A stretch of 64,000 nt of DNA, from contig JABAKD010000014.1 in the NCBI GenBank assembly GCA_012845835.1, positions 868,001-932,000 on the forward strand, in the 5' to 3' direction. A program made the translations under genes and the position numbers. Positions 1 to 64,000 of the stretch are shown here, piece after piece. Every line of letters starts with the position of its first letter. Within the stretch, counting starts at the first letter, position 1. Below the pieces are notes generated by a model, which saw nothing but the letters and a program-made list of their open reading frames with translations, was not told the origin of the DNA and did no database searches. This stretch comes from Undaria pinnatifida. Its lineage: Eukaryota; Sar; Phaeophyceae; Laminariales; Alariaceae.

Positions 1-71
1 TGGTACAAATTTTCGAGGAGGGCGATGCAGGAGCTCTTGCCGCCTCCAGAAGGACCAACAAGCGCCAGCAC
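1..71 (-). CDS. ABC transporter exon 12, partial (Walker A)
   Basis: The acceptor is ATGACAG|GTGCTG. It encodes VLALVGPSGGGKSSC, then IALLENLY, and runs off the window edge. GPSGGGKSS is the ATP-binding P-loop. Human ABCB9 has ALVGPSGSGKSSCVNILENF at the same place, so this is the clearest single family marker. A diverged copy of the exon start lies at 199-257. Confidence 0.95.
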   Translation of the reverse strand, partial: MLALVGPSGGGKSSCIALLENLY

Positions 72-1126
72 CTGTCATTATTCGGCACAACATAATCGGT
101 TCCGCCATTCGGTTAGGCCACGCCACGAAGTTATTCTGCGAACCGAACCTATTGGGTCAAGGGTTCGGCCAAGCCTTCTACTCAACCCAGTCGGTCAAAG
201 CTCTTGCAGCCTCCAGAAGAACCAGCAAAGGCTAGCTATCAATAGCACCTGTCATCATTCGGTAAATACTATCGGTAAATTAGCCATGTTCAGGTTAGTG
301 CCAGCACCGATCGTCAGTCAACATTTACTCTTCAGTTATTCGGATAAGCCACTCGAAGAAGCGCTATTCAGCAAAGCCATATACAGACAGATCAGCGCCA
401 GCAGCCATCATCGCTCCGTCTAGATTTTCGGTTCAAGTAATTCGGCTCAGCCACTACAAGAGCTAATTTTTCGGCGAGGGTATACCAGGTACCTGGTACG
501 GCCACTCGATCAAGATTTTCGGCCGAGCTTCACGGTCATTCGGTTAGAAACCCCGATTCGGTTAACTCGTTTGAACACGGTATTCGGCTACAGTAGTGCG
601 AGTATCCCCCAACAAGGCGGTCTGAGTGAGGAGGTATCCCTCTAGAAGGCGGCCAAAAGCGCTTGGCGCGTCAGGGAAATTGCACTACAGTACTCATAAC
701 CTGGAGTGAGTAAAACGGCTTCCCTTTATAAGGCGGTCCTATTGCTCTCTACATCATACCACGGTCTTGCTGGGGGACCTGTACTATACTTGGAAGGACA
801 AGCTATTCTGCATACCTGCTCGCACTAGCGAGAGAAAACACCGGATTAATGAAAGCAAAAAAAAACTCCATACGGGTTATATAATATCAGTGCGCACAAT
901 GTTTGTTTTTCACCGAAATCACCCTTGATAAAATTATCATGTTCACCCTCACGACATCCGGAGGAGGCATATATCTTTTAAAGGGTAATGCATGCGTAAC
1001 AACGCGCGACCGAAATATCACGCACTCTGCAAACATGAGTATCTACCCTTAAAATTGACCGAACTCACGGCTGACGTATTTGAAAAACTATTTTATAAAA
1101 TACCGCATGTAGCTATCGTATCGTAC
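72..1126. other. Intron 11, degenerate TTCGG repeats
   Basis: Apart from the exon copy, 72-640 is made of loose repeats of ATTCGGTTA-like words that seem to derive from the intron end next to exon 12. From 640 to 1126 nothing recognisable was seen except a short ACTCACGGCTGACGT box (about 1064), which recurs in other repeats of the window. Confidence 0.5.
199..257 (-). repeat. Degenerate copy of the Walker A exon start and its acceptor
   Basis: CTCTTGCAGCCTCCAGAAG, followed later by CACCTGTCATCATTCGG, mirrors CTCTTGCCGCCTCCAGAAG and CACCTGTCATTATTCGG of exon 12 (34-84). About 25 of the first 29 bases agree by eye. The copy has an extra segment before the acceptor and cannot replace the exon. 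Confidence 0.8.
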
Positions 1127-1178
1127 CTGGCCGGGGGCAGCTTTGAACGACATTCCGTCCAATATTTGTTTTCCGGGC
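1127..1178 (-). CDS. ABC transporter exon 11 (52-nt microexon before Walker A)
   Basis: The acceptor is TCTTGCAG|G and the donor is GGCCAG|GTACGA (phase 0). The 17 full codons are PGKQILDGMSFKAAPGQ. Together with the neighbours this reads EYPSR-PGKQIL...APGQ-VLALVGPSG, the exact order expected in an ABC ATPase (YPSRP..VL..L.F...PG....LVG). Phases 2 in and 0 out fit both neighbours. Confidence 0.88.
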
Positions 1179-1295
1179 CTGCAAGACACGACGGGGAAAA
1201 CAACAAAACCAAAAGAGACGAAAAAAAAACAAACACATGAGTCAAGCGGGGCGAGGGTGGGTTGCGGCATATGGTCGATCACCAAATACCGCATA

Positions 1296-2140
1296 CAGGG
1301 TATTCCCCACTAAGGCATGTCCGATTGCGAAATGCCCGATCACATTTCCGATTCTGGAAAGTCCGACCACAGCACGTTCGATCACCGACTACCGTATGTC
1401 CTATTACGGAATTCCCGGCTGCAGCATTTCCGACTACGGCATGTCCGATTATGGAATGTCCGATTACGTCATGTCGGATCACGGCTTATCCGATTATGGA
1501 AAGTCCGAGCACGGCATGTCTGACTATGCTGTGTCCGATTGAGGTACCGACCGTTACGTTACTCTTATGATACCGACCGTTACACTTATGTCACCGACCG
1601 TATATCTGATAGCAGCATGTCCGATCACGGAATGTCCGATTACGGATTGTCCAGGGTACGTCATGTCCGATCACGGTATATTCAACTGCGGAATGCCCGA
1701 TGGCAACGTTTCCGATTATGGAAATTCCGACCACGGCATCTCCGACTACTGATCACCGTATATCCGATTACGGCATGTCCGAGTACGGCATATCTGACAA
1801 CCGCGTACGGCGTATCCGACTCCCGTATGTCCGGTTGAGGCATGCCTGATAGCAGCATACTCAATTGCGCAAAGTCCGATTCCATTTTTTCCGATTAAGA
1901 CACGTCCGATCGTGGCATATCCGATTACCGATTACCGCATGTCCGACTACGGCGTGTCCGAGTACGGCATGTCGGACAACGGACTACGGCGTGTCTGACC
2001 GCGGTATGTCCGATCGCGGCATGTCTGATAGCAGCATGTCCGATTACGGAATGCTCGATTCACGACATTTCCGACTATAGAAAGTCCGACCACGGCATGT
2101 CCGATTGCCGATTACCGAATATCCGATTACGGCAAGTCCG
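1296..2140. repeat. 15-bp degenerate satellite in intron 10
   Basis: About 55 loose copies of CATGTCCGATTACGG fill this stretch. Because the unit is a multiple of three and poor in stops, several short open frames appear in it; they are not genes. Confidence 0.85.
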
Positions 2141-2185
2141 AGTACGGCATGCCTGACGACGTTATTTCTTCCCCAAATTTAAATA

Positions 2186-2480
2186 TCACTGTTGCTTCCA
2201 GGTTCTGGACAAGCCGCCGTGGTCACAGGTGTCGGTCGACCCTTCTCCCCCTCGGTACGCGGCTTCATTTTCATCGCGCAGGGGGTTCGGCATTCCCAAT
2301 GCTCGTCGAAAAACATCGAATTTTGCTAACTCACGATCTCGCGCTTTCCACGAGTCAATTTTTGCACAAGAAAAAGTCTCTGCAAAATACCAGTATGCAC
2401 TCGGGAGAGCTCGAACCAGCAAAATCGACCTTACTGGTACTAGGTAACGAGGTTAACCTACTAGACCACCGGGGATGCCC
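2186..2480 (-). mobile_element. tRNA-derived SINE copy
   Basis: Read on the minus strand it begins with a tRNA-like head: CCCCGGTGGTCTAGTAGG (A box) and GGTTCGAGCTCTCCC (B box). It then has a unique body ending CACCTGTGACCACGG...CTTGTCCAGAA. Copies elsewhere (16318-16625, split copy at 44445-44975, partial 38790-38850, 22330-22500) share head, body and A-rich tail. Confidence 0.75.
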
Positions 2481-2610
2481 ACCCGTATGTCCGACTAAGT
2501 CAAGTCCGATCGCGGCGTATGCCCCCTGCCGTCCACCTCCTCCCTTCCCCTGCGCACAAAAGAGCACGTCCACCACTGAAATAACTTGTACACGAAAAAA
2601 CAGATCGAAG

Positions 2611-2631
2611 AAAAATATCCCGCTCGCCTTG
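2611..2631 (-). repeat. Copy of the exon 10 donor edge
   Basis: AAGGCGAGCGGGATATTTTT here repeats AAGGCGAGCGAGATATTTTT at the real exon 10 donor (2651-2670). The two lie about 40 bp apart. Confidence 0.65.
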
Positions 2632-2668
2632 TTTGAAAAAAAAAACTGAAAAAAAATATCTCGCTCGC

Positions 2669-3019
2669 CTTGAAGGGTATTCGAAGTCGACGTTTCGAAT
2701 CTCCACCTCTCCTAAGCAGCTGTCCGGCTCTGCTCCTCCTCGCGTTTCCGACCCCGCTTCCACGCCGACCCACGACGATGTTGTTGCTGCTGATGATGCT
2801 CCTGCTGCTGCTCTCGCTGCTCCTGCTGCTGCTGCCGCTCTCGCTGCTCCTGCTGCTGTTGCTGGCGATGCTATTGCTGCTATTGCTGATGCTGCTGCCG
2901 TTTGCTGGAGTGGTGGTGGTGGCGGCGGCCGCGAAGACTGCGGTGGTGGTGGCGCAGCCCCTTTAGGCTCACGCCTCATCAGCTCGAAAACTTTGTCCGC
3001 TGCGCCTACCGCTTGGGTC
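2669..3019 (-). CDS. ABC transporter exon 10 (VGAADKVFEL, Ala-rich linker, start of ATPase domain)
   Basis: The acceptor is TTGCATGCAG|G and the donor is the rare CTTCAAG|GCGAGC (GC-AG intron, phase 2). It encodes MTQAVGAADKVFELMRREP, a stretch of about 80 residues rich in Pro then Ala from GCT/GCA-like triplet repeats, then LGEVEIRNVDFEYPSR. VGAA.KVFE and G.VE..NV.F.YP.R are standard flanks of the linker to the nucleotide-binding domain; the Tyr before PSR is the A-loop. The linker is usually about 20-30 residues, so this one carries an in-frame triplet-repeat expansion. Confidence 0.9.
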
Positions 3020-3339
3020 CTGCATGCAACAACAAAAATCGGAATAAAATATTTTCAGCGTCAAAAGGGTAAAAACAAGAGGAGACGATCACTAGAGTTC
3101 GGGAACCGAACAAAAAATAACAAGCCCTTTGTTGCGATAGAGAATTACGCAGGCGTTTGGGTTCATGTTCTGTGGTCGAAGAATTGACATTGATTGCAGC
3201 AGCACGGCAGTGTCTGGTTGATTGCGCCAGTGGCAATGCCAAGAGGATACAGCAAGGAACTGTGCTAGCAGAACTGGTAAAGCACGCGAACAGGCAGTGT
3301 GATGTTGCTAGCTAGTAGCTGGTCAGCAGCTGCTGGGTC

Positions 3340-3730
3340 ACGTACTCGTGATTTTCTGATGAAAAAAAGAAGCTAATCTTTATAATCATAATCAAATCAA
3401 CGTGTCCTTGATTATTTGATTATTTTGGCTGTATGGTCATTAGCATGGTATAAAAAAAAACTATACAAAATAAAGTGTGTTGGTATGGGCTGTAGAATGC
3501 ACATGAAAAAATTACAAAAACAATACAGTGTATGCCTTTTAGTGTACGAATTAATCGTGTTGTTTTCAGCATCACCTTACCAAAATACCATGACAAGAGT
3601 ACATGTAATTTTTAATACATGACATACTACGCGCCATACAAGGCAAATAATCAAGCGATCATAAATATAAACAACACAAGAAAATAATCAATTAAATCAA
3701 GCCCGTTTTTTTTTGTTGATTACCAACCCT
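3340..3730. mobile_element. MITE-like element, GTTGGTAATCAAC family
   Basis: An AT-rich element ends in TTGTTGATTACCAACCCTA at 3713-3731. The inner parts (TCAACGTGTCCTTGATTATT, GGTATGGGCTG) recur in the element at 30885-31365. A shorter relative is at 50810-50935. It is non-coding and of unknown superfamily. The flanking 3020-3340 and 3731-4000 show nothing else. Confidence 0.6.
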
Positions 3731-4004
3731 AGCGCTCAGGTATACTGAGGTGTAGGAGCCACCCAAAATAGTGATAAACACCGACTGTTTTTGACAACAT
3801 TGCTTCCGAGAAATACAAGGTAACATGAGCTATAAAGGCCATACAGATTTTTCCTGATACATCTAGATCATCACGTGGGGAAAGACCATCTGTCCCACGT
3901 GCGAGGCCAACACTTTTTACAACTGCACTCCCGCTTTGGGGTGGGCGAAAACTTGGACCAGAGTCATCCCACGGAACGGGTTGCACTTTTTCGGCCAATT
4001 GTTA

Positions 4005-6400
4005 GTGGTAATACTAGTGGTAATGTTAGTGGTGATGTTAGTGGTAATGTTAGTGGTGATGTTAGTGGGAATGTTAGTGGTAGTGTTAGTGGTAATGTTA
4101 GTGGTAATGTTAGTGGTAATGTTAGTGGTAATGTTAGTGGTGATGTTAGTGGTAATGTTAGTGGTAATGTTAGTGGTGATGTTAGTGGTAATGTTAGAGG
4201 TAATGTTAGTGGTAATGTTAGTGGTAGTGTTAGTGGTAATGTTAGTGGTAATGTTAGTGGTGATGTTAGTGGTGATGTTAGTGGTAATGTTAGTGGTAAT
4301 GTTAGTGGTAATGTTAGTGGTAGTGTTAGTGGTAATGTTAGTGGTAATGTTAGTGGTAATGTTAGTGGTGATGTTAGTGGTAATGTTAGTGGTAATGTTA
4401 GTGGTAATGTTAGTGGTAATGTTAGTGGTAATGTTAGTGGTAATGTTAGTGGTGATGTTAGTGGTAATGTTAGTGGTAATGTTAGTGGTAATGTTAGTGG
4501 TAATGTTAGTGGGAATGTTAGTGGTAATGTTAGTGGTAATGTTAGTGGTAATGTTAGTGGTAATGTTAGTGGTAATGTTAGTGGTAATGTTAGTGGTAAT
4601 GTTAGTGGTGATGTTAGTGGTAATGTTAGTGGTAATGTTAGTGGTGATGTTAGTGGTAATGTTAGTGGTAATGTTAGTGGTGATGTTAGTGGTAATGTTA
4701 GAGGTAATGTTAGTGGTGATGTTAGTGGTAATGTTAGTGGTAATGTTAGTGGTAATGTTAGTGGTAATGTTAGTGGTAATGTTAGTGGTAATGTTAGTGG
4801 TAATGTTAGTGGTAATGTTAGTGGTAATGTTAGTGGGAATGTTAGTGGTGATGTTAGTGGTAATGTTAGTGGTAATGTTAGTGGTAATGTTAGTGGTAAT
4901 GTTAGTGGGAATGTTAGTGGTAATGTTAGTGGTAATGTTAGTGGTAATGTTAGTGGTAATGTTAGTGGTAATGTTAGTGGTAATGTTAGTGGTAATGTTA
5001 GTGGTAATGTTAGTGGTAATGTTAGTGGTAATGTTAGTGGTGATGTTAGTGGTAATGTTAGTGGTAATGTTAGAGGTAATGTTAGTGGTGATGTTAGTGG
5101 TAATGTTAGTGGTAATGTTAGTGGTAATGTTAGTGGTAATGTTAGTGGTAATGTTAGTGGTAATGTTAGTGGTAGTGTTAGTGGTAATGTTAGTGGTAAT
5201 GTTAGTGGTAATGTTAGTGGTGATGTTAGTGGTAATGTTAGTGGTAATGTTAGTGGTAATGTTAGTGGTAATGTTAGTGGGAATGTTAGTGGTAATGTTA
5301 GTGGTAATGTTAGTGGTAATGTTAGTGGTAATGTTAGTGGTAATGTTAGTGGTAATGTTAGTGGTAATGTTAGTGGTGATGTTAGTGGTAATGTTAGTGG
5401 TAATGTTAGTGGTGATGTTAGTGGTAATGTTAGAGGTAATGTTAGTGGTGATGTTAGTGGTAATGTTAGTGGTAATGTTAGTGGTAATGTTAGTGGTAAT
5501 GTTAGTGGTAATGTTAGTGGTGATGTTAGTGGTAATGTTAGTGGTAATGTTAGTGGGAATGTTAGTGGTGATGTTAGTGGTAATGTTAGTGGTAATGTTA
5601 GTGGTAATACTAGTGGTAATGTTAGTGGTGATGTTAGTGGTAATGTTAGTGGTAATGTTAGTGGTAATGTTAGTGGTAATGTTAGTGGTAATGTTAGTGG
5701 TAATGTTAGTGGTAATGTTAGTGGTAATGTTAGTGGTAATGTTAGTGGTAATGTTAGTGGTGATGTTAGTGGTAATGTTAGTGGTAATGTTAGAGGTAAT
5801 GTTAGTGGTGATGTTAGTGGTAATGTTAGTGGTAATGTTAGTGGTAATGTTAGTGGTAATGTTAGTGGTAATGTTAGTGGTAGTGTTAGTGGTAATGTTA
5901 GTGGTAATGTTAGTGGTAATGTTAGTGGTGATGTTAGTGGTAATGTTAGTGGTAATGTTAGTGGTAATGTTAGTGGTAATGTTAGTGGGAATGTTAGTGG
6001 TAATGTTAGTGGTAATGTTAGTGGTAATGTTAGTGGTAATGTTAGTGGTAATGTTAGTGGTAATGTTAGTGGTAATGTTAGTGGTGATGTTAGTGGTAAT
6101 GTTAGTGGTAATGTTAGTGGTAATGTTAGTGGTAATGTTAGAGGTAATGTTAGTGGTAATGTTAGTGGTAATGTTAGTGGTAATGTTAGTGGGAATGTTA
6201 GTGGTAATGTTAGTGGTAATGTTAGTGGTAATGTTAGTGGTAATGTTAGTGGTAATGTTAGTGGTAATGTTAGTGGTAATGTTAGTGGTAGTGTTAGTGG
6301 TAATGTTAGTGGTAATGTTAGTGGTAATGTTAGTGCTAACATTACCACTAACGTTAGTGCTAATGTTAGTGCCAATGTTAGTGCCAATGTTAATATGTCC
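4005..6400. repeat. 2.3-kb array of a 12-bp minisatellite in intron 9
   Basis: About 195 copies of GGTAATGTTAGT stand head to tail with point variants (GAT, AGA, GGG, AGT). The AGAGG variant recurs near 4197, 4700, 5072, 5432, 5792 and 6141, that is every 29-42 units and mostly every 30 (360 bp), which shows a higher-order repeat. The last copies (6335-6400) decay into CTAACATTACC/GCCAATGTT forms. Four frames stay open for over 800 codons only because 12 is a multiple of three. Confidence 0.98.
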
Positions 6401-6469
6401 GGTTGAGCTCAAGCGTGCAACTATCGGTGAGGATGACATATTTGCAAGGTTGTGTTCTGTAGGGTTTGT

Positions 6470-6960
6470 GGATTCCGGGTAAGGGTACTATGGGAGTCCT
6501 GCAGAGCTTCCAGGGGTTTCGGGTACGGGTATGGAAGTGTTACAGAACTCAAAGAAGTTCCGGGTGTTGTGGCACGCGCGTACAGAACTCACAGAAGCAG
6601 GTGCTATTATTGCATGATATACGTGCTGCTGTTCGGTGTTCGGTTGGTGCGACTGACACAACGTGACATCCTAGTGCATAATACACCCTTTGGATTAAAC
6701 CTGAATTAATACAGAGCTCCCCGGGTATTGTAACAAAGGTATACCCGTACCCCGGGTATTGTGCCAACAGTCTTACAGGAGTCACAGAAGTCCCGGGTAA
6801 GGGTATGGCGATCTTACAGAACTTCCAGAAGTTCCGGGTACGGGCACGGAAGTCTTGCAGAACTTCCAGAAGTTCCGGGTATTGTGGCACAGGCGACTTC
6901 CAGAACTTCCGGCTACGGGTATGAACGTCCCACAGAACTTACAGAAGTTCTTTGTAGGGT
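6470..6960. repeat. Degenerate tandem repeat with ACTTCCAGAAGTTCCGG core
   Basis: Roughly seven units of about 60 bp repeat TACAGAACTTCCAGAAGTTC and CGGGTACGGGTATGG. The core is itself palindromic. Non-coding. Confidence 0.75.
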
Positions 6961-7163
6961 AATACCCGGGGTGAATACATACCCGGGTATGGTGTGCAGG
7001 TATCCTACAGAACACAACCTTGTAAATGCTTGTTTTAGTATCAAGTATTAATGCAGCATAGAAAGTGTTGGTCGGGTTGCGTGAGCAAACGCCTTCCAAG
7101 TCATGTTTAGGGTGAGATATTGAGCTAGCTCCTCATGATAGGAGCCCAGAAAATTCTTAGACT

Positions 7164-7533
7164 ATTGTAAAAGTATTGGTGGGGTATTAGTCCGTTTGTC
7201 CACTTGCGATTGACCGATTGCTTGCCCAAACTAAGCCTTATAACACTCTCCCCCCGTGAAGCGGCGGGATCGCAGGTCGGCCGGATATACGGGAGGACGT
7301 GTCAATATCCAAGCGGTTTCATTTCCTGGGGATACCGGGTATTTTTCAAGTTCGACATGGGGGAAGTCTGAGAAAGTTTATTGTTGTGGATGGTGGGATT
7401 CGAACCCACGACCCCCAAAAGAAACATGATACTGCCGACGACGCCATTTGTTAAGGTATTAGTGGGGTATTAGTCCGTTCGACCATTTGCAAAAGGTTAA
7501 CCCATTGCTTGCCCAAACCAAGCCTTGAAAACA
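7164..7533 (-). mobile_element. Miniature LTR element (TRIM-like) with internal tRNA-like sequence
   Basis: Two direct repeats of about 75-85 bp (about 7164-7235 and 7450-7533) flank about 215 bp. On the minus strand the repeats run TGTTTTCAAGG / TGTTATAAGGCTTAG to CTTAACA, the TG...CA ends of LTRs. The inside starts with a stretch holding GTGGGTTCGAATCCCACC, a T-arm-like sequence. A second copy lies at 44541-44927. It has no coding capacity. Relic state: old, terminal repeats diverged. Confidence 0.7.
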
Positions 7534-7788
7534 ATATGATGCACCCCTACTTTTGCCTGGGCCGCGTAAATACGGCTGTTCGACACATAAGGAGTTGGTA
7601 TTACAGAGGGTTCACATCCATGTTTAGACGTCGCTAGGGAGTCGCGCAGCAGGACACTTGTAACGAAGGTCAACTCCTGTGCGTTGGTGGATGTATCATG
7701 TTGCCCCGCGGTCGAAACCAACTGTTATAGCCGACCAAAAATACAAGGCTTCGGCTTAACTCGTAGCGCGACGAGGACACGTACTCAC

Positions 7789-8004
7789 ATGGCCGAATAT
7801 ATGGAGGCCATGTCGTTGAACCCATCCGAGAGGGTTGTGAGGTAGATCATGAAGCTCACCACCTTCCCCCCCGTAATCTGCCCTTGCATCACCAAATTGC
7901 CGCCGTAGAACAAAACCAAGGCTGTTACCAGGTTAGGTAAGAGGACGTAGCTGCACGCGTACAAGCCGTATGCAAAGGCCCCCTTCTTAGAAAGCACATA
8001 GAAC
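7789..8004 (-). CDS. ABC transporter exon 9 (core helices 5-6)
   Basis: The acceptor is TTTGGTAG|G and the donor is CGGCCAT|GTGAGT (phase 2). It encodes FYVLSKKGAFAYGLYACSYV, LLPNLVTALVLFYGGNLVMQ, GQITGGKVVSFMIYLTTLSD and GFNDMASIYSAM. The helix, YYGG-like FYGG, SG..VSF and IYS motifs match ABCB9. Degenerate copies of its 5' edge and body lie upstream at 8593-8650 and 8756-8826. Confidence 0.95.
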
Positions 8005-8039
8005 CTACCAAATGGTGGATGGCGTTTATGGGGACGGGG

Positions 8040-8600
8040 CAGGGAATTATGTTAATTAACTGCAAAAAAGATTCCGCACTACGTGGATGGCGTTTGTGGG
8101 GAGGGCAAAGGGGGGTGAGGTGGAGTTAATTGAACGCAAAAATGATCCCACCCTAATTCCAAGTAGTTTAGACGTGCACAAAATCGTGGATGGGGCTTGC
8201 GGGGAGGGGATAGGGGATGAGATGGAGTTAATAAACCCCAAAAATGATTCCACCCTAATTCCAAATAGTATAGACGTTAAAAAAAACGTGGATGGGGCTT
8301 GTGGGGAGGGGATAGGGGTAAGATGGAGTTAATTAACCCCAAAAACGATTCCACCTTGATTCCAAATGGTATAGACGTTGAAAAAACCGTGGATGGGGCT
8401 TGTGGGGAGGGGATAGGGGATGAGATGGAGTTAATTAACCGCAATAATGACTCCACCTTAATTCCAAGTAGTTTAAACGTTGAAAAAATCGTAGATGGGG
8501 CTTGCGGGGAGGGGATGGGGGATGAGACGGAGTTAATTAACCGCAAAAATGATTCACCCTAATTCCATTTAGTTTAGACGTAAAAAAAACTTGGAGAGAA
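8040..8600. repeat. 100-bp tandem repeat next to exon 9
   Basis: Five units start near 8085, 8189, 8289, 8389 and 8490, each with GTGGATGGGGCTTGTGGGGA and GATTCCACCCTAATTCCAA. Weaker edges at 8014 and 8611 link the array to the exon 9 acceptor region (GAACCTACCA...GTGGATGGCGTTTATGGGG). Confidence 0.85.
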
Positions 8601-8826
8601 CGTAGAACCTACCAATTCGTGGGTGGCGTTTATGGGGAAGGGACAGGGGATGAGGTGGAGTTAACTAACCGCAAAAAAATATTCCAAACTAACGCCAAGT
8701 GAATTCAAACAAAAAACAATAACCTTGTAAAAATACAAGATTCGGCAAAAATATGTATATAGCTGCACGCGCACAACCCGTCCGCGTACGCCGCCGCCTT
8801 CTTGGCTAGCACGTACGCAGAATTCT
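8593..8826 (-). repeat. Degenerate copies of exon 9 edge and body
   Basis: At 8598-8640 GTAGAACCTACCA...GGTGGCGTTTATGGGG repeats the exon 9 acceptor side (7998-8036). At 8756-8826 the minus strand reads YVLAKKAAAYADGLCACSY in one frame, against YVLSKKGAFAYGLYACSYV of exon 9. The acceptor and the following helices are absent, so it is a pseudo-exon. Confidence 0.8.
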
Positions 8827-9240
8827 GGACGTTTTTTTTTTTTTTCGGGCAGGGGAAAGGGAAAGAGGTGAAGTAGTGTACCAACCTCACTGCCGAAAAA
8901 GAAATACCCCACACTATTTCCAAGTACGTCACCAACAACGTCATCTGTTTCAGGTGTGATTTTTATTCGACGGGGGAAAAAAAAGTGGCCAGCTGACAAC
9001 TGAATATAAAAAAAATGTTCCAAATACGTCAGCTGTGAACTCCATCTATTCAAGAGTCGATACCATTCTTTGCAAAGCTGCGTTATGCTCCGGCCGCGCG
9101 TTGTTTCATACCGGTATGTATTTAATATTCTTCGAAGATATTGGATTCCCCCAGATGCTGCCAAGGAGAAGGAGGCAATGTTACCGCCAGGGCGATTTCG
9201 GTCCACAAATAGCTCATTTTCTCTACATCATCGCACTCAC

Positions 9241-9356
9241 TCTTGAAGCGTATTGGCGTACTCCTTGCATTCTCTCCCTTCTGCCGCGAAGGACCTGACC
9301 GTGCTCATGCTGCTCAGGGTTTCCTCCGCCACGGAACCCGCCTCCGCCAGTTTGTC
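9241..9356 (-). CDS. ABC transporter exon 8 (TVRSFAAE region)
   Basis: The acceptor is ATCGCAG|GAC (phase 0) and the donor is CAAGA|GTGAGT (phase 2). It encodes DKLAEAGSVAEETLSSMSTV, RSFAAEGRECKEYANTLQ and the first bases of Glu. ..LA.A...AEE..S...TVRSFA.E is the long intracellular helix of TAP-family exporters. No edge copies were noticed for this exon. Confidence 0.95.
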
Positions 9357-9539
9357 CTGCGATCCAGTGTTCCGCAGCAAACGTCATGCAACAACGTTAT
9401 CAACGCGTGGTATTAGCAGCAAACACGTTCGGAAACGCGTTCAGGGCAATACATTTGTCAACGTGTTCTGTAACGCAATTCCGACGCCCGCGTTTGACAG
9501 CAGACGCGCGGTAGTATAGGTGGCATTTTTTTCAGGTCT

Positions 9540-9725
9540 TTCAACGGGTCGGACCCCGTCTCGCGGATCGGATTGAGTCAGGGCGACCCGGCCCGTCCCG
9601 TTATACTTGAACATCTCCAGACCCGACCCGACCCGACCCGACCCGTGAGATTTCCAACACCTCCTCGCCCGACCCGACTCGACCCGCGCGTTTTTGAAAC
9701 ATCTCCTTACGCGACCCGCGGACAG
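9540..9725. repeat. GGGTC/GACCC-type repeat
   Basis: Runs of CCCGACCCGACCCGACCC mixed with TCTCGCGGATCGGATTGAG. Related stretches at 18580-19020 and 63690-63830 share both parts, so this is an interspersed family with a simple-repeat core. Confidence 0.7.
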
Positions 9726-9901
9726 GGTCAGAGCCTTGCATTTTTTGGATTTTTTTTTTTGTGGATGACGGCGCTCCTTCACGCCTTTCTAACCGGAAAC
9801 CCTTTTTGGGACAAATTTACTTGAAGTTAGAATTGGGAGGGATTTGGAGGCTCTTAAGGGAGTTGACCCAAATTCTTTGGAACGTCATTATTGCCCTGCA
9901 G

Positions 9902-10034
9902 GAACCGGGGTTTCGATTATTTTCGTAGGCGTGTTGGACCAAGGGACATAGTATTTTCGTAGGCGTTTTGGACCCGGGGACATACCATGCCCCCGGGTCC
10001 AACACGCCTACTAAAATAGTCGGAACCCCGGTTC
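9902..10034. mobile_element. Hairpin MITE
   Basis: GAACCGGGGTTTCGATTATT and its partner ending GGAACCCCGGTTC form inverted arms of about 50 bp (CGTAGGCGTGTTGGACC versus GGTCCAACACGCCTAC). The inner part of one arm is duplicated. A half copy of another hairpin family lies just before it (9788-9870). Confidence 0.7.
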
Positions 10035-10306
10035 GTCTCCTAATGTTCCTTGAGCAGAGTACCTTGGGTATGTGTGGATATTTACCGAGTACGTAGCTGG
10101 CTCGTCAGCCCCCTACGTGACACCGACGCAGACGATACTCACGCCAAAGCTTCTCAGGAAGATTTATGTATGTCCATAGATAGGCCGGTGACTTCCCCGA
10201 GCGCCAGTACCAGCGTCAACATACAACGACGGTACGCCTACAAATTATTCTTGGATCAAAAACGGTAAAAGGCTACTGCAGTAGTGACGCCAAAAAGCCT
10301 CCTTAC

Positions 10307-10454
10307 CTGGGAAAGCTTAGAAATGCTTCGGATGTAGAGCCCGTACCACTTGGAGACCAACACTATCGCCGGGACGGAGATGAACGCCACCAAAGAGAGT
10401 CGCCACGAGAGGTAGAACATGAACAGAAGGGTGACCACCACCATCACCGTGTTG
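10307..10454 (-). CDS. ABC transporter exon 7 (core helices 3-4)
   Basis: The acceptor is ACCGGCAG|C and the donor is CCCAG|GTAAGG (phase 0). It encodes NTVMVVVTLLFMFYLSWRLS, then LVAFISVPAIVLVSKWYGLY and IRSISKLSQ. It matches FMFSLSWQLSLVTFMGFPII of ABCB9. A run of about 23 G residues (10480-10502) lies just upstream of the acceptor in the transcript. Two degenerate copies of the 5' half of the exon follow it in the upstream intron. Confidence 0.92.
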
Positions 10455-10689
10455 CTGCCGGTGGGGCGCGGGGCACGGGGGGGGGGGGGGGGGGGGGGGG
10501 GGGTGAGGATAGCGAAAGAAGGTGTCGCATATTTGCGCCTTAACATACTCTGCATGTGTTGAAGCTCATTGGCTAGGCTCCACCGCACTTGGGTCAGGTT
10601 GCGCCGCACTTGTTCGTGTTATTATGACGAGTACTATACCGTTAAGAACCCTTGCGCCGCTTCCAAAATACTTCTATCAATACACTAAA

Positions 10690-11020
10690 TGCAAGCAATT
10701 TGTAGAGATAGAACATGAACGGAAGGGCCACCGCCACCGGCAATCACCAATCACCATGTCGCCGGTGGGGCGGGGCACGGGGGGTTGGGGATTGAGGGGG
10801 GGGAAGGGGGGGTAGCGAAGGAAGGTGTCGGATATTTACGATTCAACATACCACCTGCGTGTGTTGAAGCTCATTGGTTTAGGTTCCACAGCACATGGCT
10901 CAGGTTTCGCCGTATTTTACACTGAATCCCAGCAGTGTGTACAGGTAGAATCCAAAAAAGCAGGGGCACAATCACCATCACCATGCTGCTCACGGTGTGG
11001 GGGGGAGCGGGGGTACTCAT
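10690..11020 (-). repeat. Two degenerate copies of the exon 7 5' half
   Basis: 10690-10785 repeats AGAACATGAACAGAAGGG...GCCGGTGGGGCGCGGGGCAC of exon 7 plus acceptor and G-run. 10937-11010 is a weaker third copy. The intervening intron (10520-10615) is repeated at 10826-10920 as well, so the unit is about 300 bp, in tandem. Confidence 0.75.
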
Positions 11021-11039
11021 TTCATGCATAGCCGCAGTC

Positions 11040-11740
11040 TTAGGACCACTACCCCTCGCATCCTTACAACCACAAGAGATATACCTGGTGCTGGACAAGC
11101 CCATGATCATGAATGATCTAGCAGACGTTTCCTGCGTTGGATCTGTACAACGCAGATCCTGCATGAAGCACAACATATCATAGCGACAGATGAAGGGTCT
11201 AGAGCATCCATTAGATGGTGATCTGTCGTACGTGTAGGGACTATAACCCATAGGTCTAAAGGAGTCAGTCTGCCCTTATATCGCTAAAAAAAATGTTTCA
11301 CAGTAAAAGTCAACTTCCCCCCCAAAAATGGCTGTAATTATAAAGAAGTCGAGAGGGACGGGGGGGAGGCGGGGGAGGGGGTACTCATTTGTTGCGTTGC
11401 CTCAGTCATTTGACCATTGACCACCATATACCACGCGTCCCTTTCGAGACGGAGCACAGTTCCTACTCCCAAGAGGGGTATCTCCAACATTTGGGCGCTC
11501 ATCTCGTTTTTTTTCCATATATCACACAAAAAAAGGTCGTGCTTGTCGTATTTCCTTCCCCTTTCGCTCGACTGTGGCCACCATATATCAGGTACCTGGC
11601 ATTGCATAGACGCGGGAAAAAAACAAGCGAAAGCTATTGACACTACACCCACCCGCCCACCCACCCACCCACCCACGCTAGACCAGGGTGGAATGTTGAA
11701 AGCAGGTGAACACAAAAACGAATATAACACCACAACACAC
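11040..11740. other. Intron 6 remainder
   Basis: No gene was recognised here. A G/A-rich stretch at 11350-11385 followed by GTACTCATTTGTTGC resembles the exon 7 copies weakly. 11640-11680 is a CCCA/CCAC simple repeat. Confidence 0.4.
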
Positions 11741-11750
11741 CACCACTCAC

Positions 11751-11939
11751 CGCAAAAACACGTTAACGTTCAGCGTAACCTGATCCCCAACCTTGGTACA
11801 GTCCGCGGCTAGCCGGCTCGTCAGATCGCCCGTCTTCGTCGTGTCGAAAAACCCGATCTCCTGCCGCACCAAAGACTCGAACAGCCGTTGTCGCACTCTC
11901 ACGTTGACCCTCGCCCCGACGATGCTGAAGATAGATCCC
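11751..11939 (-). CDS. ABC transporter exon 6 (intracellular loop 1)
   Basis: The acceptor is GCACCAG|G after a T-run and the donor is TTGCG|GTGAGT (phase 2). It encodes RGSIFSIVGARVNVRVRQ, then RLFESLVRQEIGFFDTTKTG, DLTSRLAADCTKVGDQV and NVNVFLR. FFD...TG.L.SRL..D is the coupling-helix region conserved in B-type exporters. NVFLRNTV across the exon 6/7 join is identical in human ABCB9. Confidence 0.95.
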
Positions 11940-11959
11940 CTGGTGCAAAAAAAAAAGCA

Positions 11960-12210
11960 CGCCAACGAAAACGCCATATGGCAAAACCGTGAGACAAGTG
12001 AGACCGCGCAACGACAAAACAGGCGAAACCATGAAACCAACACGCCAATAAAAAAACGTAACATGGCGAAACCGTGAGACAAGAGAAACCGCGCGACGAC
12101 AAAACAGGCGAAACCATGAAACCAACACGCGAAGGAAACACGCAACACGGCAAAACCGTGAGACAAGAGAGACCGCGCAACGGCAAAAGAGGCGAAACCA
12201 TTAAAACCAC
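11960..12210. repeat. Tandem repeat in intron 5
   Basis: About three units of 90-110 bp contain GGCGAAACCATGAAACCA and GGCAAAACCGTGAGACAAG. A fourth, weaker unit is at 12350-12410. Confidence 0.75.
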
Positions 12211-12254
12211 AAGACTGAAAAAAACCCCGGCGAAAACCGAGAAACAGCGACACT

Positions 12255-12545
12255 CGGAATATACGCTGTCGCACTATCACGTTCACCCTCGACCGAAAAC
12301 GCCCCCCCCCAGTGCGTAAAACTCATCATCAAAAACACACGATATGTGTACACCGCGAAACCGTGTGAGAGAAAAATCGTGCAACGACAAAAGAGGCAAA
12401 ACCATGAAACCACAAAACTGAAAAAAAAAAAAAAAACGGCGAAAACCGAAAAACCATCGACTCGGAACAGACGCCGTGGCACCCTCACGTTCACAACCTC
12501 GGCCCGACAACACTGAAAATGCCTCCCCTGGTGCGAAAAACCCGC
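12255..12545 (-). repeat. Two degenerate copies of the exon 6 5' edge
   Basis: 12260-12318 and 12463-12545 repeat TGTCGCACTCTCACGTTGAC and, in the second copy, the acceptor CCCCTGGTGCGAAAA. On the minus strand the second copy starts GGIFSVVGPR against GSIFSIVGAR, and the first contains RVNVIVRQRIF against RVNVRVRQRLF. Neither continues as a usable exon. Confidence 0.82.
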
Positions 12546-12777
12546 GCAACAATAAAAAACGATTACGTATACACCGCGAAACCGCGAAGCAAGAAAAGGC
12601 ATGGAAGTGGCTCTCCCTTTTTTTAGGGATAAGAACTTTGGCCTATTTCGAAAGGGATGCGTGGTCATTGGTCACATGAGTACCCCATACAAATTCCAAG
12701 CAACTTGTCCCGAAAATGCGAAAGCAGACCTAAAAGGAGAGCAACCCCTACACAACGGCGTCCACTTCCCAACGCCT

Positions 12778-12928
12778 CTTCAACTGGAAACCCGTTTTTG
12801 GGTATAAAACACTAGGGATTAGTATAGGGAGGGGTTTTGGGGCTCTTGACCCCTTTAGAGTCCCCAAACCCCTCCCTATACTAAATACGAGAAATTTGTC
12901 CCCGGAAACGGGTTTCCAGCTGCCGAGG
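12778..12928. mobile_element. Hairpin MITE, CTGGAAACCCGTTTTTGG family
   Basis: CTGGAAACCCGTTTTTGGG...GGGAGGGGTTTTGGGGCTC is followed by its inverted partner ending GAAACGGGTTTCCAG, giving arms of about 65 bp. Single-arm copies lie at 9788-9870, 13929-14015 and 24611-24692. Confidence 0.8.
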
Positions 12929-13019
12929 CGTTAAGGGACTATTAATAAGAGACAGCTTGCTTGGAACATCTACAGTAGGTTCCATCCACATCTGCCGCCA
13001 CGACATGTTGTTGCGATAA

Positions 13020-13200
13020 GATCTGCGTATATTTATAGAGTACAGAAACGGGGAGGGGGCAGAAGAGGCTGCCTACTTGTAGCGACCCTGTATCTGAGTT
13101 ACCACTAGGTAGGGAGAAAGAGAAAGAGAAAGTGCCAAGATAAGAAAAGGAATGGACAAAACAAAGAGCAATAAAAAGAAAGATCCAACACACAGGAAAC
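13020..13200 (-). repeat. Interspersed repeat, TACTACTGGGAGGGAG family
   Basis: The core GACCCTGTATCTGAGTTACC...AGGGAG recurs at 17590-17765 (+), 32440-32600 (+) and 56955-57150 (-). Copies share AACTCAGATCCGGGGTCAC and CCCTCGTCGACTCGCGTCGA over about 180 bp. Origin unknown. Confidence 0.7.
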
Positions 13201-13379
13201 ATGCGCTACATCTTGTAAATCGTACGGCTCCCACCGGGGTAAAACATGAGCTAGACCATGCAGTTTTCCATGAAAGATCTAGATCATCAAGTAGAGAGAT
13301 AATTCGAAGTATCATCTCATCTGTCCGAGGTGTGGAAACCCTCACAGAAGCGTGTGGGGAAAAAAAAGTGCGAAGCTAG

Positions 13380-14200
13380 ACGTTGGTTGTTGTTTTCACA
13401 TTCACCCATCGCCAAAAGACAAAGACCGGCCGGCCTCAACCACAAGCTGGGTGTTGGTTGTTGTTGTCACATTCACCCACCGCCAAAAAGCAAGACCGGC
13501 TTCAACCACAAGCTGGATGTTGGTTGTTTTCACAATCGACACGTGCTACGATAAGAGGTGCACTGTTTTCTTTTCCGGGGCTCCTCAGTGGAGGGATCTT
13601 AATACCTTAACGCGTGCTACGACAGAGGTGCACCACTTTTTTTTTGGAGGCTCCTCAGTTTGGGAGGTTAAGACAGGTTAAGACACGATTTTCTAAACCC
13701 AAAAACTGATCTGAACAAGAATAAACCTGCTCTATCGCGGATGAAAAATCCCAATCCCATATGGCCTACGAGCACTGTAAAAATATACTACGAGCATCGG
13801 AAACAAAATGGCCTATTATTTATTGTTTTCCCGACGATTTTGGGTTGAGGCGCCCCGTCATTCAGAAACCATTTTTTACACACGAAAACTGATACCTCTA
13901 TCGTAGAACGCGTCCTGTTTTAACCCCTCTACAACTGGAAACCCGTTTTTGGGGACAAAACTACTTGGATTTAGTAAAGGGAGGGGTTCGGGGGCTCTAA
14001 AGGGGTTAACCCCGAAAAACGGTTTTAGGGAAAAAAAAAAACGCTACCCGATGAAAAATCCCATGACCTAGGTATTCAACGCAAAATTCTACAAAAAAAA
14101 AATCATCGAAATTCCGACGATTTGGGGTTAAGGAGGCCCGTCAGTCAAAAAAACAAATTAGCCAAAAAAAAGGTACAGTACCTCTATCGTGCCACGAGTC
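13380..14200. repeat. Short local tandem duplications in intron 5
   Basis: Three units of about 55 bp at 13381-13530 share ACAAGCTGGRTGTTGGTTG and CACATTCACCCA. Two units at 13550-13680 share GGGGCTCCTCAGT-like words. TCCGACGATTTGGGGTTRAG occurs at 13833 and 14113. From 14200 to 15074 nothing recognisable was found. Confidence 0.6.
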
Positions 14201-15074
14201 ATTCATTCACCCATCGACAATCACTATTGTGGAGTTAAAGAACAGGGTGTTTGGGTGTTTGCGGTGTATGCATACCACCTTCACGGGTGAGCGGGACCCC
14301 TCCCGTTTCCCCGACAAAGCAGAAACGTTGGCAAAAGGCAAAACCTTCTGAGAACCGTTTGGGAAGTTAGCTTGGGAAGCAAAATCTACACAACGACGGC
14401 GAACAACCAAACGGCAGCCTTTTGGGAGCACACCATTTGGAGCGCCAAAATTCACGCCGAGATTACAGAACTTGGGCAATAACTCGGCACGTTTTGGTAA
14501 ATCTGACGTTCCAAAAAGGTTCTCGGAAGGTCTCGGCCTCTTACCCACCTTCTGTTACGGGAGAACATAGAAATCGGGACCAAACATGGTATGCAAACAT
14601 TGGGGGAATGTATAGGTTTCTGTCTTTATCAGAGGGTTCCCGTAATATTACGTCGACTAAACGGGGGGGGGGGTCCCGTCCGTCCGTGCTTGGGTGGGTA
14701 GGAGTGGGTATTATTGGAAACAACATATCAATATCATAATACTAAAATAGTATTGAAACCGTCGAATGTCACAGTCCAAGGCCAACCCAACCCACGAAAA
14801 TCAACGAAAAACTACATTAGAAATATGTTGCCATCCATTTACGCTATAAACTTGTTTTTCCTCCTGGGGTGGTTGGTTGGCCTTGGGGTATCACGTTCAT
14901 CGGTTCCATGGCTATATAGTATACTTGAGTTTTCGGATCCAAACATAATTTGGAAGTCGCGAAACGCCCTAGTCATGCTGGAGTGGAAGAAACGCTCCGA
15001 TCAATCACTTTGGAGCGGGAGAGAATCTGAGGAAAGAAAACAAAAAACAACGCCGAGAGGGAAAAAACACTTAC

Positions 15075-15205
15075 CTCACGCCGGAGAAGACGCCGCAGGC
15101 GACAGCGGCTAGAACGAGGTAAAGAGCCGACTTTCGAAAGGCCGACCTGTCTCCGTTCTCCACGACGTTGTCGATCATGTTTCCCGTGAAGTGCGGAATC
15201 AGCAC
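15075..15205 (-). CDS. ABC transporter exon 5 (IPHFTG motif, second core helix)
   Basis: The acceptor is GTCAG|GTGCTG (phase 0) and the donor is GTGAG|GTAAGT (phase 2). It encodes VLIPHFTGNMIDNVVENG, then SALYLVLAAVACGVFSGVR. IPHFTG.MID corresponds to LPYYTGRAID of ABCB9 and IPHYSGRVID of TAP2, a strong family signature. Its first 40 nt plus the acceptor are repeated nearly perfectly at 15424-15474 and 15649-15699. Confidence 0.9.
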
Positions 15206-15214
15206 CTGACAAAT

Positions 15215-15960
15215 TTAATGGTTGGTTGGTTGGTTGGTTGTTTGGTTGGTCGGTTGGTTGTTTGGTTGTTTGGTTGTTTGGTTGTTTGGTTGGTTTGTTG
15301 GTCGGTCGATGTGTTCGGTCGACGTGTTCGGTCCGTTAATTGGTTGGCTGATTTCATGGTGGCATTGATATGATTGATTGATTCTTGGTCGGTCGGTCCA
15401 TGCGATGGGTTGGTCGGATAATCGTTGTAGATCATGTTTCCCGTGAAGTGCGGAATCAGCACCTGACAAGTTTATTGGTTGGTTGGTTAGTTGTTTAGTT
15501 GGTTGGTTGGTTGGTTGTTTTGTTGGTTGGTTGATTGGTCGGTCGATGTGTTCGGTCCGATGATTGGTTGGCTGATTTGATGGTGGCATTGATATGATTG
15601 ATTGAGTGTTTGGTCGGTCGGTCCATGCGATGGGTTGGTCGAATAATCGTTGTAGATCATGTTTCCCGTGAAGTGCGGAATCAGCACCTGACAAGTTTAT
15701 TGGTTGGTTGGTTAGTTGTTTAGTTGGTTGGTTGGTTGGTTGGTCGATTGGTTGGTTGGTTGATTGGTCGGTCGATGTGTCCGGTCCGATGATTGGTTGG
15801 CTGATTTGATGGTGGCATTGATATGATTGATTGATTGTTTGGTCGGTCGGTCGATGCGATGGGTTGGTCGAATAATCGTTGTCGATCATGGTTCTCGCCA
15901 AGCGCGGATCCAGCGCCCGAAAAGTTGGTTGCTTGGGTGGTTGATTGGTTGGTCGGTGCG
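15215..15960. repeat. 225-bp satellite of TTGG repeats with embedded exon 5 edge
   Basis: Each unit holds a TTGGTTGG tract, GATGTGTTCGGTCCGATGAT, TGGTGGCATTGATATGATTG and a copy of the exon 5 acceptor edge. Copies of that edge at 15424-15474 and 15649-15699 differ from the real one (15166-15216) at about two of 51 positions. A third at 15878-15925 is diverged, and traces continue to about 16090. Confidence 0.92.
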
Positions 15961-16317
15961 ATCGGTCCATCGATTTGAGGGTCGAATTGACGTGGTTGGT
16001 TGATTAATTGGAGGTTAGGCTGGTCGGCGAAACCGGTCGGTTGGTTGGGCAGTCATTATCGATCGTCACGTGCGGAACCAACATATGAAGCTTTGGTTGA
16101 GAAGTTGGTCGGTGGACACGATGCGCGATCGGCTGGGTAAATGATTGGGCGGTCGCATTGACGTGGCTTGGTTGAATGGCTGGCTGATGGATCGATCGTT
16201 TGATTGTCATCGCTGTGATTGAACGATTGGCCAGTGCGGCGGTCGCATTGACACGATTGGTTGATGTTATTTTGAGTCCGAAAAATATCAATCTTCAACC
16301 CTAAAGGGCTTATCTCT

Positions 16318-16625
16318 TCTTTTTTTTTTCTTGCACACTTCTACTTTCCATCTTCTGGACAAGCCGTGGTCACAGGTGTCGTCCCTTCTTCCCCCCGGTT
16401 CTTGCCTTAAATTTTTATCGCGCATAGGGTTCAGCAATCCGGTTTTCCATCGAGTGTTGCTAACTCACGCTCTCGCGCTTTCCGCAAGTCAATTTGTGCA
16501 CAAGAAAAAGTTCCCACGAATTTATACGACTATGCACTCGGGGGGATTCGAACTCATGAAACTGATCTATACCAGGCTCGAGGATAACCTGATACGCCAC
16601 CGGGGCGACCTACCTACAAATCCAT
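16318..16625 (-). mobile_element. tRNA-derived SINE, nearly full length
   Basis: On the minus strand the tRNA-like head has CCCCGGTGGCGTATCAGG (A box) and GAGTTCGAATCCC (B box). The body ends CACCTGTGACCACGG, CTTGTCCAGAAGATGGAAAG, and an A-rich tail (complement of the T-run at 16319-16329). This copy defines the family in the window. Confidence 0.82.
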
Positions 16626-17289
16626 GACGCCGGAAAAAACATAAAGCTGCAGGAAAATGACCAAAACGTCCCATACAATACGTAATCCCAAAATAAGTCC
16701 CGAATAGAAAACAAGTCCCAAGCGAGAAATAAGCCCCAAGAGACAAAAAAAAAGTATCAAGTGACAGAAAAAGTCTCCATCCAACAGCAAATAAGTCACA
16801 GAATGGTTAAACCTACCGACCTCTCACCTGAGAGAAAGCGGCCAGCAGCTCGCAAATAAACACAAACTAATAGTCCCAGTATTAAAAGTCTGTCAACAGC
16901 AGGAAGTAGAGTCTTGACGTGGACCCGTGTACTTCCGCTGTACTCTGGTGAAGCCGGTGACAACCCGAATGGGCACGGCCGTCATTCCTCTGGCTCTGTT
17001 CTACTCAGCGCTCAGCACCACATCGGCAGACACCCATGATCAGTAAAAAATAAATGCCGTCGATTTAGCAAGTGAGGATAGAATCTCTCACCCAAGGAAA
17101 AACGGCCAACAGCAGGCAAACAACACATAGGTCCCAAAACAGTATTCAAGTCCAAAAACCACAAGTAAGTCCCAACAAACCAATAAGTCGCCAGCCAACA
17201 AATGAGTCCCAACTAACCAACAAGAATAAACAACTCCCAACCAAACAAAAAAACGCCGAAATAAACCAAACTGTCCCAAACCTCTTTAC
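16626..17289 (-). repeat. Intron 4 repeats with two copies of the exon 4 donor edge
   Basis: AAATAAGTCCCAA-like words repeat throughout. Copies of CTGAGAGAAAGCGGCCAGCA, the exon 4 donor edge, lie at 16821-16866 and, diverged, at 17086-17124. The first copy keeps a strong GTGAG donor. Confidence 0.8.
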
Positions 17290-17470
17290 CTGAGAGAAAG
17301 CGGCCAGCAGCAGGCAAATAAACGCGAACAGGATCAGCCTCCAGTCGCCCGAGCACAGCCCAAGGACATCACCAAACGTGGCAGAATACCCGCCGTTTTT
17401 CTTTCCTCTCTCCCCCCCCTCCCCGCCTACCCGCCCCTCCTCCAAAGCCGCCTCGATGTCGCCCCTCTCT
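17290..17470 (-). CDS. ABC transporter exon 4 (TMD0 linker and first core helix)
   Basis: The acceptor is CTGCTGCAG|A, phase 2 in, and the donor is TCTCAG|GTAAAG, phase 0. It encodes ERGDIEAALEEG, a Gly/Glu-rich linker, then FGDVLGLCSGDWRLILFAFI and CLLLAAFSQ. This is the usual amphipathic lead-in and first helix of the core domain (compare LLSYTKPDVAFLVAASFF in ABCB9). Two copies of its 3' edge lie in the next intron (16821-16866, 17086-17124). The GTGAG at the first copy is a stronger donor than GTAAAG at the real edge. Confidence 0.78.
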
Positions 17471-17589
17471 CTGCAGCAGTGCAGGAACCAAAAACGCCGG
17501 CAAGTCGACGTGAACCCTGCATTCGCAAAAAGAACACACAGCAGTGGGGGACGCGGCTTTACTCTTGGGAACCCTTTTTTTTTTTTCTT

Positions 17590-17765
17590 CATCCCATTTA
17601 TTACCCTCGCACTACTCTCGCCCTCCCTCCCAGTAGTAACTCAGATCCGGGGTCACATAGCGGGCCCTCCTCCCCCCTCCCCACTACGGTACGTGTGCAT
17701 TCAGTGTTATTGCGAGAAGAATTCAGCATTTTCTTCCCTCGTCGACTCGCGTCGAATTGTTGACA
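17590..17765 (+). repeat. Interspersed repeat, TACTACTGGGAGGGAG family
   Basis: This copy is in the opposite orientation to 13020-13200 and shares CCCTCCCAGTAGTAACTCAG and GGGGTCACATAGCGGGCCCT. It starts after a T-run just upstream of exon 4. Confidence 0.75.
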
Positions 17766-18579
17766 GACCAAAACGCGACGAGCGAGATCTAGTCAAGCGT
17801 CCAGGAGAAAAAAAATATATATTAGGCAATCCATCAGAGTACCGTCTCATGCCTCCCGCCTTGAATCGCAGCTTCCTGCGTTGCTGTTCCAACACATCTC
17901 CCGCAACACCAGCAGGTCGGATTGCTTCGTGTGGCCGACGACGCAATCGGCCGTTTTTTTTCGTCATTTTTTTGCATCTTCTAACTGCCAAGTCCCAAAA
18001 AGGAGTCAACATCAAGAGTCACTTGGAACAGGCCGGTGCCACCGCTCTTTTTATCATATAGATCTTAGTACGAGCTTAACAACCATATAGGTTTTTAGCG
18101 TAGGCATCACAAGGCGCGACAAGTCGATCTTGACCGCTCTTAGGCCCATGCTTACGGAGTCAAGTTGTACCTTCAGTTCTCGCTCGAACGTACTTCTTGG
18201 GTGAGGTACAGAGCTCCTCAAGCAACCCCCCTCAATACGCAAATCAAGCAACCACCCTCAGAACTAAAATCAAGCAACCACCGTCAGAACAGAAATCAAC
18301 CACCCTCAGATGGAAAACCAAGCGACCACCACCCTCAGAAGGAAAATACAATGGTTGGTGCACATCTGCCGTACTATTAATACTACTAGCAGCATAGGTC
18401 TCCATCGCAAAAACCACTGCCGCGGCTGCCTGCGACCGCCGCTACTGCGTCATTCCCTCCGCAAAACCGCCCGACGAAAGGACAGCGAAAAGTGAAACCG
18501 CAACGCCACAATTAACCAACTGAATTGACATGAGGCCTCCTCTCTTAGCCAGAGCTGATATACTCCAGGGCATTTCACG

Positions 18580-19020
18580 GGTCGCGAACCGCCTCGCGGA
18601 TCGGCTCACGAGGTCTTCAACCATCTCGCGGGGCGAGTAGGGTCGGGTCAGCAGGTGTTCGAAGTCTCACGGCTCGGGTAGGGTCGGGTAGGGTCGGGTA
18701 GGGTTCACATCTCACGAGTTGGGCCGGGTCACCCTGACCCGACCAAATCCGCCAATCAGGAGGCGTTCGAAGCGTCACGGGTCGGGTCGGGTCGGGGGGC
18801 TTCAAATCGCACGGTTCGGGCCGGGTCTACCTGACCCGACCCAATCCGCGATTGAGGAGGTCTTTGAAGTCTCACGGGTCAGGTCGGGTCTGGTCGGGTA
18901 GGGCCGGGAGGTTTTCAAACCTTCGCACGGGTCGAGTCGGGTAGGGTAGGGTCTGGACGTTTTCAAATCTTCTCACGGGTTGAGCCCGGTCCGGTCGGGT
19001 CAACCTCGCGACAAGTGATC
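18580..19020. repeat. GGGTC repeat block
   Basis: Four or five units of about 90 bp contain CACGGGTCGGGTCGGGT and GAGGTCTTTGAAGTCTC. The family is also at 9540-9725 and 63690-63830. 19020-19440 shows nothing recognisable. Confidence 0.7.
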
Positions 19021-19439
19021 CGATCCGTTAAAGAAAAAAACTGATTTATTCCACCTGTGATGCGAAGTATGCCTTTTTTCCACCACTCGCCAACTGCTAC
19101 TGTGTTCCCGTGAAGCGCGTGCCGTTGGAGTTGCACAACATTTTGACGCCTATTCCGCACACACGTTGTTACCGTATTAATACTTACCCTATAACTTGGG
19201 AAACTTACAAAACTCGGAAGATACGAAGGGCTTTAGGAATTTCACTATTTTTGTGGTTTTCGTGCTTCATGTCTTGTTATTTTATTACGCTTGCGTTCTT
19301 CTTGATTTCGTTTTAGTGTCTCTTATTGGTATAAAGTGTTTTCGCGTTTTCGTCTCGTGTTCGTATAGTAAATGCTTTGTTTTTGGTTTTGCGCTCTTGT
19401 GTGCGTTTTTTTTCGCTTCTTAATTATTTGACTTTGTGT

Positions 19440-20900
19440 ATATGTGATGAACACGATAAGACGTATAACGTATAGATCGTACAACTCAGATTACGCGTGT
19501 CCACGGATGGCTACCTCCAACGTCAGGCCTAAAAGAGTCCGCTCGTTTCCGATGTCATTTCTGATACCCCTCTGATTTCACAGAGGGTCGACCCTGCAAA
19601 TGGTATCCTGACGGAGTCTTCCGTCGTGCACCTGAATGAATATCAGGACACGGAACCAAGACCGAGAGGCGAGGCGTGTAACGACGATAGCCTTCATGAC
19701 CCCTGTTGGTTAGACCAAGCTCTGGCACCTCTCCTAGCTAAACGAACAGAATAAAACGCTCAGCTACACCGGCCGTAACGGTGGCGACAGGGGACTATAT
19801 ACGGCTCCAAGGATCTTCCACCTCGACATCTTGGCGACATCGGCCGTTTCGGGATGTAGGACCTTTTCACATTGGTGACCACCGTTGGCAAATTGAATAC
19901 TATCCATCGGAGATGAGTCGAGGGTCAGCGGCGCGCAAGAGGCGTGCGCAGCGCGCTAAGCAGTTGTCGCCGGATGCGACTGATGCACCTGGACAACCCT
20001 CCGACAATGGCTTCGCCGCCTGGGCGAGCCTGGGGAGGGAGCAGGCGACGACGAGACCCAAGAAGACGAGGTAGAAGACGTTGGAGAGCAGGACGACGAC
20101 GACTCCGCTCAGGAGGGGCTAGCTGCCGACTTCCGCGAGGCCGACAAGAACCTCAGCCCCCCGAACGACGACCCCGTCCGGGCTACAATAGCGAACTTCC
20201 TCAGGGCCAAGCTAGCTTGAGGGTTGCATCGCCCGCCGCTGACACCACGCCACCTCCTCAAAGGCCGCCCGCACATGAACATCTCCACAATCCAGGGCGG
20301 TGGCGTGGTGTCAGCGGTGGGCGATGCAACCCTCCAGCTTGGCCCTGAGGAAGTTCGCCATTGTAACCCGGACGGGGTCGTCGTTCTGGGGTCCCAGGTT
20401 CTTGTCGGCCTCAAGGAGGCTGAGGTCGCACTAAAGAGTTCTCTGTCGCTCCGCACTGGTGCTAGGTGGTCCAGTTTGTCAGCGGAAATCTTATATGGTC
20501 GTTGAGGTTGCGCTGTATGCAAGTTAGAATCATCTGGCACGTTCCGACATGTGGGTGCGAGGGATTGCTCAGCGATTTCCCGCTGATGAGCAAACGCAGA
20601 CATTCGTGACAGCGTGTCCGGTACGACGTGCAACTTACCCGGCTTATGCCGTACGGTGAAGTCATAGGGTTGTAATGCAATCGCCAAACGTGTTAATATG
20701 TTCGATGTTGCCTTACTCGACTAAAGATATTTCAGAGCCGCCTGGTCTGGGACGCAAAACAAAATGCCGTCCCCATGAATAGGCCCGCCAGTGCTGCCTG
20801 CATAGCTCGCACAACCGCGTAACATTATTGTGGCAATATAGGACCTTATCACATACTTAGTATAATTTAGTTAATTGTTTGGGTTTGTTTTAAGGGCGTT
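19440..20900 (-). mobile_element. Ty3/Gypsy LTR-retrotransposon relic
   Basis: The stretch at about 20490-20690 (minus) carries the end of a reverse transcriptase/RNase H region typical of Gypsy elements (LQPYDFTVRHKPGKLHVVPD). 19770-19900 on the plus strand resembles the LTR edge and leader of such an element (ATTGGTGACCACCGTTGG). 20115-20430 is an inverted duplication of about 110-bp arms. It is a broken fossil with large parts missing and its pieces in mixed orientation. It looks old. Confidence 0.65.
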
Positions 20901-22100
20901 AGCCAAAGAACGGCATACCGCGCGGGTGTGTCACGTCATATCGAAGGTGCAGGTGATCAGTCAAAGAAACCACCACAAATAGCCTACGCTCATTGCTCAA
21001 AGCATCGCCATACCAAGATATGGCGACAAAAGCCTGGGTACATCGAGGTACAGCCAATCATGTTCACGGTCATCGTTTTCTGGCGAAACGTTCACCGTTT
21101 CCTGGCGTGCAGGCCACCGTTTGATACGTCAACCAGACCTGGGCAAGGTCAACCCTGTCAACAACTATCATTTTAGAATTAAACGACAACAGCGTAACAG
21201 CATGCGTCTCGTCTCACGGAGAAAGGTAACGATCTGGTGTACTCAGGCTTGCATAGCCATATCCCGGCATAGTGGCGCTTTGACCAATGGGCGCAGCCTA
21301 TGTAAGGTTGTTTATTGTGAAGGTTTTCTCCTGTACCGGAAACAGGCGCAAAACACCCCGGTATACCGTTTTTTGTGTGTGTTTTTTTGCAATTTACCCC
21401 ACCTGTCCCAAGAAGAAACTCCCCTCCCGAGGCAGCCGCGCTCCACCTGCCAAGCAACACCGCACAAACAACAAGTACGAAAAAAAAACGTGAACGCGTA
21501 TTATGTCACATGTCACAAAAACAAAAACGAGCATTCGGAACTTGAGAGCGGTCAAATTGGCATGCCCCGCCATACCAAAAGCCATATACATATTATATCC
21601 CACTGCAGTTAATCAAGAGCGTTGTGTAGCTAAGAGTGCCTGTCTTGGAGTGTCACCGGGGTGCTCTTGAATCGGGGTGCCCACTGTGTTACTACTTGAA
21701 TTCAGAGTCGACTCATTTCCGCAGTATGATACTATTAATGAAAGGATCCCAGATCATACTACCGTGTGTACGTTCTTCACACGTTGAACTGATATTTCCA
21801 CCCATCACCCATCTACATCCAGCACAACCAGTGTCCGCGCCGATGCCTCGTGGAGAGACGAGCTCTGCTACTGCTGTGGTCACAAACTAAGACAGAGATA
21901 CAATGTTGCAGATACAGCAAGGCGCCTTGGCCATGATGGCAATGATGGCCATGATGGCAATGATGGCCATGATGGCATTGTATATGGCATGTAATGCCAA
22001 CCAAAACGAATACGAGGGTACACAACATGCATACGAGGAGGGTGATAAACACGAAATACAGCCAACAAAGTGGCTATTAATTTAGTATGATATATGCAGT
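20900..22100. other. Intron 3, no gene recognised
   Basis: 20900-21780 shows no gene or clear repeat. 21780-21910 belongs to an interspersed family (CACAACCAGTGTCCG...GTGGTCACAAACTAAGACAG) also seen at 27370-27480, 29985-30110, 30540-30600 and 39900-40020. 21931-21990 is a short ATGGCCATGATGGCA tandem repeat. Confidence 0.5.
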
Positions 22101-22500
22101 TGCAAGGGGAGTCGCCGACCTATATCTTTAATGAGGACACACAGCCCGTAATACGCGCGATCGGAGTATCACACACAGCTTGCAAAGATGAGTTTCGACA
22201 AAATCTTTGATCTCACAGCTGGAGTGTATTTTAATTTTTATAATATATACATTAGCTTGCAAAGATGAGTTTCGACCAATATTCGATCTCACAGCTGGAG
22301 CGTATTTTAATTTCTATGATATATATTAGCGGAAAAATTGACGAGCGGAAAGCACGAGAGCGTGAGTAAAACTCGAGGTAAATCGACGAGCATAAACAGC
22401 TGAAAAGTGGGAATGCCGAACCCTATGCGCGACAATAATGAGGCACGTACCGGGGGGGGGACCAGGAACCACGGCTTATTCAGAAGGTCGCTGCGGGTAC
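22100..22500 (-). repeat. Interspersed repeats: CAGCTGTGAGATCGAAG family and partial SINE
   Basis: 22100-22330 contains the block CAAAGATGAGTTTCGACAAA...GATCTCACAGCTGGAGTG twice in tandem. The family recurs at 33980-34200, 41430-41600 and 51945-52110. 22330-22500 is a partial copy of the SINE body (CCGAACCCTATGCGCGA, ACCACGGCTT). Confidence 0.65.
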
Positions 22501-22697
22501 AATCTCTTACGAGTTGAGCTGAAGAGTAAAAGCGATACAATACCAAGGAAAAAAAAGTATGGTACATACCGAACACCTGATAATAAAGAGCACTCTGCGC
22601 CGTCACATAAAGAAGGAAACGCCAGGTGCAGGCAACAAAACCAGGACAGAGGTAACAGTAAAAACGCCCGAGAAAAATAACAAACGTACAAGAAACG

Positions 22698-22735
22698 ATA
22701 TCTCACCCGATAGGCGCCCAAAAACCACCCCTTCC
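22698..22735 (-). repeat. Copy of the exon 3 donor edge
   Basis: TCTCACCCGATAGGCGCCCA here repeats GCTCACCCGATAGACGCCCA at 23186-23205, including the GTGAG donor, and continues with a similar run of A, C and G. Confidence 0.75.
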
Positions 22736-23191
22736 CGTTCTTAAGAGGGTTGTAACCCCTTAAGAACTTCAGACGGAGAATAGACGACGAAAAATGACCA
22801 TTACGCCATTGGCCACTGCTGGTTGGCGCTGAAAAAAAATGGTGTCCGAACGACGACGACACATCAATGCAAAGACGCGTACGGGACGGGTGCAGCACGA
22901 TCCTACTCGTGCTGCTGCGCGCTCACGCTACTCGTGGAGGCTTAAAAAATATCGCTATGAAAAGATCGTCGTTTTTTAAGACGTTGTACGAGGGTGCCAA
23001 AAGGGCTCATCAAACCTTTTACACGAATTAAGCCGGCAACTAAAAGCGTAGACAAAAATAGCAAAAACGACAACAAACATAAAACAGCACGATGAAAAAG
23101 AGCCAACGACGGAAACAAATAAACAAAACTCAGCAAGAGCTTACTAAAAACGACGGACAAAAACATAACGCGACATTGACAAAAAGCTCAC

Positions 23192-23370
23192 CCGATAGAC
23201 GCCCAAAACCATGCCGTCCCCAGCCCAGACCCAGACCCAGGTCCGACAAGTAACCTTGCCAAGCACTTCGCCACCAAGAGCAGCAGGCCCAAGGAGCAGA
23301 CGGTCGGGCAGATGAGTTCCAACCATCGAGCTGATCCAGGCAACACGTACCCGTGGCCGCGGTTATCTCC
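23192..23370 (-). CDS. ABC transporter exon 3 (TM3 and WFWA motif)
   Basis: The acceptor is TTGTTGTAG|GGAGAT and the donor is ATCGG|GTGAGC (phase 2). The 59 codons are open throughout: GDNRGHGYVLPGSARW, then the helix LELICPTVCSLGLLLLVAKC, then TAWFWASIG. The last motif matches DPWFWALFVW at the start of TM4 in ABCB9. Both edges of this exon have degenerate copies in the flanking introns (22698-22735 and 23605-23664). Confidence 0.65.
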
Positions 23371-23604
23371 CTACAACAATAAAACACGCCAACAGCAGTA
23401 AACATTGATAAAGGGGATCGTTGTCGTTGATCTGGTGGAGATGGATCGCCCCTGCACTCCAGAAGGGTATTTCTTACCTGCTATAGATAGAGTACCAGAT
23501 CGCTCACCAGGCGCTTTTCTCCTTTGTTTTTTTTCTTGTCTGCTCGTTGCTTGTTTCTTATTTCATCTTGTTTTGCATTGGACAGATGGGCAACGACCAT
23601 CGGC

Positions 23605-23664
23605 CTGACTGAGGCAACATGTACCCGTGGACGCGATCACCGCCCTCAACAAGAAACAACAAAA
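23605..23664 (-). repeat. Copy of the exon 3 acceptor edge
   Basis: GAGGCAACATGTACCCGTGG then CGCGATCACCGCCCTCAACA mirrors CAGGCAACACGTACCCGTGG and CGCGGTTATCTCCCTACAAC of exon 3. Confidence 0.75.
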
Positions 23665-23904
23665 CATGTCGCTGGGAAAAACCGGCTCAGTGTTCCGTGC
23701 CTTGTTGTCGTTTCTCTGGAGCTGGATCCTCCCGGCAATCGAGAAGGAAACATCATTGGTTGATCGTTGAAATAACTACGAATCCTGACTTGGGCAGCGC
23801 GTAGTTCGCCAACTATCCATTAACTTCATACGAGGATAAAAGACGCCATCACTAACCGTACCTTCGCGTAGCCCGTACGAAACTACTTGAGCCGTTCGTC
23901 CAAG

Positions 23905-24015
23905 CAACTACTTTTTTTTTTTTTTTTTATCCTCCGGCGGATGGGGAAAAATAAAGCTTTAGCTCACCACACTTCCGCGTATTTTCATACGCGTCGTGTG
24001 TCGATTTAACTCAGT
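23905..24015 (+). mobile_element. Short interspersed element, CTCCGGCGGATGGGG family
   Basis: After a T-run, TCCGGCGGATGGGGAAAAAT and CACTTCCGCGTATTTTCATA end at GTGTCGATTTAACTCAGTTG. Copies are at 39410-39510 (inside the LINE), 52862-52962 (-) and 59115-59190 (-). About 100 bp and non-coding. Confidence 0.7.
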
Positions 24016-24145
24016 TGCTTTCGCAGCCCAATGCTAGCTGGCGCACCCTTCGAGTCCCATTGTAGGTATAGCGTAAGCTGTCCCTATCAGTGGTCTTCGT
24101 TACAACCCAAGCAACTACCCTTTCAAGACTTTGGCAATCCATGTC

Positions 24146-24400
24146 TTGACGCCCGCGGCCTATAGCCCGAATGGTTTTCATCGCGCTTCTGCCGTCCGCA
24201 TATCATGCGCGTGCGGAAATTAAACATCCGGGTCTGGGGTGATGCGACTATTTATCGTCGATTGGCTACCCCATTATTTCCCGTCTCGCCCTCAGCCATG
24301 CATTGGGCTTGCCATGCAGTGCCCTCCCGGCCTCTACGCCAGCGTGGCACCTTGGCGACAGTCTTGGTGGTATCAACCCCGTAGACCGGGTTATTCCATT
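24146..24400 (+). repeat. 250-bp repeat with an inverted partner at 25990-26260
   Basis: GCGGCCTATAGCCCGAATGG ... CGGGTCTGGGGTGATGCGAC ... CTACGCCAGCGTGGCACC is found inverted at 25990-26260. Identity by eye is moderate. No coding capacity was recognised. Confidence 0.7.
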
Positions 24401-24784
24401 GACACCTACACACTACACCTATCTTTCGCGGGAATACTTGTGCACGGAAAATCCGCTACGTTATCCGGGCCTAACCGCATTATCGTTGATAGGTGGAACG
24501 AAAATCTTCAAGAGAGAAGCGTTCGCGGAGCCTCGGGAGAAGAAAGGTCTACCCAGAAAAGGTGGCCCAAAGGAAGAGCCTACGGACGAATCCGCAGAAA
24601 AGACCCTAAACGCCTTCACCACTGGAAACCGTTGTTGGGGAAAATCACTTGGAATTAGTATCGACAGGGGTTTCGGGGCTCCAAAGGGGTTAATGCGGCC
24701 GAAGAGGAACAGAAGGATGGAAAGGCCAGCCAGTACCCAGCAGGATGAAGAGGGCAACAAACTGGAACATGACGAGGGCCGAGG

Positions 24785-25085
24785 ACGACGAAAACGAGGA
24801 TGGATCGGAAGACGAGCAACAGGAGGATGAATCGGACGACGAAGAACAGGAGGATGGATCGGACGACGAAGAGCAGGAGGATGGATCGGACGACGAAGAA
24901 CAGGAGGATGGATCGGACGACGAGGAGCAGGAGGATGGATCGGACGACGAGGAACAGGAAGGAGGATGGATCAAACGACGAACAGGAGGATGAATCGGAG
25001 GATGAGCAGCAGGATGATTCGGACGACGGGCACGACGATGATTCGGATGGGGACCAGGAGGACGAATCGGACGGCAACTAACGGG
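24785..25085. repeat. 27-bp coding-like minisatellite
   Basis: About nine units of GATGGATCGGACGACGAAGA plus ACAGGAG. On the plus strand they would read DDEEQEDGS. No start context, splice sites or homologous flank support a gene. The array lies in intron 2 of the ABC transporter. Confidence 0.85.
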
Positions 25086-27040
25086 AGGATGGGTCGGAGG
25101 ACGACGAACGGGAGGATGAAGCAGAGGACAACCCATTTGACTCCGACATGTCGGTAGTTTTGCCAAATGCTGAGCGACACAATCGCACTCGCGAAACTAC
25201 TTCGCAGTTCGTTTGTAGCGTGAACACCTCTTACGCGTACGGGGTGAATACATGATGTAATCCGAGCAAACTTAACCCCACCCTTCGCGTACAAACGCAC
25301 GGCCGGTACCACGTGTGCGTCGTGTTGCTAGATGCCTCTCGTGCGCTAGTTTCGTGCGCCAGTGTGAAATCATGTATTTTCAGGGGGACACAATTAACGG
25401 TGCTATTATTAGTATTTTTCCGGGCTATCATGCTAGGTGTACCGTCCTATATACGTAGCTTTCCTTACTTTGAATCGTCCTAGTCTGTAGACCATTCTTC
25501 GGACAGCTAGCAAAGCAATATCGGGTAAAACCCCGTACCTTTTGGTGCCTGAACTGAGCATTCGGACGTTTTCATTATTGTCCATGCACTGAGAACCGAT
25601 AGAGTATGACCTTGCTGGAATAATTCTCTCGAGACGCGGTATTTTTATCTCCTCGGCCGAATTTTTATGTGTAACATCTACGCAGGGTGTCTCAGGAGTC
25701 TCGAGACGGTCATCATGAACTCTGATATTCCCTGTGTGGAATGTGGGTAGGCAATCAATGCCTTGATGAGGCGGAGGGTGTGAAGTCATGGGTATCCAGC
25801 TAACGCCGACAAGATTGGATATGACCAAGCCAATGTGTATTTGCACCATGAACGCTGGGTTCCGAGGGGGAAAGGAAGCGATAAATTTACGTAAACCGTA
25901 TGCACTACAGGTTGCGTGGCTTAAACTTCGGGCTGCCCAAGTCCTGCAGTGTAGTTGCTTCACTTAACCACCTGCGTTGGTGTAGTTCACCATGTACACG
26001 GGGTGTGGATCGTGTACGGTTGATGGGTGCCACGCTGGCGTAGACGCCGGGAGGGCACTACATAGTAAGGTGAATGCATAGCTGTCAATGCCTGGCTTGA
26101 GGCCGACAGGCAAAACAAATGCGGTGGCCAATCAACTAAAAATAGTTGTATCACCCCAGACCCGAATGTTTGCTTTCCACACATGCATGGTTGCGGGCGG
26201 CAGAAGCGCAATGAAGACCATTCGGACTATAGGCCGCGGGTATCACGACATGGATTGCCAACATCGTACAGGGTAGTTGCTTGACCGAACAGTGTAAATG
26301 GTATCATGCAGGCCACGCAGAGTACGGTCGGAAAGAGGTTTATTTGTCCTGGAATGAACTACATGGGTAGCTGGCGAACTACGGACTGCCCAAGTAATTT
26401 TACTTGTAGTTCTTTCGACGACCAACCAACGCCGTTTGGTGGTGCAGTGCATGCTGGGTACATAAAAAGAGGGAACATGCTTGGAGCCAACCTCGGGCAT
26501 TATGTCGCGGGTTGGGAGAAAAGGAGCTGCCCGAGGTGTGTGAAGTAGTTTTTTACCGTGCTGCGAACATATGTTTCTACCATGAATACGCTAACAGAGT
26601 AGGATAGGATGTGTTTCATGAGTGTTCCTCTGCAGTAGATCCTGAAAAGGTGGCGCATACGGGTTGCCTAAATACACGATGAGTACTTGCTTGACCGTCC
26701 AGCGAACGATGATTTATACAATATACGTTTCGTTCGGCTAGACGACTAGGATGATCTCGACCGGTGCAGCACCGGACTGGCCGCTGAGAGGGGGAATAGT
26801 GAGCTGATAATTAAAAGTCGAATAAGGGCTTTACCGACTAGGGAACAGGGAATTTATATTATTATTAATCGTACGATACACGGATGGCGCGGAGGGGTTA
26901 GTTGCTTCACCGTCCAGCGAATGCATGCTTATTTGTACAATACATTCACTTCATCGGTAGTACACTGGCAAGCAACGAGCATAACAGCGGTGGCATCATC
27001 GGTGAAAAGAGGAGAATACAGGAATTTAAGCCTATGTGTG
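25085..27040. other. Intron 2, no gene recognised
   Basis: Apart from the inverted partner repeat (25990-26260), this stretch has only short recurring words such as TAGTTGCTTCAC and CCGTCCAGCGAAYGATG (25950, 26280, 26690, 26900), suggesting old unclassified repeats. Confidence 0.4.
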
Positions 27041-27044
27041 AGGG

Positions 27045-27165
27045 TACCCGGGTGTCCGACATTATTGTGTTTCTCTGCGACACGTCGTGGGACATGCCAT
27101 GGCATGTCCCACGACGCGCTGCCACGACGTGTCGCAAAAAAACAACAATGTCTGACACCCGGAGA
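27045..27165. mobile_element. Hairpin MITE with near-perfect centre
   Basis: Ends GGGTGTCCGACATTATTGTG and its inverted partner CAACAATGTCTGACACCC flank a core in which CGTCGTGGGACATGC is followed at once by GCATGTCCCACGACG. The arms total about 50 bp and would form a strong hairpin. Confidence 0.82.
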
Positions 27166-27338
27166 ATGGGTCATTTCGATATAGGTACTTGTATCTTCAT
27201 CTCCAATGAAAAACCTCAACAAGTACGAGTGTTCATATCTGGGTTAGGACACCGCCCGTAGGAGACAACAAATGATCATGTGAATCATACGGCAAAGCGC
27301 AGGTACGAGTTGCGCTGTTCGCCAGATAAATAACACCA

Positions 27339-27690
27339 GTGGTGTGTGTGTGTGTGTGTGTTCTTCACATTAAACCGTTCTTCTACTCGTCGACATCCAG
27401 CACACCCAGTGTCCGTACTGATTCTTCACCCTAGAAAGATCAGCTCTGTGGTCACAAGCCACGACACAGAGATAATGCATCGTAATGCATTCGACAACGC
27501 AATGTCATGCCCTAGTACTGGGTACGACAGGCACAACATACATACGTCAGCAACAGAAATACATTGGAAGAGAGAAATACGAAATAAACAAAAACAAAAA
27601 CAAAAACAAAAACAAAAAACAAAAAACAAAATAAGAAAACAAATAAAAACAAAGATAAAAATAAAACAAAAAATGAAACAAACAAAATGA
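27339..27690. repeat. GT microsatellite and A/C-rich simple repeat
   Basis: 27339-27361 is GTGTGTG. 27370-27480 belongs to the GTCCGYRCYGAT interspersed family. 27585-27690 is ACAAAAACAAAAACAAAAA-like. 27690-28100 shows no gene. Confidence 0.7.
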
Positions 27691-28529
27691 AGGGGAAATC
27701 GAAGAAACAACCCAACCGCAAAGGAGAGCCAAAGCTCGGAAAAGAAACATAATTAAGTGGTACGAAGTAGTATGTAACATAGCGGGTAAGGTACACTGAA
27801 ACGCGATTAGTATTTCATAAATCAACCATTCCGTCGAACTTGAGCATTTATTTCGCTGTTTGTTCAGCGACAGATCTACATCGACAGATATCTAGTTGCC
27901 GATCGCCTCAACCATGAGTTAATTCACCATGAATTGCTTTTCGTACCCATCACGCCGACTATCCGCGTGATGTTGCGCTGCAATCGCGCGTCGGTTTCAA
28001 GACTATAAATAGTACCAGGTACTATCTAGAGATACGCAGAGTGTCAGAACCGAACCATCCGACGTATTACACCGCTGCCGACTCGCAGCCCCATTACTAC
28101 TACGGAGGACGACAGTAAATAGGACCAAATATTGTTAGTAAAAATAGATGAATATATAGGTTTTTGTGTCCACCGTAGGTCCTATTTACTAGGGTCCCCC
28201 GTAATAGCAAATGCCAACCGCAAAGAATATGACGGCGAGACGTGTGCAAGCCAGCGCACCAGTCATTCGCAAGGGATAAAAAAGAAAATAACAAGGAAGA
28301 ACAAAGAAAAGAATGGGTGTTTTTACAAAGGTTCCCCAGATGGAGGATCAACGGTCCAACGTTCACACGAATGGACCAAAAAAGAAGAAAAAAAAAACTT
28401 TATAATGTGAGATCACCAACAATTTCAACACAGCCACCACAACACAGACACGAACAACAACAAATATCACATCATGCCTGGCGTGTATCATATCAGCAGC
28501 AGCTCACAGCAGCACCGTACACTACATAA

Positions 28530-29313
28530 GAAACCACACCCCGGTGATGACATTTTCGGTTTAAAAAAACATAGTCACCGGATGTGGTATCGTGTGAGGC
28601 GTGTGGTATCTTACGTAACCCGGGTGATGAAGTGCAGCTCGCAGGGGCCACGAAGGGGGTGTGATAAACCACGGGGTGTGATAGCACTTCCGCACACCCA
28701 CAGGAGGGTGTAGGGGGTGTGGTAATGAGGGGTGTGATCAAGAGGGGGTGTAATAACACTGCCTGTAACGAATCATACTGCTGCCGCACCCTTGAAGGGT
28801 GTGCCTGCCGGGAGGCTCGACTGGTGCGTGCTGACGCTTCTGCGGTACTTGTGTGCGCTGCTGCGAGCGAGTCAGCAACTGGGTGCTGAGCCAGTGCGGT
28901 GGCTGCCATATTGGCGCCTGTTGCTGTTCCAGCTGCTGCTGCTGTCGATTCAATGCACGTGCAGCGGCAGGAGGAGCCGCAGGTGTAGAAGAAATTTGCC
29001 CGGGCCGAAAGACCGAGGTGATCGGTCGCGCCCGCACTGCTGCGGTCGAAGCACCTGTCGAAGGAGCGGAGGTGCTGACAGTGGCATTCTGTTCTCCCTC
29101 CACGTTCACGTTGTTGGAGGTCTCCATACTGGGTGTTTCCCCGCATACAGAGGGTGTGTGTTGTGTGTGATCCCCAGGCAAATGCCGTATCGCCCGGGTG
29201 ATCGGAGGAGGGGACCCGTGAATGTATGCGGCATAACCTCAGGGGGTGTGTTATCTCATGTAACCCGAATCCTCGTTTGAAATGCCAAAAAATATCACCG
29301 GGGTGTGGTTTTC
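28530..29313 (-). mobile_element. TIR DNA transposon with a 147-codon ORF
   Basis: Terminal inverted repeats GAAACCACACCCCGGTGAT (28530) and ATCACCGGGGTGTGGTTTTC (29294-29313) bound the element. Many GGGGTGTG/GTGTGGTAT words repeat below the ends, as in elements with sub-terminal transposase sites. The ORF 28738-29181 (minus) starts MPGDHTQHTPSVCGETPS, is rich in Ser, Thr, Ala and Gln, and shows no transposase motif. It is probably non-autonomous; the superfamily was not recognised. Confidence 0.72.
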
Positions 29314-29319
29314 TGTGGG

Positions 29320-30880
29320 GGTTGCGATTTTTTATGCATTAATAGTATACAGTAGTACTCGTATTATACCATATTGCAGCAGCGGTATTCATATTGCTAT
29401 TTAGTTGCCCTCTCTATGGCAGTGGCCACATACTACTTTACGAGACAGATACGCATTGCATTTTTCTTTTTTTTTTCCTTTTGTTACAAATAGCCTGGTT
29501 TGCTGGCTTGCATCTTCTTTCGCCCACGTGTCCATTGCGGTGCATTGCACGGCCAACGTGTTCCTGGCTCCATAGCCAGACCGTTAGAGGTGTGGGAGTG
29601 GGTTTTGAGGAGCCGCATCTTCGACTCATGGTCGAGTTCGTAGAACCGGAGTTTCCCTGAATCTCCCATATTTCTGAATATGCGACTCATCAGGGTGGGC
29701 TAGTGTTAAGATACGGTCTCGAAAGGCCTTTAATTATCCGAATTTGATATCATTTGGATGCGTTTCGTATGACAAGGTTTGCGTTTTATATTCGGGAAAG
29801 TTAGGAAATTGATCGGAGGCGTGTGCCTCCGATCTCAGAAGCTATCCGGGGCTCTGGTGGAATCGAATAAAGCTACGTCTCTACGAAGGAAAATAAAGTG
29901 AGTACTCTCCCAGGACCTGCTCAATGGGCAGACCTGCAGGGGGCGCTCTGCGTCCCCACCTATAACCTTACACGAATCACCTTGCTGTATTTGCAATGCG
30001 TATCTCTGTCTCGTACGTATAATATCGGAGTTTGTGACCACAGCGGTAGCAGAGCTCGTCTTTCCAGAATACATCGGCATGGACACTGGTTATGCTGGAT
30101 GTAGATAGGCGGAGATATCACTACAATGTGAAGATCACGAACATTGCAAATACAGCAAGCGTGATTTGGCCATGCAATGCCAACCGCAACGGAGCGTTTT
30201 TTTCTTAGTCCTGCTGTCGACGCCACGCCATTTCTCAAGTTATTAGGGCGAGGACACAAGAGTGTCCCCTACAGGTCTGCCTATTGAGCAGGTGCTCGAC
30301 GAGTACTCATTTTCTTAGCCGTACCGTGTAGCAGAGAAGCAGCTTTGTTACTTTCACAGAGCCCCGGATAGCAACTGAGAGCCGAGGCGCCATGCCTCGG
30401 TTTCACTACCCCGCATATATAACGCTAGCATATCATACGAAAACGGCGAATTACGTATCAAGCCAGATAATTGCAGGCCTTTCAAGGCCGTGCCTTGACA
30501 AATTACCACGAAAAGCAATTTTCCTATTGTGAAGAACAAACACACCTCGGCACGGACACTGGCGATGCTGTACGCTGGATATCGACGTGTGCAAAAGAAA
30601 GCACACCTCCGATAGATCAAAATCTAGATCATACAGACCATCTATCGTCATGGCACGTTGCGCAGGATCTGTAAAGTACGGATCCAACCCAGGAACACAT
30701 CATTCAGACAATCTGGCTCCCACCCGGCAACATGATCTATAGGCCATGCAGATCATATAGACCAGGGATCTGTCTTCCCTGAAAGAAACAGATACTCCAA
30801 GATCAATAGGGACCTGATCTGTCAGAGGTGTGTACATTTGTACTTTCAAGAACAAGCTATTAATACACATATCCAAACTA
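29320..30880. other. Intron 2, interspersed repeats only
   Basis: 29985-30110 and 30540-30610 carry GTCCGTGCCGATG-type repeats. GGCAGACCTG...GCTCAATGGGCA occurs inverted at 29910-29945 and 30270-30295. No coding exon was recognised. Confidence 0.45.
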
Positions 30881-30884
30881 GGGT

Positions 30885-31365
30885 TGGTAATCAACAAAAA
30901 TAATAATCAAGATTAATCACGTTTTCAAGTTGTGACTACTTCCAATCATAATTAAATCGAGTTGTCCTTTATCATTTTAGCTGTACGGTTTTAAGTATGG
31001 AATACTAAAACGCCGTACGAATGAGGTATATAGTTGTTATCATGGCATAATAAAATGATTTACTTTTGTGTACGGACTTTAGAATTCCATCACGATATAC
31101 ATCTAAAAGGTACACAAACTGACGTCCTTGAAAATTAGTTATAAAATGCGTACCAGTATGTCTTACGACGTATAGTGTACGAATATATCGTTTTGAAGTC
31201 AGCATCCCCATACCAAGTACCATGAAAAAATATACACATGTTTTATTACGTTATACTAAACGCCGCACAAGACAAGAAATAAAAAAATAAATCATGGTTA
31301 ATCCAGTGAAAAAACACCAGGACAATCAAAGCTCAAATCAATCCCCTTTTTTGGTTGATACCAAC
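30885..31365. mobile_element. TIR element of the GTTGGTAATCAAC family beside exon 2
   Basis: AGGGTTGGTAATCAACAAAA at the left and TTGGTTGATACCAACCCT at the right are inverted repeats. The 480-bp AT-rich element ends about 10 bp from the exon 2 donor. It shares inner blocks with 3340-3730. Confidence 0.75.
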
Positions 31366-31377
31366 CCTAATCCATAC

Positions 31378-31730
31378 CTCTCGGCAATCATCTTGACAGC
31401 CTCGCTCGTTATCCGCGTCTCCTCCTCCCCCACCGGCGTGCTTCCCCCCCAGCTCCCCCCAGACCCTGGCAGCACCCCCCCCCAAACCCCCAGCCCCAAC
31501 GCTGTACACCGCCGAGGATGCACTGCCATCGCCATTACAACAGCTAAGATCCGTATGATGGTTATTAGGTTGACCATTAGCGCCCGCTCTATTATCTTGC
31601 TTGAAATTCGACCGCCTCAGCGACAGATAGAAGGAGAGGCACCCCAAAGCGGCGAGGAGAGGTCGGACCACCCCTAGTACAAGGAGGTCTAGCCCTGCCG
31701 ACCCGAAGGGGTAGGCTCCGTGGCCTAGGC
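31378..31730 (-). CDS. ABC transporter exon 2 (TM2 and glycine-rich loop)
   Basis: The acceptor is CACACGCAG|GC after a C-rich tract, and the donor is GAGAG|GTATGG (phase 0). The 117 full codons give a helix at about residues 74-97 (LDLLVLGVVRPLLAALG), the counterpart of DLWAACLYRSCLLLGA in ABCB9. A long hydrophilic, Asn/Gly-rich loop ending GCQDDCRE follows. The loop is much longer than in animal ABCB9. A TIR element (30885-31365) sits only about 10 bp inside the following intron, almost touching the donor. Confidence 0.65.
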
Positions 31731-33040
31731 CTGCGTGTGTGCGCGGGCGGGCGGGCGGGCGGGCGGGCGAGCGCAAGGCGGCAAGGAGACACCCAGGTCA
31801 AATATAAAATTGAGCTGACGACCCCTGGATGGCTGTCTCATCGTCTTGGACAAGCCGGATTGGACGAAAAAGTGAGTATTGACCTGGAATTCGTCGAACT
31901 CACGGCTGACATCCTTGAAAATTAGTTACAAAAGAAGACCGTAGGAAGTCCAAGATGCGACCTCACTGAAAGGGTGAGATCAAATCAACAGTCTGTGTTT
32001 GTTCAGATGATTGAAAAAAAACTGGAACACGAACGAAACGTGTATTGAGCTCCTAAGCTTTTTCACCCGGATCTCCACGATAATCGTAAAAAGGGGGGGG
32101 GGGGAACGTAGCTACTATAGGGTAAGACGCAGCACATGACACCTACCGTATACCGTATGCCACGCATGGTATATTAGCACACCCGTGTGTAACCCTCGGT
32201 CGAACATCCACGCACATACTCTCTCTAACGGAGAGGGGAGGGTGCACACGCCGAGCCAGGCGTCTATAGAAACATCTCGATGAGATATTTACACACGGAG
32301 GACAGATCAAATCAGATCGATACCGTATTAGTTATTAATGATCTAGGTCATTCAGGGCGGACAGATCCCTGGTTTATACTTCGTATGATCTGTACGGCCC
32401 ATAGGTCATGTTGGCCGGGGGGAGGCGTATGATCCCGTCACTATCGTCGCACTACTCTCGCCCTCCCTCCCAGTAGTAACTCAGATCCGGGGTCACATAG
32501 CGGGCCCTCCTCCCCCCCCCCCAACTACGGTACACGCCTTCACTTTTGTCGCGAGAAGAATTCAGCATTTGCTTCCCTCGTCGACTCGCATCGAATTTTA
32601 CCTACCCACGCCGCTAGGCGCTCTCAGCGGTTGAGATGCATTATATATATAATATATATATAATATATATATATATTAATATATATAATATATATATATT
32701 AATATATATATGATCTATAATAGCACAACTGTTCTGGGTTGGACCTGTACCGCATAGATCCCGCACAATATATCACAGCAACACAACATGGACGATCTAG
32801 ATTATCTAGATCATTATCTGCCCGACGTGTTGATATTATCAAAGTCATCATGTTCGTCGGGAGTCCCCCCCGAGGCTTGGGAAAAAAACTGTCCGCGAAA
32901 TCCATCGGAGGGGGTGTGTTATCCTGCACGTTGCCAGTATATATATGGTAACAAGAGCAAACTGGGTAATAACAGCTGGAAATATTAGAAGGAGGTTCGC
33001 GGTTTCCAGAAAGACAATGTTCAGGTTATTTCCTCGGTCT
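31731..33040. other. Intron 1 start: simple repeats and old repeats
   Basis: 31739-31772 is GGGC-rich next to the exon 2 acceptor. 32440-32600 is a plus copy of the TACTACTGGGAGGGAG family. 32641-32712 is an AT microsatellite. No gene recognised. Confidence 0.55.
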
Positions 33041-33061
33041 ATTGGCGAATATTGGTTTTTG

Positions 33062-33300
33062 GTTCCTGTTTAACCTTCTTGGGCCATTTCTTGTACAGTC
33101 GGATTCCGCAAGTCGAAAACGGCCCTTTCCGACTGGACTTTTTGTCGACAGGATTCTTCTGGTCCTTTTCCTTATCGTCAGTCGAGTCGATTTTATAGTT
33201 TTTGCGCTCCTCGAGGCGGTTGGTGTGAGGGAGTGTACTGCTGTACAGCAGGCGAAATCGGTTGGCAGCTCTGTGCTTCGCGCTTTTTAACATAAAACTC
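33062..33300 (+). mobile_element. Partial copy of the ACAGTCGGATTCCG element
   Basis: GGGCCATTTCTTGTACAGTC through GGCGGTTGGTGTGAGGGAG matches the left third of the element at 57430-58060. Confidence 0.7.
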
Positions 33301-33960
33301 GCGAAAATAACTCCGTGGTTACAGGACAGGCTCCTCCAGTCCCTCCGGTTGCTCTGAAGTGAAAGAATTACCCCAGGAGGGAAACAAAAATAACGAAATA
33401 AATAAATGTGGTACTGGTACATGCGGTCAGCAAATCCCTTCTTTTTCTGCACACATGTTTATAAAACAAACACTTAATTATTAAAAGTACAACGCGGGCA
33501 GCGAGCACTCGTACTCGTACAGCAGTTAGCAGGTTACTCCTATTTGTAGCCAAATATGTCGGGAGGCGGTTGGTCAAGGCACGTCCAGCGGTCAACGGTG
33601 TCAAACTGATCGTTCCACACTAAAACCTAGTGATTCGGCGTCAGTCATGGCAAATTATTGGAAAATTGCCGTCTGTCAAGGACTGAAAGTGCCGTCTCCT
33701 GACATCTTCGTTTGTAGCCCCTTTGCAGAAAACAATTGGCCCCGCCACTACATTGTACCTTGTACAGGTACACTGCAAGTGCTGCTCCATCAAAATGCCC
33801 CAGGAATACATCGACTCGACCGTAGCGGAGGGTGGGGGAGGCCCGGGGTATACCGTCATGTAGTCAAGCACAGCTTAGAGAAGAAGCTGCTGTAAGTAGC
33901 CACGCGCTTCATTTTGAGGTGGTCGTAACTAGAATGGTGCCTGATATGAAAACACAGAAA
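33300..33960. other. Intron 1, no gene recognised
   Basis: A TTACAGGACAGGCTCC block (33318) recurs at 45108 (GTCACAGGACAGGCTCCAGT). Nothing else was recognised. Confidence 0.4.
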
Positions 33961-33964
33961 GCCG

Positions 33965-35420
33965 CGTATCGGGTTAGCAATGTATAGTACCGTGGGTATA
34001 TTATACGGAGTATATTATAAAATGCACTCCAGCTGTGAGATCGAAGATTTTGTCGAAACTCATCTTTGCAAGCTGTGTGTGATACTCCGATCGCGCGTGT
34101 TACTGGGTACGTGTCCTCATCAAGGATACAGGTCGGCGACTCCCCTTGGAACTTTAGTGTAGCTTGTACCAGGGTCACCAGGGTGATGTTAATCAGTTTG
34201 TGCGAGGGAGCTATAAAACCCGTTGTCGAGAGGGACAAAATCTGACAGCTGTGGAAGGAACTGCATGAGTTTATCAAGTATATCCTGTAAGTCGTATAAC
34301 CGGTGAGGGGAGGGCGGAGTTTGTAAGGGCGTGGGGGCCTGGGTTTGAACAAGAGGGAGCGGGGGGGGGGACGGGCGGGGGGCAACTCAATCTGTCAATC
34401 TGTGCGCGGAAACTATAAACCCTTCAAGGGGACAAATCTGACGGTTGTGGAAGGAATGCATCAGTTTATCATGTATATCCGGTAAGTCGTACAACCAGTG
34501 AGGAGAGAACGGAGTGTTCGAAGCGGGGGGAAGGGGGATTTCCAACAGCTTTAGGTCGCATAAATGTACATCAGTTGGGAGCTTGTTATTCGCGTGGTGC
34601 TAGGTCTAGGTGATTATGCGAGTGGTGGGGAAGGAGGTGGCGTTGGGGTGGGGGGGTGGGGGGGAGGACGGGACAACTCAATCTGTGCGCGGAAACTATA
34701 AACCCTTCAAGGGGACATATCTGACGGTTGTGGAAGGAACGCATCAAGTTAATCGTGTATATCCTGCATTCATACAACCAGTGAGGAGAGGGCGGAGTGT
34801 TCGATAGGGGGATTTTCAACAGCTTTAGGTCGCATAGATGTACATCAGTGAGGAGCTTGCTATGTGCGTAGAGCTAAGTCTAGGCGATGGTGCGGGTGGT
34901 GGGGAAGGAGGGGACGTTCGGGGGGGGGGGGGGGGGGGGGGGATATAAATTGGAGCTACGGCATGGATGGCTAAAAAGGAATGAGGTAATATCAACTGCC
35001 TGGTAATGTTTATTACTCTGGCAGATTTTGATTTTAGGTGGGGCGGCGGGAGAGAACAAAACGAGGGGGGGGGGGGGGGGAATTAAACCCCTTCATGTCG
35101 CATGATTGTATACCTGGGAGGAACTTTACTAAACGTGCTAGGTCTAGGCGATGGTGCGGGTGGTGGGGGAGGAGGGGGCGGGGGTAAATGAATTGGAGCT
35201 ACGGCATGGCTGGTTGGATAGGTAATGAGGTGATATTACCCGCCTGGTAGAATAGTTTAAGATTCTCGCAGATTTTTTTATTTTAGGTGTGGTAGGCGAT
35301 GGTGCGGGTGGTGGGGAAGGAGGGGGCGGGGGGGGGGGGGGGGGGGGGGAGGCACATGAATTGGAGCTACGGCATGGCTGTTTGGATAGGTAATGAGGTG
35401 ATATTACCTGCCTGGTAGTA
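33965..35420 (+). repeat. Compound repeat block with long G runs
   Basis: It starts with the CAGCTGTGAGATCGAAG family, then three or more units with GGAAACTATAAACCCTTCAA, ATCTGACGGTTGTGGAAGGA and GAGGAGAGGGCGGAGTGTTC. Uninterrupted G runs of 15-25 occur near 34921, 35067 and 35330. The same order of blocks is found at 41430-42330 and 51945-52320. Confidence 0.75.
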
Positions 35421-35785
35421 AAAAAACATTTTCTAGGCGTGGCATAAAATGTGTCTCGTACAGCTTCGTAGTGTGTTATTTTACATGGATCGCAAGATAG
35501 AACATTGTAGTCGACAGGTGCAACCATGTAGCTACCATGATTTTTTACCGTGTTGATGTGGGGCTCTGAAGTCGCCAATGATAAGACAGAGATACGTACT
35601 TGTATTGCAAAAAAAAAATACAACAAGCGAGGTGATGTGGTCATGCAATGTCGCCACCATGGAGCACGAGGGGGATAAGTGCAAGTACAAATATATAGAC
35701 TATACAATTATATATACGGGATGTAATAGATCGGGTGCGGGGTGCGGCACGCGGTATGCGGGTGGTGAAGGGGCGCGAGAGAGGG

Positions 35786-35935
35786 AGAGAAGAGGTACGA
35801 AACGGGAATTCTAATTGCTACGACCAGGTATTTTACAAAAACCATTGTAAATACTGGTATGGGAGAGAAGAGGTACGAAACGGGAATTCTAATTGCTACG
35901 ACCAGGTATTACAAAAACCATTGCAAATACTGGTA
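35786..35935. repeat. 75-bp tandem duplication
   Basis: GGGAGAGAAGAGGTACGAAA followed by CGGGAATTCTAATTGCTACG occurs at 35786 and again at 35861, almost identical, each ending in TAAATACTGGTAT-like sequence. Confidence 0.85.
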
Positions 35936-36394
35936 TATACGTACGATACGTCAGCTATTATGAATTCGAAGAGATGAGTCAAGTCAGTCATGTTGTGTAT
36001 TCATCTTTGCGCACCGATGTACCTGGTGTGACCGAGGGCATGCGGCTAGTTTGCAGCTGGCAAAGATGAGTACCGAACCTAAACTTGTAGAACTCACACC
36101 TGACGTTGTAAAAATTTCACCAGGTATAAACTTATGTACCCGGGGTGCAGTTTGGAGGGTTCGGATCCGGGTGGTATCAGGTTCGGTGGGACCGGGTATG
36201 GGTGCCATCAGGTGCCGAGCGGGAGCATTGTAAGGTATCGCCAAGGACGGAGTAGGAGTGTTATTTTGTTGTTTGGCTGTGCTCTCATTCGGGCGCAAAT
36301 AGGTCTTTACGGCATTTTCTAGAGCTACTCTGTGGCACCAACTATTTCACATTGATAGTAGCTATTACGACTATTAATAAGTACCAAGGACACT

Positions 36395-37105
36395 TCTTAC
36401 GAAGTCGGATTTGTCAGTCGAAAGGGGCCTTTTTCGACTGAAGCCCAAAACGGGCTTTCTTACACAGTCGAAACAGAGCTTTTTTCATCCAGTCGAAAAA
36501 CTCAGTCGAAAACGTATCACACGTGTTGTTTTAACCCATCTCATCGCTCATCCCACCACGAAGCACACACCCGCACACCCATACCAGGTACCACACAACA
36601 CACAGTATCATACAACAGCGCCGACGCTGGCTTGGCTATCACTGCCTTGCTTCTCGCCGCAAGTCAGCGTCGCGCATTCCTAGCTCCGCTCGCCAGCAGC
36701 GTGTATCACACGACGACCGCAGCACGCGGTATCGATGCCATTTTGCCAACAACGGCTACGCCTGCCGTAGCTTTGGCGGCTCTCCGCTGATTGCAATGCC
36801 ACGAACGTAGCTTCGACGGTCTTCGGCTAAGCCCAACGCCACTGGGCTCCCAACCCGCTTGGACGAAGGTTCGCCGCGCGTGAAGCACGCGCTGCTCGCG
36901 AAGAACGTGCGAAGCACAGAGCTGCCAACCGATTTTCGAGTGCCATACAGCAGTACTCCCTCACACCAACCGCCTCTAGGAAGAGCACAAAAACTATAAA
37001 ATCGACTCGACTGACGATAAGAAGGACCGGAAGAATCCAGCCGAAAAAAAGTCCAGTCGAAAAGGGCTGTTGCCGGCTGGCGGAATCCGACTGTGAAAGA
37101 AATGG
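36395..37105 (-). mobile_element. TIR element, ACAGTCGGATTCCG family, nearly full length
   Basis: This copy is inverted relative to 57430-58060. Shared features are TTTTCGACTGGA-type ends, GGTATCGATGCCATTTTGCC, GCGTGTATCACACGACGACC and AGAGCCGCCAAAGCTAC. Both carry GC-rich, partly open inner sequence of unknown coding meaning. The superfamily was not recognised. Confidence 0.7.
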
Positions 37106-37109
37106 CTCA

Positions 37110-37650
37110 AGTAGTTGGTCGTTTCACGGAGGTGCCGACTATCGGACTTAAAGGTTTCCATACTAGAAATAAGGATTCGTTTTTTTTCGGGGGGGGTCCC
37201 CCTTGGCCGAGGAGAGCTAATTTTGGCTTCGCCAACCGACTTGCTGACTAAAGCCAGTTAATATTCGAAATAGTTGGCGAACGACACGTACTGATTTGTA
37301 GTCATTACTAGTCGTGAAATCCTGCCGAACCGTACCTCTAGTGCTTCCGATTATTAACTGCCCAACAAACGCCAAACTAATTCCAAGTAGTTTATCCCGA
37401 TAAACAATCAACAACATTAAAGTCGTAATGTTTGTTCCTTCTCATGTGCCTTCGGGGCGCGTTTGCTCCGCGCACCACGCGCACCGCGCGCTGCCACGCC
37501 AGCATTTACTTCTTCTTTCGATTCTAAAACCTACAACGAAAGTCGGCTTCACTAAAACATGTTAGAAACGCTGCCTAGAGAGGCCTTCCGTTTAACTTTA
37601 GACCATTTTCAGCGGGGTACCTCTTGAAAACAAATCTAATAACAATATTG
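37110..37650. other. Intron 1, no gene recognised
   Basis: A G-run at 37188 and short words shared with the MITE at 47394 (GACTAAAGCCAG) were seen. Nothing else was recognised. Confidence 0.35.
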
Positions 37651-37654
37651 CACA

Positions 37655-38395
37655 TCAGATTAGATGCTCCGAGTACCTGGCCGGGAGTAAAGTGAAGTAT
37701 TTACACAAAAAAAATACTTCGGGTACTTCATGCACTCGCAGCATTTGGCCTGTGACTGCGAGATACTCTTAGTCCTCGGAGTATTTCAAGCTCTGATGTA
37801 CTTCGAATACTGCCTCACTCGCAGTATTTCGGGGTTCGATACTCTGGAATACTGCTGTGCTTGAAGTATTTTGGGGTTCGACACTCTGGAACGCTGTTCG
37901 TACTTAAAGTATTCAGGGATTCTGTACTGCACGTACATTGGGTACTCGCAGTTTTTCAGCATCCAACACTACTTATACTTTCAATAATCGGAGTATTTAA
38001 GGATTCCATACTGCGAGGTGCTGTAATACTCGCAGTATTTCAGGATTTTATACCGCGAGGTACTGCTGGTTAGAGTATTACTCGGAGCATTTTACTCGAA
38101 TGCTTGAAGTATTTGGGGGTTCAATACTGTCGATACTAGGAGTACTCTTAAGTATTTCAGATGTTTGTGCTGCTAGTACTCGAGCATATATACTGCTCAT
38201 ACTCCTAGTACTCGCAGTATTTGGGCCATCAATACTGCTCATACTCCAACTACTCCGAGTATTTAGGCCGCCAGTACTCTAATTACTCCCAAATACTCGA
38301 AGTATTTGCTCCGTCAATACTGTGCTCATACTCCAAGTACTCACAGTATTTGCGCCGCCGGTACTGCTCAAACTACAGCATACTGCTATTATATT
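37655..38395. repeat. Degenerate TACTCGCAGTATTT minisatellite
   Basis: About 20 units of roughly 35 bp combine ACTCGAAGTATTTGGGG and TCAATACTGCTCATACTCC. Units vary in length and have drifted strongly. Confidence 0.8.
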
Positions 38396-38689
38396 AACAT
38401 TGTTCTACAGTCGTCGTAGGATCACTGCACAATACGAGTAGTGCACGCGGAGTAGCTCTATACATCGGCTCTTTATTCTCCTGGCGGGGACTGACGCTAG
38501 GAGGCTCCGGCTGCTGCTCTTCTTCTTGCAGCTCTGACGCCTCTGCTGCACACTCTCCAGAAGCGGCCGAAGAAGTGCTCATAAATGCTGTGTAGCAGGC
38601 AACGCAGAGCTGGCTAGAGGCACCTACTCTTCTACCGAAACGGTATTGATTGGTATCGCATACACTCTGTTGTGAATACTGAGTGAGGT

Positions 38690-38729
38690 GTGTGGTTGTG
38701 TGCGGTTGTTGCTGCTGTTGTTGTTGTTT

Positions 38730-38777
<48 letters not shown>
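38690..38777. repeat. TTG trinucleotide repeat
   Basis: GTTGTTGTTGTTGTT runs for about 75 bp with few changes. A partial SINE end (TTCTGGACAAGCCGTGG) follows at 38795. Confidence 0.9.
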
Positions 38778-38936
38778 TGCACACACATCTACTTTCCAGC
38801 TTCTGGACAAGCCGTGGTCACAGGTGTCGTCCCTTCTGCCCCCGAACTCAACGAAAACGAACAAAGTAAAAACTACCTCTCAATACTCGTAACTGTGCGG
38901 GGTTCACATCTATAGTAGTAGCACATGCTCGATATA

Positions 38937-39930
38937 TTAGCTGAACCGGTACCTTGCCACACGATCTGCCATTTCATTTCTGCATTCATCTACAGCTGTA
39001 TCAGTACGACTGCCCCCTCCCCCCCGTCCCCCCGGTTTCCTTTTGTTGCTGCTCTTGGCGTCCTCTGCTGCGTGGGGCAGCAAGCTCCCGTCCGCCTCGC
39101 CCCCGTGCCATCTCGTCACGAAGCGGTTCGCCACGTCGACGATACCCCGGTGTCAGTTCCCACTCTTATTAGCCGCCGTCGGCGATAGCACAGCAGTCTC
39201 TACTCTGAACAGCAAGAGGGGAACTATCCGTGGACCCCTCGGTGGCTTTGAATACCTTGATGCTGTCTGCTAGACAATGGGCCCAGCTCTTTTCTGGTCG
39301 GCCTGGTCCCGGGTTCGCTCCACCAGCCATCGTCCCGAACATCACGCGATGGATCAGCCGCTTCTTAAGTCGTCCGTTGTACGGCTCCCGCAAAGAGGAG
39401 GCGTCTTTCTCTCTTTTTTTTTTTTATTCTCCGGCGGATGGGGAAAAATAAAGCTTAAGCTCACCACACTTCCACGTATTGTCATACACGTCGTGTGCCG
39501 GTTTAACTCAATTGCCCCGTTTGCGGATGGTCGTCTCAACGCTCTCACATTGTGCCTTCTTGAGAGCCTTGGCATACGTCATGAGGTGGTCGGTGCGATG
39601 TCGGCGCCGAAAGCAAATTATCCTTAGGAGGAGGTTGTGGTGTGCCGTTCGGAGCTCCGCGAAGTGCTCCTGGCCGAGAGTCCAACTCACACACCTAGTA
39701 CAGCTGGGTCTCCATCACCTCGGTCTTGAGCAGGCGCACCTTCAGTGTGAACGGGGCATCCTCAATATCGTACAGGTCACGCTTGAAACGATCGTAGCAT
39801 GCCCACGCGAGTCGGATCCGTCGTTTAATCTTTGGCATGATGTCGGCGCTCTTGCGTCTGTGAAGACTGCCCAGGTGCAGAAACTGCATCGTCTTTGTGT
39901 GCATTGTCTTCACAATAAACCGTTCATCCT
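38937..39930 (-). mobile_element. 3' end of a non-LTR retrotransposon (LINE)
   Basis: Minus-strand pieces in order read RRIRLAWACYDRFKRDLYDI and VRLLKTEVMETQLY, LRTAHHNLLLRIICFRRRHR and KALKKAQCESVETTIRKR, RVMFGTMAGGANPGPGRPEK, and RWHGGEADGSLLPHAAEDAK up to a stop near 38937. This is the region after the reverse transcriptase core of LINEs. The copy is 5'-truncated at about 39913, has lost its reading frame at several places, and is split at 39395-39510 by the CTCCGGCGGATGGGG short element, which therefore came later. Confidence 0.85.
39410..39510 (+). mobile_element. Short interspersed element inserted in the LINE
   Basis: TTCTCCGGCGGATGGGGAAA ... GTGCCGGTTTAACTCAATTG after a T-run breaks the LINE between its ETTIRKR and RLKKR parts. 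It is the same family as 23905-24015. Confidence 0.8.
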
Positions 39931-40284
39931 GCCCAACGACATCAGCACATCCAGTGCCCGTGCTGCCGCTCTGGGTTCTATGATAGAGATATACAAATTA
40001 TGTGGTCACAGACCGTTCATGTTGTGAAACACAACAAACCAAACAGTTTTGTGTATTCATATTGTTACTAAAAATAACCGAAAAAATATTGTACACATCT
40101 ATAGGTTGGAGCAAATACCGGCCAGCGCTATAACATTGTGCTGTCGGTTCTGGCGGTATTTTCTGGCATTTTACATCGCATCATGCGAAACCTGTTGCGG
40201 ATGAGGAAAAATAAAGCCCACCGCACACTTCCACCTCTTCCTCTGGAAATGGAACATACATGTACACATATGTATATGTATACT

Positions 40285-41431
40285 TGTGATTTTTTTCTTC
40301 CTTCGGGCACATCTCTTCGTGCTCGCACCTTTGTCCGAAACGTCGGGTGGGGTGGGCACAATTCGACCGCCCCCCATGTTTCCGCTGTGCTGCCGCTTCG
40401 TGCGCATCTCCATTGCATGTCCATAGATCGCGTCAATTTGGGCGGTAGTATAGGAACCTTCTAAATACTAATTTATATACCAAACCATCCTTACATTAAC
40501 GTCCAAGTAGAATGTATTTTTACGTACATAACAGAGAGGTAACGTTATGGGTCGGAGAGTTTGCTCACACCACAGATGACAGGGACCAGGCAACATGAGG
40601 ACAGCACAACGCTACGTGTACAACCTTGCCGCACAGCAGCAGCAGTAGGATACATCATGTACGTGCGCGTGGCGAGTCCTCGCCGTGCTGAGGCGAGTTG
40701 CTTTCGTCTCCACGAGGGGACGATTTCGGATCGGACGACGATCTAAACAATCCAGCGTGATTTTTCTTGAATCTAAAACGCAAACAGCAGTAGATATAGG
40801 CGCTTATACTCCACGAAAAGGGGCTTCTTTGTCTCAGCGATAATAAATGCCCTACAGCAGTTCCTCATTCCGCGCACTCTCTGCGACGAACTGGTGGTGA
40901 AGGGGGATGATTGCCCGTCCTGCGTGTATCACTCGTCGTGAAGTTCAATATCTGGCTCAACAAAACACGAAGAGTACCTTTTCTGAAATTGCTGACTTCC
41001 GTACAAGTGCGAAACAGGAAACAAAGAAGAAACATCGAAACCACGATAGAAAGACGGCGCACGGAACAACCGCTGATTTTGTTTTTTTTGCCGGTTGAAC
41101 ATCCACCTTTCGACCTTTTATGTTTTACCACGCAAATTTTACTGCGTAAGAGTCGCCCGTATAAAAAGTCCGCATCGTACGAGTACTGGCGCTGGACACG
41201 TACTCATGGGAGTAGCACTTATTTACGGTTCTCCACCACGACGGGGCGAGAGCGAACCGTACCCGGGAGAGCGCCTCCCCACACTCCGCTTCTCGAGCTG
41301 CGGACAAGAACAAAGTTTCACTACCACCAGGAACATCTTATTTGCCCACAGTCAGTCAGATATTGGATGCTCTGGTTTCGTTCTTGCGCCACTCCCTTAG
41401 GCACTTCCCGGAGGGGAACCTTGTAAATATT
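40285..41431 (+). repeat. Left arm of a 4-kb foldback structure
   Basis: This arm is repeated inverted at 42333-43385 with few differences by eye: for example TTGTCCGAAACGTCGGGTGG, CACCACAGATGACAGGGACC and CTTAGGCACTTCCCGGAGG. It contains open stretches in several frames (such as CITRREVQYLAQQNTKSTFS), but the same stretch is kept on both arms and no family was recognised. Confidence 0.88.
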
Positions 41432-42332
41432 ATAAAAATAAAAATACATTCCAGCTGTGAGATCGAAGATCTTGCCGAAACTCATCTTTGCAAGCTGTGT
41501 GTGATACTCCGATCGCGCGTATTACGCGTTGTGTCCTCATTGAGGATATAGATCGGCGACTCCCCTTGGAACTACAGTGTAGCTATCAGGGTCAACAGGG
41601 TGATGTTAGTCAGTCTGTGCGCGGAAACTATCAAACCCGTTTTTGAGGGGACAAAATCTGACAGCTGTGAAAGAAAATGCATCAGTTTATCAAGTGAATC
41701 CTGCAAGTCGAAAAACCGGTGAGGGGAGGGCGGAGTTTTGAAGGACTTGGGGGCCTGGGTTTGATCAAGAGGGAGCGGGGGGGGGGGGGGGCAGCTCAAT
41801 CTGTGCGTCAAAACTATAAATCCTGTGAGGGGGTAAATCTGGCGGTTTTGGAAAGAATGCACCAGTTTATCACGTGGGGGGGCGCGGGACGGGCGGGGCA
41901 GCTCAATCTGTGCGTGGAAACTATAAATCCTTTAAGGGGATAAATCTGACGGTTTTGGAAATAATGCACCAGTTTATCATGCATACCAGTATACTGTAAG
42001 TAGTACAACCAGCGAGGAGAGGGCGGAGTGTTCGAGGGGGTGGGGGTGGGGGTGGGGGGAGTGAGGGAGGGGGGGCGAAACTTTTTTGTTTTAAACATCT
42101 TTAGGTCGCATAGATGTAAAGGTTTGCTATACGCGAGGTGCTAGGTCTCGGCGATGGTGCGGGTGGTGGGGAAGGAGGGGGCGTTAGGGGGCTGGGGGGG
42201 CGGGGGCGAATTGCAGCAGCGGCATGGATGGCTCTAGAAAGATAATGAGGTGATATCAAGTGCGTGGAAGTGTTTTATCACTCTGGCAGATTTCGATGTT
42301 AGGTGGAGCGTTTGAGTAAGAGGGATCGGGAA
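41432..42332 (+). repeat. Loop of the foldback: CAGCTGTGAGATCGAAG compound repeat
   Basis: It has the same block order as 33965-35420, with three units of CTGACAGCTGTGAAAG / GGAAACTATAAATCCT and G runs. The arms of the palindrome flank it exactly, so the loop either is a later insertion or separated two inverted copies. Confidence 0.75.
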
Positions 42333-44400
42333 ATGTATATATTTACAAGGTTCCCCTCCGGGAAGTGCCTAAGGGATTGGCGCAAGAACGAAACCAGAGC
42401 ATCCAATATCTGACTGTCTGTGGGCAAATAAGATGTACCTGGTGGTAGTGACAACTATGTTCTTGTCCGCAGCTCGAGAAGCGGAGTGTGGGAAGGCGCC
42501 CTCCCGGGTACGGTTCGCTCTCGCCCCGTCGTGGTGGAGAACCGTAAATAAGTGCTACTCCCATGAGTACGTGTCCAGCGCCAGTACTCGTACGATGCGG
42601 ACTTTTTTTACGGGCGACTCTTACGCAGTAAAATTTGCGTGGTAAAACATAAAAGGTCGAAAGGTGGATGTTCAACCGGCAAAAAAAACAAAATCAGCAG
42701 TTGTTCCGTGCGCCGTCTTTCTATCGTGGTTTCGATGTTTCTTCTTTGTTTCCTGTTTCGCACTTGTATGGAAGTCAGCAATTTCAGAATAGGTACTCTT
42801 CGTGTCTTGTTGAGCCAGATAATGAACTTCACGACGAGTGATACACGACAGGATGGGCAATCATCCCCCTTCACCACCAGTTCGTAGCAGAGAGTGCGCG
42901 GAATGAGGAACTGCTGTAGGGCATTTATTATCGCTGAGACAGAGACGCCCCTTTTCGTGGAGCATAAGCGCCTATATCCACTGCTGTTTGCTTTTTAGAT
43001 TCAAGAAAAATCACGCTGGATTGTTTTGATCGTCGTCCGATCCGAAATCGTCCCCTCGTGAAGACGAAAGCAACTCGCCTCAGCATAGCGAGGACTCGCC
43101 ACGCGCACGTACATGATGTATCCTACTGCTGCTGCTGTGCGGCAAGGTTGTACACGTAGCGTTGTGCTGTCCTCATGTTGCCTGGTCCCTGTCATCTGTG
43201 GTGTGAGCAAACTCTCCGACCCATAACGTTACCTCTCTGTTATGTACGTAAAAATGTAAGGATGGTTTGGTATATAAATTAGTATTTAGAAGGTTCCTAT
43301 ACTACCGCCCACATTGACGCGATCTATGGACATGCAACGAAGATGCGCACGAAGCGGCAGCACAGCGGAAATATGGGGTATGGTGGGGTGACAAATGCCA
43401 CGCTACGATCAAACAATCAGCTTCTACAACAGCAGCCAAACGCGCATAGAGTTGCAGGCTGCTGATGCTAGGGGGCTGAACCGCTGCTGGGCGGCAGGAT
43501 CGTAGCGTGGTGCCTTCAGCGCCTATATCCACTGCTGTTTGCTTTTTAGAGTCAAGAAAAATTACGCTGGATTGTTTCGATCGTCGTCCGATTTAAAATC
43601 GTCCCCTCGTGGAGACGAAAGCAACTCGCCTCAGCATAGCGAGGACTCGCCACGCGCATGTGCATGATATATCCCACTACTGCTGCTGTGCGGTAGGGTT
43701 GTACACGTAGCGTTGTGCCGTCCTCATGTTTGGTACCTGTCATCTGTGGCGTGAGCAAAATCTCCGACCCGTAACATTACCCCTCTGGTATGTAGTACGG
43801 AAAAACACTGCCTCTTTGGACGTAAATGTAAGGATGGGTTTGTATATTAATTACCTTCAAAAGGTTTCTTATATTACCGACGGAATTGGCGCGATCTATG
43901 GACATGCAATGGAGATGCGCCCGAAGCGGCAGCACAACAGCAAGATGGGGTATGGTGGGGTGACAAATGCCACGCTCCGATCAAACAATCAGCTACTACA
44001 ACAGCAGCCACACGCGCATAGAGTTGCAGGCTGATGCTGCTAGGGGGCTGGACTGCTGCTGGGCGGCAGGATCTTAGCGTGGTGCTCTGTGCAAAAAGAG
44101 GGAATGGAACGTGTACCCTTTACGAGCAGAAAAGCCCGGTTTGCATCCAAATCATACGTGCGTACGCGGGGATAGGGGATGCAGAAACCCAATCTCCCGG
44201 GATGTTGCGGAAACCCGGGGGTTTGCCTCAAGTGTGCCCAGGGTCAAAAAATTTTAAAAGGGTTGCCACGCGCGACACACTACACGGATCGCGCCCAAAC
44301 CTCCGGCAACGTGAGCCCGACGGTCGAATTGTGCCCATCCCACCCGACGTTTCGGACAAAGGTGCGAGCACGAAGTGATTTGCCCGAAGGAAAAAAAAAA
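42333..44400 (-). repeat. Right arm of the foldback with an internal tandem duplication
   Basis: 42333-43385 is the inverted partner of 40370-41431. Then 42968-43515 is repeated directly at 43518-44090, and 44320-44400 pairs again with 40285-40372 (GACGTTTCGGACAAAGGTGC). The tandem duplication therefore happened after the palindrome formed. Confidence 0.85.
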
Positions 44401-44444
44401 CACCATTATACATATAGTCTACATACATTATAGCAACACTCGAT

Positions 44445-44975
44445 GAAAAATCGACGAGCAGTGGGATGTTGCTGAACCCTATGCGCGATAAACATTGATT
44501 CAATTGAAGGCAAGAACCGGGAGAGAAGGGAGGACACCTGTGTTATAAGGCTTAGTTTGGGTGGTAAGCTGTTGGTTAACCTTTTGCAAGTGGTCAAACG
44601 GACCAATACCCCACTAAGTCCTTAACAAATGGCGTCGTCGACAGACAATGGGTTTTTGGGTCGTGGGTTCAAATCCCACTTCCACCACCATGAATAAACT
44701 TTTTCAGATTCCCCCCATGTCGAACTTGAAAAATACTCTCGCCGGTATCCCTAGGAAATGATACCGCTTGGATATTGACAGGTCCGCCCGTGTATCCGGC
44801 CGACCTGCTATCCCGCGGTTTCAGGGGGTAAGAGTGTTATACCTGGTAAGGCTTAGTTTGGGTAAGCTGTTGGTTGACCTTTTGCAAGTGGTCAAACGGA
44901 CAATTACCCCACCAAGTCCTTAACACCTGTGGCCATGGCTTGTCCAGAAGCTGGAAAGCAAAAGCGTGAAGAAAA
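44445..44975 (+). mobile_element. SINE copy split by the TRIM-like element
   Basis: The left half ends GGGAGAGAAGGAGGACACCTG-like sequence and the right half continues CCTGTGGCCATGGCTTGTCC, AGAAGCTGGAAAG and an A-rich tail, the same order as in 16318-16625 read on its minus strand. Confidence 0.75.
44541..44927 (+). mobile_element. Miniature LTR element (TRIM-like), second copy, inside a SINE
   Basis: Terminal direct repeats of about 85 bp (TGTTATAAGGCTTAG...CTTAACA and TGTTATACCTGGTAAGGCTT...CTTAACA) flank about 215 bp with GTGGGTTCAAATCCCAC. CCTG occurs on both sides as a likely target duplication. The flanks 44445-44540 and 44928-44975 are two halves of one SINE copy, so the order of insertion is clear. 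It looks whole in outline and carries no genes. Confidence 0.8.
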
Positions 44976-44999
44976 AAAGAAAAATGTGTTGGCTTCACA

Positions 45000-45800
45000 T
45001 ACCACTGGTGTGCATGTACATGTCGTGTGTCCAAAATTAACTCATTTTTATTCGCGATCCAGGGTTGTTGTTGTTCTTACATTAACTCGCACAATCAAGT
45101 CCGTGGTCACAGGACAGGCTCCAGTCACTCTGGAGCTGAGGAATACCCCAGTGTATCCTTCATAGATCCTTCAGTTGCCGTGGTGGCGACAGCACGAGCT
45201 GTCCCTACCAACGGTCACTGTTACTACCCCAGAAGCCCAGGCTGCCGTCGTTGCATGCGGATGCGTGAGTATGTCGACCCGCCTTGATCCGTGGGGATCA
45301 GGTGCCGTCAAGATAACCACCCCGAAACTATGCGAAACGTTGTGCTTGGTGCTGTGCCCCTGCGCAATGCGATAAATTTGGCGCACCTTGAAACCCTATT
45401 AGTCACCGACTTACATCTTCATGAGGATCAAACATATAACACGCGCGAACGACCTTCCGTAAAGTTTGTGCGACTACTGCTGTATATTACTCGGCAGTAT
45501 ATATAGACATGTACCAAGCAGCTTGCAACGTTGAGTTTCAACCGTTCAATCGGTCGTACTCACAGCTAACATTTTTCAATTTTTATATATGAAAAAATAG
45601 ATATAATAAGAAACCGGCGGCTCTCGTCGTACACATCATTGTCCATGCATCGCGCTGCGTCATGCGGTCGCCTCCGAAAGAAGTTTCGAAGGGGCATCAA
45701 CAGAGCTGACATGCATAGCTCTAGCTAGCACACATCCACGCGAATCGTACCACACATGCCAGGAGAACCTCTCGTTATCGCTGCATCCTAGTATACCATA
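45000..45800. other. Intron 1 near exon 1, no gene recognised
   Basis: GTCACAGGACAGGCTCCAGT (45107) and ACGAGCTGTCCCTACCAACG (45191) recur elsewhere (33318; 59040 inverted). 45500-45590 resembles the GATGAGTTTCRAC family. Otherwise there is nothing. Confidence 0.4.
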
Positions 45801-45805
45801 CGTAC

Positions 45806-45986
45806 CGAGTCGTCTCCACCAGGCCGAGCTGAAGCCCCCCGTGCAAAAGTAAGCGCAGAGAAGGCCGTCGATAACGACGGAGCATCCGAGCCAGACGCCG
45901 AGCAGAACAAGTTTCCTGCTCGGTAGCTTGATGTCAGGCCGCCTCCGCTGCGGTAAGAGCGGAGCGAGGCCATCATCGAGCGGCAT
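45806..45986 (-). CDS. ABC transporter exon 1 (start codon, TM1)
   Basis: The exon runs from ATG at 45986 to the donor CTCG|GTACGT and ends in phase 1. It encodes 60 residues beginning MPLDDGLAPLLPQRRR, then a hydrophobic helix at about residues 26-46 (LVLLGVWLGCSVVIDGLLCA). This matches TM1 of the TMD0 of ABCB9. The single G left at the end combines with GC of exon 2 to give Gly. No upstream in-frame ATG was seen. A 14 kb intron follows. Confidence 0.75.
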
Positions 45987-46328
45987 GGAGCTCTCTCTCT
46001 TTCCCTGTGTGTTTCTCTGTCTTTCTCTGACGCTCTCTGTGCGGTGAGGACAAGAAGCACGCGACAGCAGTTACAGCACGGCACCCCGAGCTTTTCTCAA
46101 TGAATCCTGGTGTCTGTCACGAAGTTTCACAGCAATCCCCAAGTCCCCTGTTTTTCAAGTCTAAAAAATATCAGGTCTATAAAAATCCAGTATCATGTAG
46201 TGATTTCCAGAGCCAAGCCATCCAGCTGCCAGCCATCCCCCTATACTCAGTACATAATCCTTCGACTCCGGCTCTGAGGTAATCACTCGTCAATTCAATA
46301 CTTTATCTGAGTTAGAAAATTACGCTCC
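45987..46328. promoter_or_regulatory. Shared divergent promoter region
   Basis: The start codons of the ABC transporter (minus) and of the cyclophilin (plus, first ATG) face away from each other across about 340 bp, so both promoters must lie here or overlap the first exons. A CT-rich tract (about 45990-46050) becomes a GA-rich 5' leader of the ABC transcript. No clear TATA box was seen. The role is inferred from position only. Confidence 0.5.
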
Positions 46329-46964
46329 ATGCGTCCAACCGGCATTTTGAAAATTTGTCCCCTCAGTAAAACGCCATTCCAAGACATACCACCCCCTCTC
46401 GACCACAAGCACCAACAAGAGACAAGACACCAAAACACGGCTCGCACGAGCAGCTCTGTCAGGAAGAGATCACCATCACGTGAGAAAACTATGCAGGCGC
46501 TTCGAACGGAAGTGTTGGCCCAGGGATCCCTGCGTGCCATCCGGGGAGGTAGCCGAGCTTCCACGGGGCGAGGATGGTACCAGCGGTACCAGCGCATGGG
46601 ACCGGATGCATTCCGCAAGGCTAGAGCACCCAATTCCTTCGACTGGGAAGCAGCAACGCCACCACCTCAGGCTGCAGTCATCGCTGGGCAGAAGGGGGAC
46701 TCTGAGAGAAAACGACGTCGACGAGCGTTCTTCGACATTGCTGTTGATGGCGTGTCGGCAGGACGGGTGGAGTTTGAACTCGCGGCTGATCTGCTCCCTG
46801 TGACTTGCGAGAACTTTTTGCGTCTGTGCAGTGGCGCTGGTGTTGCCTCTCATCTGAGGCAAGGGGTGCGATTGAGCGCGACAGATGGGACACAGCTAGA
46901 GGCACGGGGGAACGAGGAGGTAGAAGACGTAGGGGAGAAGAAGCTAGGCTACGAGGGCACTGTG
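46329..46964 (+). CDS. Cyclophilin exon 1 (leader and N-terminal half of the fold)
   Basis: It is open from ATG 46329 (alternative start 46491) to the donor ACTGTG|GTGAGT, phase 0. After a basic leader it encodes RRAFFDIAVDGVSAGRVEF, ELAADLLPVTCENFLRLCSG, then an insertion of about 35 residues rich in acidic and Gly residues, then KKLGYEGTV. The insertion sits where many cyclophilins have only CTGEKG....LHYKGS. The exact translation start is uncertain. Confidence 0.85.
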
Positions 46965-47393
46965 GTGAGTACGCTTCCCTTAAGAGGGAGAGGCACCTCA
47001 AGTGTTGATTGTGCTTTTCTCGCTCTCCATGTGTGAGACGGCACGTACTAGCTGTTGTGCTAGCTGCACCATGTACCACAATATGCCGTTCATGAGTATC
47101 AACAGCAAACCAAAGCTGTGCTACTACGACGTACTGCTGCTGCCTCTGCGTGTTCATGCCAAATACGCTTCGTACGGCAGTCTTTGTGGTCCTACTTTCC
47201 CCGGTAGGTCTTATCTCTCTGTACTCTGTACTGGCATTTGGATTTGTACTATGGCCATGTTTGCGAATTACCAGGTACCAACTGTGGTTCAGTTCGTAGG
47301 ACGTGGGGTAGGAAAAAGTAGCGGTAACACGTTTGGTTGGTATTGAAACCGTCCACTCTTCGCGCAAAGGGCACATCATCGATCCCTACAATT

Positions 47394-47848
47394 AGGGCTG
47401 TGAGTTGGCTGGAGTTCCCGCCTAGTTATCAGTTGGCTGGTGAAGCCTTAAGCCAGCCAACTAGTCGACTAAAGTCAGGGCGAGCCAAGCGAGCCAAAAA
47501 AGGCTCCCCCGGCCGAGGGGACCGTCGGAACGACCAATTGATCGATGCCGGCTCCATCACCGCCGTGATCTTTTGACGGGCCGGGTTCAACGCCGCCAGC
47601 ACCTTCGGCACCGCCATTGGCACCGTCGATGGCGACGGGTTGATGCGCTATGAGCTGCCTCTCTGTTTGCAACGAGTTTGGGGTCCTGTCGCGGGGAAAT
47701 GCGTGCCCCGTATGAAAAGCCTTTCTACGTTCAAGGAAACTCAAAATACACAAAGTAGTTGGATAGTTGGCACCGCCGCAACTAACTTAAATACCTAGCC
47801 AGCTAATAACTAGCTGACAACGTGAAGTCAGCCAACTCACAGCCCTAG
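47394..47848. mobile_element. MITE with perfect 16-bp inverted ends
   Basis: GGGCTGTGAGTTGGCT at 47395 and AGCCAACTCACAGCCC at 47830-47845 are perfect inverted repeats flanked by TA on both sides, which fits a Tc1/mariner-like target. GCCAACTAGTCGACTAAAG-like sub-terminal repeats occur inside. No transposase. It lies in cyclophilin intron 1. Confidence 0.82.
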
Positions 47849-47984
47849 TGACAATATAATGCCAAAAGTTTGAAATTCCCCACGATCCCAGCCAAACTTT
47901 GCCTGAACGGTCGCCTATGGGCCCAATTTTGTAGTTTTGTAGATTTGTTTTTGGAGCTTTCCTATTTTCCGAGAAAAATCAAGC

Positions 47985-48580
47985 ATGTCGGGAAAAATCA
48001 AGGCATGTCATGGGCCGAAAATGCGGGCCGGGCCGGGCCGGGCCGACAATTTTTATAATGTGATGGGCCGGACCGGGCTGGGCCGAAAGTTTTGAAAATG
48101 TGATGGACCGTGCCGGACCGGGCCGATAGTCTTGAAAATTTGATGGGCCGCGACCCATGTGGAAATTTGATGGGCCGGGCCGGTCCGGTCCGGGCGGGGC
48201 CGGGCCGCGGCCCATCGTCTGACAAATTGATGAACCAGGTCGGGCCGGCCCATCGACTCGAACTTTGATGGGCCGGGCCGGGCCGCGGCCCATGAAATGT
48301 GCGCTTTATATGGGCCGCTCTGCCCAGCCCATGAGGTGGCCCACGAGTTTTCACAGGCCGGCCCGGGCCACGGTCAGTGCAGTGTGGTGTACTGTTGCTG
48401 CTACTATAACGAAGTCTCTCCTGCCCATGAAATGGCCCACGCGTTTGTGCGGGCCGCGGCCCATCCTATGTTGTGTGCTGTAAGTTCTACTACTTCGACG
48501 TCGACGTCCGCCCTTCCCATGAGGTTACCAACGGACGTTCACAGGCCGAGACACGGCGGCCCATATACAATGTGTGCTAA
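47985..48580. repeat. GGGCCGGGCC repeat block
   Basis: About ten units of 35-45 bp pair GATGGGCCGGGCCGGGCCG with AAATTTGA/GTTTTGAAAATGTG spacers. The array decays to single GGCCCATGARRTGGCCCA motifs up to 48580. Confidence 0.8.
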
Positions 48581-49018
48581 AAAGCCGCAGAAGAGCGGTT
48601 CACTGTTGTTGCGTTGCAAAAACAGTAACAGCAGGCGAGGAAAATAAATGGATTCGATACTCGCAATATTGCTAAAACATCATGCATGGAAAAACGAAAA
48701 CTGGTTGTTTGCAAATCAGGCGTATCTCTGCATACCATGCACAACCGCTGCTGTTGCCAGAGTAAATAAATTCAGGACGGGACGCAAGCAGAACCAAACG
48801 ATAACCTTCGCCCAGAAACTATGTATACTGCCCCACACACAACCTTGACGAGGGGGCAGCTGCACATCCACACTTGGCTTATCACGTTTCACGACCACCA
48901 CTCTAGATTGCACCCCCCACATTCCCCGCGCCAACAACAGCCCCCGCCTTTGCAGCAAGGCTTCGTAGCGCGTGTGTTCCTCATCTCTGGCTGTTCGTCA
49001 AAGAGGGCGGCTGAGTGG

Positions 49019-49239
49019 CTAAAGGCCCCCACGAGAGAAGAAGCAACCTTCCCAGCCCGCGTCTTGCAGGGGAGAAGTGCGCTTTGACGAAGCGCCGGCT
49101 AGACCCAACGCCAACATGATTGCGCTGTTGACCCGGTGTCCACGGCACTTGACCGTGTCGAGGCCGAGATACTTGCCAGCGTTGACGACGTCCTCCGGAG
49201 TCAAACCCTTGCAGCCTGGGGGGCAAACTCGATCGTGTC
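49019..49239 (-). CDS. Exon-like stretch of a second unrecognised nested protein
   Basis: From acceptor CCGGCAG|GA (2 nt then whole codons) it is open to TAG at 49019. It contains HDRVCPPGCKGLTPEDVVNA, GKYLGLDTVKCRGHRVNSAI, then MLALGLAGASSKR. The first 55 residues read like a conserved globular protein; the tail may be intron if a donor was missed. No family was recognised and no partner exon with matching phase was found nearby. Confidence 0.4.
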
Positions 49240-49744
49240 CTGCCGGAGGATTAGAAATTATATTCATGAACGGATATTAGAAGAGAAGATGAGGTGCGTA
49301 TCATAGCATGCGTACGACGATCACGTCTTCTATACAAGCCAATCTGTCCGTGGGTTTCAACTGTTTCTTGTCTACAGCAGTAGCACCAAGCATCAAGTTA
49401 TCAGATTTTTCTGGCATTGATTATTTATATTTTTAAATATGTGCAATGCACCGTTTTAACCGAAATGTAGAAATGTAGGACCCCTCCAGCCGTCTATACG
49501 TGCTCTTATGATTACTTCTCGTGTCGTGTACCTGCTCCGTTATTCTAGTCGTCTGTCGTATGCAGTATCTAGGTGTAAAATAGGTGGTGGAATGTTGCGC
49601 TGGCGCACCTTGTTGTCGTGAATCCCGTTGTTGTAACACATACCGAAGGCATGGCGCTAATGGTGCGGGTTGCGGCACCGACCTCTTCCTGTGCCGCACT
49701 TTTTTTCGGGTGTCTTACATTGTTGTGCTTTTCAAAACCATGGA

Positions 49745-49766
49745 ACTAACCCTAACCCTAACCTAT
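49745..49766. repeat. Interstitial telomere-like repeat
   Basis: CTAACCCTAACCCTAACC is three units of TTAGGG on the other strand. It is too short to be a telomere remnant by itself. Confidence 0.7.
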
Positions 49767-49959
49767 ACGAAATACCGGTCGAAGTGCCACCATCACTGGG
49801 GTGAAATGGGTGCAACAACACGATAATAACAATGCACTAGTGTGTATCACCCCCCGTTTTTTTTGCCGTAAGCGAAAAAAAATGTGCGGGTCCTTTTTCG
49901 CCGCAGGCGAAAAAAGAAATTGGGTCTGTTTCATTTTTTTTTTTGGCGAAAACGAAATT

Positions 49960-50330
49960 GAGGCGTTTTTTTGTGTTGATTTCGTCTTACAAACCGCCCA
50001 CCAGCAACTGCTGCACACTGTCGTCCAGGCTGCACACTACATTGGAGTCGTTCAGGATGCACACAGCATTCCAGTAGATGTAACTAAAAAAGAGTTCGAG
50101 GAACATATAGCACGTATGATTTGGGAAATTGTTTACGCACCTCGGAAAATTCCGCGCTGCGGTTGCTCTTGCAGGAGCTGGCCTTAGTCGAAGCTGATGC
50201 GACCAGCTTCGTGATGGACACCCTGTTTTCCGCGATTCTGGAAACCGTTCGCGGACGGCAGCCGTACCGGTCTGCTATCACGAGATGTGACAGACGCGCT
50301 GCATTGGGTTGTCGCAGTCCGGATCGGCTT
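49960..50330 (+). pseudogene. Possible coding remnant, plus strand
   Basis: Two overlapping plus-strand frames read like protein: TKKEFEEHIARMIWEIVYAP (about 50080-50139), and NSALRLLLQELALVEADATS followed by FVMDTLFSAILETVRGRQP (about 50142-50266). They are in different frames with no convincing intron between them, so this is either a broken host gene or chance. Cyclophilin splicing does not need it, since exon 1 and exon 2 join directly. No family was recognised. Confidence 0.25.
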
Positions 50331-50494
50331 CACCACAGAGTCCTTGCAGTCGACCACCGCATTTTCCGCGACATTTGTGGCCGTCAGGGCGCTCGGGGGT
50401 GCGGGATGGAACCAAACACAATTCGCCTGATACACAGGGCATCGTGCGTATCCCCTCTGTTCGTTGTGTGCTCGGGGTGTGTGTTCTCGCAGCA

Positions 50495-50515
50495 GCAACA
50501 ACAGCAGTAGGGAAG
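50495..50515. repeat. CAG trinucleotide repeat
   Basis: CAGCAGCAACAACAGCAGTA; short and non-coding as far as can be seen. Confidence 0.6.
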
Positions 50516-50595
50516 TGACACTGCTGCCCATACTTCGCTCAAAAGCAGCACCAGAGCGAGGTTTTGTACTGATGTGGAGGCGAAAGTGGGCCATG

Positions 50596-50790
50596 GATAG
50601 GGCGGTAGCCGCCCTGAATAACGCGGTAGCCGCCCTGATTAGGGCGGTACGCGCTCTGAATAGGCGGCTACCGCTTTACATAGGGTCCGTTGCTATATAG
50701 GGCGGTAGCCGCCCTATTCGCATCTTCTGTCGTGTCAAGCAGTTTTCGACCGCCCTATCTCGAACGACCGCCTTATTCAGATCGCCTTAT
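50596..50790. repeat. Array of palindromes GGGCGGTAGCCGCCC
   Basis: GGGCGGTAGCCGCCCT occurs at 50599 and 50700 in full, with near copies at 50623, 50642 and 50672, followed by CCGCCCTATCTCGAACGACC and CCGCCTTATTCAGATCGCC. Each unit can fold on itself. Confidence 0.8.
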
Positions 50791-50809
50791 ATAGGACATA
50801 GGCTCCCCT

Positions 50810-50935
50810 ACTGTAATATAATCAACTTGACCTTGATTATTTGATTATTTCAAAACTAATCATGATTAATCAATCAACTTAAAGTTGGTGATTATGGATG
50901 ATTGTTGATTATTTTTCGTGAACATAACTATTTTG
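50810..50935. mobile_element. Small relative of the GTTGGTAATCAAC MITE family
   Basis: TAATCAACTTGACCTTGATT...AATCATGATTAATCAATCAA ... GATTGTTGATTATTTTT shares words with 3380-3420 and 30915-30970 and is AT-rich. Confidence 0.55.
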
Positions 50936-51689
50936 CTTCGTGCTATGGCGCCGCCGCACTGCTGTAAGCTTCCGTCAGCATGGCAAGAAGAATGGAGGCC
51001 GCCCTGCTCGTTGTCATGGATGGAATGGATGGTGAGGGTCATTTCTAACGACACTTTTTTGGCAAGTTTCTTTCCAATTCGGCAAGGCTTTGAAAATTTG
51101 GACTTGCCAAAATAGTAGAAAACTTGCCAAAGTTTTTTTTTAATATTTTAGTTCCATTCCGCTTCGTTGGCAAGTTTTTGGAAAGTGAGATTTGCCATTT
51201 CATTTGCGATTTTAGACCAATAACGCCAACGCGAGGTTGTACAAACCAGACCATCCCACGACGCCCGACGCTAGACTTGCTCTAACTTCTGTAATAGCGG
51301 GAGGTACGGAGGATACACGGTGTCATTGGCAGCAGCTGTGATAGGGCTGTCGACACTGGCCGTGAGGCCTGCGTGAATGCCACATGGGCGTCGTTTTTAG
51401 CGGCTGCTGAAGCATCATAACAAACAGCAGCCGCCCCAGCTTTTCCCAGTCGAATTTGGCCGGGCTGGGAGGACTGCCAACCTCTGACTCAGTGAGATAC
51501 ATGGGCTGTGCCTCGAGTCCTTTCTGCCTCACATAAATAATCAAAATCGGAAAAGCGCTGAAAAGCGCTGTTTCAGGCATCCGAGCCCCCGCTCAGCCGT
51601 CCGGAGAGGAAAATATCCTAAAGTTAGTGTGGAAGCAAAAAAAATGGAGGCCGCTCAGGAAATCGATATTTGTAAGTAGGTCTATAGGA

Positions 51690-51920
51690 CTATCCACTAG
51701 ACCACAGAGTCACTTTGACATTGTGGTCTAGTGGATACATTGTCCGCTTCTGAGCCTGTGGTGTGCGTAGGTTCGAATCCCGGTATCATCGGGGGGGGGG
51801 GGGTTGTATATAGGACTATCCATTAGACCACAGAGTCACTGTGACTTTGTGGTCTAATAACAGTGGATAGACTGTGATTCTGAGCCTGGTGTGCGTGGGT
51901 TCGAACCCCGGTGTCAATAT
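51690..51920 (+). repeat. Two tRNA-like repeats in tandem
   Basis: Both hold TTGTGGTCTAGTGGATA (A-box-like) and GTAGGTTCGAATCCCGGT / GTGGGTTCGAACCCCGGT (B-box-like), ending TATCATCGG or TGTCA. Each is preceded by its own inverted half (ATCCACTAGACCACAGAGTC). Acceptor stems do not pair well, so they are tRNA-derived repeats and not good tRNA genes. Confidence 0.7.
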
Positions 51921-51944
51921 ATATATATATATATATAGATATTA

Positions 51945-52320
51945 TAAAAATGAAAATACACTCCAGCTGTGAGATCGAAGATCTTGTCGAAACTCATCTT
52001 TGCAAGCTGTGTGTGATACTCCGATCGCGCGTATTACGGGTTGTGCGTCCTTATTAAGGATATAGGTCGGCGACTCCCCTTGGAACTACAGCAGTGTAGC
52101 TATCAGGGTCAACAGGGTGATGTTAGTCAGTCTGTGCGCGGAAGCTATCAAACCCGTTTTTGAGGGGGACAAAATCTGACAGCTGTGAAAGGTAATGTAT
52201 CAGTTTATCAAGTGTATCCTGTAAGCCGTATAACCGGTGAGGGGAAGGCGGAGTGCGTGGGGGCATGGGTTTGAACGAGAGGGAAAGGGGGAGGGGGGGA
52301 ACGGGCGGGTCAACTCAATA
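51945..52320 (+). repeat. CAGCTGTGAGATCGAAG compound repeat, third copy
   Basis: Starts CACTCCAGCTGTGAGATCGA and follows the block order of 33965-34350 and 41430-41770 with high similarity. Confidence 0.8.
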
Positions 52321-52861
52321 TTTGCTATATGATTTTTTTTTTCTTGGGGGGACAGGGATTTGTTCGGGATTTTTTTACGTCTCGGCCTCAGTATGGGATT
52401 CTCGGAACTGATATTTCTGGATCAAATCGCTTCGATCAAGCGCCGTCTTCGGGGGGCGGTTCCAACGCCCCTCGCCCTGCCTTATCCGTTCTGCAGCTCG
52501 ACATGAACGCGGATAGACGCTGAATGAGACAAGCGAGAAGTGCGATATTTTTTGTATTTTGGGCGATATATACGCCCGAGCTATTCTTGGAAATTGGCAT
52601 GTGTAGAGCTTGAACGAATAAATCAAGGGACAACGTTTCCAAACTGGCATCATTTCCAAATTGGCATATAAATTTCTTCCCGACGACGCTTTTTTCATGG
52701 CCTCCTCGGAGCGCTTGCCCTATCGTAGCTACTACTGCTGCGTGTCGTTGCCTTTCGGCCCAGTGGGTATAATAACCAACGAAGGATGTGTCGTGAGTTC
52801 GATTTTCACTGAGATCATATTTGGTATTCAGGAGCGTGCGCGCTGGAGACGTTATGAATGG

Positions 52862-52951
52862 TTATGGCAATTGAGTTAAATCGACACACGACGTGTATGA
52901 AAATACGTGGAAGTGTGGTGAGCTTGAGCTTTATTTTTCGCCATCCGCCGG

Positions 52952-52988
<37 letters not shown>

Positions 52989-52990
52989 AC
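52862..52990 (-). mobile_element. Short interspersed element and AT microsatellite
   Basis: CAATTGAGTTAAATCGACAC to CGCCATCCGCCGGGGGAT is an inverted copy of the 23905-24015 family. An ATATAT run (52957-52985) replaces the T-run at its end. Confidence 0.75.
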
Positions 52991-53550
52991 AAGGGCTTCG
53001 CTCGCGGGCGGCTGGGCGCCGCCCGCTACGCTTGCGGAAGGAGGAATAGACATTCAGTAGAAAGGCGGAAAAGAAGCACAAATGGCGCAACTGGCGACTT
53101 GAAAATGCCAAGAGGTCCATATATAGTACAACGGTACAGGATAGAGACGATTATGATTATGAGTTTGTTATTATCATCCATTCGCCCAGTCCATGATGGG
53201 CACGTCGGAGGACTTGCTTGGCATATCCTTCCACCTCTCAGGTAGCACCTAGGTCCTGTACACTTATTAATAGCTCTCTCTAAGTCGATCATCAATGATA
53301 AATTATCGCAGTGCATAAACACCAGGCACGCGCTTGTCAAGGATAGAGACAGGAAAACTACAACTTAAGATGTAAAGGAGCGCAGTGCCAAAAAAAACAT
53401 GCTGGAAGCAGGAACTTGAACGCACACACCGCAAACATGTGAAGTACATTTGTATTCCTGAAAGACGAAGAGCACGCATTTAGGCATAGTTCTCAAAAAA
53501 CGATGCTGGTATATTAAACCACAACTTAACGTTCTATAAAGAACGTGCTG

Positions 53551-53724
53551 TCAACATTGCTTCCGAAGGAGCATGCAGGCTTGCTTGGACTCTTCCTCCT
53601 CAGCGGAGGTACCCAGCACCTTGCACTCTTGTTTTTTGTCGATGGTCTTGTGGATCTGTCCACAAACGTTGAAGCATGGCGGGAGAACGTCGATAAGTAT
53701 GTGTAAAAAAGTATTCGTACTTCT
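53551..53724 (-). CDS. Probable last exon of the same unrecognised protein
   Basis: From an acceptor at GCTGGAG|AGA (phase 0) it is open to TGA at 53551-53553. It encodes RSTNTFLHILIDVLPPCFNV, CGQIHKTIDKKQECKVLGTS and AEEEESKQACMLLRKQC. There are five Cys residues, including C...C, and the protein ends in Cys. The acceptor has a weak pyrimidine tract, so the exact start is uncertain. The gene would be nested and antisense in cyclophilin intron 1. Confidence 0.5.
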   Translation of the reverse strand, partial: RSTNTFLHILIDVLPPCFNVCGQIHKTIDKKQECKVLGTSAEEEESKQACMLLRKQC

Positions 53725-53929
53725 CTCCAGCAGACGTCGTAACCATCCAAATTATTGGAGCTCCTTTCGCTGTTAGTAATTGTTGTGGTATTGTTGTACT
53801 TTCTCTTGGTACTTGGAAAAAGAGCCGCACTTCATAGACTATATCCGCACGCCATCCCCTAGTCTTGAGCAAGAGACATGGATGTCTCGACTCGTGACAC
53901 ACAGGACGCAAGATAAGAGTAGAACGTAC

Positions 53930-54097
53930 CTCGATGTCGAACGCCCTCGTGGCACCGTGGGAATGGAATGCGGGATGTATATCGAGCAAGTGGTCGCCTG
54001 CCTTCTTCAGGAGGTCACCGACCTTGATGTCGCCGGTGCACTTCGTGTTTATGTCCTCGCCGACTTGGCGGCCCTCGGCGGCTTCTTCGCGGGGCTT
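53930..54097 (-). CDS. Exon of an unrecognised protein (56 codons)
   Basis: The acceptor is CGTTTGCAG|AAG and the donor is ATCGAG|GTACGT, both phase 0. Only this frame is open. It reads KPREEAAEGRQVGEDINTKC, then TGDIKVGDLLKKAGDHLLDI, then HPAFHSHGATRAFDIE. Composition and splice sites look genuine and differ from the surrounding repeats. No family was recognised. It is probably joined to 53551-53724 across a 205-bp intron. Confidence 0.55.
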
Positions 54098-55133
54098 CTG
54101 CAAACGACAACAACGGATGGGAATACCTTGCGTTCAGTGAATGTTCAAAATAGTAAGGCCACGTAGCTGTCGTCGATTTCCAAAGTTGGAAAGGAAGTCG
54201 TACAATTTAACACTGTTGTAATGAAAGCGGTCGTTTATGGGCAAAGCCCTGCCTGGTACCACAACGTTGCTAACACCTATGAAACCACCACTGGGACAGG
54301 AACGAACGGGATTCACAGTCGCAACTGGTAAGCGTAAGCCCCGGTATACTGCTATATAAGGCCTACCGGCGGAATACCGACAACGAAGGGTAAGAGACAG
54401 TACCTGCTGTATATATTGTTCGGTACTACTCTATTACTGCTGCTATCAACACTATTACGACCGACGTGTACTGCGATTCCTGAAGAGGTTGCGCACCCTA
54501 CTTGTACTCGTTAATACAAAGAGTTCATGTGGTTGTATGAAAAATGAGTAACAGTAGTAGTACACCGCGTCACTACATGAACAACTCGCTAACCCCAATC
54601 ACGGGACTGCTCTCCAGCATCACCCAGGTTAACTTCAGCTTCTGTTTACTGCTATATATCAACCTCCAGTGTGTACTGCGACTGGTGCTGAGGTATCATG
54701 CTGCTGTGTTATTTATCACTGCATGGACCATTTTTACAACCCTGGCTGACCCCCGTGATGAGACTTGCCCGTTTTCATTGCGTCTTACATGTATAGATAC
54801 CACGTAGTCGTAGTCGTACATCCAAAACGTGTGTTTATATCACAGCACAAAGCGTCACTGCATGGACCACTTGTTCAACCCCCGCTTACCCCGATGACGG
54901 GACTGCCCCGTACTCGTAGTCGTACATACATGAAGTGTGTTTGGCTGTACGTATGAAAAAGAAATCGCATCACACAGCGTCACTGCATAGGTCTACTCGT
55001 AGACCTGAGTACTTGTACAATTCCCGCTTACACCGCGATGACGGGACTGCCCCGTACACGCACTCGTACATGCAAAAGTGTGTTTGTACGCATGAAAAAG
55101 AAATCACAGCACAACAACAGAAATGTAACTCAC

Positions 55134-55600
55134 GCTTCGTCAAGCTCTCAGCTCCTTCGTTAGGGACGCCGATCGAAGGTGAATCACAGGTGTCCGCGTC
55201 ACACCAGTCACACACACGAGGGTTGTCGCCGCTTCCCCAGTGCTTCTTGTTAAGGTTATGAAAAGCTTGGCACGTGGAAGGCTCGTCACTCCTGCAGGTG
55301 TCGCAGACAGCGTACTGGGAACTCCTGTTTTTCCTATTTCGTGCGATGAGGAAGCCGTCACAACCCTTGCTCGGGCACGGCCAATCAGGATTGCCAGAAG
55401 AAGCTGAGTCCCGTTCTTGCCCGACCAGCTTCCACATGCCTGATCCTGAACCTCCACCACCCCCACTGTTGGCGGAGCCTCCTCCCGCACTAGCCTTGGT
55501 CCGCTTCGCAAATTTCAACTTCAAATTGTTATTGCCGATCCGGCAATTTTCAAATTCAAATTGTTTGCAGCCGTCAACGGCAATTCCCTCTCAACAGCCA
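55134..55600 (-). CDS. Cysteine-rich putative zinc-binding exon, function unknown
   Basis: An open stretch on the minus strand ends at the good donor AAGC|GTGAGT (phase 1). Its 5' edge is not fixed: there is no ATG, and an in-frame stop lies a little above 55600. It encodes NNNLKLKFAKRTKA, a Gly/Ser linker, then a Cys-rich block with W.C....C, C..C, and C..C....C spacings (DWPCPSKGCDG, VCDTC, VCDWCDADTC). The spacing resembles treble-clef or RanBP2-like zinc fingers but fits no family exactly. It lies inside intron 1 of the cyclophilin on the other strand. Its phase does not fit the next exon-like stretch at 54097, so an exon between them is missing or they belong to different genes. Confidence 0.5.
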
Positions 55601-55879
55601 GCAATTGGCCAACTTCAAATAAAAGTACAAAAAAGAAGTTGCTGAAAAAGCAAAATAAAAAATATCAGAGAGCAAGCAGTAAAGACCAGAGAATGAGAGC
55701 TAAAAAGTAAGTAAGAATGAGACTAGGGAAAGCAAGGAAAGCAAGGAACTTCGGGACGGTTCTTTTCCCCAGCAACTAATTTTCTTTTCGGCAATTACGG
55801 GCTGAGAAGCGCTGAGAGGGGGGAGGATATGCCGAGCGAGACGTCCGTGGGGGGCGAGGTCTAGGTATACAGTTATATA

Positions 55880-56360
55880 TATATAAAAGTAGTTGTTAGT
55901 GTTCTCCTAAGTACTTCCACATCGTAGTACGTGGAGAGGGGATAGCCCCGGAGATCCCTCTTACCAAGTCGGTGAGAATTAATTAACGAACACTCGAAAA
56001 CATATTTGGTTGTTTTTTTAGCATAACCCACTGAGTTACTGAGTCACGTGACAGAGTGTGTAGTGCCATGTGTCGTGAGTTCGATTCTCACGGACTTCAT
56101 ATTTGTCTTTTCCAAGCGTGCGCGCTGGCATTATGAATGGTTATTTTGATAGTTTGCTCCTGAGTACTGCTACTGCTGTAGTCAGTGGCGAGGGGAGAGC
56201 CCCGGAGATCCCTGTTAAAAAGTCGGTGAGAATCAGTTTACGAACTCGACAACATATGTAGCACCATCCACTGAGCTACTGAGTCAAGTGATTAAGTAGC
56301 TCAGTGGGCAGTGCTATAGGATTTCTCGGTCAAATCGCTTTGTTCGAGGGGCGCCGTCCA
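55880..56360 (+). repeat. Tandem pair of tRNA-like repeat units
   Basis: Two units (about 55905-56150 and 56160-56340) share AGCCCCGGAGATCCCT, AAGTCGGTGAGAATYA and CCACTGAGCTACTGAGTCA. The first also has TGAGTTCGATTCTCACGG, a B-box-like sequence. 55640-55880 shows nothing recognisable. Confidence 0.6.
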
Positions 56361-56810
56361 ACGCCCCTCGCCCTTCCTTATCCGTCCCCTACCCGATCGT
56401 GAACGCGTACTACGTACGGGAGGTAAAAAACACATCCGAGAATGTGCGACGATTTTGGATTTTGGCCTCCTGAGCAGTTTTTTTTCCGAGAACGGGTCAA
56501 CACATGGTGTACTTATCGATGACACAGCAGCAATCTATTTTAATAATCTTCTTGACAACATGTAGTGTGCGCGAGCGATCGATGATACAGCAGTAGATAA
56601 TCTGTAATAATACTAGACGATACACATATATATACCTGGTACGCTGTTTTCAAATTCGGAGCTTCAAGAGCAGCAGTAAATAATGTTGACTGGCACCACT
56701 TGCAACACCTCTCTCGGTAACGCGGCGTCAACCATCGTAATATCATACAATATGGGGGCATGTAATCTTTGCGCAAAGATCCTGTTTTGTTTTTTCAATT
56801 GCCAGCCGGT

Positions 56811-56895
56811 CGCCCCGGTGGTCTAGTGGTTACCCTCGAATACTACTAGCGGATGTTTGTCCTTGAGTTCGATTCCCACCATGATTAGATTTGAC
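56811..56895 (+). mobile_element. SINE head, plus strand
   Basis: GGTCGCCCCGGTGGTCTAGT and GAGTTCGATTCCCACCATG match the tRNA-like head of the SINE at 2186 and 16318. The body is missing. Confidence 0.65.
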
Positions 56896-56954
56896 TTTAT
56901 TTGCAAAAATGCAAATAAAAAGGGATCAACTGCTGGGTGTGCCTAGCAGCGTGG

Positions 56955-57150
56955 GTAGGTACGTTTCGACGCGAGTCGACGAGGGAAAAAAGTGCTGACT
57001 TCTTCTCGCGATAAAAATGAAGGCACGTGCCGAAGTGGGGAGAGGGAAAGAGGGCCCGCTATGTAACCCCGGATCTGAGTTACTACTGGGAGGGAGCGCG
57101 AGAGTAATGCGAGGATAATAAATGGGATGAAGAAAAAAATGTTGCAAACG
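56955..57150 (-). repeat. Interspersed repeat, TACTACTGGGAGGGAG family
   Basis: TTTCGACGCGAGTCGACGAG ... AACCCCGGATCTGAGTTACT ... GGATAATAAATGGGATGAAG; minus copy, close to 17590-17765. Confidence 0.8.
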
Positions 57151-57429
57151 TATGTTATTACTACCACACACAGCACCCCTATCCTATTCCGGGATATATA
57201 TATATATATATTTGTATATGTCCGTTCTTCTCTAGGCAAAAAATATTGACAGATTACTTATTTTTGGTGCAGTAGTATTTCATCCTGAAAGAAGATACTA
57301 GAGCGTCTGCGCCTTTTTTTTTCTGATGTTGGATTTTCAGTCCGAAATGAAAAAACTTGACATCGACCTTCCGCGATGGGCTTAGTCCGAAATGAAAAAT
57401 ACTTCGACGAGTAAATAATATTAGTCTCT

Positions 57430-58065
57430 AAGGCCATTTCTTATACAGTCGGATTCCGCCAGTCGAAAACAGCCCTTTTCTACTGGACTTTTTTTCGACT
57501 GGAATTTTCCGGTCCTTCTTCTTATCGTCAGTCGAGTCGATTTTATAGTTTTTGTGCTCTTCCTAGAGGCGGTTGGTGTGAGGGAGTACTGCTGTACAGC
57601 AGTCGAAATCGGTTAGCAGCTCTGTGCTTCGCGCTTTCTCCGCGAGCAACGGCTCGACGAACCCTCCTCCCAGCGAGTTGGTGGCTGTGGGCTTAGCCGA
57701 AAGCCGCCAAAGCTACGTTCGTGGAGTTGCACTCAGCCGAGAGCCGCCAAAGCTACAGCAGGCGCAGCCGTTGTTGGCAGCATGGGATCGATACCGCGCG
57801 CTGCTGCCATCGTGTGATACACGCTGCTGGCGAGCGGAACTAGGAATGCGCCACGCTGACTTGCTGCGAGAAGCAACGGCAGTGACAGCCACGCCAGCGT
57901 CAGCCCCTTGTATGATACTGCAGTGTGGTACCTGGTATGGGTGCGTGGCCGTGTGGCCGTGTGAGTGTGTGTTTGGTGGTGGGATGAACGATGCGATCGG
58001 TTCAAAGAGCACGTGCAAAACTCTTTCGACTGAGTTTTTCGACTGGAGGATCAAATTTGACCTTC
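57430..58065 (+). mobile_element. TIR element, ACAGTCGGATTCCG family, nearly full length
   Basis: Left end TTATACAGTCGGATTCCGCC and right end GAGTTTTTCGACTGG. It holds a plus-strand ORF (57624-58115, 163 codons) starting MLRAFSASNGSTNPP with AWDRYRALLPSCDTRCWRAE. The product was not recognised. A second full copy is inverted at 36395-37105 and a partial one is at 33062-33300. Confidence 0.72.
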
Positions 58066-58254
58066 AGAATCTCATGTTCGTATTAAACTCTTGGCATTAC
58101 TGTACAGTTCACTAGAAGTCAAATCGGACAGCTACAACTTAACTTGTCGAAGTACTGCCCTGCCCATGCGGAGCCCTTGTGTATATATTGATACACATGA
58201 AAAACATTGATAGTATACTCATACAAAAAGGAGACAGTGAAAAGCGCCGAGAAG

Positions 58255-58625
58255 AACAATACAGAGTAACTATGACTTTGTGGTCTAGTAGATAGATTGT
58301 CCGCTTATGAGCCTGGTGTGCGTGGGTGCAAATCCCGGTGTCATCGGATCAAAATATGAAATGTACGACCTCATAACAACGCGTAGACTGTCCGCTTCTG
58401 AGCCCGGTGTGCGTGGCATTGAATCCCGGTGCCATCGGAAAAAAAAATGGTGCACATAAAAAAGCATTGATAGTTTAGACTACTAATACAGAAAGGAGAC
58501 GGTGAGCCGCGCTTAAAAAAACACATCAGTTACTGTGACTTTGTGGATTAAAAAGTAGATAGACTGTCCGCTTATGAGCCTGGTGTGCGTGGGTTCAAAT
58601 CTCGGTGTCATCGGGAAAAAAGAGA
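58255..58625 (+). repeat. Three tRNA-like repeats in tandem
   Basis: Each has GACTTTGTGGTCTAG-like and TGTCCGCTTATGAGCC then GTGTGCGTGGGTTCAAATC and GGTGTCATCGG. These are relatives of 51690-51920. 58625-59110 shows no gene. Confidence 0.7.
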
Positions 58626-59109
58626 ATGATACTCATGAAAAAAAAAACATTGATATTATACTCTTGAAAGAAGGAAGCGGTGAGAAGCGCTAAGAAGCGC
58701 CGTTTCAGGCATCCGGGCCCGCCCAGCAGTCCGGGAAGGAGAATTTCTTAACGTTAGAGTGGGAAGCGAAAAAAATTGAGGCCGCTTAGGAAATCGATAT
58801 TCGTAAGTAGTTGTATTAATAGCTCATGTTGCCGGGTGCGAGCCGTCCTATCTGCATGATCTGGCACATGTTTCCGAGGTTTTATCTGTATTCCATATGC
58901 ACAGACCCTGCACGTGTCTCAACGGCAGCTGTAGGATCTACATGATCTATATAATCTATTGTAGATCGTCATCTTCATGAGGTGTAAAACCGTCGAACGT
59001 TACCGGCAGCTTGCGCTGCCGGGGTAGTAACGGGGACCGCCGGTAGGGACAGCTCGCGCTATCGCTATCGCGGGAACTAAAGGGCACGCCAGAAAACCAG
59101 CTGGATTAC

Positions 59110-59990
59110 GAATACAATTGAGTTAAACTGACACACAACGTGTATGAAAATACGTCAAGTATTTTTTCCCTCCGCCGGAGGATAAGGGAAACAAAAAAAG
59201 TCATAATGCAAGGCCAACCCAACCTACGAAAAGTCAGCGAAAACTCAGACGAGAAGTTTGTTCTCCTACCATTCGTTGTTTTTAACCTGTTTTTTTTCGT
59301 GCGTGGCTTAGCCTTGGGCTATGACGTTCGTCGGTTTAAATACTACCAGAATCCTCGAGTGTTTACGATAAAAACATATAAACAAATTCTTCCTTGGAAA
59401 TGGCCAGGTTCATTCCGGCAGGCAGTTGTTGGCTGTGCTTGCGGTGAGTGACCACAAAACACACACATAAACACAAAAATACCATGCTGTGTACAGAATC
59501 CACCCACAGCATCGATTCCTGTGCACGACAACGAGCACAGAACACTTTAGGATCACGCGTAGGAGAGAGTGAAAACAGCAGCAGCGGCGGCAACTTCGGC
59601 GGGGGTGGAGGTGGTGATGGCGACGGCCCAGCAAGAGGGATTGCGGCACAGCAGCTCGACTGGCTCGGCAATCGCCACGATCACCACCACCACCACCGGC
59701 ACAACAGACAGCGGATACTTTTAATTTTGAGAAACACACAGGAGACACCAACAGCAGCCACAGCACAGCAGCAGCAGCGGCGGCGGCGGTAGCGGCGGCG
59801 GCGGCGGTAGCGGCGGCGGCGGGCGGGGGTGCGGTGGGCGTGGCTGTGGCGGTGGAAGCGTCGGTGACAAGAGTTGTGGTATAGCGGCAGTGGTTGAGAA
59901 AAACAGCACCGAATACGAGAACATCACAGAAGCAGCGACAAGAACGAGGTCATCGCAAAGTGCGCTGGAGCGCTGGGTCGCTAGCACCTA
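59110..59990. other. GC-rich simple repeats, no gene recognised
   Basis: 59115-59190 is an inverted copy of the CTCCGGCGGATGGGG element. 59575-59860 is GGC, CAC and CAG trinucleotide-rich (GCGGCGGCGGTAGCGGCGG). Long Pro-, His- and Gly-rich frames here come from the simple repeats. Confidence 0.6.
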
Positions 59991-60559
59991 TCCCTGAGGT
60001 TGCGCCTACGCGCCATGCTCCCCAAGCTATCCTTTGGTGCTTCCATGCTGTCAAGGTTGGGTTGTGTCTACAGCTGCTAAGGGCAGCGGGCAGCGAGCAG
60101 TGTCTGCTCTGTGCTGCTGTGGGTTGTGCCCCCTTGCCCCTTGGTTGCTGTACCGTTGTGCCTGGAGAGCGTCGGGGTAAAGCTCGGTACATGTAGACCA
60201 TGGATAGGCTGCGGGGGATCGATTGAACTTTTGCAGAAGCTTGGTCCCAATCGTTTCGCCCAATTCGGAATTTTCCCGGTCGTTTTGGGTCAAACCCTTC
60301 TTTCAACACTAGTTCGGGGGATTTTTTAGATTGAATTGTAGCTTGACTTTTGTCCAAAACACTAGAGTATTACCTTATTTCCAACCCTACCGAATTTGCA
60401 TATCGCAAACACCCCATCGTCTACAACAGTACTGTGTGAGCATGTTGGCAAGTGAAGCATGAATTGGACCGTCGCTTAAGGAAAGAGCACCGACACCTGC
60501 ACACTGCACACGGTCAATGCCAGCCTGGAAGTACGTGTAGGTGCTACGGTCTCAACATG

Positions 60560-62290
60560 GGCCGGTTGCGAGGATCACTGATCACTGCTGCTGCGTTCAG
60601 TAGTTAGGATCATTGCTGCTATTGGTCATGAGGATCACTGCTGCTGTTGGTAGTGAATTATCACCTTTGCTTATGCTCCTCGGCTTTGTATTTATTATTT
60701 GATTCCCTTGGTATGCGGTGAACTCGGTTTCAGTTGGGATTCTTGAAACGTACCAGATATGCACCAGTAAGGGCCTGATACGTACGTACGCTGACTTCCG
60801 ATTTCACTTTTGTTTGGCTGCTGTACGGCTTGTTTCGCCTATGATATATACGTGTACCGCTGTTTGTTTGCTTTTATTTTTTCCTGGGATGATATTCTTC
60901 CCCTCCAGAGTGACTGGAGCTTGTCCTGTGACCATGGACTTGATTTGTTAATGTGAGAACATAATCACCTATGTTGTTGGTGGTGAGGATCGCTGCAGTG
61001 GTGTGGATCACTGCTGCTGTCGGCTGTCGGTACGAAGTACATGATCTCTGCTGCCGTCAGTAGTGAGGATCATTGCTGTCGGCGGCGATGGTCACTGCTG
61101 CTATCGATGGCGATCGTCATGGCTGCTGTCGGTAATGATGATCGCAGCTGTCGGTAGTGCTGTTATTTTTCTGTCGGTAGTGAGTGCGCCGCTTCTACCG
61201 GTCGTGAGGATCACTGCTGCTTTCTGTATTGAGGATCGCTGTTGGTGCCGATGGTGAGGATCACGGCTGTCGGTATTGCTGCTCTTTGCTGTCGGTAGCC
61301 AGGATCGCCGCTGATGTCGGTGGTCACGATCACTGCTGTTCTCGGTAGCAAGGATCATTGCTTCTGTCTGAGGACCGCCCCTGCTGTCTGTCGTGAGGAC
61401 CACTGCTGCTTTCGGTAGTGAAGATCCCTGTTGGTGTCGGCGTTTAGGATCACTGCTGTCGGTAGTGCTGCTCCTTGTTGTCGGTAATCAGGATCGCTGC
61501 TGATGTCGGTCGTGAGGATCACTGCTGTCTTCGGTAGCGGGGATCATTGCTGCTGTCTGCAGTGATGATCGCTGCTGTCGGTAGTGCTGCTCTTTGCTTT
61601 TAAGCATTGAGGATTACCACTGCTGTCGGTGGTGGGGATCACTGCTGCTTTCGGTAGTGTGGATCGCTGTTGCTGTCGATGATGAGGATCACTGCTGTCG
61701 GTAGTGCTGCTGTTTGCTGTCGATAGTGAGGATCGCTGTTGCTGTCGGCGGTGAGGATCAATGCTGTCGGTAGTGCTGCTGTTTGCTGGCGGTAGTGAGG
61801 ATCGCCGCTGCTGTCGGTCGTGAATAGCACGACTGCTTTCTGTAGCGAGGATCGCTGTTGCTGTCGGCGGCGAGAATCACTGCTGTCGGTAGTGCTGATG
61901 TTTGCTGTCGGTAATAAGGATCGCCGCTGCTGTCGGTCGTGAATATCACGACTGCTTTCGGTCGTGAGGACCACTGCTGCTTTCGGTAGTGAGGATCGCT
62001 GTTGCTGTCGGCGGTGAGGATCACTGCTGTCGGTAGTGCTACTATTTGTTGTCGGTAGTGAGGATTGTCGCTGCTATCGGTTGCGAGGACCACTGCTGCT
62101 ATGGGGATTGCCGAGAGCTATCACTCGTGTCGGCATTAGTGCTTCTCTTTGCTGTCGGTAGTGAGGATCAACGCTGCTTCGGTAAGGATTGAGGACCACT
62201 GCTGCTGTAAGGATCGCTGTTGTTGTCGGCGGTGAGGATCACTGCTGTGGGTAGCAGACGAGAGAATGCTGCTTGCTGCGTTGAGCGGCG
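60560..62290. repeat. 1.7-kb GGATCACTGCTGCTGTCGGTAG minisatellite
   Basis: About 45 units of 30-50 bp combine GAGGATCACTGCTG with TGTCGGTAGTGCTGCT. Sparse at 60560-60660 and dense at 60990-62260. Long open frames in it (on the minus strand, SDPHYRQQ-like repeats) have no gene context. Confidence 0.88.
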
Positions 62291-62439
62291 AACAGCTTGC
62301 GAGTTCGTCCGGTGGTGGGTGATTTCGCCTATTTAATGGCGTTTTGACCGTAGCACCTTTTTTTATTTTTAGTCGAGTCTAGATACTTGCATGTCTCTGA
62401 TTCGAAAATTATATCACCCCTGTGTTCACGCCGTGTTCT

Positions 62440-62478
62440 CGATTATCGTAACGGTTTCATCGGATTATCACGCACCGT
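62440..62478 (+). repeat. Copy of the cyclophilin exon 2 acceptor edge
   Basis: TATCGTAACGGTTTCATCGG mirrors TGTCGTGACAGTTTCATCGG at the real edge (62535-62554). The copy has lost the AG, so it cannot serve as an acceptor at that point. Confidence 0.72.
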
Positions 62479-62543
62479 CGCTGAATCAATACCTATGCCC
62501 CCTCTCCCCTCTGGTGACACCGCCTGCTTGGTTGTCGTGACAG

Positions 62544-62668
62544 TTTCATCGGGTGATCGCCGGCACGGGGATAATGGGTGGCGATGTTGAGGGCGCTAAA
62601 GGGTCAAAGAGCCACTCGGCGTTCGGCATGCGCTTCTTCCCGGATGAGGCGTTCCTCATCCCACACAC
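62544..62668 (+). CDS. Cyclophilin exon 2 (FHRV to IPHT)
   Basis: The acceptor is GTGACAG|TTTCAT (phase 0) and the donor is CACAC|GTGCGT (phase 2). It encodes FHRVIAGTGIMGGDVEGAKG, then SKSHSAFGMRFFPDEAFLIP and H. FHR contains the catalytic Arg of the family and GGD is conserved, but the PGFMCQ motif reads AGTGIM. Edge copies occur on both sides (62440-62478 and 62765-62815). Confidence 0.9.
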
Positions 62669-62764
62669 GTGCGTAACAGGCTTATATTAATTTGTGTTAG
62701 CAAGCATGTTAGCATAATTAGGCGTTTTTAGTACGGTAACAATAGCATAGTTGTGAATGTTTTT

Positions 62765-62815
62765 TGGAGCACAATTGCGCTTCTTCCCGAATGAGGCCTT
62801 TCTGATCCCGCATAC
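62765..62815 (+). repeat. Copy of the cyclophilin exon 2 donor edge
   Basis: GCGCTTCTTCCCGAATGAGG then CATACGTGCGT repeats GCGCTTCTTCCCGGATGAGG and CACACGTGCGT of exon 2 (62628-62674). The GTGCGT donor and the RFFPNEAFLIPHT reading frame are both kept, so this looks young or constrained. Confidence 0.88.
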
Positions 62816-63316
62816 GTGCGTCTTCCAGAAACGGCTGTGACTGACGCTATGATCAGGGTAGAGAGTTTGGACATCACGTTTCTGACCGACGCGGCTCCTC
62901 AACCACCAATGAACGACTGCACTACCCAATACCATTGGAATGCCATTTGTATTGTACAACGTTGTTTGTTTATACCTAGGCCATGGGATGAGTTAGTCGA
63001 GCTGCTCTCATACATATCTTTTCATTTTTTTCATTTTTTGGCTGCGGTACGTATGGAGCTCATGCAAGGAGCCTTAAAAAAACATGTGAAATTAGTTGCT
63101 CTTTCAGTTTTTTTTCTTCAAAAATGTTGCAGCGCGTATGGGGCACGTTTTACCGTAGGGTACGTCTCTCTTGCTCTGCTGTCTTGTGCCCTGGCTCGCA
63201 ACCTGGTGATGCGCAAGATGGGAGTTGCGGCCGTCTTGAAGAACTTTCAATGTCCAGGTTTTTATTCCTCCTCGTCTGACCTCGTCTCGCCCCTTTTCCC
63301 CCCCGCGTTGACGCAG

Positions 63317-63533
63317 TGCTCCTGGTCTACTCACAATGGCGAACTCAGGCGTGCACACCAATGGGTCTCAGTTCGTCATCACCACTGGACCTGCTGGACA
63401 CCTCGACGGGCGGTCGGTCGCGTTCGGACGCGTAACGTCGGGGTTGGAAGTTGTGAAGGCGGTGTACGGCATGTACAGCATTCGGGGCAAGCCGGTGTCC
63501 GACATTAGGGTTTCAAAGTGCGGCGAGATGTAG
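63317..63533 (+). CDS. Cyclophilin exon 3 (C-terminus and stop)
   Basis: The acceptor is GACGCAG|T and the stop is TAG at 63531-63533. It encodes [60 protein letters not shown] and [22 protein letters not shown] and HLDG..VAFG are the usual cyclophilin motifs with Trp121 replaced by His. The first base completes the Thr codon begun in exon 2. Confidence 0.93.
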
Positions 63534-64000
63534 CCCCTTTCGAACAGCGGCGAGATTGGTTGGACCCGTTAGAGCTGCGTGCACGTTTTGGTTTTCGAGA
63601 AAATGTTTCCAGTCAGCAAGAAGCGTCAACCCCTTTGGAACTTCAGAGGGAAAAATTGTTGGGGCTTTCACGGATCACTAAAACCGGCCTGCGGGTCGGA
63701 TCTGGAGGTTTAAATACAAATGCGGGTCGATTCGGGTCGGGTCAGGTGGTGTTCGAAATCTCATGGGTCGGATCACCCTTTTACCCGATCCGCCCCGCGA
63801 GAAGGGACCCGATCCGTGAAAAGTCGTGAAAAAAAACTGTCGGTTACAGCGCCCGCCACACGAAGCAATCCGGGCCGCTGGGCGTAGGAGTTGAGCCCGA
63901 AGAACTGTATCGTGAGGAGTTGCGTGGCACGCGAGCAGCTTGGTGACACCCGTACTGCTTGATGCTCTTCCTGGACGCTTGGAAATAACTCTTGTCAATC
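63534..64000. other. Downstream of cyclophilin: 3' UTR, GGGTC repeat, possible next gene
   Basis: 63690-63830 is a GGGTC-family repeat. From 63850 to the edge the minus strand is open and reads SGPDCFVWRAL before a stop, with RKSIKQYGCHQAARV upstream. This could be the last exon of a convergent gene, but a similar short stretch at 17925-17960 hints at a repeat. Unresolved. Confidence 0.3.

Follow-up and report, generated by a model that had tools for sequence, protein, structure and literature searches.

Local direct copies of exon edges in the introns of an ABC transporter gene and a cyclophilin gene of Undaria pinnatifida

Within a 64,000-nt window of the Undaria pinnatifida genome (the whole stretch analysed; assembly GCA_012845835.1, contig JABAKD010000014.1, positions 868,001 to 932,000), copies of exon edges lie in the adjoining introns of two genes, local to their source and in direct orientation only. 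Such same-strand copies were detected for 8/26 exon edges (p < 1e-3). Compared with other sequence of the same introns, junctions are not clearly copied more frequently, and in this small sample the two frequencies are compatible with equality. The favoured reading, with a probability of about 0.8, is frequent local tandem duplication across the introns of the locus with no special process at splice sites.

Genes, exons and edge copies

The 15 exons placed in the window belong to an ABC gene and a cyclophilin gene. On the minus strand lies the gene for a TAPL/ABCB9-like half ABC transporter, the product of which has a Pfam ABC_membrane match and ABCB9 as its best solved chain (7v5c, E = 1.6e-96); on the plus strand lies the cyclophilin gene (Pfam Pro_isomerase). 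ABC exons 3 to 12 (E3-E12) form a single chain of open frames with agreeing phases. Exon 2 was located through splice and coding scores, and an acceptor at 31730 joins exons 1, 2 and 3 in phase. The exons are:

1..71, minus: ABC exon 12, carrying Walker A and truncated at the window end
1127..1178, minus: ABC exon 11; edge copies: none detected
2669..3019, minus: ABC exon 10, with a GC donor
7789..8004, minus: ABC exon 9
9241..9356, minus: ABC exon 8; edge copies: none detected
10307..10454, minus: ABC exon 7
11751..11939, minus: ABC exon 6
15075..15205, minus: ABC exon 5
17290..17470, minus: ABC exon 4
23192..23370, minus: ABC exon 3
31378..31730, minus: ABC exon 2, its phases agreeing with those of exons 1 and 3; edge copies: none detected
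45806..45986, minus: ABC exon 1, start taken as the first in-frame ATG; donor-edge copies: none detected
46700..46837, plus: first cyclophilin-coding exon (C1), edges uncertain
62544..62668, plus: cyclophilin exon 2 (C2)
63317..63533, plus: cyclophilin exon 3; acceptor-edge copies: none detected

Each of 13 acceptor and 13 donor edges was tested by comparing 60 exonic nt with the adjoining intron, over at most 3 kb and cut at the next exon. The eight edges that pass at p < 1e-3 are the acceptors of E3, E5, E6, E7, E9 and E12 and the donors of E4 and C2. At p < 1e-4, 7/26 edges pass when each is compared with 20 random sequences (E7 at 1.5e-4) and 8/26 when the number is raised to 60 (E7 at 1.4e-5). 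The own-intron test of the 26 edges yields the same eight matches with the exon 2 acceptor at 31730; an apparent match of exon 2 (query 31711-31770) was discarded, since query and target overlap. Among the controls, reverse-complemented sequence gives 0/26 edges at p < 1e-3 (nearest, the E6 donor at 1.1e-3) and the far-side intron of the same exon 0/22. Mispaired edges and introns give 1/608, with the exon 2 acceptor set at 31737, 7 nt off 31730, as also in the same-intron matched tests described below; on the reverse strand they give 5/608. The 7/20 obtained when an intron is viewed from its other exon are the same matches seen from the opposite end and do not constitute a control. With 8/26 in the own intron, 0/26 in reverse and 1/608 when mispaired, the proposal of an earlier, sequence-only reading that local direct copies, splice site included, add to intron length is upheld.

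The same reading had placed edge copies at no fewer than eight of the 15 exons. This stands for ABC exons 3, 4, 5, 6, 7, 9 and 12 and for C2, while exon 10, which it had included, is marginal: the direct repeat that covers its GC donor is about 20 nt long, of which only about 4 nt are exonic (p = 4.8e-3). Acceptor matches are weak for E10 (p = 1.6e-3; repeat run 3.0e-3) and E4 (p = 3.2e-3; repeat run 0.011). The individual copies and arrays are:

199..310, minus: exon 12 acceptor-edge copy; 37/50 identical on the exon side, 46/64 on the intron side; AG kept
8081..8590, strand not assigned: 102-nt tandem array near exon 9
8590..8673, minus: exon 9 acceptor-edge copy; 19 exonic nt, 4/4 differences synonymous; AG kept
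8713..8875, minus: second exon 9 acceptor-edge copy, more worn; AG lost
10704..10817, minus: exon 7 acceptor-edge copy; AG not aligned, counted as lost
10905..11013, minus: second exon 7 acceptor-edge copy; AG kept
12220..12361, minus: second exon 6 acceptor-edge copy; AG lost
12432..12593, minus: exon 6 acceptor-edge copy; 68/97 on the exon side; AG kept
15206..15957, minus: exon 5 tandem array, unit of about 225 nt holding 40 nt of exon 5 and its acceptor
near 15423-15522, 15648-15751 and 15877-15966, minus: copies within the exon 5 array
16769..16941, minus: exon 4 donor-edge copy; GT kept, in CAG|GTGAGA
17030..17191, minus: second exon 4 donor-edge copy; GT kept
22643..22736, minus: exon 3 donor-edge copy; 25/30 on the exon side; GT kept
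23578..23698, minus: exon 3 acceptor-edge copy; 49/67 on the exon side; AG kept
62414..62477, plus: probable C2 acceptor-edge copy; AG lost
62776..62821, plus: C2 donor-edge copy; 34/40 on the exon side, 6/6 on the intron side; GT kept

A count on the alignment confirms the exon 5 copy identical at 49/51 positions. Satellites with units containing an exon edge had also been described, and the exon 5 array, with its 40 exonic nt, is one. The 102-nt array near exon 9 does not appear to be one: it matches the end of the preceding intron (0/400 random sequences reached its score), its exon part is undetectable (p = 0.94), and it was rejected as an exon-derived satellite. Derivation of a 25-nt satellite at 61043-62100 from C2 is likewise unsupported (p = 0.16). 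Copies on both sides, reported for exon 3 and C2, are firm on one side of each. For exon 3 the acceptor copy is clear, and the donor copy reaches significance only if the query takes in 20 nt of intron (p = 1.9e-5; exon-only 5e-3). For C2 the donor copy is clear and the acceptor copy probable, scoring 148 against 56±9 for random sequences (0/400) with a target picked post hoc, and p = 0.44 in the 3-kb test.

Junctions against ordinary intron sequence

For a matched background, 60-mers of the same introns were put through the identical test. At p < 1e-3 they predict 5.46/26 matches versus 8 seen (P of 8 or more = 0.13), and at p < 1e-4 they predict 4.65/26 versus 8 (P = 0.055), a near miss. A persistence correction, which allows for slower decay of the exon arm and uses a factor of 1.5 from a simple simulation with assumed rates, raises the expectation to 8.17 (P = 0.63) and 6.98 (P = 0.37), respectively. 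Pooled over all introns, edges (8/23, counted before exon 2 and the C1 donor were added and with the exon 4 acceptor at 17516, not 17470) exceed random intronic 60-mers (176/1308) two- to three-fold (Fisher p = 0.009); against complexity-filtered backgrounds p falls to 4e-4, and to 1e-4 using a score cut-off. The pooled background omits positions 3900-6500 together with the 150 nt flanking exons, and the matched and complexity-filtered backgrounds omit low-complexity 60-mers (<28 distinct trinucleotides). The sequence-only reading would have been refuted by exon edges being no more often repeated in their introns than random intronic 60-mers; within the window, this comparison yields a pooled excess but no clear matched one, and the process favouring splice junctions that it had suggested is unsupported on the matched counts.

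A junction-directed process, in which duplication starts preferentially at acceptors through polypyrimidine or branch-site slippage and splice junctions drive intron growth, is unlikely. Acceptors do make up 6/8 of the strong edges, the exon 5 array and the exon 9 intron-end array sit at acceptor regions, and edges rise above the pooled background, with the stricter matched excess borderline. Against this, edges do not clearly exceed the background of the same introns, and do not exceed it at all once persistence is corrected for; six of eight from 13 + 13 edges is too small a sample for a bias; and the identity profile has no peak at the junction. A wider version, quite improbable, would make acceptor regions genome-wide hot spots of tandem duplication in this lineage: introns would lengthen mainly by copying their own ends, and junctions would seed arrays, leaving a dated record of duplication anchored on conserved exons.

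Repetition is widespread in the locus. Direct repeats within 3 kb occupy 22.7% of the window (12-nt satellite included), and inverted repeats 7.0%. Near direct repeats detected by blastn take in 363/1976 exon bases (18%) in 12 exons (all except exons 1, 2 and C1), no more than in the window overall, and cover no whole exon among the 12 checked. Counting against the favoured reading, two strong-copy edges adjoin introns of low repetition, i2 (3.4% of tests) and Ci2 (0/19 tests), both at p < 1e-3.

Decay of the copies and their splice sites

Decay was analysed in 15 hand-picked copies, excluding array-only and weak matches. Differences between exon and copy fall at 52/271, 52/271 and 80/272 of the three codon positions, the pattern expected when the exon is under constraint and the copy is not. 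Identity, profiled in 14 copies excluding the near-identical exon 5 copy, is flat across the junction (0.80 and 0.81 for the two flanking 10-nt stretches). The splice dinucleotide is retained in 10/15 copies, near the 0.64 expected from local identity. The copies look neutral.

These observations bear on the decoy splice sites that the copies had been said to leave: the dinucleotide is often present, but there is no sign that it is kept or avoided. It is very unlikely that the copies have been retained for a regulatory function, whether as decoy or alternative splice sites or as partial alternative exons. Several carry good sites (e.g. CAG|GTGAGA in the exon 4 donor copy), and the exon 9 and C2 donor copies differ from their exons mostly synonymously (4/4, 13/20 and 5/6). 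However, nonsynonymous differences outnumber synonymous ones over the 15 copies (105 vs 71), splice sites disappear at roughly the rate of the bases next to them, and the blastn search found no near direct repeat of a whole exon. Selection on decoy splice sites was rejected on the flat identity profile and the expected retention of dinucleotides.

Assembly error or unmerged haplotypes could produce near-identical units such as those of the exon 5 array (39/40), but the chance that they account for the copies is close to negligible: exon-side identity is 70-87% in 13/15 copies (69% and 97% in the other two), so that most are far too diverged.

Known systems and the origin of the copies

Local tandem duplication by slippage, unequal exchange or break repair is known from non-coding DNA. 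The copies share with it direct orientation, short range, variable units, occasional arrays and neutral decay; as a difference, repeats are dense here (the 22.7% given above), and some units contain exon edges.

Introns can be gained through tandem genomic duplication of exon segments containing AGGT (review PMC3443670; PMC2891723; see also PMC4974935). This resembles the present case in that tandem duplication takes in exonic sequence and splice signals; it differs in that here an existing junction is duplicated and an existing intron grows, with no new intron. That the copies are relics of intron birth by this route is highly improbable, although tandem genomic duplication is an accepted path of intron gain (PMC3443670, PMC2891723). 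Birth from an AGGT segment puts the edge copy at the opposite end of the intron, whereas the copies here are on the same side as the genuine junction, at offsets of 91-810 nt (14/15 copies measured), and they carry intronic flank within introns of 648-15706 nt.

Tandem exon duplication giving rise to mutually exclusive exons (see PMC9013439) also copies exonic sequence into a neighbouring intron. It would yield a whole exon with both splice sites and an open frame. The copies here, by contrast, are worn, partial edges that show no special retention of splice sites; none of the 12 exons checked is spanned completely by a near direct repeat, and differences in the 15 copies are more often nonsynonymous than synonymous (105 vs 71). 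Introners, elements present as near-identical copies in many introns or genes, are a known source of intronic sequence (see PMC9860276). Both supply intronic sequence, but the copies here are private to each junction (1/608 mispaired, in this window). With most subscription journals outside coverage, a literature search on intron growth by local duplication returned only papers that look unrelated, and one on minisatellites at intron-exon boundaries returned none.

Under the favoured reading, introns would duplicate locally in tandem and in direct orientation at any position. Where the breakpoints straddle an exon-intron junction, just one of the two copies would keep the far part of the exon; its counterpart, splice site included, would become intron sequence and decay without selection, and some units may later expand into arrays. 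Tandem duplication, whether by slippage, unequal exchange or break repair, is the probable origin of the copies. Only some pairs abut now (the exon 5 array), with gaps of about 100-500 nt in others, and because of these non-abutting pairs and the offsets, tandem birth can only be inferred. Whole-exon copies are presumably missing because selection removes them.

Junction copies would stay recognisable longer than intron-intron ones because most changes in the exon arm are synonymous, and would therefore be conspicuous to a reader of the sequence. Exon edges may serve as anchors that change slowly and allow old local duplications to be dated, and the density of worn copies could therefore gauge the rate of tandem duplication in intron-rich genomes. 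Junction copying as a driver of intron growth, if true, would link splice sites to genome expansion.

Two divergent genes and their exon models

The window is eukaryotic and carries two genes in head-to-head orientation. The minus-strand gene encodes a TAPL/ABCB9-like half ABC transporter; ABCB9 (7v5c) is the top solved structure for the joined translation of exons 3-12 (E=1.6e-96), and Pfam recognises its membrane part as ABC_membrane. The edges of exons 3-12 are firm because their open frames chain with agreeing phases. Exon 1 is based on its reading frame and donor, and exon 2 was located through splice and coding scores, with an acceptor at 31730 that is in phase with exons 1 and 3. The plus-strand gene is a cyclophilin whose model misses a piece between the first two placed exons; another small exon probably lies in the 15.7-kb interval that separates them. 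These genes and other features of the window are as follows.

About 45986 to past the window start, minus strand: ABC transporter gene
46837-62544, plus strand: interval between the first and second placed cyclophilin exons
2669-2668, minus strand: apparent GC donor of ABC exon 10 (AAG/GCGAGC), phase consistent with exon 11
2740-2960, minus strand: part of ABC exon 10 encoding a long Ala/Pro/Ser-rich linker from the membrane part to the nucleotide-binding part
4000-6392, within an ABC intron: 12-nt satellite TGTTAGTGGTAA, about 199 copies with 95% matches, extremely strand-biased with a GC skew of 0.99 at 4001-6000
20112-20720: open frame with no Pfam match, its translation apparently resembling the RNase H end of a retroelement
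40273-44416, ABC intron 1: large inverted-repeat structure with arms of about 1.06 kb (95% identical) and an additional direct duplication of about 550 nt
22095-22251, 34018-34153, 41422-41576 and 51933-52090: dispersed repeat family, 90-93% identical
Near 17580, 32442 and 56926: second dispersed family
Near 33075, 36909 and 57432: third dispersed family

Three patterns taken from the dispersed repeats, sought in viral contigs and one of them also in genome contigs, and one protein query against viral contigs led to no related contig.

Worn copies of exon edges in adjoining introns

Each of the 26 edges (exon ends at an acceptor or donor) was represented by 60 exonic bases (52 for exon 11) and searched against up to 3 kb of the adjoining intron, ending at the next exon, with random sequences matched in dinucleotide composition as the baseline for scores. 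In this small sample from two genes, eight of the 26 edges have a copy in their own intron at p<1e-3, and a repeat run returned the same eight, all also at p<1e-4: the acceptors of ABC exons 3, 5, 6, 7, 9 and 12 and the donors of ABC exon 4 and cyclophilin exon 2. At p<1e-3, the corresponding counts were 0/26 on the reverse strand, 1/608 for mispaired introns and 0/22 for the far-side intron of the same exon; the copies are thus real. Eight of the nine exons named in the sequence-only reading hold, including exon 5, for which alignment confirmed 49/51 identity, but exon 10 is doubtful, its edge copy being marginal. Second-side copies are more qualified: that of the ABC exon 3 donor (p=1.9e-5) requires intronic flank for its significance, and for that of the cyclophilin exon 2 acceptor, significance is limited to a test picked after the copy was seen.

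Junctions against the intronic background

The same reading had suggested that introns grow by duplicating their own splice junctions, which would not hold if edges were repeated no more often than random intronic 60-mers. Edges look enriched with introns pooled, where 8/23 edges compare with 176/1308 random intronic 60-mers at p<1e-4 in one-sided tests (Fisher p=0.009, smaller still against more complex 60-mers), but less clearly so when matched to 60-mers from their own intron (2353 tests). Introns vary widely: local-copy rates at p<1e-3 range from 3% of tests in ABC intron 2 to 67% in ABC intron 10, with 0/19 in the last cyclophilin intron. On matching, the eight seen compare with 5.46 expected among 26 at p<1e-3 (P=0.13) and 4.65 at p<1e-4 (P=0.055). 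Furthermore, a junction copy stays detectable for longer because its exon arm alters mainly at synonymous sites, a bias that favours edges about 1.5-fold in simulation; allowing for it, the numbers expected at the two cut-offs become 8.17 (P=0.63) and 6.98 (P=0.37), respectively. Special handling of junctions is thus unnecessary in the window, although a modest preference for them is possible.

Probable local duplication, decay and intron growth

Direct repeats no more than 3 kb apart cover 22.7% of the window and inverted ones 7.0%; local duplication is therefore frequent in these introns. A duplicated segment spanning a junction would place a copy of the exon edge and its splice site in the adjoining intron on the same strand, matching what was observed, and some units expanded to arrays. 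The exon 5 array has a unit of about 225 nt containing 40 exonic bases. Another array, with 102-nt units, precedes exon 9 and is related to the intron end, no exon part being detectable in it. Whole-exon duplication does not fit as the source of the copies, as a near direct repeat wholly covers none of the 12 exons checked, an absence probably due to selection against extra exons. Introners do not fit either.

The copies look like ordinary intronic sequence. Across 15 copies, differences from the exon fall at 52/271 first, 52/271 second and 80/272 third codon positions (71 synonymous, 105 nonsynonymous), which is what a copy drifting freely against an exon drifting at silent sites only would show. 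Differences are mainly silent in three copies, the pair at exon 9 (4/4 and 13/20) and that of the cyclophilin exon 2 donor (5/6), though these numbers are small. Among 14 copies, the two 10-base flanks of the junction show identities of 0.80 and 0.81. Values are 0.74-0.80 at 10-60 nt into the intron, and in the exon they drop to 0.62-0.70 at a distance of 60-90 nt. The splice dinucleotide is retained in 10/15 copies, near the two-thirds expected from neutral decay.

One established way for introns to be gained is tandem genomic duplication, the doubling of an AGGT-bearing exonic segment (PMC3443670; PMC2891723). Whereas duplication of that kind makes a new intron, the copies here sit on the same side as the genuine junction, at offsets from it of 91-810 nt (measured for 14 of 15); therefore, existing introns have been enlarged and none newly born.
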